A stretch of DNA of 34,465 bases, taken from the IMG/VR virus record IMGVR_UViG_3300047300_000218, positions 1-34,465 of that record. One strand, written 5' to 3'. Position numbers and translations under genes: made by a program. The notes beneath the pieces are model-generated. The model worked only from the letters and a program-made list of their open reading frames with translations, was not told the origin of the DNA and ran no database searches. This document shows, piece after piece, positions 1-34,465 of this stretch; position 1 is the stretch's first letter, and every line of letters starts with the position of its first letter. Source of the DNA: a virus.

Positions 1-120
1 GAAGTTAGTACTCACTCTTTTCAATATCAGGCAATGTTCCATGACTGAATTGAGGAAAAAAGCCTAGATATATCAAAAAGTTATAGCAAATTAGCTGATA
101 TGACTAAAAACGCAAGAAAC

Positions 121-157
121 TGCTTAAAAATTAAGCAAATTGCTTAAAAATTAAGCA
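121..157. repeat. Two tandem 17-bp palindromes before the small terminase gene
   Basis: TGCTTAAAAATTAAGCA occurs at 121-137 and again, identical, at 141-157. Each copy is a perfect inverted repeat (TGCTTAA, AAA spacer, TTAAGCA), and the 20-bp period puts both on the same face of the helix. The second copy ends four bases before the GGAG ribosome-binding site of the small terminase gene. In lambda, the gpNu1 binding sites of cosB lie just upstream of and at the start of Nu1, so these could be terminase recognition sites, or an operator controlling the late genes. The structure is seen; the role is inferred. Confidence 0.7.
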
Positions 158-169
158 ACTGGAGATTGA

Positions 170-721
170 ATGATCGTAAACAAAAGGCAGTTGGCTGAGA
201 TTCTTGGGAAATCTGAGGAATGGCTTACCCAAATGCAAAAAGACCCGAGTTTCCCTGTATTGCACAAGCGCAAGGGGCGGGGCGGTTCGGACTATGAAAG
301 CGCTGACGTTATCAACTGGATCGAGCGTAGATCGGTTAGCAACCTGATCGGCAATCAAGATGCGATCGACCTTGAAGAAGGCAGGCGCAGAAAGATGGCG
401 GCTGAAGCGGCAATGGCAGAGCTTGAGCTTCTGAAAGAGCAAGGGAAGGTCGTGGAGATTGAGAAGGTTGCCGATGAGATTGGTGAGCAGCTTTCCAATT
501 TCAGGGCTAAGATGCTTTCAATCCCTTCAAAAGTAGCGGGTCAGGCTTACACGGCCAAGGACATCAAAGAAATCAAAGGCATCTTGGATGATGCCATTTA
601 TGAGGCTTTAAATGAAATTGCCGGAATCAGTCAAGACGATGCAACTGGAGTCATTTCGCAAGGCGCTGATGATCCAGATGAAGAAGCGTCTGAAGCCGCC
701 GCCGAAACTGACGGTGAGTGA
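170..721 (+). CDS. Terminase small subunit (lambda gpNu1-like)
   Basis: DNA-recognition subunit of the packaging motor, which would bind near the packaging start site and recruit the large subunit. The N-terminus (MIVNKRQLAEILGKSEEWL, then ...FPVLHKRKGRGG and ...YESADVINWIERR) follows the winged-helix pattern of lambda gpNu1. A long charged helix follows (about residues 65-140) and the tail is acidic (DDPDEEASEAAAETDGE). Length (183 aa) matches gpNu1 (about 180 aa). The start has a GGAG ribosome-binding site at 161-164. Directly upstream lie two tandem palindromes, possible targets of this protein. The 3' end overlaps the large terminase gene by 110 bp. Confidence 0.9.
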   Translation: MIVNKRQLAEILGKSEEWLTQMQKDPSFPVLHKRKGRGGSDYESADVINWIERRSVSNLIGNQDAIDLEEGRRRKMAAEAAMAELELLKEQGKVVEIEKVADEIGEQLSNFRAKMLSIPSKVAGQAYTAKDIKEIKGILDDAIYEALNEIAGISQDDATGVISQGADDPDEEASEAAAETDGE

Positions 722-2462
722 GTGGGCTGACCAGTTCAGAAAGCTCAGTCCAGAGTCTTCTGCTGAGCCTGGTTCTTGGCAAACATCCCGCGCTGAATAC
801 CAGCGAGGGATTATGGATGCGATCTCTGACCCCACCATTGAGACCGTGGTTTTGATGATGGGCGCTCAGATGGGTAAATCTGAATGCTTGAATAATGTTG
901 TCGGGTATCACATTGCTCAAGACCCAAGCCCGATATTGGTTGTGCAACCGACTCTCGATATGGCGCAAACTTGGTCAAAAGACCGATTGGCCCCTATGCT
1001 TCGGGACACTCCTGCTTTGCATGGCCTTGTCAAAGACCCTAGAAGCCGTGATTCTGGCAATACCACTTTGCACAAGAGCTTCCCTGGTGGTCATGTCACT
1101 GGCTGCGGGGCTAATAGTCCTGCCAGCCTTGCATCCCGTCCTATTCGCATCGTTTTGTGTGACGAGGTTGACCGCTTTCCTGTCTCGGCTGGATCAGAGG
1201 GAGATCCGGTAACGCTTGCGCGTAAGCGTTCGGCTACGTTCTGGAATCGGAAAATCATTCTTGTCTCAACGCCGACAAACAAAGGCGCATCAAGAATCGA
1301 GACCGCTTATGAAGAATCTGACAAGCGGCTTTATTACGTTCCTTGCAGTGATTGTGGACATGAACAGACCCTTAAATGGGGTCAAGTCAAGTGGGACGAG
1401 GAACGCCCTGAGACTGCTTCTTATGTCTGCGAAGAATGCGGCTCTATTTGGGATGATGCTCACCGCGCTCGCGCTGTTCGCCGTGGCGAGTGGCGCTCTA
1501 CTGAAAAATTCGCAAAAACCGCTGGATTCTGCGTTTCTGGACTGTATTCACCTTGGATTCCGCTGGAAGACGCAGTTCGTGACTTTTTGGCGGCTAGAAA
1601 GCAACCGGCAACGCTCAGAGTTTGGGTGAATACCTACCTTGCTGAGACATGGGAAGAAGACGGCGAAGGCGTGGACGATTACTCGCTGTCTGAACGTGCT
1701 GAAGACTGGGGTGATGCTGTGCCTGCTGATGGCCTCATTCTTACGGCTGGCGTTGACGTTCAGGATGACCGACTGGAGGCCGAGATTGTGGCTTGGGGCA
1801 AAGATGAAGAGTCCTGGTCTATTGCCTACAAAACCATTCACGGCGACCCGTCTGGGCCAATTGTCTGGCGCGATTTGGACGAATTCATTTATGGAGTGTA
1901 TGAGCATGAATATGGCGAAGAAATGGTCGTCAGGGCTACTTGTATTGACTCTGGCGGCCATCACACCCAAGCTGTCTATAAATACGTTTCAACTCGTGAG
2001 GCCAAGCGTGTTTTTGCAATCAAAGGGGTAGGCGGCGAGGGAAGGCCAATGATTGGCAAGCCTTCAAAGAACAATATCGGCAAGATCAAGCTGTTTCCTG
2101 TTGGTGTTGACACAGTGAAAGCCGAATTGTTTTCTAGGTTCAAAATTACCGAGCCTGGGCCGGGTTATTGCCACTTCCCTGAAGGCCGTGACCCTGAGTA
2201 TTTCAAGCAACTTACCGCTGAAAAAATAAAAATTAAGTACCACAAAGGATTTGCAAAACGTGAATTCGTCAAGATTCGCACTAGAAATGAGGCGCTTGAC
2301 GTTCGGGTTTATGCAAAGGCCGCTTTGGCTTTGTTGAATGTCAATTTGAGTGGTCTTGCAATGAAAATGGCGCACAGAAAAGAGGCCAGCGAGGTTACAA
2401 AAGAGCAAAAACCAATCCAAAGGCCTAAAAATATGGGTAGCTTTGTCAATAGATGGCGTTAA
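612..2462 (+). CDS. Terminase large subunit (GpA family)
   Basis: ATPase/nuclease that cuts and translocates phage DNA into the prohead. 616 aa, close to lambda gpA (641 aa). Visible elements are a Walker A-like loop GAQMGKSE (residues 84-91), a Walker B strand IRIVLCDEVD (178-187), a zinc-binding pair CSDC/CEEC (C245, C248, C273, C276) and a nuclease-domain start LTAGVDVQDDRLE (about 379-391). The start at 612 has GAGG at 602-605 with 6-nt spacing, which makes an unusually long 110-nt overlap with the small subunit gene. An ATG at 669 is a possible alternative. The N-terminal stretch before SEWAD has the same length as in lambda gpA, which favours 612. Confidence 0.95.
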   Translation: MKLPESVKTMQLESFRKALMIQMKKRLKPPPKLTVSEWADQFRKLSPESSAEPGSWQTSRAEYQRGIMDAISDPTIETVVLMMGAQMGKSECLNNVVGYHIAQDPSPILVVQPTLDMAQTWSKDRLAPMLRDTPALHGLVKDPRSRDSGNTTLHKSFPGGHVTGCGANSPASLASRPIRIVLCDEVDRFPVSAGSEGDPVTLARKRSATFWNRKIILVSTPTNKGASRIETAYEESDKRLYYVPCSDCGHEQTLKWGQVKWDEERPETASYVCEECGSIWDDAHRARAVRRGEWRSTEKFAKTAGFCVSGLYSPWIPLEDAVRDFLAARKQPATLRVWVNTYLAETWEEDGEGVDDYSLSERAEDWGDAVPADGLILTAGVDVQDDRLEAEIVAWGKDEESWSIAYKTIHGDPSGPIVWRDLDEFIYGVYEHEYGEEMVVRATCIDSGGHHTQAVYKYVSTREAKRVFAIKGVGGEGRPMIGKPSKNNIGKIKLFPVGVDTVKAELFSRFKITEPGPGYCHFPEGRDPEYFKQLTAEKIKIKYHKGFAKREFVKIRTRNEALDVRVYAKAALALLNVNLSGLAMKMAHRKEASEVTKEQKPIQRPKNMGSFVNRWR

Positions 2463-2495
2463 AATCACTCAAATTCATGAAACTATGGGGTGGCT

Positions 2496-3089
2496 ATGGC
2501 TAACCTTTTCGATGTTACACAAGCTCCAACGACTGAGCCGGATATTGTTAGTCCGGGTGACTTCATTCAGTGGAAGCGCACCGATCTTGGTGCTGATTAT
2601 CCAAACACTGCTTATACGGCCAGCTATGTGGCTCGTATTACTGGCGGCGGCAATACTGAAATTGCTGTGACTGGCACCGCCAGTGGGTCTGATTATTTGT
2701 TTTCCGTAAGCAGTGCAGTTTCTGCCGACTTTGTTGTCGGGACATATCACTGGCAGCTTGAAATCAAGCGAAACTCAGACAATAACCGCATCATTGTTGA
2801 TCGTGGCTATTTCACCTGCACGCCTGATTTGGATGTGAATGGTGCTGATCCACGTTCTCATGCAGAAATCATGCTCGGCAAGATTGAGTCTATTCTTTCT
2901 GGCAAGGCTGACGCTGACGTCTCAAGCTACTCTGTGGCGGGTCGAAGTCTCTCAAAGATGACATTCCAAGAATTGCTGGATGCGCGAGACTACTACAAGC
3001 GGGAATATCAAAGGCAATCTGTTGCTGAAAAAATCCGCAAAGGTCAGGCGACTGGCTCAACTATTCAAGTTCGGTTTGGGGGTAATTGA
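2496..3089 (+). CDS. gpW-like head-tail joining protein with N-terminal beta domain
   Basis: About 197 aa, between terminase and portal, where lambda has gpW. The C-terminal third (GRSLSKMTFQELLDARDYY..., then ...IRKGQATGSTIQVRFG) resembles the gpW-type small head protein that plugs the portal after packaging. The N-terminal part (SPGDFIQWKRTDLGADYPNT...) looks like an added beta-rich domain with a YPNTAYTASYVARITGG pattern. An in-frame GTG lies two codons upstream, but ATG at 2496 has the purine-rich GGGGTGG in front of it. The stop overlaps the portal start by one base (TGATG), indicating translational coupling. The function is a family-level assignment. Confidence 0.7.
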   Translation: MANLFDVTQAPTTEPDIVSPGDFIQWKRTDLGADYPNTAYTASYVARITGGGNTEIAVTGTASGSDYLFSVSSAVSADFVVGTYHWQLEIKRNSDNNRIIVDRGYFTCTPDLDVNGADPRSHAEIMLGKIESILSGKADADVSSYSVAGRSLSKMTFQELLDARDYYKREYQRQSVAEKIRKGQATGSTIQVRFGGN

Positions 3090-4558
3090 TGGGCATTCTT
3101 GACGTTTTCTCCCGCCGTAAAAAGGTTACGGCAAAACGCGCATATGCTGGCGCAAATGTTGGCCGATTGTTCAGTGATTTCATTGCATCCTCTAAGTCGG
3201 CAGACAAAGAGATTGAATTCGCACTGAAAACGCTTCGCAATCGTTGCCGAGATTTGGCCCGCAATAATGAATACGCAAAGCGGTTCATTGGCCTTGCTAA
3301 ATCCAATGTGGTCGGTGATCGTGGCGTGACTTTGCAAGTCAAGGCCAGAAACGACAATGGCGCGATTGACGGAATTGGCAATGGCTCTATTGAGTCGGCA
3401 TGGACAAAATGGGGCCGAAAGGGCATTTGCACTGTTGATGGCCGATTGTCTTGGGTTGATGCGCAGCGATTCTGGGTTGAATCACTTGTTCGTGACGGCG
3501 AAGTCTTGGTTCGCAAGGTAAAGTATCCGAATGAGTTTGGATATGCCTTGGAATTCTTGGAGCCAGACTTGCTGGACGAGAACTACAATGATGAATTGCC
3601 CAATGGCAACATCATCCGAATGAGCGTGGAGCTTGACCCGTTTCGCCGTCCTGTTGCATATCATTTGCTGACCCGTCACCCTGGTGATGTGAGCCAATCA
3701 ATTGCTGTGGCTGGCCCTCGGATCCGCATTCCGGCAGACAAGATTTTGCACCACTACCTGATGGAGCGTGCGCAGCAAACCCGTGGCGTGCCATGGATGG
3801 CCCCTGCGATCTCAAGCCTTAAGATGTTGGCTGGCTATCGTGAGGCAGAATTGGTCGCCGCACGGGCTGGTGCATCCAAGATGGGATTCTTCACATCACC
3901 TCAAGGTGATGGTTTTGTCCCTGATGACATGGACAAAAATGTCCCAATCATGGAAGCTGATCCGGGTACATTCCATCAATTACCAGCCGGTGTTGAATTC
4001 CAGGCATTTGATCCAAGTCACCCGACAAGCGCATTTGCAGACTTTGAAAAAGCCGTTTTGCGCGGCATTTCCTCTGGCTTGGGTGTGTCTTATACGTCGC
4101 TGGCAAACGATCTTGAGGGGGTTTCGTATTCCTCAATCCGTCAGGGCACGATTGAAGACCGAGACCAATGGAAAGTCGTCCAAGATATGCTTGTTCAGCA
4201 CTTTGTTGAGCCTGTCTATCGCGACTTCCTGATGTCAATCATGGAAACCCGATATATCAACATTCCATCTAGTCGCTTTGACAAGTTCGCAGAAGCAACA
4301 GTCTTCCGCGCCCGTGGATTCCAGTGGGTTGATCCACTCAAAGAGATGAACGCAGCCGTTGTTGGCTTGAATAACGGCATTCTGTCTATGCAGGATGTGG
4401 CGAATCAATATGGCCGAGATGTTGAAGAAACATTTGACCAGATCAAGGCTGAAAAGGAGTTGGCTGCGGCATTTGGTATTAATTTGGCTTTTCAGCCGTT
4501 TGGTGAAAAAGTCTTACCTAATACCAATGTTGCAACTACTCAAGAAAATGTGGAATAA
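3089..4558 (+). CDS. Portal protein (lambda gpB family)
   Basis: 489 aa, forms the dodecameric channel at the head vertex. The N-terminus (MGILDVFSRRKK...YAGANVGRLFSDF) and the segments LRNRCRDLARNNEYAKRFI and SNVVGDRGVTLQVKA are typical of lambda-family portals. So are GRLSWVDAQRFWVESLVRDG and SYSSIRQGTIEDRDQWK. The ATG at 3089 overlaps the upstream stop and is preceded by GGGGGT; an in-frame TTG one codon upstream is less likely. Immediately followed by the protease-capsid fusion gene, as is usual in this order. Confidence 0.93.
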   Translation: MGILDVFSRRKKVTAKRAYAGANVGRLFSDFIASSKSADKEIEFALKTLRNRCRDLARNNEYAKRFIGLAKSNVVGDRGVTLQVKARNDNGAIDGIGNGSIESAWTKWGRKGICTVDGRLSWVDAQRFWVESLVRDGEVLVRKVKYPNEFGYALEFLEPDLLDENYNDELPNGNIIRMSVELDPFRRPVAYHLLTRHPGDVSQSIAVAGPRIRIPADKILHHYLMERAQQTRGVPWMAPAISSLKMLAGYREAELVAARAGASKMGFFTSPQGDGFVPDDMDKNVPIMEADPGTFHQLPAGVEFQAFDPSHPTSAFADFEKAVLRGISSGLGVSYTSLANDLEGVSYSSIRQGTIEDRDQWKVVQDMLVQHFVEPVYRDFLMSIMETRYINIPSSRFDKFAEATVFRARGFQWVDPLKEMNAAVVGLNNGILSMQDVANQYGRDVEETFDQIKAEKELAAAFGINLAFQPFGEKVLPNTNVATTQENVE

Positions 4559-4581
4559 TCCATATAACCGAAAGGCATAAC

Positions 4582-6420
4582 ATGGACAAAAATCAAGAAC
4601 GCGCAATGGTTCATTTGAGTGTCTCCGTTGACACTGAGGACTTCGCGGACATCATCAAGGCTCAGGCGGAAGCTGATGAAGCCAAAGAATCTACGGCTGA
4701 AGATTCCGTGGAAGAAATTGAAGTTTCTATGGATGATGAGCGCAAAGGCGGTGAGCGCCTGACTCGCGCCGATGCCATGGAAGCCGTCATTGAAGATGAT
4801 CGCCGAGTCCGCATGGCAATTTCTTCTGAGCTGCCTGTTGGTCGCTCTTACGGCGACGAAGTGCTTGACCATAACCCTGAATCAATCGACTTGGAGTTTC
4901 TTAGCTCAGGTCGTGCGCCACTTTTGCTGGATCATGATCCTGAAAAGCAAATTGGCGTTATCGAATCCGTATCCCTCGATAGCTCGGCACGCAAGTTGCG
5001 TGCGACAGTGCGTTTCGGTAAGAGCGCATTGGCCTCAGAGGTGTATGGAGATGTCGCTGACAGCATTCGCGGCAATGTCTCTATCGGCTACTCCATCACA
5101 AAGATGGCGAAGGACGCTGATGGCAAGACTTACCGCGCTGTGGCTTGGCGACCTGTGGAAGTGTCGATTGTGTCGATTCCTGCTGACCCGTCAGTTGGCA
5201 TTGGTCGATCCATTGATGTTGAAGCAACCTCTGAAGCTGTTGTTGAAGAACAACAAATTACCGAAACCACTGTGGAAGCGCAAACTCAAGTCGCTGAAGC
5301 AGAACGCAAGGAAACTATCATGGAAAACTCCGCAACTGTGGCAGATGAAAGCCGCGCTTTCGACAAGCCTGTTCAAGCTGATGTCGGTCTGACTCAAAAA
5401 GAAGTCCGTCAATTCAGCTTTCTGAAAGCCATCAATGCTATGGCTAACCCTCAAGACAAACGCGCATGGGAAGCAGCCGCTTTCGAGCGTGAGGTGTCTG
5501 AAGCCGCCATCAAGACTTATGGCCGCGCCGCTCAAGGCATCTTCGTTCCTAACGATGTGATCTTTGGCAAGCGTGACCTGACTGTTGGCACTGCTAACGC
5601 TGGTGGCTATGCCGTGGCAACCGACCTGATGGCTGATTCGTTCATCGAAATGCTGCGCAACCGCTCGGTCGTGCAACGTGCTGGTGCTACCGTGATGAAC
5701 GGTTTGGTTGGCAACGTGGCTATTCCTAAGCAGTCGGCTGGCGCTACCGCTTACTGGGTTGCTGAGTCTGGCGCTCCTACTGAGAGCCAACAAACTCTGG
5801 CCCAAGTCACCATGTCGCCCAAGACTGTTGGCGCTTTCACCGATTTCAGCCGCAAGCTGATGCTGCAAAGCTCGGTGGACATTGAAAACTTCGTGCGCCG
5901 CGATTTGGCTCAAGTCATCGCTTTGGCTATCGACGCTGCCGCCCTGTACGGCACTGGCTCTAACAACCAGCCTACCGGCTTGAAGTTGCAGTCTGGCGTG
6001 AACACCAAAGACTTCGCCGCTACAAACCCCACCTTTGCTGAATTGGTGGCTATGGAAAGCGAAGTGGCCGCTGACAATGCTGACATCGGCACAATGACTT
6101 ATCTGTTCAACCCAGCACAGCGCGGCGCTCTGAAGACTACCGAAAAGTCTTCGACTTCCGCTGGTCAATTCGTGTGGGAGCCAGGTAACACTGTGAACGG
6201 TTATCGCACCGAAGTGTCGAACCAAGTCACCGCCGGTGATGTGTTCTTCGGTAACTTCAGCGACTTGTTGTTGGGCTTCTGGTCTGGTCTCGACCTGACT
6301 GTTGATCCATACAGCAACAGCACCAGCGGCACTGTGCGCGTTGTGGCCCTGCAAGATGTGGACATCGCTGTCCGCAATGCTGTGTCCTTCTGCTACGGCG
6401 ATGCCGACATCACTCCTTAA
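4582..6420 (+). CDS. Prohead protease-major capsid fusion protein (HK97-fold)
   Basis: 612 aa. Residues about 75-212 are an S78/U35-type prohead protease: LLLDHDPEKQIG holds the candidate catalytic His118, RGNVSIGYSI the candidate Ser (167 or 171), then AVAWRPVEVSIVSIPADPSVGIG. A Glu-rich linker (about 213-246) leads into an HK97-type capsid protein. Its delta-like N-terminal helix region (about 247-310) precedes the shell domain starting near QGIFVPNDVIFGKRDLTVGT. Normally these are two genes. At 5320 (Met247) an internal ATG has AAGGA seven bases upstream, so capsid protein alone (366 aa) could also be made. The upstream start at 4582 follows CGAAAGGCATAAC. Confidence 0.92.
   Translation: MDKNQERAMVHLSVSVDTEDFADIIKAQAEADEAKESTAEDSVEEIEVSMDDERKGGERLTRADAMEAVIEDDRRVRMAISSELPVGRSYGDEVLDHNPESIDLEFLSSGRAPLLLDHDPEKQIGVIESVSLDSSARKLRATVRFGKSALASEVYGDVADSIRGNVSIGYSITKMAKDADGKTYRAVAWRPVEVSIVSIPADPSVGIGRSIDVEATSEAVVEEQQITETTVEAQTQVAEAERKETIMENSATVADESRAFDKPVQADVGLTQKEVRQFSFLKAINAMANPQDKRAWEAAAFEREVSEAAIKTYGRAAQGIFVPNDVIFGKRDLTVGTANAGGYAVATDLMADSFIEMLRNRSVVQRAGATVMNGLVGNVAIPKQSAGATAYWVAESGAPTESQQTLAQVTMSPKTVGAFTDFSRKLMLQSSVDIENFVRRDLAQVIALAIDAAALYGTGSNNQPTGLKLQSGVNTKDFAATNPTFAELVAMESEVAADNADIGTMTYLFNPAQRGALKTTEKSSTSAGQFVWEPGNTVNGYRTEVSNQVTAGDVFFGNFSDLLLGFWSGLDLTVDPYSNSTSGTVRVVALQDVDIAVRNAVSFCYGDADITP
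5308..5322 (+). promoter_or_regulatory. Internal ribosome-binding site and start for capsid-only product
   Basis: AAGGA at 5308-5312, seven bases, then ATG at 5320-5322, in frame with the fusion (Met247). It lies exactly at the junction between the acidic linker and the capsid part. Initiation here would give a 366-aa capsid precursor in excess over the protease fusion, as in the nested C/Nu3 arrangement of lambda. The sequence is seen; use is inferred. Confidence 0.55.
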
Positions 6421-6431
6421 TTGAGTAAACT

Positions 6432-6459
6432 GCCTCGGGGGGAAACCCTCGGGGCTTTT
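6432..6459 (+). terminator. Hairpin with GAAA loop and T-run after the capsid gene
   Basis: GCCTCGGGGG (6432-6441), GAAA loop, CCCTCGGGGC (6446-6455): a 10-bp stem with two G-U pairs, followed by TTTT. It begins 12 bases after the capsid stop. It may partly terminate transcription, or stabilise the capsid mRNA 3' end, so that capsid is made in excess. Its right arm lies just before the next start codon (6464), so it could also mask that gene's ribosome-binding site. Confidence 0.65.
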
Positions 6460-6463
6460 AAAC

Positions 6464-6679
6464 ATGAAACTAGAATTCATCCGAAACACAATCACCAGCG
6501 CAGGCAAGACCCGCATTGGTCAGGTAGTTGATTTGCCAGAAGACGAGGGCAAACAGCTTGTGAAAATGAATCGTTGTGTTCCGTATGAATCTCAAGCGAT
6601 TCAAAACCACTCAATTGGTTTGGAAACGTCTGATGCTGAACCGATTATTCGCCGTGGGCGACCAAAGAAGGTTAAATAA
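6464..6679 (+). CDS. Small head-completion region protein, function unknown
   Basis: 71 aa. Pattern MKLEFIRNTITSAGKTRIG followed by VVDLPEDEGKQLVKMNRC fits a small, widely spread phage protein found between capsid and connector genes: a short beta barrel-like segment with a LPEDEGKQLV helix. The C-terminus is basic (RRGRPKKVK). I do not know its function. It starts eight bases after a hairpin that may modulate its translation. The TAA stop overlaps the next ATG by one base. Confidence 0.7.
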   Translation: MKLEFIRNTITSAGKTRIGQVVDLPEDEGKQLVKMNRCVPYESQAIQNHSIGLETSDAEPIIRRGRPKKVK

Positions 6680-6984
6680 TGGCTGTTGAATCTGCCGCCG
6701 ATCGTTTGGCAATGCTGTCCGACTTTGGGCAGTCCGTGACCTATACCGTCCAAGGCGGTTCGGCTGCAACTATCACGGCCATTTTTGATGCTCAATTTGT
6801 TGAAGTTGATGCTGGCGGGAATGTTGGTGTTGCATATCAACAGCCGCGCTTGATGTGTCGCACTGCTGATGTAGTCAATTGCACAGAGGGTGACTCATTT
6901 GTCATTTCTGGGGCGACATATCTGTCCAGAATTATCCAAGATGATGGTACTGGAATGACCATGATTGTTTTGGAGAAGCAATGA
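6679..6984 (+). CDS. Head-tail connector, gpFII-like
   Basis: 101 aa. Its size, position and pattern resemble lambda gpFII, the attachment protein that joins the filled head to the tail: an N-terminal helix, then a beta fold with SAATITAIFDAQFVEVDAGG and PRLMCRTADVV. TEGDSFVISGATYLSRIIQDDGTGMTMI follows. It overlaps the next gene (gpU-like) by 4 nt (ATGA), so the connectors are translationally coupled. The assignment rests on fold pattern and gene order. Confidence 0.75.
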   Translation: MAVESAADRLAMLSDFGQSVTYTVQGGSAATITAIFDAQFVEVDAGGNVGVAYQQPRLMCRTADVVNCTEGDSFVISGATYLSRIIQDDGTGMTMIVLEKQ

Positions 6985-7460
6985 CACATCTAAGAACGGA
7001 AATTAGAAATGCGGTTGCTTCAACTGTAACTGGATTATCTTTGACTGGTTCAAGAGTTTACAAAACAAGAATATATCCTCTTGATGAATCAAAGCTGCCA
7101 TGCATTGCCGTCTATGTAAAGTCTGAGCAAATTTTGCAATCAACTATCGGCAATCAAAATAAAAAAAGATCAATTGACATAGTTATTGATTGTGTTGCCA
7201 TTGCAAACGCAAATCTTGATTCAACTCTTGACAAAATTTGCGAAGATGTTGAACACGCAATGGCATTAAATAAAAATCTGAATGGATTGGCGCTTGAAGT
7301 GCTGATTGACCAAACGGAAATTGAAATTGATAGTTCTGGTGAAAAACCAGTTGGAATTGCTCAAATCACATATCGAGCGATTGCATTTCAGAATCTTCCA
7401 AGCCCTGCGGTCTTGTTTAGTCCAGCAGTCGGGGTGGTTGATCTTGGTAGAATTGTTTAA
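6981..7460 (+). CDS. Tail terminator protein, gpU-like
   Basis: 159 aa. The opening (MTHLRTEIRNAVASTV, then ...SRVYKTRIYPLDESKLPCIAVYV) and the end (GIAQITYRAIAFQ) match the layout of lambda gpU (131 aa). gpU caps the tail tube and provides the surface that binds the head connector. The C-terminal extension (about 20 aa after Q) is not in lambda. Base composition is visibly more A+T-rich than in the neighbouring structural genes. A gpZ-like gene, expected just before gpU in lambda order, is absent here and appears instead at 33789. Confidence 0.75.
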   Translation: MTHLRTEIRNAVASTVTGLSLTGSRVYKTRIYPLDESKLPCIAVYVKSEQILQSTIGNQNKKRSIDIVIDCVAIANANLDSTLDKICEDVEHAMALNKNLNGLALEVLIDQTEIEIDSSGEKPVGIAQITYRAIAFQNLPSPAVLFSPAVGVVDLGRIV

Positions 7461-7498
7461 AAACGTGGCAAAATATCATCATCTTTTAGGAGGCCATT

Positions 7499-7891
7499 AT
7501 GGCAAATCACGCAGGCTCTGAGGGCACAGTTCACGTTGGCACGACTGCCGTGGCTGAAATCCGTTCGTATTCTTTCACTGAAAGCGCCGATACTATTGAA
7601 GACACCGTGATGGGAGACACTGCCCGCACGTACAAGCCTTCTCTCAAGTCGTTCAGCGGCTCTGTGGATGTTTACTGGGACGAAACAGACACAAGCGGTC
7701 AGCAAGCTCTGAGCGTTGGCTCTGAAGTGACTATCAAGTTTTACCCTGAAGGCGCTTCCTCTGGCGACACCTATTATTCTGGCTCCGCCATTGTGACTGG
7801 TTTGACCGTGAACGGCTCTTTTGACGGCATGGTTGAAGCATCCATTTCCGTCCAAGGCAATGGCGCTTTGACCAAGGCGACTGCAAGCTAA
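7499..7891 (+). CDS. Major tail protein (tail tube)
   Basis: 130 aa. Forms the tail tube. The pattern MANHAGSEGTVHVGTTAVAE, followed by RSYSFTESADTIEDTVMGDTARTYKPSLKSFSGSVDVYWDETD, is typical of phage tail tube proteins. So are VTIKFYPEGASSGDTYYSGSAIVTGL and SVQGNGAL near the C-terminus. It has the strongest ribosome-binding site in the late region (TAGGAGG at 7486-7492), as expected for an abundant structural protein. The stop overlaps the next start (TAATG). Confidence 0.88.
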   Translation: MANHAGSEGTVHVGTTAVAEIRSYSFTESADTIEDTVMGDTARTYKPSLKSFSGSVDVYWDETDTSGQQALSVGSEVTIKFYPEGASSGDTYYSGSAIVTGLTVNGSFDGMVEASISVQGNGALTKATAS

Positions 7892-8229
7892 TGAGCATCA
7901 TTGACCGCGCCAAGGCTCACTTCAAATCGCTCCAAGTAAAGACTATTGAAGTCTCTGAATGGGGCGATGAAAATGGGCCGCTCATTATCTACGTTGAACC
8001 ATTCACGTTGAAGGACAAGGCGAAGCTGCAAGCGGTTTCTCGCATGACTGGAAACGAGATCGACGCTTTGGTCGAATTGATCGTGATGAAGTGCCTTGAT
8101 AAGCAAGGCGACCCAATTTTCACGATTGAGCACAAGCCAATTCTTCGGAATGCTGTTGATGCAACGATTCTTGAGCGGATTTCAACAGAAATCATGCGGG
8201 TTGATGTTGAGGCCGTAAGAAAAAACTGA
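7891..8229 (+). CDS. Tail assembly chaperone, gpG-like
   Basis: 112 aa. Binds the tape measure protein during tail assembly and is not part of the mature virion in lambda. Sequence EVSEWGDENGPLIIYVEPFTLKDKAKL and ALVELIVMKCLDKQGDPIF is typical of this family. The last three codons before the stop are AGA AAA AAC, containing the slippery heptamer A AAA AAC. A fraction of ribosomes should shift -1 and make the longer G-T product. Starts by TAATG overlap with the tail tube gene. Confidence 0.85.
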   Translation: MSIIDRAKAHFKSLQVKTIEVSEWGDENGPLIIYVEPFTLKDKAKLQAVSRMTGNEIDALVELIVMKCLDKQGDPIFTIEHKPILRNAVDATILERISTEIMRVDVEAVRKN

Positions 8230-8384
8230 TTGAGACTCCTGAACGACAATTTTTGTTTTATCTTGCCGAGACTTTGCATAAGACGGTTTATGAGATAGAA
8301 GAAATGTCGGCTCAGGAGTTCATCGAGTGGCAAGAATGGTTTAAGCTGAAACAAGAAAGGCAGAAAAATGGCGCAAGACCTTAG
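7891..8384 (+). CDS. Tail assembly chaperone gpGT-like, made by -1 frameshift
   Basis: Joined reading 7891-8226 and 8226-8384, 164 aa. After AAC at 8224-8226 the ribosome slips back one base and reads CTG ATT GAG... to the TAG at 8382-8384. The added 52 aa include ETLHKTVYEIEEMSAQEFIE followed by WQEWFKLK. This resembles the T domain of lambda gpGT and related phages (helix, then a W-x-x-W/F-type end). This T part has no start codon of its own and would otherwise be an unexplained gap between gpG and the tape measure gene. It overlaps the tape measure start by 17 nt. Confidence 0.85.
8220..8226 (+). promoter_or_regulatory. Slippery heptamer A AAA AAC for -1 frameshift
   Basis: The heptamer is in the required phase (AGA AAA AAC TGA): both tRNAs can re-pair after a one-base slip, and the zero-frame stop follows immediately. 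A AAA AAC is a recognised efficient -1 site. No strong downstream stem-loop was obvious by eye. Confidence 0.85.
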
Positions 8385-10140
8385 TATCAACATTGTTGCC
8401 ATTGACAAGACGACTGCCGCCTTTCGTTCTGTGTCGTCTGGCCTTGGAAGCATTAGTTCGTCCGCTGGTGCTCTTACATCAAAGATTTCCGCTGTCACAG
8501 CCGCATTGTCTGCGCTTGGTGGTGTTGCTGCGGCTCGTAGTGTTGTTAACATTGCCGATAGCCTGGATCAATTGTCGGCTCGGTCAGGCATCGCTGTTGA
8601 GACTCTTTCCAGCCTTGCCAATACAGCGAAGTTCGCAGGCATTTCCCAAGACGACTTGGCTGGCGCTCTTGTTCGATTGAACAAAGCCATTGCCGAGGCT
8701 GCATCGGGATCAAAAGAGCAAGTTGCGGCATTCAATAACTTGGGCGTTTCCTTTCGCAATGCGGACGGCAGTGTTCGCCCTGTTGTTGAGGTGCTGGGCG
8801 ATGTTGCCAATGCGTTCTCTGGGGCTGAAACAAATGCCATCAAGACGCAATATGCAATGGCATTGTTCGGGAAGTCTGGCGCTGACCTGATTGAATTCTT
8901 GGACAAAGGCCAGATTGGCATTCAGGAGATTAGCAGCACAATTGATGAGCAATTTGCCAAGAGTGCGGCAACATTCAATGACAATTTGGACATGATGGGT
9001 ATTCGTGTCCAAGGGTTTTTGGGAAACCGTCTCGGCCCACTTCTTGAGTGGGTAAATGGTCAGTTTGACAAGATCGCGCAAGCTGACAAAAACTCTAAGG
9101 CATGGATGGGCGCGGCTGGTGGCGGACGTGGCTTTGTCAATCCTGATCGTGTTTCTCCATCGCAGGCAAAGACAAGTTTTAAGCCATTGACGACTGGCCC
9201 GTCTGACTCTGAAAAAGCAGCCCTTAAACTTCTTGAGGACACCAGGAAAGAATACGAGAAGATTTCAGACGAAATCAACAAGCTGATTTATGGCGAAGAT
9301 GAATTGTTGCTGATTCAATTCCAGCGCACAAACAATGATGCAACCGCTGTCCAGCAATATAAAGAATTGGTTGCTGAAAGGCGTAGACTTATCAATTTGG
9401 ATAAAGATCAAAAGGAGCAATCCGAAAATCAAGAAAAACTTGATAATCTTGCCACTGAAGCCGCAAAGAAAAAAGCGCAAAAATTAAAAGACCTTTGGGA
9501 AGAAACAAGAACACCGCTTGAAAAATACAATGAAGCTGTTGAAGATATTTATCAGTCATTGATAAAAGGCGATGTTGATCTTGATACTTATTACCGCAAA
9601 CTTGATTTGCTTGGGAAAGGCATCTCTGATTTCGGTGAAAAAGGCAAAGAATCAACCGATGAATTGATTGATGCCATGCGCGGCTGGGGAAATGAGTTCA
9701 CGGGCATCATGACTGATGCTGTCATGACTGGAAAACTTCAATTCAAGGACTTGGCGAATAGCGTTATTCGAGATTTGATCCGAATGCAAATTCAGTCAGC
9801 AATCACAACGCCATTGGTCAATATGGGCAAAGACTTGCTTGGCATCCAGACTGCTGGCGCTCGCGCAATGGGCGGCCCTGTTACCACTGGTCAAAGCTAT
9901 CTTGTTGGCGAAAATGGCCCAGAAATCTTTACGCCAAGTGGATCTGGTTCTATTACCGCGAACAATCAAATTGCAAGCGGTGGAGTTACCGTGAACCAGG
10001 TCATTAATGTGACAACCGGCGTTCAGCAAACTGTACGAGCTGAAATCATGACCTTGATGCCACAAATTGCCGGTGCTGCAAAAGCGGCTGTGGCTGATGC
10101 AAAAATGCGCGGTGGCGGTTATGCTGCTGCAATGAGGTAA
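8368..10140 (+). CDS. Tape measure protein (gpH-like)
   Basis: 590 aa, sets tail length. The N-terminus (MAQDLSINIVAIDKTTAAF) starts a hydrophobic Ala/Ser/Val-rich region (residues about 20-65). Residues about 70-250 match the tape-measure domain (LSARSGIAVETLSSLANTAK, ...NLGVSFRNADGSVRPVVEVL). The middle (about 280-440) is a charged coiled coil (EKAALKLLEDTRKEYEKI..., QENQEKLDNLATEAAKKKA). The C-terminus (GGPVTTGQSYLVGENGPEIF) is the classic lambda gpH-type end. At about 1.5 angstrom per residue the tail would be short, below about 100 nm. The start lies inside the frameshifted T reading frame. Confidence 0.92.
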   Translation: MAQDLSINIVAIDKTTAAFRSVSSGLGSISSSAGALTSKISAVTAALSALGGVAAARSVVNIADSLDQLSARSGIAVETLSSLANTAKFAGISQDDLAGALVRLNKAIAEAASGSKEQVAAFNNLGVSFRNADGSVRPVVEVLGDVANAFSGAETNAIKTQYAMALFGKSGADLIEFLDKGQIGIQEISSTIDEQFAKSAATFNDNLDMMGIRVQGFLGNRLGPLLEWVNGQFDKIAQADKNSKAWMGAAGGGRGFVNPDRVSPSQAKTSFKPLTTGPSDSEKAALKLLEDTRKEYEKISDEINKLIYGEDELLLIQFQRTNNDATAVQQYKELVAERRRLINLDKDQKEQSENQEKLDNLATEAAKKKAQKLKDLWEETRTPLEKYNEAVEDIYQSLIKGDVDLDTYYRKLDLLGKGISDFGEKGKESTDELIDAMRGWGNEFTGIMTDAVMTGKLQFKDLANSVIRDLIRMQIQSAITTPLVNMGKDLLGIQTAGARAMGGPVTTGQSYLVGENGPEIFTPSGSGSITANNQIASGGVTVNQVINVTTGVQQTVRAEIMTLMPQIAGAAKAAVADAKMRGGGYAAAMR

Positions 10141-10143
10141 CAA

Positions 10144-10761
10144 ATGAGCATTTCGTATCCTGTGACATTCCCTAGTCTTGGAATCAAGTCCATGACGATC
10201 CGCGCTAAATCCGTGGTGGGGATTGCTGCATCGCCATTTACTGGACAGCAGCAGGTATATCGCCACCAAGGTCAAATCTGGGAGGCTGAAGTTTCACTGC
10301 CGCCTATGAAGCGCGATGAGGCCGAGCAAGTTGCAGCATTCCTGCTGAAAATGAATGGTCAGTATGGAACTTTTCTGCTGGGCGACCCAGCAAATGCCGC
10401 GCCAAGAGGTGTTGGCACTGGAACGCCGCTGGTGAATGGCGGATCTCAGACTGGTGACGGCTTGCTGACCGATGGATGGACTGCAAACACAACGGGGATT
10501 TTGAAGGCTGGCGACTGGATTCAGTTGGGGTCAGGTTCTGCGACTCGGCTCTATAAAGTTTTGGACGATGTGAATTCTGATTCTGGCGGAAATGCAAGTC
10601 TGACTATCTGGCCTAATCTGCGATCTAGTCCTGCTGATAATGCTCAAATCACTGTCCTTGCCCCAAAAGGTCAATGGCGACTGTCTTCAAATGACATTCA
10701 ATACTCGATCGATAATGCGAGCATTTACGGCATCACGTTTGCTTGTGTGGAGGCTCTGTGA
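10144..10761 (+). CDS. Minor tail protein, distal-tail type
   Basis: 205 aa, directly after the tape measure gene where tail-tip proteins begin. The opening (SYPVTFPSLGIKSMTIRAKS..., then SPFTGQQQVYRHQGQIWEAE) and LKMNGQYGTFLLGDP resemble a family of minor tail proteins thought to form the ring at the tube end. The C-terminal part is beta-rich (WQLGS-like GDWIQLGSGSATRLYKV, then APKGQWRLSSNDIQYSID). The precise role is inferred from order and pattern. The TGA overlaps the next GTG start. Confidence 0.65.
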   Translation: MSISYPVTFPSLGIKSMTIRAKSVVGIAASPFTGQQQVYRHQGQIWEAEVSLPPMKRDEAEQVAAFLLKMNGQYGTFLLGDPANAAPRGVGTGTPLVNGGSQTGDGLLTDGWTANTTGILKAGDWIQLGSGSATRLYKVLDDVNSDSGGNASLTIWPNLRSSPADNAQITVLAPKGQWRLSSNDIQYSIDNASIYGITFACVEAL

Positions 10762-11354
10762 GTCGAAATCTCTCTTCTGGCGTACAAGATGCAATCTCTG
10801 CGGCGCAGGTTTCCCCCATCATCCTCTTTGAAGGATCGTTTGCTTCGGGGACTGTTTATGTCTGGTCTGGTTATGGCGACCTTGCTTGGGGCGGTAATAC
10901 TTACGTTGGGGTTGGCACTCTTGGTGCTATTTCAAGCGTTGCTGAAGCGTCTGAGGTCAGTGCGAAGGGCATTACAGTAACTCTTTCCGGCATCCCTTCA
11001 GACATGATCTCTTTGGTCTTGTCTGATGTTCGCCAAGGCGCTGTCGGCAAAGTCCATATGGGCTTCTTGAATTCATCGGGTGCAGTGATTGACGATCCAA
11101 TCTTGATGTTTGAGGGCAAGCTGGACATACCTTCAATTCAAGAGGGCGCAGACACATCAAGCATTACTCTATCTTATGAGTCTCGTTTGATTGACTTGCA
11201 ACGCGCTCGGGAAAGTCGCTACACAAACGAAGATCAGCAAAGAGCATTTGCAGGCGATCTTGGCTGCGAATATGTGGCATCGCTGCAAGAGTTCTCGGTT
11301 ACTTGGGGTAAGTCAACTTCAACCAATACAGGCAGCAGTGCGATCACAAAATGA
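10758..11354 (+). CDS. Minor tail protein, tail-tip hub type (DUF2163-like)
   Basis: 198 aa. GTG start at 10758 with GGAGG at 10749-10753, overlapping the previous stop by 4 nt. The pattern is SPIILFEGSFASGTVYVWSG and YGDLAWGGNTYVGVGTLGAI, then SEVSAKGITVTLSGIPSDMI and TSSITLSYESRLIDLQRARE. It ends in YTNEDQQRAFAGDLGCEYV. It matches a conserved tail-tip protein of non-enteric lambda-like phages that takes the place of lambda gpL. The motif YTNEDQQ...GD is typical of that family. Assignment is from memory of the family. Confidence 0.65.
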   Translation: MSRNLSSGVQDAISAAQVSPIILFEGSFASGTVYVWSGYGDLAWGGNTYVGVGTLGAISSVAEASEVSAKGITVTLSGIPSDMISLVLSDVRQGAVGKVHMGFLNSSGAVIDDPILMFEGKLDIPSIQEGADTSSITLSYESRLIDLQRARESRYTNEDQQRAFAGDLGCEYVASLQEFSVTWGKSTSTNTGSSAITK

Positions 11355-11740
11355 GACATCAAGATTGGGAAAAGCGCTTAGATGATTTCCTGAAGAATGT
11401 TGGCCCATTTGAATGGGGTGCAAATGATTGCTGTATGTTCGCGGTGAATGCAGTTGAGGCCATTACTGGCGACGATCACGGCAAACCCTATAGGGGTTAC
11501 AAAACTGGATTGGGAGCCGCCAGAAGGCTTGAAAAATTCAGTGGCGCTGAAGGCATTGCCTCAATTGAATTGGGCGCTCCAAAGCCCGTTAACTTGGCAA
11601 AGCGAGGCGATGTTATTTCTTTGCAGAATGGCGAGAATATCATTCTCGGTATTTGCTTGGGCGTTAAAATAGCGGCAATATCTGAAGAAGGATTGACCTT
11701 TTTCAGCATGAGCGTTGCAAGAAACGCATGGAGTGTATGA
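11351..11740 (+). CDS. Tail-tip NlpC/P60-like protein (DUF6950-like)
   Basis: 129 aa. FEWGANDCCMFAVNAVEAIT carries the W-G-x-N-D-C motif of NlpC/P60-type cysteine peptidases. The rest (GKPYRGYKTGLGAARRLEKF..., AKRGDVISLQNGENIILGIC) fits the DUF6950 family of tail assembly proteins, in the position of lambda gpK. It may trim peptidoglycan during DNA entry or serve tail assembly. A catalytic His is not obvious: the usual segment reads GDVISLQNGENIILGICLG without a clear H, so activity is doubtful. ATGA overlap at the start; one base separates the stop from the tail-tip gene. Confidence 0.7.
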   Translation: MRHQDWEKRLDDFLKNVGPFEWGANDCCMFAVNAVEAITGDDHGKPYRGYKTGLGAARRLEKFSGAEGIASIELGAPKPVNLAKRGDVISLQNGENIILGICLGVKIAAISEEGLTFFSMSVARNAWSV

Positions 11741-11741
11741 A

Positions 11742-14700
11742 ATGGCAAAAGCCGTAAAAGCCGCAGTCGTTGTTGGATTGGTTGCTACTGGCATTGGTGC
11801 TTTGACTGGCGCTGTTGCTGGCGGTTCCGCTTTTTCGCTTTTTGGCACTACTCTTGCGAAAGGCAGTCTCTCGGCATTCTTTGCAACCCAGTTCACCACT
11901 TCGCTTGTTCTTGGCGCTGTTTCTCAGGCACTCGCAAAGAATGCAAGTTCCGCTGTAAGTTCAGGGAATACTATCACTGGCAAAAATCCACTTTCGCCAT
12001 TGCAGGTTATCTATGGCCGCACTCGCGTTGGCGGATCCATTGTTTACATGGAAGGCACTGATAGCAACAAGTATTTGCACATTGTCGCCGCCATTGCTGG
12101 CCATGAAATTGATGGAATAGAAAAGTTCTATTTTAATGATAAAGAGGTAACAATTGATGGCAGTGGCAATGTGTCAACTGGCACTTATGCAAACAAAGCA
12201 AGGATCAAGTTTAAGTTAGGCACAGACGACCAAACTGCATTCAGTGATTTGGTGGCCGAATCTGATTCGCTTTGGACTGAAAACCATCGTTTGCGTGGCC
12301 GCGCTGTCGTTTACATTCGCCTGGAATATGACCAAGACGTTTATCCAACTGGGATGCCGAATTTCTCGTTTCTGGTGCGCGGGAAAAAGGTTTTTGACCC
12401 ACGGTCTTCAACTACCGCATGGTCTGCAAACCCTGCTTTGTGCCTGAATGATTATCTGACAAATAGCCGATATGGTCTCGGATGTGTTTATGCCAATGAG
12501 ATTGACCAGTCGGCATTGATTGCATCGGCAAACGTCTGCGATGAAGATGTGACGCTTGACGCTGGTGGCACTGAAAACAAATATGAACTTCACGGTTCTT
12601 TGGTGACTTCTGGCACTCCCGAAGACATCATCAATCAAATGCTGACCTCAATGGCTGGCAAGGCTGTTTGGACTGGCGGCAAATGGCGCATCTTGGCTGG
12701 TGCTTATTACACGCCGACTTTGACATTTGATGAAGATGACTTGAGGTCTGGTTTTACTGTCCAGACGCTTGTTTCTCGCCGTGAGAACTTCAACTGCGTG
12801 AAGGGTGTTTTTGTCTCAGCCCAAGACAACTACATATCAACTGATTTCCCGTCTTTGGTGTCTAACACGTTTATCGCCCAAGATAGTGGCGAGGCTGTTT
12901 ATAAAAACATCACATTGCCATTCACCACTTCAGTGACGATGGCGCAGCGGCTTTCCAAGATTGAATTATTGAAAGCACGCCAACAAATCACGCTCAGTTT
13001 GCCACTTCGTCTTCAGGGATTGAAGGCGAGTGTCGGTGATATTGTCTATGTGAATAATACGCGCCTTGGATGGTCTTCAAAGCCATTTGAAGTGGTGGCT
13101 ATGTCCATGTCTTTGGATGAAGCACCTGGCGTTGATCTTGATTTGCGTGAAATCAGTACCGATGTTTTTTCTTGGCTGACAAGCGAAGAGCAGGCATACG
13201 ATCCAGCACCGAATACAAATTTACCAAGCGCTTTTCAGGTTGGTGCGCCGACTGATTTGACGATCACGGGCACTAATTTGATTTCGCCCGATGGAACTGT
13301 CCAATCTGGATTGTTGGTTACTTGGACACCTCCGATAAACTCATTTGTCGTCCAGTATGAAGTCCAATACATCCGAGGCGCTTCAAATTTCGACTGGGGC
13401 CAAATTGATGAAAATGCAACATCAAGCGTCAACTATGGATTGATTACATCGTCTGCTGATAGTTCCGCAGATTATGGATCAATCACTGATTCAACGACGA
13501 GTGCAGAAACAAACTACAACTCTGTTTTTGTAACGACTCCATATTATGTGATCTCGCCTGCAATCGCTGGTGTTGAATATGCTGTTCGCGTTCGTGCAAT
13601 CAATACGCTTGGCGTTCGTTCAGCCTTTGTCACATCAAACCAAACGACTTATGGTGACACTACCGCGCCTAATCCACCATCGCAAGTCCTTGCCTTGGGT
13701 GATTACAAACAGATCGTTGTCAGCTGGCTGAATCCAACGGTTTCAGATTTTGATTATGTTGAGGTTTACAGAAACACGGTAAACAATCCAGGCACATCTA
13801 CAAAGGTCGCCGTTTTGCGTGGGACGACTTATGTGGATGCGCCTCTTGGGATTAACATCACTCGCTATTACTGGCTGAAATCGGTTGATCGGACTGGCAA
13901 CGTATCTGACTTCACAAGCGTTGTATCTGCAACGACTGAATTCGTTGATTCTGATTCATTCTCTCAAGAGGTGATGAATCTTTTTCAAGAGGCTGGCGCA
14001 TACGGGATTGAGCCTGTGGCAACACTGCCACCGACTGGTGACTTTGACGGGCAAATCAAATACGACACTACCACAAACAAACTGTACCGCTGGGATGCAA
14101 CAAACTCCGTCTGGACTGATGACATTTTCAGCATTACATCGGGGTCTGTGGATGAGGCTTCTTTTGCCGCTGGGATTGAGCCTGTAAAAATTGTCACTGA
14201 ATTGCCGAATCCTTCTGGATACACCGGCTCCAAAGTGGTTTTCTTGACTACCGACAACAAGCTATACCGTTACACCGGAACGGCTTGGTCTAGCTCTGTT
14301 GCTGCTGCTGATATTGCCGGAACCATTGGGGCTGACAACTTCAGCCAGTCTTTGAGACCAGTTGAGGTGGTTTCCGCTTTGCCATCAAGCGGGAACTTTC
14401 AGGGCCGCACTGTTGTCTTGACTTCTGACAGCAAAATCTACCGCTATACCGGAACGGCTTGGACAGCCTCTGTGCCTACTGCCGACCTTTCTGGGACTAT
14501 CTCAGCGGGTCAAATTGCCGCTGGGGCCATCACTGCTGGCAAGATTGCCGCCGATGCTGTGACGGCTGGAACGATTGCCGCCGGTGCTGTTGGTGTTGAT
14601 CAATTGGCCGCAAACTCTGTGACCGCTGGCAAGATTGCCGCTGCCGCTGTGTCTGCTGACAAGATCGCGGCAAATGCAATCACAGCCGACAAGATTCAAG

Positions 14701-15350
14701 CTGGTGCAATCCAAACTGACAAGATCGCGGCAAACGCTATCACGGGCGGGTTGATCGCTGCGGCTGGTGTGATTACTTCAGCGGCTCAGATCAATGATGC
14801 GGTTATTACAAACGTCAAAATCCAAAATGGCGCGATCACAACCGCAAAGATTGGCGATGCTCAAATCACAGGCGCAAAGATTGGTGATGCGGAAATTGAT
14901 ACGCTTAAGGTCGCTGGAAATGCCATCACGGCTGTTCAAGGTGGCGATGTGGCTGGCAGTTATCAGGGCGGTGGAGCTGGTGCTTTTACCATTACTGCAA
15001 CATATCCATCATTTACGACTTCTGCAAATGGATCGGGCAGGTTGCTTATAAACCAGTCAAAATCATCGACCGTTTGGGATGCTGGATATATGACCAATTG
15101 GGCCATTGCCTTCTATGCTGGCAATGGTGCTCATACTATCGCGTTCCAAAAATCAGTTAATGGTGGCGAATGGACAAATATCCGAGTCACAACAGCCAGT
15201 GAAGGTGTTTCTTGGGGTGCGATTGTTGATTCTGTAAGTCCTGGCAGCACTGTCCAATATAGGTGGTACATAAGCAGTCCATCGCCATATTCTTATGATG
15301 TTGGTGCAATTCAAAACTTCACATATAGCATCACGGAGCTTAAGCGATGA
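11742..15350 (+). CDS. Tail tip/central fibre protein (gpJ-like) with decapeptide repeats
   Basis: 1202 aa, likely host-recognition tip. The N-terminus is hydrophobic and Gly/Ala-rich (about residues 1-75, like lambda gpI). ITGKNPLSPLQVIYGRTRVG then begins a J-type tip domain (to about residue 480), so gpI and gpJ functions appear fused. Fibronectin-III-like domains follow (about 500-720: ...GLLVTWTPPINSFVVQYEVQ, ...KQIVVSWLNPTVSDFDYVEV). Next is a motif present three times (xxLPxxGxxxGxxVxxTxDxKxYRYTGTAW, about 755-920), then about 14 ten-residue repeats of the type ITAGKIAADA (about 920-1068). A beta-sandwich-like end closes it. ATG at 11742 has GGAG upstream; the in-frame TTG at 11715 is unlikely. 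Confidence 0.88.
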   Translation: MAKAVKAAVVVGLVATGIGALTGAVAGGSAFSLFGTTLAKGSLSAFFATQFTTSLVLGAVSQALAKNASSAVSSGNTITGKNPLSPLQVIYGRTRVGGSIVYMEGTDSNKYLHIVAAIAGHEIDGIEKFYFNDKEVTIDGSGNVSTGTYANKARIKFKLGTDDQTAFSDLVAESDSLWTENHRLRGRAVVYIRLEYDQDVYPTGMPNFSFLVRGKKVFDPRSSTTAWSANPALCLNDYLTNSRYGLGCVYANEIDQSALIASANVCDEDVTLDAGGTENKYELHGSLVTSGTPEDIINQMLTSMAGKAVWTGGKWRILAGAYYTPTLTFDEDDLRSGFTVQTLVSRRENFNCVKGVFVSAQDNYISTDFPSLVSNTFIAQDSGEAVYKNITLPFTTSVTMAQRLSKIELLKARQQITLSLPLRLQGLKASVGDIVYVNNTRLGWSSKPFEVVAMSMSLDEAPGVDLDLREISTDVFSWLTSEEQAYDPAPNTNLPSAFQVGAPTDLTITGTNLISPDGTVQSGLLVTWTPPINSFVVQYEVQYIRGASNFDWGQIDENATSSVNYGLITSSADSSADYGSITDSTTSAETNYNSVFVTTPYYVISPAIAGVEYAVRVRAINTLGVRSAFVTSNQTTYGDTTAPNPPSQVLALGDYKQIVVSWLNPTVSDFDYVEVYRNTVNNPGTSTKVAVLRGTTYVDAPLGINITRYYWLKSVDRTGNVSDFTSVVSATTEFVDSDSFSQEVMNLFQEAGAYGIEPVATLPPTGDFDGQIKYDTTTNKLYRWDATNSVWTDDIFSITSGSVDEASFAAGIEPVKIVTELPNPSGYTGSKVVFLTTDNKLYRYTGTAWSSSVAAADIAGTIGADNFSQSLRPVEVVSALPSSGNFQGRTVVLTSDSKIYRYTGTAWTASVPTADLSGTISAGQIAAGAITAGKIAADAVTAGTIAAGAVGVDQLAANSVTAGKIAAAAVSADKIAANAITADKIQAGAIQTDKIAANAITGGLIAAAGVITSAAQINDAVITNVKIQNGAITTAKIGDAQITGAKIGDAEIDTLKVAGNAITAVQGGDVAGSYQGGGAGAFTITATYPSFTTSANGSGRLLINQSKSSTVWDAGYMTNWAIAFYAGNGAHTIAFQKSVNGGEWTNIRVTTASEGVSWGAIVDSVSPGSTVQYRWYISSPSPYSYDVGAIQNFTYSITELKR
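14499..14945 (+). repeat. About 14 coding repeats of 30 bp (ten-residue units) in the tail tip gene
   Basis: Consecutive units read ISAGQIAAGA, ITAGKIAADA, VTAGTIAAGA, VGVDQLAANS, VTAGKIAAAA, VSADKIAANA, ITADKIQAGA, IQTDKIAANA and so on, ending near GNAITAVQGGD. Hydrophobic residues recur at units' positions 1 and 6. This suggests a trimeric coiled coil or beta-helix stalk. At DNA level the units are diverged, so recent expansion is not evident. Confidence 0.85.
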
Positions 15351-15751
15351 CTACATATTGCACACTGTATGAAAAAAAGACTGGCCGCATTCTTTCTTCA
15401 TTCTTCGGCAATGAAAGCACGATTGCAGAAAATGAGACTGATGAAATAGGCGTTTTCCAAGGGAAGCTGTCATTTGATGTTTATATTGATGACAAAATGA
15501 ATGTTGTTGAAATTCCTTCAAGGCAGTTTGAATATCAGATTTTTGATTTCATAACTAAGTCATATAAAAACGACGAATCTCTTTTGGTGAAATATAGAAA
15601 CTTATTGCTTCAATCATCGGATTGGACGCAATTGCCTGATGTACCGCTTGAAACAAAACAGGCATGGGCAATCTATCGACAAGCATTGCGAGACATAACG
15701 ACTCAACAAGGCTACCCTTTTGAAGTAATTTGGCCCATAAAACCAGAGTAA
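15347..15751 (+). CDS. Tail fibre assembly-like protein
   Basis: 134 aa. The C-terminal segment (LLQSSDWTQLPDVPLETKQA, then WAIYRQALRDITTQQGYPFE and VIWPIKP) is the signature of small proteins encoded beside tail fibre genes in many phages. They are usually called tail assembly chaperones or fibre assembly proteins. The N-terminal half is variable. ATGA overlap with the tail-tip gene. Composition is more A+T-rich than in the tail-tip gene. A possible extended -10 sequence (TGCGATAAT, 15753-15761) follows it, ahead of the fibre gene. Confidence 0.65.
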   Translation: MTTYCTLYEKKTGRILSSFFGNESTIAENETDEIGVFQGKLSFDVYIDDKMNVVEIPSRQFEYQIFDFITKSYKNDESLLVKYRNLLLQSSDWTQLPDVPLETKQAWAIYRQALRDITTQQGYPFEVIWPIKPE

Positions 15752-15778
15752 ATGCGATAATTCGCAAAAGGTGAAAAC

Positions 15779-17386
15779 ATGACAACAGCAGTCCAACATC
15801 GTCGCGGCACAACCGCAGAGCACGCCACTTTCACAGGTCTTGAGGGTGAAGTCACAATTGACACCACAAAAGATACCGCCGTCATTCATGATGGCGCTTT
15901 GGCTGGTGGTTATCCGCTTGCCAAAGAGAACTTGGCAAACGTCACGCCTTCGGGGTTGCCGACGATTGACGGGGCATCCACTGCGGCTGATGACAAGTTT
16001 TTCATCTACGACCAAAGCACGACGACGCTCAAATCCATCACCCGTGCTGAATTGAACAATGCTATTGAGCAAGACGCTCTGGCAAACGTGGCGATCACTG
16101 GCGGCACGATCAACGGCACTACGATTGGCGGGACTACGGCGGCTGCAATCACCGGAACTACCATCACTGCAAATTCTGGTTTCTCCGGCAATTTGACTGG
16201 CAACGTCACTGGCAACGTGAGTGGTAATGCGGGGACTGTGACAAATGGCGTTTACACCACTGGAGATCAGACGATTGCAGGCGTTAAGACGCTTTCAAGT
16301 AATCCTATTCTTTCTGCGGGAGTCGCAAACGGCATCCCATATCTCAACGCCTCCAAAGTCCTGACCTCTGGGTCTGCGCTGACGTTTGATGGGACGAACT
16401 TGGGGGTTGCTGGTGATATTCAGCAAGCTAACGCCACGTACATTAAAGGCAAAACATCGGCAGGTATAGCTACACGTTTGTTCGGTGCAAACGGGGCAAA
16501 CAACCTTTATATCGGCGCTATTGATGCAACCATTGGCGACATGTTGTTCGTCAACGGTGGCTACGAACAAATGCGCCTGACCTCCACAGGCCTGCTTATT
16601 GGTCGATCCTCACATACTGCAAATAGCGGGATTTTTGAAGTTGACGCAAATGGAATTGGGTCTACGGTATACACCGCCAAAATCATTAACTCTAATACAG
16701 GAACATCAGTTTATAACGTTGTGACTTGGGCGCAAGGCGCTGCGGGATCTGCTGTTGGTTACATTGGGACAGGCGGCTCTACTGTTGGGAACGATGCATT
16801 CAAGAATAGCTTTGTTGTGGGTACACAGTCTGCAAGTCCTCTTGTATTTTCGACGGGAGACACCGAACGCGCCCGCATCGCCGCCGGTGGTGAGTTTTTG
16901 GTGGGCCAAACTGGTACAGGGCCTGTAAACGCATATAGCTTTGCTGTTGGCGTGAGCAACACAGGCGGTAATGATATTAGTCATCCTTCCGGTGCTGCAA
17001 GCGGCATCATGTATGAACGCTTCAATTACGGCGGCTCTACTATCGGCTCCATCACCCAAAACGGCACAACCGCTGTTTCCTACAACACCACCTCCGACTA
17101 CCGCCTGAAAACAGTCATTGGCTCTATCACCGACTCTGGCGCACGCATTGACGCTCTTGAGCCTATTGAGTACGAATGGAAGACTGATGGTTCACGTACC
17201 CGTGGTTTCTTGGCTCACAAGTTCCAAGAGGTCTATGCAGGTTCCGTCACAGGCTCTAAAGACGCAGTGGACAAAGAGGGTAAGCCAGTCTATCAAGCCA
17301 TGCAAGCAGGCAGCTCTGAAGTCATTGCTGACTTGGTTGCCGAAATCCAATCTCTGCGTAAACGCCTTGCAGCAGCAGGCATCTAA
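15779..17386 (+). CDS. Tail fibre with Mtd-like N-terminus and S74 self-cleaving chaperone
   Basis: 535 aa. The N-terminus (AVQHRRGTTAEHATFTGLEG, then EVTIDTTKDTAVIHDG) is the small attachment domain also found in the Mtd-type tropism protein and many fibres. The middle has Gly/Thr/Asn-rich beta-structure (ITGGTINGTTIGGTTAAAIT, GNLTGNVTGNVSGNAGTVTN). The C-terminal 97 residues are a peptidase S74 intramolecular chaperone. It starts at SDYRLK with Ser439 and Lys444, spaced as in the catalytic dyad of endosialidase, followed by ALEPIEYEW and GFLAHKFQEV. It should help trimerise the fibre and then be cut off. It ends in a coiled coil (EVIADLVAEIQSLRKRLAAA). Confidence 0.88.
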   Translation: MTTAVQHRRGTTAEHATFTGLEGEVTIDTTKDTAVIHDGALAGGYPLAKENLANVTPSGLPTIDGASTAADDKFFIYDQSTTTLKSITRAELNNAIEQDALANVAITGGTINGTTIGGTTAAAITGTTITANSGFSGNLTGNVTGNVSGNAGTVTNGVYTTGDQTIAGVKTLSSNPILSAGVANGIPYLNASKVLTSGSALTFDGTNLGVAGDIQQANATYIKGKTSAGIATRLFGANGANNLYIGAIDATIGDMLFVNGGYEQMRLTSTGLLIGRSSHTANSGIFEVDANGIGSTVYTAKIINSNTGTSVYNVVTWAQGAAGSAVGYIGTGGSTVGNDAFKNSFVVGTQSASPLVFSTGDTERARIAAGGEFLVGQTGTGPVNAYSFAVGVSNTGGNDISHPSGAASGIMYERFNYGGSTIGSITQNGTTAVSYNTTSDYRLKTVIGSITDSGARIDALEPIEYEWKTDGSRTRGFLAHKFQEVYAGSVTGSKDAVDKEGKPVYQAMQAGSSEVIADLVAEIQSLRKRLAAAGI

Positions 17387-17400
17387 AAGGAAACATCATC

Positions 17401-17706
17401 ATGACAAACTTCACAATCAATACCCTCGAACGTGACACCGCTGACGGCTTCGTAAACGTAGTGCACTGGAATGCAACCAAGTCTGACGGTGAGTTCTCCG
17501 CAGGCTCTTACGGCACTGTCAGCTTCACCAAAGAAGACGGTATCAACTACCTGCCTTATGCGTCCCTGACCGAAGCTCAAGTGATTGAGTGGGTTAAGGG
17601 CTCTATGGGTGCTGAAGGCGTGAAAGCCTTGGACGATGCTCTGGCGGCTAACATCGCTGAACAGAAGGCTCCTAAGAAAGCCTCTGGCACTCCTTGGGCC
17701 GCTTAA
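17401..17706 (+). CDS. Conserved small protein after the fibre gene, unknown role
   Basis: 101 aa. Pattern FTINTLERDTADGFVNVVHW, then SAGSYGTVSFT, LTEAQVIEWVKGSMG, ALDDALAANIAEQK, ending SGTPWAA. Proteins of this shape are common next to fibre genes in aquatic phages (I recall the family DUF7936), with a conserved xGxPW end. No catalytic motif or membrane segment is visible. AAAAGGAAAC upstream serves as the ribosome-binding site. A structural or fibre-associated role is inferred only from location. Confidence 0.65.
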   Translation: MTNFTINTLERDTADGFVNVVHWNATKSDGEFSAGSYGTVSFTKEDGINYLPYASLTEAQVIEWVKGSMGAEGVKALDDALAANIAEQKAPKKASGTPWAA

Positions 17707-17740
17707 AATCACTGCAATCAAACTGATGTGAGCCAAAGCC

Positions 17741-17986
17741 ATGACACCAGAAGAAAGATCAGCACTTGCAGTAGAAATTGCATTGATTATTCAGTCTTCC
17801 CCAAAGAAAGAATTGACTGAGCAAGAACTCCAATGGGTTCGTCTTGCAATTGAAGCTGAATCACGAAAAATTCGTTTTCGCGATGCCGTGATTGAAAAAA
17901 GTCTTGCTGGTCTTGCTTGGTCTGCGATTGTCGGCTTCGGCTACATTTTTCTGGACTTTCTCAAAAATCATGGGTTGAAGTTTTGA
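17741..17986 (+). CDS. Small membrane protein of the lysis cassette
   Basis: 81 aa. A charged N-terminal helix (MTPEERSALAVEIALIIQSS...) and a second amphipathic stretch (LTEQELQWVRLAIEAESRKI) lead to one C-terminal membrane segment, SLAGLAWSAIVGFGYIFLDF. It precedes the holin and endolysin genes, so it may modulate lysis (antiholin or accessory holin). No family is confidently recognised. The ribosome-binding site is weak. Its stop (TGA 17984-17986) overlaps the TTG of the following mini-gene. Confidence 0.65.
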   Translation: MTPEERSALAVEIALIIQSSPKKELTEQELQWVRLAIEAESRKIRFRDAVIEKSLAGLAWSAIVGFGYIFLDFLKNHGLKF

Positions 17987-18075
17987 AAGACTTTGCTATC
18001 GCTTTCATTTCTGCCACTTTGGTGGTGGCTATGATTGCGTGGTGTGCTTACATTTTTTGGCAGGTGATGACATGA
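17983..18075 (+). CDS. 30-aa transmembrane peptide in the lysis cassette
   Basis: TTG start overlapping the previous stop (TTGA) and stop overlapping the holin start (ATGA), so it fits exactly into the coupled chain. Product: about MKDFAIAFISATLVVAMIAW followed by CAYIFWQVMT, a single hydrophobic helix. The ribosome-binding site is poor (TTGAAG). A 14-aa form starting at ATG 18031 is possible. It could be a pinholin-like or regulatory peptide; equally it may be only a spacer. The overlap pattern is the main support. Confidence 0.45.
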   Translation: MKDFAIAFISATLVVAMIAWCAYIFWQVMT

Positions 18076-18491
18076 TTGCACTTGACGCTTTGCTGTCTGT
18101 TGGCGAGAAACTAATTGATCGGTTTATCCCTGATCCAGCGCAAAAAGCAGAAGCGCAAATGAAGTTAGCGCAACTCGCTCAAGATGGCGAGTTGGCAAAG
18201 ATGGCGAACGATGCCAAGCTGTTTGAGACTGAAGTAGATGACCGAAAGTCTGCCCGTGAACTTCAATCGGCCACACGCTCACGGATGCCAGCGATTCTCG
18301 CTATTTTGGTGACAATCGGATTCTTCGGGATTCTCTACGCTTTGATGATGGGCTATGCCAAGCCATCTAATGAACTGATGATTATGCTTGGCTCTTTGGG
18401 AACGGCATGGTCTGGAATCATCGCCTATTACTTCGGTTCATCGGCTGGCAGTCAAGCAAAGACAGACGCACTGGTTAAGGGCTACAAATGA
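18072..18491 (+). CDS. Holin, three-transmembrane type
   Basis: 139 aa. The N-terminal amphipathic helix (MIALDALLSVGEKLIDRFIP) and charged helical middle (AQKAEAQMKLAQLAQDGELA) are followed by two or three hydrophobic segments. The clearest are MPAILAILVTIGFFGILYAL and ELMIMLGSLGTAWSGIIAYY. It ends in FGSSAGSQAKT. This matches the GTA-type 3-TM holin family, which permeabilises the inner membrane to release endolysin. ATG at 18072 is chosen because it overlaps the preceding stop. The endolysin ATG overlaps its stop (ATGA). Confidence 0.8.
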   Translation: MIALDALLSVGEKLIDRFIPDPAQKAEAQMKLAQLAQDGELAKMANDAKLFETEVDDRKSARELQSATRSRMPAILAILVTIGFFGILYALMMGYAKPSNELMIMLGSLGTAWSGIIAYYFGSSAGSQAKTDALVKGYK

Positions 18492-18997
18492 GTTTTGAGA
18501 AAGCACTGGCGCACGTTCTTAAAAGTGAAGGTGGTTTTGTCAATAACTTGAACGACCCAGGTGGCATGACTAATCTTGGCTGCACCAAAGCAGTCTGGGA
18601 AGAATGGTGCGGCCATCCAGTCACTGAAAAAGCCATGCGCTCTTTGACACCCGATGACGTTGCACCACTTTATAAGCGCAAGTATTGGGACAAAGTAAAA
18701 GCTGACAGCTTGCCAGAAGGCGTTGATTACTGTGTCTTTGATACTGCCATCAACAGTGGCCCCGGAAGGGCTATAAAACTCCTGCAAGGCGTTGTTGGCG
18801 TAGATCAGGATGGTGACATAGGCCCAAAGACATTGGGCGCTGTAAAAGCCTTTGATCCGAAAGAACTGATCCAAGACTATTCCAAGCGCCGTCTGTCATT
18901 CATGATGGATTTGCCAGCGTGGCAGCATTTCGGCAAGGGCTGGACGAATCGCGTCAACGATGTTGAAAAGTTGGCCTTGCAGATGATTGAAGGCTAA
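18488..18997 (+). CDS. Endolysin, glycoside hydrolase family 108
   Basis: 169 aa. Cuts the glycan chains of peptidoglycan at the end of infection. HVLKSEGGFVNNLNDPGGMT contains the family's catalytic Glu14 in the EGG motif and the NDPGG-x-TNLG pattern. The C-terminal half (PGRAIKLLQGVVGVDQDGDI, GPKTLGAVKA) is the peptidoglycan-binding segment usual for this family. No signal peptide, so release depends on the holin. No spanin (Rz/Rz1) gene was recognised downstream. Its 3' end overlaps a convergent - strand gene by 44 bp. Confidence 0.92.
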   Translation: MSFEKALAHVLKSEGGFVNNLNDPGGMTNLGCTKAVWEEWCGHPVTEKAMRSLTPDDVAPLYKRKYWDKVKADSLPEGVDYCVFDTAINSGPGRAIKLLQGVVGVDQDGDIGPKTLGAVKAFDPKELIQDYSKRRLSFMMDLPAWQHFGKGWTNRVNDVEKLALQMIEG

Positions 18998-19163
18998 CTG
19001 GCCGATAACAGCAAGATTCAGAAGCGCTTGTCTCTACTAGCATGATGGGCGTTTGCTGAATCATTTGCTGTTTCGGATGCTTGACGTACAACTTACAGTT
19101 GTTGCAATAGTGATCCGGGTGTTCCGGGCTACATCTTGCAACGTCAAACGGCAGTGGCATCAT
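18954..19163 (-). CDS. Small Cys-containing conserved protein
   Basis: 69 aa. MMPLPFDVARCSPEHPDHYC followed by NNCKLYVKHPKQQ resembles a small family in betaproteobacterial phages that starts with LPFDxARC and carries further CxxC-type cysteines. A zinc-binding role is possible. The start overlaps the stop of the preceding - strand gene (ATGA), which supports that it is real. The last quarter runs antisense into the endolysin gene by 44 bp. Function unknown. Confidence 0.6.
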   Translation of the reverse strand: MMPLPFDVARCSPEHPDHYCNNCKLYVKHPKQQMIQQTPIMLVETSASESCCYRPVSLQSSARPTFQHR

Positions 19164-19426
19164 TTCAGTTCTTTGAGCCGGTTAGCTACAAGAATTGAAT
19201 ACCCGCTAATGTCATCCCAATGGTCAACGAAATTTGGATCGCCAGCAAGGATTCGTGCAATCTTGTGGACAATCATTTCAAGACTTTCCTTTTGGTCTGT
19301 TTTTAGATCGCCCCATTTTTCCGTGGATCGTATTACATTCTTCAAGCCTTGACTGACAGTTGACTGAGTGAGCAAGTCACCATGTTGGCTTTTGCGTTGT
19401 TCAAGGATTTGAGCAATTGTTGTCAT
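19160..19426 (-). CDS. DUF6378-like phage protein
   Basis: 88 aa. Pattern ILEQRKSQHGDLLTQSTVSQ, GLKNVIRSTEKWGDL, then KESLEMIVHKIARILAGDPN and DHWDDISGYSILVANRL fits the DUF6378 family, common in phages and often beside MazG-like genes. The helix bundle with Glu/His/Asp positions (LEMIVHKIARI...DISGY) is reminiscent of all-alpha NTP pyrophosphatases. A nucleotide-related role is therefore a reasonable guess. Overlaps the MazG-like gene by 4 nt on the same strand. Confidence 0.7.
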   Translation of the reverse strand: MTTIAQILEQRKSQHGDLLTQSTVSQGLKNVIRSTEKWGDLKTDQKESLEMIVHKIARILAGDPNFVDHWDDISGYSILVANRLKELK

Positions 19427-19734
19427 GTTGACTCTTTCACAAAAATCCCATCAGGACGCAGAAAACCTTTGCGGTCTTTGATTTCGTTGTATGCGCCTTT
19501 GTAGCACTCAACCATATCAATATCAAGAATTGCACAGATCATGGTCAAAACCACCATGCAATCCCCGATAGCATCCTTAATCTCAGGCTCGTTACATTCC
19601 TTGATTGCATGGACAAGCTCGTTCAATTCCTCACGCAGCTTGTTATCCGCTTGAGTTAGTGCGTTGCCATTCTGGATAATTCCTCTGGCCTCGCCCCATC
19701 GCACAACATTCATTTCAACATCAGCAAAGCTCAT
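19423..19734 (-). CDS. MazG-like nucleotide pyrophosphohydrolase
   Basis: 103 aa. Contains the all-alpha NTP pyrophosphatase signature: EELNEL with E36 and E39, then EIKDAIGDCMVVL with E51, D54 and D58 (ExxE...ExxD). Such phage enzymes hydrolyse nucleotides (dNTPs, NTPs or alarmones), tuning pools or host starvation signals; the substrate here is unknown. Encoded in the same - strand operon as SSB and the ERF protein. Start overlaps the previous small gene (TGATG). Confidence 0.75.
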   Translation of the reverse strand: MSFADVEMNVVRWGEARGIIQNGNALTQADNKLREELNELVHAIKECNEPEIKDAIGDCMVVLTMICAILDIDMVECYKGAYNEIKDRKGFLRPDGIFVKEST

Positions 19735-19895
19735 CAGTCAGTCCCTCCGACTTGCATCACTTCTTGTTCGCTTTCTTGCTCTTTGAACTGAGCGACAAGT
19801 TTCTGGTGCAATGGATATGCGCCTGATTCAGTTGGCAGTTGTCCCAATACACGGACAACAAAAGCCGCTTCGTTTGGTTCAAGTGTAAAGATCAT
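19734..19895 (-). CDS. 53-aa small protein
   Basis: Reads MIFTLEPNEAAFVVRVLGQL, PTESGAYPLHQKLVAQFKEQ, ESEQEVMQVGGTD. Ribosome-binding site AAAAGGAAACAC lies directly before the ATG. The stop overlaps the start of the MazG-like gene by one base. The L-P-T-E-S-G-A-Y-P-L-H-Q-K-L pattern is familiar from short regulatory-region proteins in prophages, but I assign no function. It is preceded by a 145-bp gap holding a long inverted repeat. Confidence 0.7.
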   Translation of the reverse strand: MIFTLEPNEAAFVVRVLGQLPTESGAYPLHQKLVAQFKEQESEQEVMQVGGTD

Positions 19896-19922
19896 GTGTT
19901 TCCTTTTGTAGTGAAATTTGTG

Positions 19923-19954
19923 AAGTTATGAAGTTTCGATAACTTACATAACTT
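19923..19954. promoter_or_regulatory. Long interrupted inverted repeat (AAGTTATG...CATAACTT)
   Basis: AAGTTATG-AAGTT-TCGAT-AACTT-A-CATAACTT on the + strand: 13 pairs with a single unpaired base and a five-base loop. It lies in the 145-bp gap between the SSB gene and the 53-aa gene of the - strand operon. It could be a two-half-site operator with nested palindromes, or an RNA hairpin. It could also act as a weak terminator on the + strand, where it runs into ACTTTTG. The remainder of the gap shows no convincing gene. Confidence 0.55.
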
Positions 19955-20040
19955 TTGTATAGGTGGGCCAATACTCGCTGCACTGTTGCGCTCCCCCATG
20001 CCCCACAGAGGACAGCATCCGCTTTCTTGGCCCGTAATCC

Positions 20041-20415
20041 TCAAAACGGAATGTCCGTTTCCATGCTGTCAAACCCACTTGCATCGGCTTGAGCTGGCTT
20101 GGGTTCGCTATCCTTGCGGCCACCTTGCAATGCAACTTCATTCACGTTGACGTTTTGCGCGGTGCGTTTCTGGCCTTCTTTGTCGGTGTATTCCCGCTGA
20201 GTCACGACACCTGAAATAGTGACGGATTGACCTTTGACGAGATACTGAGACAAGGATTCAGCGCGTTTGCCAAAAAGTTGGCAATTCCACCAAATAGCTG
20301 GCTTAGTCTTTCCTTGGCTGTCAGCGATAGAGAAATTGGCGACTGGATCTCCATTAGGAAGAAAGCGCACTTCAGCGTCTTTTCCAAGTTGACCAGCTAC
20401 TGTGATGTTATTCAT
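20041..20415 (-). CDS. ssb: Single-stranded DNA-binding protein
   Basis: 124 aa. OB-fold pattern MNNITVAGQLGKDAEVRFLP, PVANFSIADSQ, IWWNCQLFGKRAESLSQYLV, KGQSVTISGVVTQREYTDKE, then a flexible tail ending in METDIPF, the acidic tip that binds partner proteins. The upstream in-frame extension (from 20463) is rejected because AAGGA precedes the ATG at 20415 and SSBs begin at MNN-like sequences. Protects single strands during replication and ERF-mediated annealing. Followed by a 145-bp gap. Confidence 0.93.
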   Translation of the reverse strand: MNNITVAGQLGKDAEVRFLPNGDPVANFSIADSQGKTKPAIWWNCQLFGKRAESLSQYLVKGQSVTISGVVTQREYTDKEGQKRTAQNVNVNEVALQGGRKDSEPKPAQADASGFDSMETDIPF

Positions 20416-20423
20416 ACGATTCC

Positions 20424-20933
20424 TTATTTGATGTTGAGTGAGTGAGAGCGAACCAACTTGCAACCAGGTACATCACCCCCTGATTTCAATGTTGTCTTGA
20501 TGAGCGTTTTGTTTGGCTTTGGTGGCGGCATTGCAGGCCAGTCCATGTATTCCTGTGGGATCAGTCCTTGCTCAAACACTTCAACCGATTCAGGATTGTT
20601 CCGCACTTTGATCGTGCAGATTGGGCTTTCAATCGTGTCAATCTGAGCCGCAAGCATATTCTGAAGCAGATAGTCCTTGAGCTTGTCTGAGGCGCTTTTA
20701 CGCTGTTTCTTCAGCTCTTGCAGGCGACTTATTTCACCGTCAATAGCATCACAGTGCGCTTCAAATTGGCGAGACACCAAAACGATGTTCTGCGCTTTCT
20801 CATTGAACGATTCTGCAATGCCAGTTGATTCAATCGTATCTGCAATTGTCTGAGCGTCTAAGTCCATATCGGACAGCTTTGTCATCAGTTCAATGTATTC
20901 CTGACGCAAAGTGTAGAGTGCTGGCAATGTCAT
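20424..20933 (-). CDS. Siphovirus Gp157-family protein
   Basis: 169 aa. Long coiled coil (about residues 25-100: ...SFNEKAQNIVLVSRQFEAHC, ISRLQELKKQRKSASDKLKD), then IDTIESPICTIKVRNNPESV and IPQEYMDWP...PPKPNKTLIKTTLKSGGDVPGCKLV. This is the Gp157 layout (PF05565), known from siphoviruses where it sits beside recombination genes; an early report linked it to phage resistance. It overlaps the ERF gene stop by 4 nt and is followed after 8 bp by ssb, supporting a recombination-linked role. Confidence 0.88.
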   Translation of the reverse strand: MTLPALYTLRQEYIELMTKLSDMDLDAQTIADTIESTGIAESFNEKAQNIVLVSRQFEAHCDAIDGEISRLQELKKQRKSASDKLKDYLLQNMLAAQIDTIESPICTIKVRNNPESVEVFEQGLIPQEYMDWPAMPPPKPNKTLIKTTLKSGGDVPGCKLVRSHSLNIK

Positions 20934-21529
20934 GCTGCGCTCCGTTTCTTTTCAAGAATCTTGATAACGTGAACGTATGCGACATTGGGAATCTGACCAA
21001 TTGTCTTGACTTCGCTGTTAGTGTTCTGTGAAACCCAATTGAGCAATCCAGCTTTATCGGCTTTAACTTCATCAATCAATGCTTCGATTTCAGCGGCTTG
21101 TTCCTCAGTGATTACAGGCGCTTTTTCTTGCTTTGCTGGCTTCTTTGCATCATTAGGCTTGCTTGCTGCGTTGCCGTCATCGTCTTCAGGTGCGATGCCA
21201 CAAGCGGACATGAGCGAATACCTACGGGCGTATGTGAGTGCAGAACCATATCCTTGCGGATCATGCTTTGTTGCTGGAACATGGAGCTTTCCGCAATTCA
21301 ATGTTTCACCAGATTCGTGAATGAATACGGTTTCTACAATCACTCCATTGTCAGACTCTGAGCATTGTTGAATCAGTGCGATTCCGTTATCGTTCAGGCC
21401 ATCCATGACAGCTTCAACGCAAGCGGCCAAGTCTGCATAGCGAGACTTGAAGTGTGGATTGGTGGATGACTTAAGTGCAGGGCCAAAAGCCTTCTGCGCT
21501 TTGACCAATGCTGTTGCAATGTTTTTCAT
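20930..21529 (-). CDS. ERF-family single-strand annealing protein
   Basis: 199 aa. MKNIATALVKAQKAFGPALK, SSTNPHFKSRYADLAACVEA, then GYGSALTYARRYSLMSACGI and APEDDDGN are hallmarks of ERF-superfamily recombinases. They anneal complementary single strands in homologous recombination and genome circularisation. The C-terminal part (after the Lys/Pro-rich KPNDAKKPAKQEKAP) is a separate helical segment. ATG at 21529 is chosen because AAGGA lies just upstream; the TTG two codons earlier is inside that spacing. Works with the neighbouring SSB. Confidence 0.93.
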   Translation of the reverse strand: MKNIATALVKAQKAFGPALKSSTNPHFKSRYADLAACVEAVMDGLNDNGIALIQQCSESDNGVIVETVFIHESGETLNCGKLHVPATKHDPQGYGSALTYARRYSLMSACGIAPEDDDGNAASKPNDAKKPAKQEKAPVITEEQAAEIEALIDEVKADKAGLLNWVSQNTNSEVKTIGQIPNVAYVHVIKILEKKRSAA

Positions 21530-21542
21530 GTTCAATTCCTTG

Positions 21543-21695
21543 TTAGTTACGAGTTACAGACTGTGCCAAGAGCCATTTTTCACCAAGCTGGTGGACTGAT
21601 CTCGCCCACTTGCGTTGGTACTGACGTATCACGTCAGGGCTGGCATTGTAAGTCAAGAAAAGCTGTCGTGCGTGTTTTAAAAGAGTGATGTTCAT
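21543..21695 (-). CDS. 50-aa first gene of the - strand operon
   Basis: MNITLLKHARQLFLTYNASP, DVIRQYQRKWARSVHQLGEK, WLLAQSVTRN. The end RxWxRSVxxLGxKWLLAxxV is a pattern of small early proteins in lambda-like prophages. AAGGAATTGT precedes the ATG at 21695; the longer frame to 21749 is rejected for that reason. First gene after the divergent control region, so likely early expressed. Function unknown. Confidence 0.7.
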   Translation of the reverse strand: MNITLLKHARQLFLTYNASPDVIRQYQRKWARSVHQLGEKWLLAQSVTRN

Positions 21696-21728
21696 ACAAT
21701 TCCTTTGTTTCGGAACCTTTATTGTCAA

Positions 21729-21746
21729 TGCAAAAAAGTGTTTGCA
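21729..21746. promoter_or_regulatory. Operator-like inverted repeat TGCAAA-N6-TTTGCA
   Basis: TGCAAA (21729-21734) and TTTGCA (21741-21746) flank AAAGTG, in the 104-bp gap between the divergent operons. A TTGACA hexamer (- strand, 21723-21728) lies next to it, but I find no good -10 partner. Position suggests a repressor site; no repressor gene was recognised in the window. Confidence 0.45.
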
Positions 21747-21747
21747 C

Positions 21748-21764
21748 ATTAGTGAAAACCCTTA
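21748..21764 (-). promoter_or_regulatory. Dispersed 17-bp motif, copy 1
   Basis: Reads TAAGGGTTTTCACTAAT on the - strand, directly beside the TGCAAA-N6-TTTGCA repeat in the divergent control region, upstream of the ERF/SSB operon. It matches copy 4 in 15 of 17 positions. Confidence 0.6.
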
Positions 21765-21783
21765 GAGACAGCAGTTTTTTTTC

Positions 21784-21800
21784 TGATAATCTTGCATTCA
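21784..21800 (+). promoter_or_regulatory. Candidate -10 box placing transcription start at the start codon
   Basis: GATAAT at 21784-21789 lies only 10 bases before ATG 21800, and no ribosome-binding sequence separates them. A -35 half match (TTAGAG, 21762-21767) sits 16 bp upstream. A transcript from here would begin within about four bases of the ATG, making it leaderless, as lambda cI mRNA is from PRM. Inference from spacing only. Confidence 0.35.
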
Positions 21801-21997
21801 TGAACAAATACGACAAAGCAGAAGCCGAGGCCAGTGACGCATTGCTTGACCATGCGGTTTCACTAGTCAGCAGCTATGTTGAACATCCTGGCGACACTGA
21901 AGCGGCCTTAAAAGCCCTTTTGATCGTCACTCTTGAACAAATTTACCAAAGGAGAATTTACATTGAGCAAATCACTAGCAAAGCAATGGTATCTTGA
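21800..21997 (+). CDS. Small helical protein, first gene of the rightward early operon
   Basis: 65 aa: MNKYDKAEAEASDALLDHAV, SLVSSYVEHPGDTEAALKAL, LIVTLEQIYQRRIYIEQITS, KAMVS. Predominantly helical with no recognisable motif. The longer frame back to 21722 runs through the control region and is rejected. No ribosome-binding site is visible, but a GATAAT box lies 10 bases upstream, so it may be translated from a leaderless mRNA. It overlaps the next gene (TTG 21963) by 35 nt. Position suggests an early regulator; unproven. Confidence 0.5.
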   Translation: MNKYDKAEAEASDALLDHAVSLVSSYVEHPGDTEAALKALLIVTLEQIYQRRIYIEQITSKAMVS

Positions 21998-22370
21998 GCA
22001 GCTTCGCACAAAGCCTGCACATCATCGCGCCATTGCTAATCGTATGTCTAGCCGATTCAATCTGAGTGCTGGCATGATTAAAGACGAGCTACTGGCTGAG
22101 GGTTACATCAAGCTGGACAAAGTTGTCCGCATGGGCGAAACACAAAAGAACAATCATTTCTATGTGTTGACTGGAAAACAGTACAAAGACCATGAACCTG
22201 TTGTCGTGAAGCATATTGACGAGTTTTGGCCTTGCGGGACAAAGAAATCCACAGGCAATGCGTTTGACTTGTCACGTTCAAAAGGCTTGTTCTCAATCCG
22301 TGAGTTGTCAAACATGACCAACAAGGGTCGTCCGAACAATTTTCCAGTCATTGCGTATTCGAGGGCTTGA
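21963..22370 (+). CDS. Putative DNA-binding protein (winged-helix-like)
   Basis: 135 aa from a TTG start at 21963, with GGAG at 21951-21954 and 8-nt spacing. The N-terminal part (LEQLRTKPAHHRAIANRMSS, RFNLSAGMIKDELLAEGYIK, then LDKVVRMGETQKNNHFYVLT) has the order of a winged helix: helix, recognition helix, then a strand pair ending in a reader-type wing. The C-terminal part (FWPCGTKKSTGNAFDLSRSK, GLFSIRELSNMTNKG) is unknown. Placed at the start of the rightward early operon, it is a candidate regulator. The fold is inferred by eye. Confidence 0.55.
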   Translation: MSKSLAKQWYLEQLRTKPAHHRAIANRMSSRFNLSAGMIKDELLAEGYIKLDKVVRMGETQKNNHFYVLTGKQYKDHEPVVVKHIDEFWPCGTKKSTGNAFDLSRSKGLFSIRELSNMTNKGRPNNFPVIAYSRA

Positions 22371-22372
22371 AC

Positions 22373-22591
22373 ATGGGAAAAGGCAGCGCACCTCGTCCTT
22401 ACTCTGTTTCCGCAGAGGATTTCTCGTCCCGTTGGGATGCTATTTTTTCAAAGAAGGGTATTCAAAATGATGATGTTCAAAAAGAAACCAGTGGGCCAAA
22501 TGGCGCGCCTGAAGTTGCTTCTGAGCAAGAGCGATGGAACGACAGCAGCGGAAATCGCACGCTACCTTCCGACGACAAGCCCTCACAGTAA
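22373..22591 (+). CDS. MGKGSAPRP-type small conserved phage protein
   Basis: 72 aa. MGKGSAPRPYSVSAEDFSSR followed by WDAIFSKK is a very common opening of short proteins in proteobacterial prophages; function unknown. Such proteins usually end soon after WDAIFxKK. Here the frame runs on for about 44 residues through the start of the next gene, giving a hydrophilic, low-complexity tail. GAGG at 22361-22364 supports ATG 22373. It overlaps the next gene out of frame by about 125 nt. Confidence 0.65.
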   Translation: MGKGSAPRPYSVSAEDFSSRWDAIFSKKGIQNDDVQKETSGPNGAPEVASEQERWNDSSGNRTLPSDDKPSQ

Positions 22592-22691
22592 GCTGGCTAG
22601 ATTGGAGCGCGATCACCTTTGGACTGTGTTGCGAAAAGACAACGGTGATGGGACAAAGCGTTACTTTGGCAAACCGCCAAAGGACGCATAA
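22467..22691 (+). CDS. Small winged-helix DNA-binding protein
   Basis: 74 aa (ATG triplet at 22467, 22470, 22473; exact start uncertain). QMARLKLLLSKSDGTTAAEI, ARYLPTTSPHSKLARLERDH, LWTVLRKDNGDGTKRYFGKP reads as helix-turn-helix plus wing: helix, T-T-A-A-E-I turn, recognition helix, and a strand pair with GDGTKRYF. Likely an early transcription regulator. AAGG lies about 10 bases upstream. Its first half overlaps the preceding gene in another frame. The stop overlaps the next ATG (TAATG). Confidence 0.7.
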   Translation: MMMFKKKPVGQMARLKLLLSKSDGTTAAEIARYLPTTSPHSKLARLERDHLWTVLRKDNGDGTKRYFGKPPKDA

Positions 22692-22816
22692 TGGAAACGT
22701 GGCAACTGTGTCTCTTGCTGTTGGCAATCATTGAATCACCAAAGTTGTCAGACCATGATCGCAGTGGTCTTTTTTGGTGGATTCTTTCTATTGGTGTTGT
22801 TGCATATTTTTTCTGA
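22691..22816 (+). CDS. 41-aa membrane peptide
   Basis: METWQLCLLLLAIIESPKLS, DHDRSGLFWWILSIGVVAYF, F. Two hydrophobic stretches around a polar SPKLSDHDRSG turn: a possible hairpin membrane protein. The TAATG overlap with the preceding gene supports translation. Function unknown. Its 3' end contains the -35 region of the candidate promoter for the next unit. Confidence 0.5.
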   Translation: METWQLCLLLLAIIESPKLSDHDRSGLFWWILSIGVVAYFF

Positions 22817-22829
22817 TTGCTGGTACAAT
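22800..22829 (+). promoter_or_regulatory. Candidate promoter with extended -10
   Basis: TTGCAT (22800-22805), 18-bp spacer, TACAAT (22824-22829) preceded by TG at 22821-22822. Transcription would start near 22836, leaving a leader of about 100 nt before the HNH-like gene at 22937. Confidence 0.55.
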
Positions 22830-22846
22830 GATCTGAAACCCGGATA

Positions 22847-22918
22847 GGACGGACTAATTACCCGTCTGAAAAGCGCACCCACCTCGCCTTCCGTTGGTTT
22901 CTTCTAAGGTGGCTTTTT
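22847..22918 (+). promoter_or_regulatory. Structured leader with terminator-like end
   Basis: First hairpin GGACGG/CCGTCT (22847-22852 with 22862-22867). Then CCACCT (22879-22884) can pair with AGGTGG (22907-22912), followed by CTTTTTG. The competing pairing CGCCTT/AAGGTG (22885-22890 with 22906-22911) excludes the second one. It looks like an attenuated leader, or a small RNA of roughly 85 nt started by the promoter at 22800. The 120-bp stretch shows no gene. Confidence 0.4.
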
Positions 22919-22936
22919 GTTAATAAGGTGCGGCAT

Positions 22937-23326
22937 ATGGCTAAAAAAAGCTATTCCGAAAAATTGCTAGATCCTCGCTGGCAGCAGATGCGTCTTCGTG
23001 TGTTTGAACGCGACAAATGGAAGTGCGTGATATGTGGAGATGCTAAAAAAACACTTCACGCTCATCATCCTGTTTACCATCCAATGTCAGATGGCCCTTG
23101 GGATTATGAGGACGAACAAATTATTACTCTTTGCAAAGATTGTCATGACAATGAACATGATGCTCTTGATATTGCAAAGGCAAATTTATTACTTGCTGTT
23201 TTGAAACTTGGAGTTAAAACTTCTTCTGATATGGAAGTTTTTGTAGACTATCTTTCCATACTTGATATGGAAAGTTTGGAAAAATTCTTTATTTGGATGA
23301 ATCATGGCACGAATAAGAACAATTAA
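22937..23326 (+). CDS. HNH-like zinc-binding protein
   Basis: 129 aa. PRWQQMRLRVFERDKWKCVI (CxxC with ICGD), LHAHHPVYHP, then DEQIITLCKDCHDNEHD: two CxxC knuckles around an AHH core, the layout of HNH nucleases. The second CxxC-H resembles the N/H part of the motif. The C-terminal helical part (AKANLLLAVLKLGVKTSSDM) is specific. It could be a DNA nuclease acting in replication or packaging, or a structural zinc protein. AAGGTG at 22925-22930 supports ATG 22937. The 3' end overlaps the O-like gene by 23 nt. Confidence 0.7.
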   Translation: MAKKSYSEKLLDPRWQQMRLRVFERDKWKCVICGDAKKTLHAHHPVYHPMSDGPWDYEDEQIITLCKDCHDNEHDALDIAKANLLLAVLKLGVKTSSDMEVFVDYLSILDMESLEKFFIWMNHGTNKNN

Positions 23327-24128
23327 GCCAGAATTTTTCCGACACGAAGGGCTTTATGAGGCTGAAGTCAAGACAAAACTTCCTTTAAGAATTGCATTTG
23401 CTGGTTTATGGACTGCGTGTGATCGTGAAGGGCGTTTTAAATGGAAGCCAAGAGCATTAAAGCTAGATGTTCTTCCATACGACGACATTGATTTTTCACG
23501 CGTGCTTTACGCGTTGGTCACGCATGGATTTATCGTCAAATATGAGTTTGATGGTGATGAATATGGTTGTATTCCATCATGGAACAATCATCAGGTTATA
23601 AATAACAGAGAAAGCGCATCAACCTTGCCAAGTCTCGAAGAATCAACAACTTGCACGCATGAACCACGCGTTGATGACGCGTCAATCACGCCTCTTGTGC
23701 ATACTCAAGTGGAAGGGAAGGGAAGGGAAGGGAAAAGGAAGGGGAATAAGGAAAGCGCGATTGTTACGCGTCCTGACTTTGTTGATGAACAACTTTGGAA
23801 TGATTGGCTTATTATTCGTAAAAAGAAAAACGCACCTTTGACAACAACAGCATGGGCATTGATGACAAACGAGGCGGGAAAGGCTGGATGGCCGATTGAC
23901 AAAGCAATTGAGGAATGTTGCCTTAGAACGTGGTCGTCATTTAAAGCTGAGTGGGTTGCTGACAAGCAAAATCAGACAGAGACTGTCTACCAGCGTTCTA
24001 TGCGCTTGAAGATGCAGGAGGCCGTGCCAAGCATTGCAAAGCAATCTCCAGAACCTTACCAGGATGCCTCGGACTTTTTCAGGACGATTGATATGCAGAC
24101 TCAGAAAGTTATCGGGGTGGACAAATGA
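23304..24128 (+). CDS. Replication initiation protein, lambda O-like
   Basis: 274 aa. The N-terminal domain (MARIRTIKPEFFRHEGLYEA, LPLRIAFAGLWTACDREGRF, KWKPRALKLDVLPYDDIDFS) is a winged-helix replication domain widespread in phages. The middle (about 110-155) is low in structure and rich in Lys/Gly/Glu. The C-terminal part (DFVDEQLWNDWLIIRKKKNA, LTTTAWALMTNEAGKAGW) resembles phage O/DnaT-type ends. The coding sequence contains two phased 11-bp repeat arrays and a G4 motif, echoing the lambda origin that lies within gene O. Overlaps the next, P-like gene by 4 nt. Confidence 0.8.
   Translation: MARIRTIKPEFFRHEGLYEAEVKTKLPLRIAFAGLWTACDREGRFKWKPRALKLDVLPYDDIDFSRVLYALVTHGFIVKYEFDGDEYGCIPSWNNHQVINNRESASTLPSLEESTTCTHEPRVDDASITPLVHTQVEGKGREGKRKGNKESAIVTRPDFVDEQLWNDWLIIRKKKNAPLTTTAWALMTNEAGKAGWPIDKAIEECCLRTWSSFKAEWVADKQNQTETVYQRSMRLKMQEAVPSIAKQSPEPYQDASDFFRTIDMQTQKVIGVDK
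23497..23529. repeat. Iteron-like block I (three 11-bp repeats)
   Basis: CACGCGTGCTT, TACGCGTTGGT, CACGCATGGAT follow each other with an exact 11-bp period, about one helical turn, so a bound protein would see all three on one face. Located inside the O-like gene. Origin function is an inference. Confidence 0.6.
23654..23697. repeat. Iteron-like block II (four 11-bp repeats)
   Basis: CACGCATGAAC, CACGCGTTGAT, GACGCGTCAAT, CACGCCTCTTG at 23654, 23665, 23676 and 23687. A single further copy (TACGCGTCCTG) is at 23765. Between the two blocks lies an A+T-rich segment with TTATAAATAA (23596-23605), a possible unwinding site. Confidence 0.6.
23715..23732 (+). other. G-quadruplex motif in a purine tract
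   Basis: GGGAAGGGAAGGGAAGGG: four runs of three G separated by two-base loops, within an almost pure purine stretch (about 23710-23755). It codes for a Gly/Lys/Glu/Arg-rich linker (EGKGREGKRKG). It lies 18 bp after iteron block II. Such a motif could pause DNA synthesis or keep strands apart at an origin. Confidence 0.7.
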
Positions 24129-24463
24129 GCTTGCCAATGCCTTGGATTGAACGAATTTTCACAAAGCTGACCATGATCTATGGCCGTGACTTCATTGGCC
24201 GCTGGGAAGGCTTGAACATTGAAGAAGTAAAGATTGATTGGGCGCATGAGCTGGCTGGCTTTAAAGACCATCCTGACTCAATTGCATACGCTTTGAAAAA
24301 TATGCCTGATTCTGGAAAGCCGCCGACAGTATTGGAGTTTCGAGCGATGTGCAGAAAAGCACCTGATCCAACTGTGCCAATGCTTGAAAACAAGTTGACG
24401 CAAGAGCAAATGGCAGCAAACAAAAAGCGAATTGCTGAACTGATCGCAAAGGTGAATAAATGA
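24125..24463 (+). CDS. Replication protein P-like
   Basis: 112 aa. Follows the O-like gene with 4-nt overlap, in the place of lambda P, the helicase loader. The pattern WIERIFTKLTMIYGRDFIGR, WAHELAGFKDHPDSIAYALK, SGKPPTVLEFRAMCRKAP is that of a short P-like family in betaproteobacterial phages, where a helical domain ends in PPxxxEFRxxCR. It is much shorter than lambda P (233 aa) and has no ATPase motif, so it may recruit the host helicase directly. Function inferred by position and pattern. Confidence 0.6.
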   Translation: MSLPMPWIERIFTKLTMIYGRDFIGRWEGLNIEEVKIDWAHELAGFKDHPDSIAYALKNMPDSGKPPTVLEFRAMCRKAPDPTVPMLENKLTQEQMAANKKRIAELIAKVNK

Positions 24464-24651
24464 CCCGCACCTACGCCCTAAAACGCCTACTAGAGCACGG
24501 CGCACTGACAAGCAAAGAGATGGAAATCATCACTGGCTGGACAAGCAAGCAAGTCTGGTCAACGATCACAGCTTTGCAAAAGACAAACATCATCCGCAAG
24601 CTGCCAAAGATGACATGGGGGCTGACTGATATGAATCCAATGCCGTACTAA
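24460..24651 (+). CDS. Small HTH protein
   Basis: 63 aa. ALKRLLEHGALTSKEMEIIT, GWTSKQVWSTITALQKTNII, RKLPKMTWGLTDM is a compact winged helix: helix 1, a turn G-A-L-T-S-K-E, recognition helix GWTSKQVWSTITAL, and a short wing. Same fold as many phage transcription regulators and origin-associated proteins. ATGA overlap with the P-like gene suggests a replication or regulatory link. Confidence 0.65.
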   Translation: MTRTYALKRLLEHGALTSKEMEIITGWTSKQVWSTITALQKTNIIRKLPKMTWGLTDMNPMPY

Positions 24652-24660
24652 GGAGATAAC

Positions 24661-24864
24661 ATGAAATGGAAAATTAAAACAGGGCAACATTACAAAATTG
24701 GCAACATTAGGAAAAGAAGAATTTTTGCATGGAAGAAAACAAAAGTTGGAGAGCATTGGGTTTGGCTTGAGTCTTATCAAGTCACTGAAAGATTTTTCAT
24801 GAGCGTAAATGGACAATGCTGGTGGACTGAAGAATCACGAGAAACACTTGATTGTTATTGCTAA
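24661..24864 (+). CDS. Small basic, Trp-rich protein, unknown
   Basis: 67 aa, MKWKIKTGQHYKIGNIRKRR, IFAWKKTKVGEHWVWLESYQ, VTERFFMSVNGQCWWTEESR, ETLDCYC. Very basic first half, acidic Cys-containing end, seven Trp. No family recognised. It has a strong ribosome-binding site (AAGGAGATAAC), unlike most overlapped neighbours, so it is probably well expressed. A+T-rich compared with flanking genes, which may mark a later acquisition. Confidence 0.65.
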   Translation: MKWKIKTGQHYKIGNIRKRRIFAWKKTKVGEHWVWLESYQVTERFFMSVNGQCWWTEESRETLDCYC

Positions 24865-24873
24865 GGAGAGAAC

Positions 24874-25164
24874 ATGAAACGTGAAGACATCATTCGACTT
24901 GCAAAAGACGCTGGATTGTTTGTGGCGTATGACTCTGAAGGCCAGTTTTCAGCCGTTACAGACGAAGAAATCCATGACCTGCATCCTGACCCTAACAAAG
25001 AGCGAGATCGCATCTATCGTGAGCAACGTCTTGTTGAAATCTTGACTCCATTTGCTCAGCTTATCGCTTCTTCCACGCGTGAGGAGTGTGCAAAGGTATG
25101 CGAGGCCTATCTTGTGCCAGGAATTGCAAACGAAATGGCAAGAGTTATCAGGGCAAGGAACTAA
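24874..25164 (+). CDS. Accessory protein of the EREACAKVCE family, copy 1
   Basis: 96 aa. MKREDIIRLAKDAGLFVAYD at the start and STREECAKVCEAYLV...MARVIRARN at the end. The N-terminal KREDIIRLAKDAG and C-terminal xREECAKVCE...IRAR segments recur in the products at 29563 and 29862. The family is frequent in aquatic betaproteobacterial phages; the two Cys spaced CxxxC in a helix might bind metal. Function unknown. AAGGAGAGAAC precedes the start. The stop codon overlaps motif copy 2. Confidence 0.7.
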   Translation: MKREDIIRLAKDAGLFVAYDSEGQFSAVTDEEIHDLHPDPNKERDRIYREQRLVEILTPFAQLIASSTREECAKVCEAYLVPGIANEMARVIRARN

Positions 25165-25178
25165 GGGTTTTCCACAAT
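25162..25178 (+). promoter_or_regulatory. Dispersed 17-bp motif, copy 2
   Basis: TAAGGGTTTTCCACAAT begins with the stop codon of the preceding gene and ends inside the ATG of the next one (25177). Its AAGGG may double as ribosome-binding site here. Confidence 0.5.
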
Positions 25179-25389
25179 GTCTTACAGCCGTAAAACAATA
25201 GAAAATCAAAGCGACAGATACCAGATCGAGTTGGGCGAAGCTAGGGTTCTTTACTGCACCTATGTGATGACGGGGAAAAGCGTACTCACACGGGATCGAA
25301 TGGAGTATCTGGAAAAGCGATTTGGTCGAGGGTCTGTTGAGCGGATCAGGTCTTACATGAACAAACTACGAACAGGAGAATTGGAATGA
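25177..25389 (+). CDS. Small conserved protein (DUF7696-like), unknown
   Basis: 70 aa: MSYSRKTIENQSDRYQIELG, EARVLYCTYVMTGKSVLTRD, RMEYLEKRFGRGSVERIRSY, MNKLRTGELE. The layout (an acidic helix with a YQxELGEARxxYC segment, then RxEYLEKxxGRxxxERIR) is that of short proteins in Burkholderiales prophages. I recall the name DUF7696, tentatively. Helical, no catalytic motif. The stop overlaps the next start by 4 nt. Confidence 0.6.
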   Translation: MSYSRKTIENQSDRYQIELGEARVLYCTYVMTGKSVLTRDRMEYLEKRFGRGSVERIRSYMNKLRTGELE

Positions 25390-25610
25390 GTAAAGAAACA
25401 GGAGGCCCAGCGTTTCCTATCCAAGGCCATAGCACACGCAATGGACAAGGATTCCAGCTTGTTATGGCTGATGGTATGTCGATCAGGGACTACTTCGCGG
25501 CCAAAGCGATGCAGTCTTTTCTCACTGCGGATGGGACAACTTATTTCGATAACCGAGCCAAAGCAGCCTACGAAATGGCAGACACCATGCTGAAAGCGAG
25601 GGAGGCATGA
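25386..25610 (+). CDS. TGGPAFP-type small conserved protein
   Basis: 74 aa. TGGPAFPIQGHSTRNGQGFQ, then DGMSIRDYFAAKAMQSFLTA, then AAYEMADTMLKAREA. This family is widespread in prophages (GGPAFP...GMxLRDYFAAxAM...YxxADxML). It is of unknown function and usually sits among ninX-like accessory genes. ATGA overlaps on both sides place it in a tightly coupled operon leading to rusA. Confidence 0.75.
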   Translation: MSKETGGPAFPIQGHSTRNGQGFQLVMADGMSIRDYFAAKAMQSFLTADGTTYFDNRAKAAYEMADTMLKAREA

Positions 25611-25816
25611 GCCAGGGCGATATGTGGCAAACCAAAGATGGCCGCAAAGGCTTGGAAGTCCGCAGGAACGACAAACAGTTGTTGCTGTCTTTGATGCGCG
25701 ATGATTGGCCGTGGCCTGACTTTCCGCAATGGTTTGATCGAGCTGACTGCGTGAAGTTGCCTAGTCGGTATCACGGCAATCAAGTGCTGGAAGAAGCTGG
25801 CGAGGCATTGCTGTAA
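25607..25816 (+). CDS. Small protein before rusA, unknown
   Basis: 69 aa: MSQGDMWQTKDGRKGLEVRR, NDKQLLLSLMRDDWPWPDFP, QWFDRADCVKLPSRYHGNQV, LEEAGEALL. It looks like a small beta domain with a short acidic end (WPWPDFPQWF); no family recognised. Coupled to both neighbours (ATGA at its start, TAATG at its end). Confidence 0.6.
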   Translation: MSQGDMWQTKDGRKGLEVRRNDKQLLLSLMRDDWPWPDFPQWFDRADCVKLPSRYHGNQVLEEAGEALL

Positions 25817-26226
25817 TGTTTCAACTGATTTTCAGCGTTGAAGGCGATCCAGTTGGAAAGCAACGGCCACGCTTTGCAAAAGGCAGGACGTACACGCCCA
25901 AAAAAACGGTTGATTACGAGAACAAGATCAAAGCGCAAGCAATGAGCGCAATGGGAAGCGCAGAGCCACTAGAAACGCCTGTGGCCGTGTATTTGTACGT
26001 GAACCATGCAGTACCAGCGTCATACAGCAAAAAGCGCCGTGAGGCTTGTTTGAATCGCTTAGAGCGACCAAAGAAACCTGACTTGGATAATTGCGCAAAA
26101 GCCTATCTTGATGCAATGAACGGTATTGTTTACAAGGATGATGTCCAGGTAGTGAGTCTGCACATTACCAAGCGATACGACACCATTGCCGGCGTTCATG
26201 TTTGCGTGCGCGAGGAGCTGGAGTGA
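25816..26226 (+). CDS. rusA: RusA-family Holliday junction resolvase
   Basis: 136 aa. Cuts Holliday junctions formed by recombination. FSVEGDPVGKQRPRFAKGRT and RPKKPDLDNCAKAYLDAMNG, IVYKDDVQVVSL show the RusA catalytic acidic residues (Asp89, Asp91, and the Asp108/109 pair) and the conserved K-P-D-L-D-N motif. Length agrees with E. coli RusA (120 aa). Pairs functionally with the ERF and NinB recombination proteins. Its TGA overlaps the GTG start of ninB. Confidence 0.92.
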   Translation: MFQLIFSVEGDPVGKQRPRFAKGRTYTPKKTVDYENKIKAQAMSAMGSAEPLETPVAVYLYVNHAVPASYSKKRREACLNRLERPKKPDLDNCAKAYLDAMNGIVYKDDVQVVSLHITKRYDTIAGVHVCVREELE

Positions 26227-26630
26227 AGCTGACAATCGACCTACACAACCGCCAGCAAGCATGGATCGCCATCAAAGCACAGTTGTTTCCGTTTCTTGAA
26301 TCCGCATTGCAAGCTGGAGGCCAATGGGTTTTAACCGTCAGCAAGAAAAAGCGAACGCCAGCACAAAACCGCAGGTATTGGGGCAATGGTGTGCTGAAGC
26401 AAATTGCAGATCAGGCGGTAGTTGGTGGAAAACTGTTCCCCGCTGAGATATGGCACGAGCAATTCAAACGCCAGTTCATCGGATTTGAAGAACTGCCAAA
26501 TGGCGAAGTGATCGGCAAGAGCAGCACAAAGCTGACAACCGCTGAATTTTGCATCTTTTGCGACCAGGTGGAGGCTTATGCGGCCACAACGCTTGGCGTG
26601 ACTTTCTATGACTTGGAGCCAAACCGATGA
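26223..26630 (+). CDS. ninB: NinB/Orf-type recombination mediator
   Basis: 135 aa. GTG start at 26223 in the GTGA overlap, with GAGGAG upstream. KKKRTPAQNRRYWGNGVLKQ, IADQAVVGGKLFPAEIWHEQ, FKRQFIGFEELPNGEVIGKS match lambda NinB (Orf), a SSB-associated recombination mediator. STKLTTAEFCIFCDQVEAYA, ATTLGVTF also match. The neighbouring rusA and DUF1364 gene form the same nin-like recombination block as in lambdoid phages. Confidence 0.88.
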   Translation: MKLTIDLHNRQQAWIAIKAQLFPFLESALQAGGQWVLTVSKKKRTPAQNRRYWGNGVLKQIADQAVVGGKLFPAEIWHEQFKRQFIGFEELPNGEVIGKSSTKLTTAEFCIFCDQVEAYAATTLGVTFYDLEPNR

Positions 26631-26959
26631 TGTTCCCAAAGCACAAATATGTCAGAAGCAAAAAGCTACTTGAAGCCGCAAGAGAGATCCCATGCCAGTG
26701 GTGTGGCGCTGATGATGGCACTGTTGTGGCCGCGCATTCCAATTCATTGATGCATGGCAAGGGACGTGGAATAAAAGCAGACGACAACATGATCGCAAGT
26801 CTTTGCTACTTTTGTCATGCAGAGTGCGATTCTGGAAAGATGATGACAAAAGGCGAACGCCAGGGGATGTGGCGTACAGCTCACGAACGCACGGTTGATA
26901 AGCTGACCGAGATGGGGCTATGGCCTGACGATGTGCCAAAACCTAGGGGTTTTTACTGA
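26627..26959 (+). CDS. DUF1364 (YbcO-like) putative nuclease
   Basis: 110 aa. RSKKLLEAAREIPCQWCGAD, DGTVVAAHSNSLMHGKGRGI, KADDNMIASLCYFCHAECDS is the DUF1364 signature: CxxC, A-H-S-N, GKGxGIKADD, CxxCH. YbcO of a cryptic lambdoid prophage has this HNH-related zinc fold, and it replaces Rap/NinG-type recombination nucleases in some phages. Starts with a double ATG overlapping the ninB stop. Its end carries motif copy 3 and two overlapping hairpins. Confidence 0.85.
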   Translation: MMFPKHKYVRSKKLLEAAREIPCQWCGADDGTVVAAHSNSLMHGKGRGIKADDNMIASLCYFCHAECDSGKMMTKGERQGMWRTAHERTVDKLTEMGLWPDDVPKPRGFY

Positions 26960-26968
26960 TGTAAAAAC
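26938..26968 (+). promoter_or_regulatory. Two overlapping, mutually exclusive hairpins before the ParB-like gene
   Basis: AAAACC-TAGG-GGTTTT (26938-26953) and GTTTTTAC-TGAT-GTAAAAAC (26949-26968) share the GGTTTT part, so only one can form. The second encloses the stop codon of the DUF1364 gene. A 47-bp A+T-rich leader to ATG 27007 follows. Possibly an RNA switch or processing site; could also be chance within motif copy 3. Confidence 0.4.
26944..26960 (+). promoter_or_regulatory. Dispersed 17-bp motif, copy 3
   Basis: TAGGGGTTTTTACTGAT, the most diverged copy, overlapping the last codons of the DUF1364 gene and lying 47 bp before the ParB-like gene. Followed by GTAAAAAC, comparable to GTAATTTT after copy 5. 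Confidence 0.45.
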
Positions 26969-27006
26969 TCAAGAAATTGTAGAAAATAAAAGCCTAAGGA
27001 GTGTTT

Positions 27007-27696
27007 ATGACCAATGATCTTTTTTCAAAACCAAACGTAGTTGAGCAAGCAATAACAATATTTGCTTCGCTTGAGTCTATGGAGCTTCAGGAAAAAATTG
27101 AAGCTATCAACTTAATCCGTGAGGCGTTGCTAGTCCATTCTCCATTTAAGAATGAGCCTGTGGATTGCGTGCGCTGGATCAAGTCTGATCTAGTCAACGC
27201 CAACGACTACAACCCAAACAGCGTTGCGCCACCAGAAATGAAGTTGCTTGAGCACTCAATCACTGAAGATGGCTATACGCAACCAATCGTTTCTTGGAGT
27301 CGTGATGGAATCTTTGAGGTTGTTGATGGATTTCACCGCCATCGTGTCGGAAAAGAATCTCCAACTGTAAGAGCGCGTGTTCATGGCTATCTGCCTGCTG
27401 TTGTCATTAACAGCAATCGTCAAGAAAAGAATGATCGCATGGCTTCAACAATTCGCCACAATCGCGCCCGTGGCGAGCATAAAGTTGAATCAATGTCTGA
27501 AATTGTTGTTGAGCTAAAGCGCCGTTTTTGGTCTGATGAAAAAATTGCTAAAGAACTTGGAATGGAAGCTGATGAAGTTTTGAGGCTTCAGCAAGTAACT
27601 GGGCTTTCTGGACTGTTTGCAGACGCTGATTTTTCAGAGGCTTGGGAGGCTGAGACATTTGAAGAAGTAGAGGGCGTTGATGAACCGCTTTCTTGA
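27007..27696 (+). CDS. ParB-like (IbrB-type) protein
   Basis: 229 aa; ATG 27007 with AAGGAG at 26996-27001. Helical N-terminal part (about 1-50), then a ParB/sulfiredoxin-type domain: VNANDYNPNSVAPPEMKLLE, HSITEDGYTQPIVSWSRDGI, FEVVDGFHRHRVGKES with the D-G-F-H-R motif. Next is NRQEKNDRMASTIRHNRARG, then a helix-turn-helix-like segment (VVELKRRFWSDEKIAKELGM). It matches IbrB, the partner of IbrA; both are known as activators of immunoglobulin-binding genes in E. coli. An in-frame GTG two codons upstream is unlikely. Overlaps the next gene by 17 nt. Confidence 0.8.
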   Translation: MTNDLFSKPNVVEQAITIFASLESMELQEKIEAINLIREALLVHSPFKNEPVDCVRWIKSDLVNANDYNPNSVAPPEMKLLEHSITEDGYTQPIVSWSRDGIFEVVDGFHRHRVGKESPTVRARVHGYLPAVVINSNRQEKNDRMASTIRHNRARGEHKVESMSEIVVELKRRFWSDEKIAKELGMEADEVLRLQQVTGLSGLFADADFSEAWEAETFEEVEGVDEPLS

Positions 27697-28057
27697 TCTA
27701 TTTGAAAAGTGGCATCCATACTGGAATTGGGAGTGCTTCAAAAATGGAATGTGGGAAAAAAGAAAAAATGATATGAACAAAATTCAAATGTGCGCTCAAG
27801 TTCTTTCAAATGAAGGCCAATGCAAACTTGCAATGATTGGCGCTGTAAACAAGTTCCCAATCAGTGCGGAGCAACATCTGACAAAGCCAATGGGTAAACG
27901 CCCTTGGATTGGTCAAGCGGCCTGTTGCTATCAAGTTGGGGCGACAGAGGAAGAAACCAGGATCGCTTGGAATTTCTATATGACACCAGAATCTCAAGCA
28001 ATGGCAAACCGCGTTGCTGATGAAGTAATTGAAATGTGGGAGAAAGGCAATGCCTAA
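27680..28057 (+). CDS. Middle gene of the ParB/PAPS-reductase cassette, unknown
   Basis: 125 aa. A Trp-rich N-terminus (MNRFLDLFEKWHPYWNWECF), then NKIQMCAQVLSNEGQCKLAM, GKRPWIGQAACCYQVGATEE and ETRIAWNFYMTPESQAMANR. The RPWIGQAACCYxxGAxEExTRxAW part looks conserved and may bind metal or nucleotide through its CC pair. I know no function. Its overlaps of 17 nt and 8 nt with the flanking ParB-like and PAPS-reductase-like genes suggest that the three work as a unit. Confidence 0.65.
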   Translation: MNRFLDLFEKWHPYWNWECFKNGMWEKRKNDMNKIQMCAQVLSNEGQCKLAMIGAVNKFPISAEQHLTKPMGKRPWIGQAACCYQVGATEEETRIAWNFYMTPESQAMANRVADEVIEMWEKGNA

Positions 28058-29273
28058 GCGTGGACTTGGAATCAATGTTCTTCAAGCCGCACAGCAGCGC
28101 ATTGAATGGACTTTCGACAACTTTGACAAAATTTATTGCAGCTTTTCAGCAGGAAAAGATAGTGGCGTGATGGTTCATCTTGTCTGCGAAGAAGCGAAAA
28201 AACGTGGACGCAAGATTGGTCTGTTTTTCCTTGACTGGGAAGCGCAATTCTATTTGACTATTGATTTTGCAGAGCAAATCTATGCAGAATACGCAGATAA
28301 CATTGAACCGTATTGGGTTGCAGTGCCAATCAAAACATGGAATGCTTGCTCTACTCATGAGCCTGAATGGACTGCATGGGATGAACAAAAAAAGAATCTA
28401 TGGGCGCGTCAAAAATCAGAGGTCAGCATCAAAGATGGATCACACTTCCCATTTTGGTATGAAGGAATCATGTTTGAGGAATTTGTGCCTACGTTTGGTC
28501 AGTGGTATGCACAAGGCGAGAAATGCGCCTGCTTTGTTGGCATCCGAGCACAAGAGAGTTTGAATCGATTTCGGTCTATCAGTCGTAACAAGCCAACTTA
28601 CGATGGGAAGATGTACACGACAAACGTGGTTGAAAATGTTTGGAATGTGTACCCGATCTATGATTGGAAAGTGGAAGACATCTGGACATTTCATGCAAAG
28701 ACTGGAAAGAGTCACAACAAATTGTATGACCGTATGCACCAGGCTGGAATGAAGCTAAGTCAAATGCGTATTTGTGAGCCAATGGGTGACGAGTCTCGCA
28801 AAGGTCTGTGGCTGTATCAAGTTGTTGAGCCAAGTCTTTGGGCAAAATTAGTCTTGCGTGTTAATGGCGCAAACACTGGAAAAATGTATAGCAATGAACG
28901 TGGAAACGTGATGGGGAATCACACAATCACATTGCCAAAAGGACATACGTGGGAAAGTTTTGCAAAAAGTCTGTTGTCGAGTACTCCACCAAAGACAGCC
29001 CAGCACTATAAAAACAAAATTGCTGTTTACATCAAGTGGTGGACTTCGCGTGGTTATCCTGATGGCATACCTGATGAGGCAGACTTGAAGATTGAAAACG
29101 CAGGCAAAGCACCGAGCTGGAGGCGCATTTGTAAAACATTGCTTCGCAATGACTACTGGTGTAAGTATCTGGGTTTTAGCCCAACAAAAACAAGCGCATA
29201 CAAAAAGTATGAAGACCTGATGAAGCGCCGCCGTATTGCCTGGAACATCTTTGCTGATGAACTAAAGTCGTAA
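28050..29273 (+). CDS. PAPS-reductase-like protein (IbrA type, DUF3440)
   Basis: 407 aa. The N-terminal half is an adenine-nucleotide alpha hydrolase/PAPS reductase fold: IYCSFSAGKDSGVMVHLVCE has the PP-loop S-x-G-K-D-S (about residues 33-39), GLFFLDWEAQFYLTIDFAEQ follows, and CFVGIRAQESLNRFR is the second nucleotide site. The C-terminal half is DUF3440 (TLPKGHTWESFAKSLLSSTP...). The pair with the ParB-like gene is the IbrA/IbrB pair. PP-loop relatives include DndC of the DNA phosphorothioation system, so nucleic-acid thiolation or adenylation chemistry is conceivable. The rest of the Dnd genes are absent. ATG 28050 follows AAAGG. Confidence 0.85.
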   Translation: MPKRGLGINVLQAAQQRIEWTFDNFDKIYCSFSAGKDSGVMVHLVCEEAKKRGRKIGLFFLDWEAQFYLTIDFAEQIYAEYADNIEPYWVAVPIKTWNACSTHEPEWTAWDEQKKNLWARQKSEVSIKDGSHFPFWYEGIMFEEFVPTFGQWYAQGEKCACFVGIRAQESLNRFRSISRNKPTYDGKMYTTNVVENVWNVYPIYDWKVEDIWTFHAKTGKSHNKLYDRMHQAGMKLSQMRICEPMGDESRKGLWLYQVVEPSLWAKLVLRVNGANTGKMYSNERGNVMGNHTITLPKGHTWESFAKSLLSSTPPKTAQHYKNKIAVYIKWWTSRGYPDGIPDEADLKIENAGKAPSWRRICKTLLRNDYWCKYLGFSPTKTSAYKKYEDLMKRRRIAWNIFADELKS

Positions 29274-29287
29274 GGGTTTTTCCTAAT
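29271..29287 (+). promoter_or_regulatory. Dispersed 17-bp motif, copy 4
   Basis: TAAGGGTTTTTCCTAAT starts with the stop codon of the PAPS-reductase-like gene. Together with copy 3 it brackets the three-gene cassette (26944 and 29271), in the same orientation. The 66-bp gap that follows leads to the gene at 29340. Confidence 0.6.
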
Positions 29288-29339
29288 ACTAATCTCACAA
29301 AAGATGATTGACAATAAGTCATCGCAACCAAGGAACTGT

Positions 29340-29573
29340 ATGAAACAATTTGAATACACCACAACACTGAACGGCGGCATCGTTACCGTCTATCTTGCTG
29401 TCACCGAAACTGATGACGAGTGCGGAACTCATTGCTTCACTGACTTTGACAGCGTTTGGTTTGACGGAACAAACATCACATCAATCCTGACAAAAGAACA
29501 GATTGCCGAGCTTGAAATAGAAGCTGAGGCAGGATTCTTTGAATCTGGATGGGAGAGCGCAAATGGCTATTGA
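29340..29573 (+). CDS. Small acidic protein, unknown
   Basis: 77 aa: MKQFEYTTTLNGGIVTVYLA, VTETDDECGTHCFTDFDSVW, FDGTNITSILTKEQIAELEI, EAEAGFFESGWESANGY. Small beta domain with an acidic helix at the end; resembles short DNA-mimic-like phage proteins in charge but no family is recognised. ATG 29340 is chosen because AAGGAACTGT precedes it; the longer frame to 29304 runs through the intergenic region. Overlaps the next gene by 11 nt. Confidence 0.65.
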   Translation: MKQFEYTTTLNGGIVTVYLAVTETDDECGTHCFTDFDSVWFDGTNITSILTKEQIAELEIEAEAGFFESGWESANGY

Positions 29574-29865
29574 TCGTGAACAAATCATTGAAATGGCGCG
29601 GAAGTCTGGCGCTGGTGTATTGACAAGCGCAATGCCACTTGAGCATCCTTGGGTGTTTTTGCCTGTTGAACTTGAACGCTTCGCCGCCCTTGTCGCTGCT
29701 GCCGAGCGCAAGCGGTCCGAGCAAGAGATGGCCATGATGTCGGAGCACTGTGCCGAGCAGATTCTCATGGAGCGCGAGGCGTGTGCGAAGGTGTGTGAAG
29801 ACGATTTTGGCAACGGTGCTTTGAATCTCGCAGCCGCCATCCGAGCACGAGGAGAAACCAAATGA
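29563..29865 (+). CDS. Accessory protein of the EREACAKVCE family, copy 2
   Basis: 100 aa. MAIDREQIIEMARKSGAGVL at the start, LERFAALVAAAERKRSEQEM in the middle, MEREACAKVCEDDFGNGALN, LAAAIRARG at the end. It is mostly one long helix, probably a coiled coil, with the CAKVC pair and the IRAR end shared with the products at 24874 and 29862. ATG 29563 is preceded by GGGAG; the longer frame back to 29539 lies inside the preceding gene. Function unknown. Confidence 0.7.
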   Translation: MAIDREQIIEMARKSGAGVLTSAMPLEHPWVFLPVELERFAALVAAAERKRSEQEMAMMSEHCAEQILMEREACAKVCEDDFGNGALNLAAAIRARGETK

Positions 29866-30149
29866 ATACTAAGCCAAACGCAATCCACTTTTATAGCAAT
29901 GGCGCATACGTGGAAATCATGCGTATGTCTCCTGAAGGAATATGGGCTAATCCAGATGTTCCAGTGGATGGCATTGCAAAGCAGGTTTTGGAAGCTCTTG
30001 ATTCAAATATCAAGTTAATGGTGCAACGTGCTGTTGAAAACGAGCGTGAGGCGTGTGCGAAGCTGTGTGAAACAGAGTGGTCAAACGTAGCTGAACGAAT
30101 GTACGGCGAGGAATGCGCCGCCACCATCCGAGCAAGGAACAACACATGA
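29862..30149 (+). CDS. Accessory protein of the EREACAKVCE family, copy 3
   Basis: 95 aa. A different N-terminal part (MNTKPNAIHFYSNGAYVEIM, RMSPEGIWANPDVPVDGIAK, QVLEALD) is joined to the shared helix ENEREACAKLCETEWSNVAE, RMYGEECAATIRARN. The N-terminal segment recalls a small beta domain (I-H-F-Y...GIWANPD) of other phage proteins. So the same C-terminal module is attached to different heads within one operon. 4-nt overlaps on both sides. Confidence 0.7.
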   Translation: MNTKPNAIHFYSNGAYVEIMRMSPEGIWANPDVPVDGIAKQVLEALDSNIKLMVQRAVENEREACAKLCETEWSNVAERMYGEECAATIRARNNT

Positions 30150-30280
30150 ACGACTTATTTAAGCCGCATCAATGCCCATGTTGTTTTGGGCTGTTTAAGG
30201 TAGGCGACAGGTTTTGGAATGACTCTGGAACTGTTTATCACTGGATGTGCTGGGCAAATAAATCAAAGGAAACCAAATGA
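30146..30280 (+). CDS. 44-aa zinc-ribbon-like peptide
   Basis: MNDLFKPHQCPCCFGLFKVG, DRFWNDSGTVYHWMCWANKS, KETK. The cysteines (CPCC near residue 10, C35) and His residues suggest a small metal site. It fits exactly between neighbours with ATGA overlaps at both ends, which makes translation likely. Function unknown. Confidence 0.6.
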   Translation: MNDLFKPHQCPCCFGLFKVGDRFWNDSGTVYHWMCWANKSKETK

Positions 30281-30489
30281 CAAAACAACCAGAGGCTTTG
30301 CTGTTGGCTGACTCGCTGAAAAACTGCACAAGCATCGTAGGAGCATCCCGCATGGAAAACGAACTCCGCCGCCTGCACGAAGTAAACCAAGAGTTGCTGG
30401 AGGCTTTGAAGTTCATTCGCAATTCAGGATATATGCCGCAAGCGTTGATTGAGCATATTGATGCCATCGCCAAAGGAGAACAACCATGA
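30277..30489 (+). CDS. Small coiled-coil accessory protein
   Basis: 70 aa: PEALLLADSLKNCTSIVGAS, RMENELRRLHEVNQELLEAL, KFIRNSGYMPQALIEHIDAI. The heptad-like ENELRRLHEVNQELLEAL is a frequent element in short accessory proteins of Burkholderiales phages. Likely a dimerising helix; no function known. ATGA overlaps on both sides. Confidence 0.65.
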   Translation: MTKQPEALLLADSLKNCTSIVGASRMENELRRLHEVNQELLEALKFIRNSGYMPQALIEHIDAIAKGEQP

Positions 30490-30836
30490 CTGACAAAGAA
30501 CTGCTAGAGCTGGCTGCGAAGGCGGCTGGGATTGAAGTTTACGAAAGCACAGACGGAACACTTCAGAATCGACCTGTATTGGTTTTCACTGCCGGAGGAG
30601 GCATGGGGACGATGCCATATGAAGAGCGTTGGAATCCTTTGGCGTACGACGCTCAGGCGCTTAGGTTGGCTGTGAAGTTGGGTCTTGATGTTTTGCGTGG
30701 CTCAGAAATGGTTGTCGCTGAGACCGAGAAGCCCAAAGAAGTGGGTTGCGTAGAGCTGTTTTCAGGAGACCCCTACGCCGCCACCCGCCGCGCCATCGTG
30801 CGTGCTGCCGCTGAAATTGGAAAGGCCATGAAATGA
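30486..30836 (+). CDS. Conserved accessory protein, unknown
   Basis: 116 aa. MTDKELLELAAKAAGIEVYE, then WNPLAYDAQALRLAVKLGLD and DPYAATRRAIVRAAAEIGKA. This WNPLxxDxxALRLAxxL...DPYAATRRAIVRAAAEIG pattern is common in proteobacterial phage accessory operons. Relatives are annotated only as hypothetical. The C-terminal part is a helix with alternating Ala/Arg. Starts and ends in 4-nt overlaps. Confidence 0.7.
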   Translation: MTDKELLELAAKAAGIEVYESTDGTLQNRPVLVFTAGGGMGTMPYEERWNPLAYDAQALRLAVKLGLDVLRGSEMVVAETEKPKEVGCVELFSGDPYAATRRAIVRAAAEIGKAMK

Positions 30837-30952
30837 CTGACGAATTTGCAGTGGCCGCATTGCTCTTATTCATTGCTGGCATTGCAGTAATTGAACATCA
30901 GCCGATCTTGGCATTTGTGCTGGCTATGCTGGCGATTGGAGTATTGAAATGA
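30833..30952 (+). CDS. 39-aa two-helix membrane peptide
   Basis: MTDEFAVAALLLFIAGIAVI, EHQPILAFVLAMLAIGVLK. Two hydrophobic helices around an E-H-Q-P turn, so probably a membrane hairpin. ATGA overlap with both neighbours supports it. Function unknown; may modify the host membrane or be a superinfection factor (speculative). Confidence 0.55.
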   Translation: MTDEFAVAALLLFIAGIAVIEHQPILAFVLAMLAIGVLK

Positions 30953-31560
30953 CTGACAAGAAAACAGAGGCTTTTTTTACTTATGCACATTTTCGGTCTG
31001 ACGATTTAAAACTCTTTTATATCGGCAAAGGCAAGCGAGACCGGATTGTGAGCAAAGCAAATCGCAATCAATACTGGCATAACACTGTTACAAAACACGG
31101 TTTAAAAATTGAACGGCTGGCAAAATGGAAAACCGAACAGGAGGCGATAGCTCATGAGCGCTTTTTGATCTGGTGCCTTAGGGATATGGGCGTGAATCTA
31201 GTCAACATGACCGATGGTGGGGAAGGGCTTGCAAACCCATCAGAAGAAACTAGGCGAAAACTGTCTGCAAACAATCCAATGAAACGCCCAGAGATAGCCG
31301 CAAAAAACACAGCACTTCGTATTGGCGGTAAGTTGCCTCCGGTTACTGATGATGCGAAAAGAAAAATGTCAGCAGCAGCAAAAGGACGAGTGTTTTCTGA
31401 GCAGCACAAGGCAAACATATCTGCTGCAAGGAAAGGCATGGTGTTCAGTGACGAGCATAAAAAGAAATTAGCAGAATCTGCAACAGGAAGAAAATTTTCT
31501 GATGAACGCAGAAGAAAACTATCAGAAGTCACAAAAAGGAGATGGGCAAATGTTAAATAA
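30949..31560 (+). CDS. GIY-YIG homing endonuclease with NUMOD3 repeats
   Basis: 203 aa. The N-terminal GIY-YIG-type domain is variant: FFTYAHFRSDDLKLFYIGKG (Y...FYIGKG), with R at KRDRIV and a catalytic Glu in AIAHERFLIW. It is followed by four or five NUMOD3-type DNA-binding units: SEETRRKLSANNPMKRP, TDDAKRKMSAAAKGR, SEQHKANISAARKG, SDEHKKKLAESATGR, SDERRRKLSEVTKRRW. It cuts intron-less target alleles and spreads itself. Free-standing, not inside an intron. Lies between small accessory genes in the operon. Confidence 0.88.
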   Translation: MTDKKTEAFFTYAHFRSDDLKLFYIGKGKRDRIVSKANRNQYWHNTVTKHGLKIERLAKWKTEQEAIAHERFLIWCLRDMGVNLVNMTDGGEGLANPSEETRRKLSANNPMKRPEIAAKNTALRIGGKLPPVTDDAKRKMSAAAKGRVFSEQHKANISAARKGMVFSDEHKKKLAESATGRKFSDERRRKLSEVTKRRWANVK

Positions 31561-31879
31561 ACAAACAAAAGCATTGCGACTGGCGCTGGATGCGATCTGC
31601 GGAAGCGGGGATTTCCTGTTTAACTGGCACGAGTGCGAACCCAACAACGAGAGAGAAATGCAGCGATACCAAGAAACGCTAGAGGCCAACGAAAAGGCTT
31701 TCAATGCCATTCGCGAAGTACTTGCCGAGCAGCCAGCTATTAAGCAAGACTTAACACCTGAGCAGCCAGCACAGCAGCAGGAGCCTTTGTTTAAACCATT
31801 GATTGACAGCCTTCCCGGACTAGCCGAGGAACTTAAAGCAATGGACGTTGCACAGCCGCAGCAGGAGTCAAGCAAATGA
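31550..31879 (+). CDS. Small accessory protein, Gln/Pro-rich end
   Basis: 109 aa. MLNKQTKALRLALDAICGSG, DFLFNWHECEPNNEREMQRY, QETLEANEKAFNAIREVLAE, then a flexible Gln/Glu/Pro stretch (EQPAQQQEPLF). The start has AGGAG at 31537-31541 inside the endonuclease gene; the longer frame back to 31502 is rejected. A helical domain in front, low complexity behind; related short proteins occur in Burkholderiales phages. Function unknown. Confidence 0.6.
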   Translation: MLNKQTKALRLALDAICGSGDFLFNWHECEPNNEREMQRYQETLEANEKAFNAIREVLAEQPAIKQDLTPEQPAQQQEPLFKPLIDSLPGLAEELKAMDVAQPQQESSK

Positions 31880-32400
31880 ATCAGCAAGAACTCAAGACGC
31901 TATTGCACTACGACCCACCAACTGGTGTGTTCCGCTGGCGTCATGCGCCTAAGCGTGGGATGCAGCCTTGGGATGTGGCTGGAAGCGCAGAGCGTGGGTA
32001 CATCCGAATTCAAGTTAGAGGCAAGTTGCACCGGGCGCACCGTTTGGCTTGGCTGTATGTGCATGGTGAATGGCCGAGCAGTGAGCTTGATCACATCAAC
32101 CGCAATCGGGCTGACAACAGGATCAACAACCTGCGACTTGCTGATAGGTCACTGAATATGCAGAACGGCGGCAAACGCTCTGACAATGTTAGCGGATTTG
32201 TCGGAGTATCAATAAGCAAATGGGCGAAGCGATGGCAGGCGCAAATCAAGACGAACGGAAAAAGTGTTCATCTCGGCTATTTTGATAGTCCAGAGTTGGC
32301 GCATGAGGCGTATCTTTCCGCAAAGGCTGAATACCATGTCCGAGCTATCGAAGCCGCCCACGGAATTACAGGAGAACAAAATGCAACTGGAGGTTTTTGA
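31876..32400 (+). CDS. HNH homing endonuclease with AP2 domain
   Basis: 174 aa. The N-terminal part (LKTLLHYDPPTGVFRWRHAP) and RAHRLAWLYVHGEWPSSELD, HINRNRADNRINNLRLADRS, LNMQN are the HNH core (H-R-L-A-W, L-D-H-I-N, N-x-x-x-N-L-R). The C-terminal part (SGFVGVSISKWAKRWQAQIK, GYFDSPELAHEAYLSAKAEY) is an AP2-type DNA-binding domain. Free-standing homing nuclease, the second in this operon. Starts by 4-nt overlap; its end overlaps the next gene by 20 nt. Confidence 0.9.
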   Translation: MNQQELKTLLHYDPPTGVFRWRHAPKRGMQPWDVAGSAERGYIRIQVRGKLHRAHRLAWLYVHGEWPSSELDHINRNRADNRINNLRLADRSLNMQNGGKRSDNVSGFVGVSISKWAKRWQAQIKTNGKSVHLGYFDSPELAHEAYLSAKAEYHVRAIEAAHGITGEQNATGGF

Positions 32401-32629
32401 TGTTTTCTCTATCTTTATTTCGGGCCTCACGATCGGACTCATCGGAGCGCACTACGTCAACAAACACGAACTCAAACTCGCATACAACCGAGGAGTCATG
32501 GATGCACTCTGGGAGGTCTATCTCATCGGGATGCGACAGCACCTTGGTGGCGTGCTCGGCGCTTCCAGAGACGAAGCGACTGGTTGTGAAACAGGCAATC
32601 AAAAGACTGTTTGGAAAAGGTCACTTTGA
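32381..32629 (+). CDS. Small membrane-anchored protein
   Basis: 82 aa. The start (ATG 32381, AGGAGAACAAA upstream) gives MQLEVFDVFSIFISGLTIGL, IGAHYVNKHELKLAYNRGVM, DALWEVYLIGMRQHLGGVLG. One N-terminal membrane segment, then a helix. The last 20 residues (ASRDEATGCETGNQKTVWKR...) look random and coincide with the start of the next gene in another frame. An extension after loss of an earlier stop is therefore possible. Function unknown. Confidence 0.55.
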   Translation: MQLEVFDVFSIFISGLTIGLIGAHYVNKHELKLAYNRGVMDALWEVYLIGMRQHLGGVLGASRDEATGCETGNQKTVWKRSL

Positions 32630-32837
32630 CATTTGCATTGTGCGTGAAGTCTCTGAAATTGTTGGCGCTCGACGTGGCGGCGATGCTTATAAGATGTTGC
32701 GTGCCTTGCACTGCGTTGACTATGCCAGCATGGAGCCTGAGCTGCGTGCAAGGTTGCCTGAGTTGGTGAATGAATGCCTGCGCCAGCAAGACAACGTAAT
32801 TGAAGCCACAGAAGTGGCACTAAAAGGAATCGTATGA
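32586..32837 (+). CDS. Small conserved protein, unknown
   Basis: 83 aa from GTG 32586: MKQAIKRLFGKGHFDICIVR, EVSEIVGARRGGDAYKMLRA, LHCVDYASMEPELRARLPEL, VNECLRQ. The LHCVDYxxMxPELRxRLPELVNECL pattern is familiar from lambda-like prophages, where such proteins sit shortly before the late regulator. The longer frame to 32397 is Ser/Thr-rich nonsense and is rejected. It has no strong ribosome-binding site and overlaps the previous gene by 44 nt. Confidence 0.65.
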   Translation: MKQAIKRLFGKGHFDICIVREVSEIVGARRGGDAYKMLRALHCVDYASMEPELRARLPELVNECLRQQDNVIEATEVALKGIV

Positions 32838-32965
32838 AATGCTGCAACAACCAATGCCGCCAGGGCAGAGACTGTCCAAACCGTGAGGTTTATCGAAACA
32901 TTGCCTTAGGATTGCTGTCGTTCTGGATAACTCTAATCTGTGTTCTTGTGTGGTTTTTTAAATGA
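32834..32965 (+). CDS. 43-aa Cys-rich membrane peptide
   Basis: MKCCNNQCRQGRDCPNREVY, RNIALGLLSFWITLICVLVW, FFK. Head with C-C-x3-C-x5-C (CCNNQCRQGRDCP), then one membrane helix. Peptides of the type CxxxCxQGRxCP plus membrane helix are frequent in prophages. AAAAGGAATCGT precedes the start; 4-nt overlaps link it to both neighbours. Function unknown. Confidence 0.65.
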   Translation: MKCCNNQCRQGRDCPNREVYRNIALGLLSFWITLICVLVWFFK

Positions 32966-33423
32966 GAAAAAAGTCAAAATATAAACCAAAAGGCGTAAGA
33001 ATTGACGCATTGAACTGGGTATTGTCTGGCATGAAGCCGATCGCACAAGTTGGTGATGCCCTTGTCACGCTGAACGCAAAGAACTACGCTGCACTGGATG
33101 AAATCAAGAATGGGCGATCAACGTCTGATCATGTTGACGTAATCATTGCCGCCGTGAACATGGCTGAGGCGTTTGCCAGAAAAGGCGTTGGATCAGACTG
33201 GATCGAAGAAATCAGACAAGCCCAAGACGCTGTTTACACAATGGCAAAGCGTGGACTGTCTAAAGGTCGATTCTTGTTTACTGGCCCTGAGATGCAGGCC
33301 GTATCACTGGCGATGGAAGTTCATGCCGCCCAGCTTGAAGCCAGCTCAGTGAAAGACATGGAAGACTGCCTGAAAGTCGTTGAAGACGAAATCAGGCATA
33401 AGAGAGCAAGACGGATTCAGTAA
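32962..33423 (+). CDS. Conserved phage protein at the late-regulator position, unknown
   Basis: 153 aa. RKKSKYKPKGVRIDALNWVL, SGMKPIAQVGDALVTLNAKN, then IIAAVNMAEAFARKGVGSDW, GLSKGRFLFTGPEMQAVSLA and MEVHAAQLEASSVKDMEDCL. A helical, basic-ended family well represented in betaproteobacterial prophages. It is the last gene of the rightward early operon, where lambda keeps the antiterminator Q, so a late-gene regulatory role is a possibility. No DNA-binding motif was recognised. The 3' end overlaps the convergent gene by 7 nt. Confidence 0.7.
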   Translation: MRKKSKYKPKGVRIDALNWVLSGMKPIAQVGDALVTLNAKNYAALDEIKNGRSTSDHVDVIIAAVNMAEAFARKGVGSDWIEEIRQAQDAVYTMAKRGLSKGRFLFTGPEMQAVSLAMEVHAAQLEASSVKDMEDCLKVVEDEIRHKRARRIQ

Positions 33424-33512
33424 AAGAGAACGTCAAAGTATGCAAGGGCAAATCCACAAAGGACGAGGCCCAAGCCGACTGCCAATGTAATGTCTGCGAT
33501 GATTGCTTTCAT
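33417..33512 (-). CDS. 31-aa membrane peptide
   Basis: MKAIIADITLAVGLGLVLCG, FALAYFDVLFY: a single hydrophobic helix. A strong ribosome-binding site (AGGAGTTCACC) precedes the ATG. The stop overlaps the 3' end of the opposite gene. Second of two short - strand genes with nearly identical translation starts. Function unknown; too short for homology judgement by eye. Confidence 0.6.
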   Translation of the reverse strand: MKAIIADITLAVGLGLVLCGFALAYFDVLFY

Positions 33513-33524
33513 GGTGAACTCCTA

Positions 33525-33671
33525 TTAGGCTTTGATGAATTTGTTGAATGCGTTGACATAGCCAATGGCTTCTTCTTCAGTGCTGAAGAACATCTCATTT
33601 GGCAAGTCTTCAAAGACCAGCATCGCAAACACGCCGCCGCAAGCCTGTGTAATTTTCTCAATTGTCATCAT
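33525..33671 (-). CDS. 48-aa small protein
   Basis: MMTIEKITQACGGVFAMLVF, EDLPNEMFFSTEEEAIGYVN, AFNKFIKA. A small beta-alpha protein by pattern (VFAMLVFEDL, then FFSTEEEAIGYVNAF). Ribosome-binding site AGGAGTTCACA is the same ten bases as for the following gene at 33512. A candidate - strand promoter lies 35-65 bp upstream. The segment FSTEEEAIGYV is typical of short phage accessory proteins. Function unknown. Confidence 0.65.
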   Translation of the reverse strand: MMTIEKITQACGGVFAMLVFEDLPNEMFFSTEEEAIGYVNAFNKFIKA

Positions 33672-33705
33672 TGTGAACTCCTGTTGTTGATGGCTCTATT
33701 GTCTA

Positions 33706-33734
33706 GTTATCAACAAAAAATTACATTAGGACAA
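33706..33734 (-). promoter_or_regulatory. Candidate promoter for the two short - strand genes
   Basis: On the - strand TTGTCC (33734-33729), 17-bp spacer, GATAAC (33711-33706). The -35 lies inside motif copy 5. Confidence 0.45.
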
Positions 33735-33741
33735 ACCCTAA
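33725..33741 (-). promoter_or_regulatory. Dispersed 17-bp motif, copy 5
   Basis: TTAGGGTTTGTCCTAAT on the - strand, between the divergent starts of the short - strand genes and the gpZ-like gene. It adjoins the -35 of the + strand candidate promoter and contains that of the - strand one. Confidence 0.6.
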
Positions 33742-33770
33742 TTGGAAAAGCATTGCAAATGTGATATATC
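33742..33770 (+). promoter_or_regulatory. Candidate promoter for the gpZ-like gene and late genes
   Basis: TTGGAA (33742-33747), 17-bp spacer, TATATC (33765-33770), with TG at 33762-33763 as an extended -10. If the genome is circular, this could drive the whole late region through the terminase genes. Confidence 0.5.
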
Positions 33771-33788
33771 TACACAAGAGGCCACCAA

Positions 33789-34433
33789 ATGCAAATCAAC
33801 GTCAGTACAAACATCAAAGAGCTAACCAAAGGGCTATCACGTATCCAGAAGGATCAGATACCATTTGCAGCAAGCCAGACAGTAAACCAACTGGCTTTTA
33901 ACATTGCCCGTGAAGTCCTGCCAAAGAAGACAAACGAAGTCTTTGAGGGAGGCGCTACCCCATTCACGCAAAAGGCTTTCAAGTATTCACGTTCAAACAA
34001 ACGCAACCTGATTGCCAAAGTATTCATTGACGAGAACCGCCAAAAGTATATGAGGTTCATGATCGCAGGGGGAACGCGAGTACCAGACAAGCGGGCAATC
34101 CTTGTGGCAACAGACCATAGCAAGCTCAACAAGTACGGCAACATCCCAAGAGGAACCGTGCAACAAATGATTAACAACAAAACCAAGTTCTTCAAGGGCG
34201 CACCAAAGGGAAAACAAGGCCCGCAATATGAAGGTATCTGGGAACGCTATGGCAGACAGTCAAAAGGCTCAGGCCAACGCATTCGCATGGTCGCTCGCTA
34301 TGAAGATAAGACCCAATACAAGCCAATCTTCATGTTTGCAGACTACGCAAGGAACGTTGTCTTCTCCCGTGATAACGGCTTCAACAAGATATTCCGCGCA
34401 AACCTTGAACGCGCAATAGCTAATGCGAAATGA
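33789..34433 (+). CDS. Minor tail protein gpZ-like, displaced
   Basis: 214 aa. NIKELTKGLSRIQKDQIPFA, ASQTVNQLAFNIAREVLPKK has the lambda gpZ layout (helix, then xxRxxxxxxPxAxxxxVNxxA). The C-terminal part (MFADYARNVVFSRDNGFNKI, FRANLERAIA) matches the gpZ-type end. gpZ joins tail and head during assembly and sits between FII and U in lambda; here it is far from them. GAGG at 33778-33781 supports the start. On a circular genome it lies about 200 bp before the small terminase gene, so it would be a first late gene. Confidence 0.7.
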   Translation: MQINVSTNIKELTKGLSRIQKDQIPFAASQTVNQLAFNIAREVLPKKTNEVFEGGATPFTQKAFKYSRSNKRNLIAKVFIDENRQKYMRFMIAGGTRVPDKRAILVATDHSKLNKYGNIPRGTVQQMINNKTKFFKGAPKGKQGPQYEGIWERYGRQSKGSGQRIRMVARYEDKTQYKPIFMFADYARNVVFSRDNGFNKIFRANLERAIANAK

Positions 34434-34465
34434 ATATGAAACAAAAGGTACTCCCAGAGCTTTGC
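34430..34465 (+). CDS. Open reading frame running off the window end (partial)
   Basis: ATG 34430 overlaps the gpZ-like stop (ATGA) and reads MNMKQKVLPELC to the last base, in frame. If the ends are joined, the frame continues at base 1 as EVSTHSFQYQAMFHD and stops at 46-48, giving 27 aa. This would be a short coupled gene across the junction, or chance. No other gene is visible in 34434-34465 or 1-169. Confidence 0.3.
   Translation, partial: MNMKQKVLPELC

Follow-up and report, generated by a model that had tools for sequence, protein, structure and literature searches.

What is the role of a 17-bp sequence that recurs at five gene borders of a phage genome? The window analysed here, meaning the whole stretch of DNA, is an IMG/VR record of 34,465 bases in which terminase, portal, capsid and tail genes lie on the plus strand, with a leftward MazG/SSB/Gam/Erf operon and a rightward replication and accessory region in the same genome. 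By a simple gene call, some 5% of the window is non-coding DNA (7% in the early region), and a megablast search of the window against named phages gave no match. The five copies pointed out in an earlier note, made from the sequence alone, were all confirmed in sequence, position and strand. The motif is a 16-bp near-perfect dyad, with the halves TTAGGGTT and TNYCCTAA, plus a T; four copies, rather than the three reported, are followed by GT. When up to three mismatches were allowed, the window held six matches, compared with an average of 0.23 and at most 2 in 100 shuffles, and the backward pattern, used as a control, gave none. The sixth match (11364-11380, three mismatches), at the start of a tail-region gene, was treated as chance. 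A literature search found no description of the exact box sequence and, as the window contains no tRNA, a tRNA-associated site was dropped as a reading of the box.

The surroundings of the copies resemble those of promoters. The earlier note saw -10-like sequences after several of them; in fact all five are followed by a sigma70-like hexamer, GACAAT or GAAAAT, which is read in the direction of its own box and starts 21 or 22 bases after the 17-mer (Table 1). Because this spacing had first been spotted by eye, it was then tested on sites in contigs that had been retrieved solely by protein similarity. This gave 29 distinct sites with no more than one mismatch, the window's own among them, at which gaps of 5 to 40 were examined; a strong -10 was found at gap 21 in nine sites and at gap 22 in 11 (together 20 of 29), and at any other gap in no more than two. 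A joint test of box and -10 retained 86 distinct boxes from the whole set of fetched phage loci, a number that describes the boxes and is no proof of spacing, since the test accepts gaps of 20-22 only. Matches to TTGACA at a spacer of 16-18 are weak (mean 3.2 of 6, vs 2.6 in shuffles), so that the -35 is poor. As the -10 sits 21-22 bases after the box, the centre of the dyad lies about 42 bp before the expected start. With the start site deduced from the -10, the dyad is predicted to stand in place of the -35 box and at the position of a class II activator (near -41.5). Class II activator promoters include those bound by CRP at -41.5, by lambda CI at PRM and by Mu Mor near -43. The promoters described here resemble these in the dyad centre near -42, the presence of a -10 and the poor -35, but differ from all three in the sequence of the box.

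Table 1. Boxes, associated -10 elements and micro-operon ORFs in the window; promoter assignments are predictions.
Feature	Position	Strand	Remarks
Box TAAGGGTTTTCACTAAT	21748-21764	-	Putative activator-type site; centre of the candidate divergent early promoter pair
-10 GACAAT	21721-21726	-	Predicted promoter of the leftward Erf/Gam/SSB/MazG operon; 21 nt after box
-10 GATAAT	21785-21790	+	Predicted rightward promoter; 20 nt from the other side of the 21748 box
Box TAAGGGTTTTCCACAAT	25162-25178	+	Overlaps the ATG of gene 25177-25389
-10-like GAAAAT	25201-25206	+	22 nt after the 25162 box, within gene 25177
Box TAGGGGTTTTTACTGAT	26944-26960	+	Precedes the ParB-like/PAPS-reductase-like pair; equivalent in L008 at 3037
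-10-like GAAAAT	26982-26987	+	21 nt after the 26944 box
Box TAAGGGTTTTTCCTAAT	29271-29287	+	Behind the PAPS reductase stop codon; equivalent in L166 at 5380
-10 GACAAT	29310-29315	+	22 nt after the 29271 box
Box TTAGGGTTTGTCCTAAT	33725-33741	-	Leftward micro-operon, running against the flanking genes
-10 GACAAT	33698-33703	-	21 nt after the 33725 box
48-aa ORF	33525-33671	-	Cargo position; varies between relatives
31-aa membrane-like microprotein MKAIIADITLAVGLGLVLCGFALAYFDVLFY	33417-33512	-	Conserved

The copy at 21748 lies between the two arms of the early region. The GATAAT on its opposite side is found at the same 20-nt distance in the relative L235, and GTAAT variants occupy that side in four others (L279, L313, L320, L329), whereas a rightward -10-like element is absent from four of the 11 loci compared. 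With -10-like elements on both of its sides, a single dyad seems to be used for two divergent early promoters. The first rightward gene begins with an ATG at 21800, about 9 nt after its -10, and the arrangement looks similar in several relatives, which suggests that the rightward early transcript is probably leaderless or nearly so. The box at 25162 overlaps the start of gene 25177-25389, so that, if this start is correctly assigned, its promoter would drive the genes farther downstream; the relative L313 has a box in a similar place, at 6436. The genes at 27007-29273 (plus strand) comprise a ParB-like gene, a 126-aa gene and a PAPS-reductase/DUF3440 gene and form an IbrB/IbrA-like pair of a kind that is common in phages. 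It had been proposed that the motif coordinates the accessory genes. It does precede accessory genes, but the core early operons, Erf/Gam/SSB leftward and replication rightward, are headed by it as well.

The box is conserved well beyond the window. In the closest relative, IMGVR 3300046355_000163, it lies before the ParB-like gene, after the PAPS reductase gene, before the Erf operon and on the micro-operon, and in the complete named phage MW202710.1 it occurs at the divergent early region and after the recombination genes. Eighty contigs encoding a homologue of the protein at 32962-33423 were used as a conservation sample; boxes with the correct -10 are present in the majority of the closest 30 or so, while those farther away have none or have drifted variants such as ATAGGGTTTGTCC.. 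in its place. This 153-aa protein, which closes the early operon on the plus strand, is the most widely shared protein among the motif phages, and its location is reminiscent of late regulators. When viral contigs were scanned for the box followed by ACAAT at gaps of 19-25, 45 stretches were returned; gaps 21-23 were the most frequent, with 32 of the 46 matches, and some of the others, especially at gaps 19, 24 and 25, are coding repeats or chance matches. Scanned over whole contigs, most of these phages have at least two copies, against none for the backward control. The same promoter is present in a group of phages (G003, G016, G039) which encode a sigma-70-like protein and a D5-type primase and have essentially no protein in common with the window. 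Some phages of this group carry tandem boxes; in L277, L230 and L267, which belong to the sigma-bearing group, these have TTTGCAAA-like spacers and stand before a -10-like TATATT. Tandem arrays with a period of about 23 bp occur in L237 and L210. Relatives have the motif at corresponding gene borders, the copies point towards the gene that follows, and the distance to the -10 is fixed; all of this favours the proposal of the earlier note that the motif is the binding site of one regulator, of phage or host, or a promoter element.

Whether such a regulator could belong to the host was examined in bacterial genomes. A first scan of all genomes placed the box near chance level, and in an order-wide scan of 399 genomes the perfect palindrome occurred only four times, exact boxes being rare in the order; these scans spoke against a host box, and scans at the level of the family reversed that view. 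The host set comprised 401 genomes of Burkholderiaceae, the family of a Comamonadaceae bin. In these genomes the pattern AGGGTTTNYCCTA-N19..28-ANAAT gave 21 matches against none backward. A near-identical box, TWAGGGTTTNYCCTAR, is strongly enriched in the family: the 16-mer without a -10 gave 97 matches in 79 genomes vs 37 backward, of which 34 came from one repeat-rich genome, leaving three if that genome is set aside. The same 16-mer pattern gave eight matches vs about 39 backward in 198 genomes of Flavobacteriales, and the enrichment is therefore a trait of the lineage and no general property of hairpin-like words. This is at odds with the suggestion that the element is specific to phages.

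Most of the 21 host matches lie about 65-180 nt upstream of start codons, often those of transport or catabolic genes. Seven have the gap seen in phages, and their genes include TRAP DctQ (two genomes), a family 3 solute-binding protein, a CoxS-like 2Fe-2S subunit (two genomes) and a ferredoxin-type protein; matches at other gaps include TctC and acetyl-CoA hydrolase, and DctP genes with a box were found in two further genomes without the spacing test. The letters of the box differ somewhat, CCTAAT being favoured in phages and CCTAG in hosts. Among host sites that had not been picked by their -10, only four of 32 have a strong hexamer at gap 22. Many of the 97 host 16-mers lack promoter spacing and stand close to where a GNAT-like gene begins. 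In hosts the box may therefore be another site than in phages, or one with two roles; judged from these positions, the host element may act in several ways or comprise two related sites. In the Burkholderiaceae GNAT-like gene (L413, L422, L423, L430, L431 and others), CTAGGGAAAACCCTTA is found about 10-25 nt before the start codon, and this holds for many genomes. A response regulator as the partner of the host sites was considered and rejected; the kinases nearby vary, and no regulator was found that the sites share. Regarding the hosts themselves, contigs of motif phages fall in betaproteobacterial bins and distant homologues of one protein occur in seven of 251 genomes, which hints that the phages may infect Burkholderiaceae.

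These observations are most readily accommodated if the box is the activator site of a regulator encoded by a Burkholderiaceae host and used by unrelated phages for early and middle promoters, a reading to which we assign a probability of roughly 0.55. Each copy would form the upstream half of a promoter, to be followed by the -10 hexamer and no good -35, and a dimeric transcription factor on the dyad would act as a class II activator, turning on early and middle operons through contact with RNA polymerase, with a single dimer at 21748 serving both divergent early promoters. An immediate early promoter must be read by proteins already present in the cell. Protein clustering detected no regulator common to motif phages across unrelated groups. 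Because the box lies in the first divergent promoters and is shared by phages without a common regulator, a dimeric activator present before infection is the simplest model. We infer that a protein binds the box, that it activates transcription and that it originates from the host, most likely a member of the Burkholderiaceae, in which a similar box and spacing precede transport and catabolic genes. Somewhat short of an even chance, in our estimate, is the more specific proposal that at least two phage lineages, which have no early genes in common, have captured an undescribed transport or catabolic activator of this family as a master switch of early promoters, one dimer for two divergent promoters, and that this activator ties phage expression to the carbon or energy state of the host.

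The main rival, which we regard as unlikely, is that a regulator encoded by the phage itself binds the box and activates middle genes; candidates would be, for example, the small winged-helix-like early proteins at 21963-22370 and 22437-22691 or the ParB-like protein at 27007-27696. Such a regulator would account for the clustering of boxes in early regions, for letters that drift by phage clade, as with a co-evolving regulator, and for the low yield of perfect sites in order-wide host scans, and boxes flank the ParB-like/PAPS-reductase pair in the window as well as in L008 and L166. However, relatives of that pair without a box are common, which led us to reject it as the regulator, and the G003, G016 and G039 group has the box and, in the parts examined, none of the candidate genes. 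A phage protein is also difficult to reconcile with a box in the first divergent promoters, ahead of any phage protein synthesis, and with the enrichment in Burkholderiaceae genomes.

A site for a repressor, either CI/Cro-like or of the host, that covers the -35 region in the manner of lambda-type immunity or of dispersed phage operators seems improbable. Dyads of 16-17 bp have the size of lambda operators, tandem arrays such as those with the 23-bp period would suit a repressor, and a Cro-like gene lies beside a box in G006, but no CI-like repressor or integrase, and no cognate repressor of a lambda/P22-type operator, was found among the window proteins scanned, which took in only part of the small ORFs. 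Moreover, these promoters lack a good -35 for a repressor to cover and would therefore be weak on their own, and the narrow spacing of 21-22 fits an activator, whereas repressor sites may lie anywhere over a promoter. Least probable by far is a recombination or replication element, or an RNA hairpin, unconnected with transcription initiation. Although a short hairpin can be drawn from the dyad, which occurs in tandem in some phages, such an element would leave the strand-specific, tightly spaced -10 and the orientation towards gene starts without a reason; no T-run follows the dyad, and in a promoter the box would lie upstream of the transcript.

Among known systems, the nearest described situation to a host-encoded activator acting on phage promoters is that of the lytic cyanophage S-PM2d, in which host Pho boxes (PhoB/PhoR) occur in phage promoters, the protein is known and binding has been shown (PMC10976474). 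In both cases sites of a host type precede several phage genes, and here too the box is found before host genes, albeit with CCTAG there against CCTAAT in phages; unlike the Pho boxes, the present element has a fixed place in its promoters, is shared by unrelated phages and would drive core early operons. The stoperators of cluster A mycobacteriophages are likewise short sites dispersed over a phage genome at gene borders, but they are asymmetric and have no promoter attached, and through the phage repressor bound to them they halt elongation (PMC6550527, PMC9283540), whereas the box is a dyad coupled to a -10, and no Gp71-like repressor was seen in the window. The ACTU motif of CrbR is a 17-bp inverted repeat which activates acetate and catabolic genes (PMC5715377); its identity with the box was rejected because the sequence differs (for example TACTACCATCGTCGAAT).

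The box makes it possible to map promoters by sequence in a large group of uncultured freshwater phages. It is also a marker that may help to assign hosts to them, and it could serve as bait for an apparently undescribed transport or catabolic regulator in Burkholderiaceae. If the protein is that of the host, the success of infection would hang on the nutritional state of the cell. The map also brings out the easily overlooked minus-strand micro-operon headed by the copy at 33725, which sits between the early region and a minor tail gene. A homologue of its microprotein lies behind a box in at least 16 relatives (all 16 of those listed), often with a variable small ORF in front, and the strongly conserved part of the 31-aa peptide reads ..ETIADITLAVGLGLVLCCFALAYFDVLTY.

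Follow-up and report, generated by a model that had tools for sequence, protein, structure and literature searches.

The window analysed here, the whole 34,465-base stretch of an IMG/VR virus record, carries at 27007-29273 three overlapping plus-strand genes in the order ibrB-mid-ibrA: ibrB (27007..27696) encodes a 229-aa ParB/Srx-like protein with a DGFHR nucleotide-binding box and a helix-turn-helix-like C-terminal part; mid (27680..28057) encodes a 125-aa all-helical protein of a new family, Mid, which we propose as a phage-specific third subunit; and ibrA (28050..29273) encodes a 407-aa DUF3440 PP-loop ATP-pyrophosphatase. The overlaps are 17 nt for ibrB/mid and 8 nt for mid/ibrA, and a plausible ribosome-binding site precedes each gene. 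The three motifs by which a preliminary description of this DNA had characterized the proteins are all present, as D107-G-F-H-R111 in IbrB, W76-I-G-Q-A-A-C-C83 in Mid, and S33-A-G-K-D-S38 in IbrA. Relative to the nearest relative, contig L008, amino acid identity is 85% for ibrB, 78% for mid, and 95% for ibrA, with 0.10, 0.15, and 0.04 non-synonymous differences per site, respectively, and about 0.7-0.8 synonymous differences per site in each gene; on these substitution figures all three genes are under purifying selection, and Mid is the fastest evolving.

The cassette is also flanked, as had been noticed before, by copies of a 17-bp motif, presumably the near-palindromic TAAGGGTTTTTCCTAAT, of which the window holds 6 copies at up to 3 mismatches where 0.05 are expected. 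One copy, TAGGGGTTTTTACTGAT (26944..26960, plus strand, 3 mismatches to TAAGGGTTTTTCCTAAT), lies just upstream of ibrB and is followed after 21 nt by a -10-like hexamer, GAAAAT (26982..26987, plus strand), and then by the ribosome-binding site and ibrB; an exact copy (29271-29287) starts at the ibrA stop codon and, together with GACAAT at 29310-29315, makes up a promoter-like element of the next gene (29271..29315, plus strand) which forms the right bound of the cassette. The composite of motif, 21-22 nt, and GA[CA]AAT occurs at five sites in the window (21748(-), 25162(+), 26944(+), 29271(+), and 33725(-)) and at none in 12 shuffles, and is probably a phage promoter under the control of an activator or a repressor. 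Given the copies before ibrB and at the ibrA stop codon, the cassette looks like a transcription unit of its own; and since the 17-bp motif is absent from contig L010, which carries the same three genes (see below), the motif belongs to the window phage rather than to the cassette.

Upstream of the cassette, RusA, a NinB-like gene, and a YbcO-like gene mark a lambda nin-like recombination region. No tRNA genes were found in the window, an Rfam RNA search gave no match, and no near-identical DNA to positions 18000-34465 was found in INPHARED. Close to the cassette are a NUMOD3-motif protein, probably a GIY-YIG homing endonuclease (30949-31557), and an HNH-AP2 homing-type endonuclease (31876-32397); a 30-bp coding repeat (25075-25104, 29770-29799, and 30042-30071), with a peptide like EREACAKVCE, is common to three small phage genes.

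The IbrA/IbrB-type identity suggested for the outer two genes is borne out by profile searches. IbrB matches PHROG 2159 (ParB-like) with E=7e-69, matches Pfam ParB_N weakly and under the Pfam cut-off, and is 47-69% identical to the IbrB proteins of cultured phages; among 133 relatives, the N-YNPN, DG-HR, and T-RHNRARG motifs are at least 95% conserved. An IbrB profile run against the PDB found SbnI at E=0.001, with ParB/Noc scores equal or better. We rejected IbrB as the partition ParB of a ParABS system (TIGR00180, 16.7 bits versus a cut-off of 58.45), and there was no ParA partner among the neighbours tested. IbrA matches Pfam DUF3440 (1e-39; 136.5 bits versus a cut-off of 25), PHROG 2302 (2e-90), and Pfam PAPS_reduct (1.5e-15). 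A set of 135 IbrA sequences keeps the PP-loop S-x-GKDS, D62/E64, GIRxxES, and YDW motifs (GIRxxESLNR and YPIYDW in the window protein; positions in the conservation listing, which starts at an upstream codon, are 7 higher), and because conservation of its PP-loop residues is 97% or higher, IbrA is probably catalytic. The ECGLH motif of CysH is present in 0 of the 135 proteins and no cysteine is invariant, the best being 88% conserved, which counts against both persulfide-based sulfur transfer and PAPS reduction.

Mid is a real and conserved family that had not been described. It matches no family in Pfam, NCBIfam, or PADLOC and nothing convincing in PHROG, and 57 members of the family searched against Pfam and PHROG still gave nothing convincing; a profile scan of IMG/VR nonetheless recovers about 330 relatives. 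Structure prediction, which the preliminary description had recommended for this protein, gives with AlphaFold a confident all-helical model of seven helices (pLDDT 94.9) with no match in the PDB by profile or by fold, and with one significant match in BFVD, a nameless 116-aa protein that is probably the Mid of Pseudoalteromonas phage XCL1123. The invariant residues are W17, E18, W76, G78, A80, and A113. With E18 the sole invariant charged residue and no catalytic-looking set of residues, Mid would more naturally have a binding or adaptor role than an enzymatic one.

Mid is tightly linked to ibrA and ibrB. In the best 80 of the 330 IMG/VR loci, whose neighbourhoods we read, ibrA and ibrB adjoin Mid in 77, and the other 3 (L017, L018, and L038), which lack one or both genes, are contigs that end inside the cassette; the middle gene of the preliminary description thus does co-occur with its two neighbours, a comparison that could have gone against it, and the phage-borne cassette with a genuine middle gene stands. 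The reverse search, with IbrA alone as bait, returned 79 loci, 55 with all three genes, 22 with ibrA-ibrB and no Mid, and 2 incomplete; after removal of near-identical IbrA proteins, Mid is present in 101 of 122 rows. The order is ibrB-mid-ibrA, as in the window, in 51 loci, mid-ibrA-ibrB in 22 (and in 8 more with an extra small gene), and ibrA-ibrB-mid in 15. The persistence of the linkage through such reshuffling points to a functional connection more than to descent from a single ancestral operon. Among the phages in INPHARED, Mid was found in Pseudomonas phage Amjad_SA, Pseudoalteromonas phage XCL1123, and mycobacteriophages Gaia and Nebkiss; it lies inside the ibrAB operon of Amjad_SA, XCL1123, Gaia, and Microcystis phage Mwe-JY13, with a gene order that varies among them; in Mwe-JY13, a 141-aa gene annotated as 'ParB/sulfiredoxin' (L006 2549-2974) is a misannotated Mid homologue. 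Two contigs, L037 and L155, carry duplicated genes (two ibrA genes in one locus, two mid genes in one).

Physical association of Mid with IbrB is supported by gene fusion: a single 376-aa open reading frame joins IbrB and Mid in L069 and L079, where the full frames were read, and same-frame fusions were also called in L086 and L087. All four contigs belong to one clade next to Mwe-JY13, so that the fusion may be a single event, and probably is. Apparent fusions of mid with ibrA or with its C-terminal part (L155, L075) were rejected as two matches in different frames. Distance-matrix coevolution is strong between IbrA and IbrB (r=0.83) and weak between Mid and either protein (0.12 overall, about 0.4 among close pairs), so that it favours neither as the binding partner of Mid.

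The cassette moves between unrelated phages as a unit. In a blastn comparison, contig L010 (40 kb, of which 10.4 kb was read) matches the window at 27097-29266 with 80% identity and otherwise in one weak 164-bp stretch; the DNA match begins inside ibrB and stops with ibrA, and of 19 L010 genes compared with the window proteins, only the three cassette proteins match. L097 and L098 repeat this pattern at the protein level. Mid is found almost only in phages, whereas the ibrAB pair alone is common on plasmids: among 72,556 plasmids scanned, IbrA was found in 661 and Mid in 0 (with a single query, which detects less than a profile would); 4 loci with Mid turned up in 84,980 species genomes scanned; and among 195 genomes of one bacterial phylum, DUF3440 was found in 14 and Mid in 1, the genome at the centre of the sample. 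In a convenience sample of enterobacterial records, ibrAB without Mid adjoins F4 fimbriae, CaiF/GrlA-SprB-GrlR regulators with fimbriae, autotransporters, iro or iutA, or LysR/ybdO.

As to ALTERNATIVES and add-ons, ibrAB loci that lack Mid usually have in its stead an unrelated small gene of about 110-145 aa upstream of ibrA (17 loci, for example L168 3645-4019, L149 3612-4016, L142 3621-4052, and L005 571-945); gene 6 of Chlorobiaceae phage CV-1-33 is of this kind too. Mid and this alternative small gene never occur together in the 170 loci counted, some of which overlap one another; this exclusion partly reflects ancestry, since one branch of the IbrA tree (support 71) has the alternative-gene loci all on the same side. 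Profile comparison finds no similarity between the two proteins, which are unrelated. The alternative small gene is itself a new family, whose model (pLDDT 82) has no significant match in the PDB by fold; a viral scan with one such sequence as query returned its own contig only. Other loci carry further enzymes: i) a GNAT acetyltransferase gene lies in or beside the cassette in 17 loci (L106 3622-3996, L134 3723-4133, and L197 7405-7866 lie inside it, in phages and on a Rhodovastum plasmid); ii) an ectoine-synthase-like (EctC-like) cupin (Pfam 1e-33) lies in or beside the cassette in 18 loci, as a separate gene or fused to IbrB, with L074 4074-4463, L092 5114-5479, and L003 5308-6204, inside the cassette or fused, in one clade; and iii) in a deep clade, a separate short open reading frame of about 70-120 aa, homologous to the DUF3440 C-terminal part of IbrA, adjoins Mid alongside the longer IbrA gene (L018 5326-5604, L003 6829-7143, and L039 1314-1601).

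Of known systems, the closest is the IbrA/IbrB pair itself (E. coli ybdN/ybdM and the plasmid and prophage ibrAB), with which the window cassette shares both core genes, overlapping and co-oriented, and the conserved PP-loop and DGxHR boxes. A DUF3440 PP-loop protein and an adjacent DGxHR ParB-like protein are thus both at hand, but the usual two-gene composition is not: the window cassette has a third, essentially phage-only gene, in the order ibrB-mid-ibrA, and its relatives sometimes include a GNAT, an EctC-like, or a separate DUF3440 C-terminal reading frame. The Dpd system, which makes 7-deazaguanine in DNA, follows the same logic of a ParB-like NTPase beside a base-modifying enzyme; here, however, no DpdA/TGT was found among the neighbours tested, and a PP-loop enzyme takes its place. 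We conclude that the cassette is a three-gene version of IbrAB that is conserved, mobile, and specific to phages, and that its third protein is new.

What this cassette does is a separate matter. We tentatively prefer to read it as a phage-adapted, three-component IbrAB whose protein complex may modify nucleic acid. It is likely that IbrB, Mid, and IbrA belong to a common three-protein complex, as the conservation of the three genes, their travelling together, and the occasional fusion of Mid to IbrB all suggest; Mid would be a non-catalytic docking or targeting subunit on IbrB. Judging from their families, IbrA would activate a substrate with ATP in its PP-loop site, by an adenylation that releases pyrophosphate; IbrB would be a nucleotide-dependent ParB-like partner with a helix-turn-helix of the DNA-binding type. 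A less certain step is that the complex might then modify nucleic acid, with DNA as the likeliest target and with IbrB and Mid picking the sites; in some relatives an acetyltransferase or an ectoine-synthase-like enzyme would be added for tailoring, and the outcome would be altered gene expression or protection of the phage genome during infection. Taken one by one, covalent modification of nucleic acid by the cassette is quite possible, though short of probable, and DNA rather than RNA as its target is doubtful.

The best of the other explanations is that the cassette is a transcription regulator, in which IbrB binds DNA and nucleotide and IbrA and Mid modulate it with no covalent change, so as to activate prophage or host genes. 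IbrA and IbrB were reportedly found in older E. coli work to be co-activators of prophage gene expression and are so named in annotations, and IbrB has a ParB-like helix-turn-helix; the main support comes from the bacterial ibrAB genes that adjoin regulators and surface or iron genes, since the frequent position of enterobacterial plasmid ibrAB beside adhesin, fimbrial, regulator, or iron-uptake genes agrees with regulation that requires no modification. Yet the conserved ATP-pyrophosphatase site of IbrA, and the GNAT and EctC tailoring enzymes in the cassette, are hard to explain without chemistry, and we consider a purely regulatory role unlikely.

Chemistry could instead be directed at tRNA or at a small molecule such as an amino acid or nucleotide. 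PP-loop enzymes often act on tRNA; SerK and SbnI, which are ParB/Srx relatives, are kinases of free serine, and the IbrB profile matches SbnI in the PDB; and GNAT and EctC enzymes, each encoded in some cassettes, use diamino acids as substrates when ectoine is made. The C-terminal part of IbrB is, however, of the ParB DNA-binding type, ParB/Noc structures score at least as well as SbnI, and (weak evidence) the window has no tRNA gene, which together make a tRNA or small-molecule target improbable. Still less probable is a toxin-antitoxin or anti-phage (superinfection exclusion) pair with an accessory protein: the cassette does behave as a mobile accessory gene set, and the Listeria ParB/DUF3440 pair lmo1309/lmo1310 has been listed, by guilt-by-association, as a putative toxin-antitoxin pair (PMC7020466), but PADLOC finds no complete system among the three proteins, only partial DndC/BrxP similarity, and neither IbrB, Mid, nor IbrA shows any sign of a toxin domain.

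Two further explanations are barely tenable. An assimilatory PAPS reductase, that is, a sulfur auxiliary metabolic gene (cysH) with unrelated neighbours, would account for the shared PP-loop fold, the PAPS_reduct match, the PHROG name, and the frequent reading of phage cysH-named genes as PAPS reductase (PMC10914622, PMC11041744), but not for the missing ECGLH catalytic motif, the extra DUF3440 C-terminal domain, the constant ParB-like partner and Mid, or scores far under the cut-offs of the CysH models (PRK02090, 35.4 versus 154 bits; TIGR02057, 35 versus 254 bits). DNA phosphorothioation of the Dnd/Ssp type, an analogy drawn in the preliminary description that we do not uphold, likewise pairs a PP-loop protein with a ParB-like DGxHR protein, and IbrA has local similarity to DndC (2e-6) while the DGxHR protein resembles DndB, but IbrA scores 20.7 versus 290.4 bits against the DndC model, no cysteine is invariant in the 135 IbrA sequences, there is no DndB model match, and PADLOC, run on the three cassette proteins and on ten neighbours, found no cysteine desulfurase, DndD/E, or SspB/C.

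Metagenomic papers take phage cysH as evidence of assimilatory sulfate reduction (PMC10914622, PMC11041744, PMC8226683), and some of the cysH genes in these papers may be IbrA-type genes without the CysH motif. Among the open papers searched, DUF3440 is mentioned in two, neither of which gives a mechanism.

We wish to stress that IbrA and IbrB occur widely on phages, plasmids, and chromosomes, and that IbrA-type genes match the PAPS-reductase models behind the inference of a role in sulfur metabolism. It is a speculative idea, and on balance an unlikely one, that IbrA/IbrB could form the heart of a phage machinery for modifying nucleic acid that has not been described before, in which either Mid or the alternative small protein can serve as third subunit and GNAT or ectoine-synthase-like tailoring is optional, and that part of what is called viral cysH could really be such machinery. 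The linked phage-specific Mid, its mutually exclusive replacement, and the tailoring enzymes provide handles for finding the activity of IbrAB, and cultured phages with the trio exist, namely Gaia of M. smegmatis, Amjad_SA, XCL1123, and Mwe-JY13.
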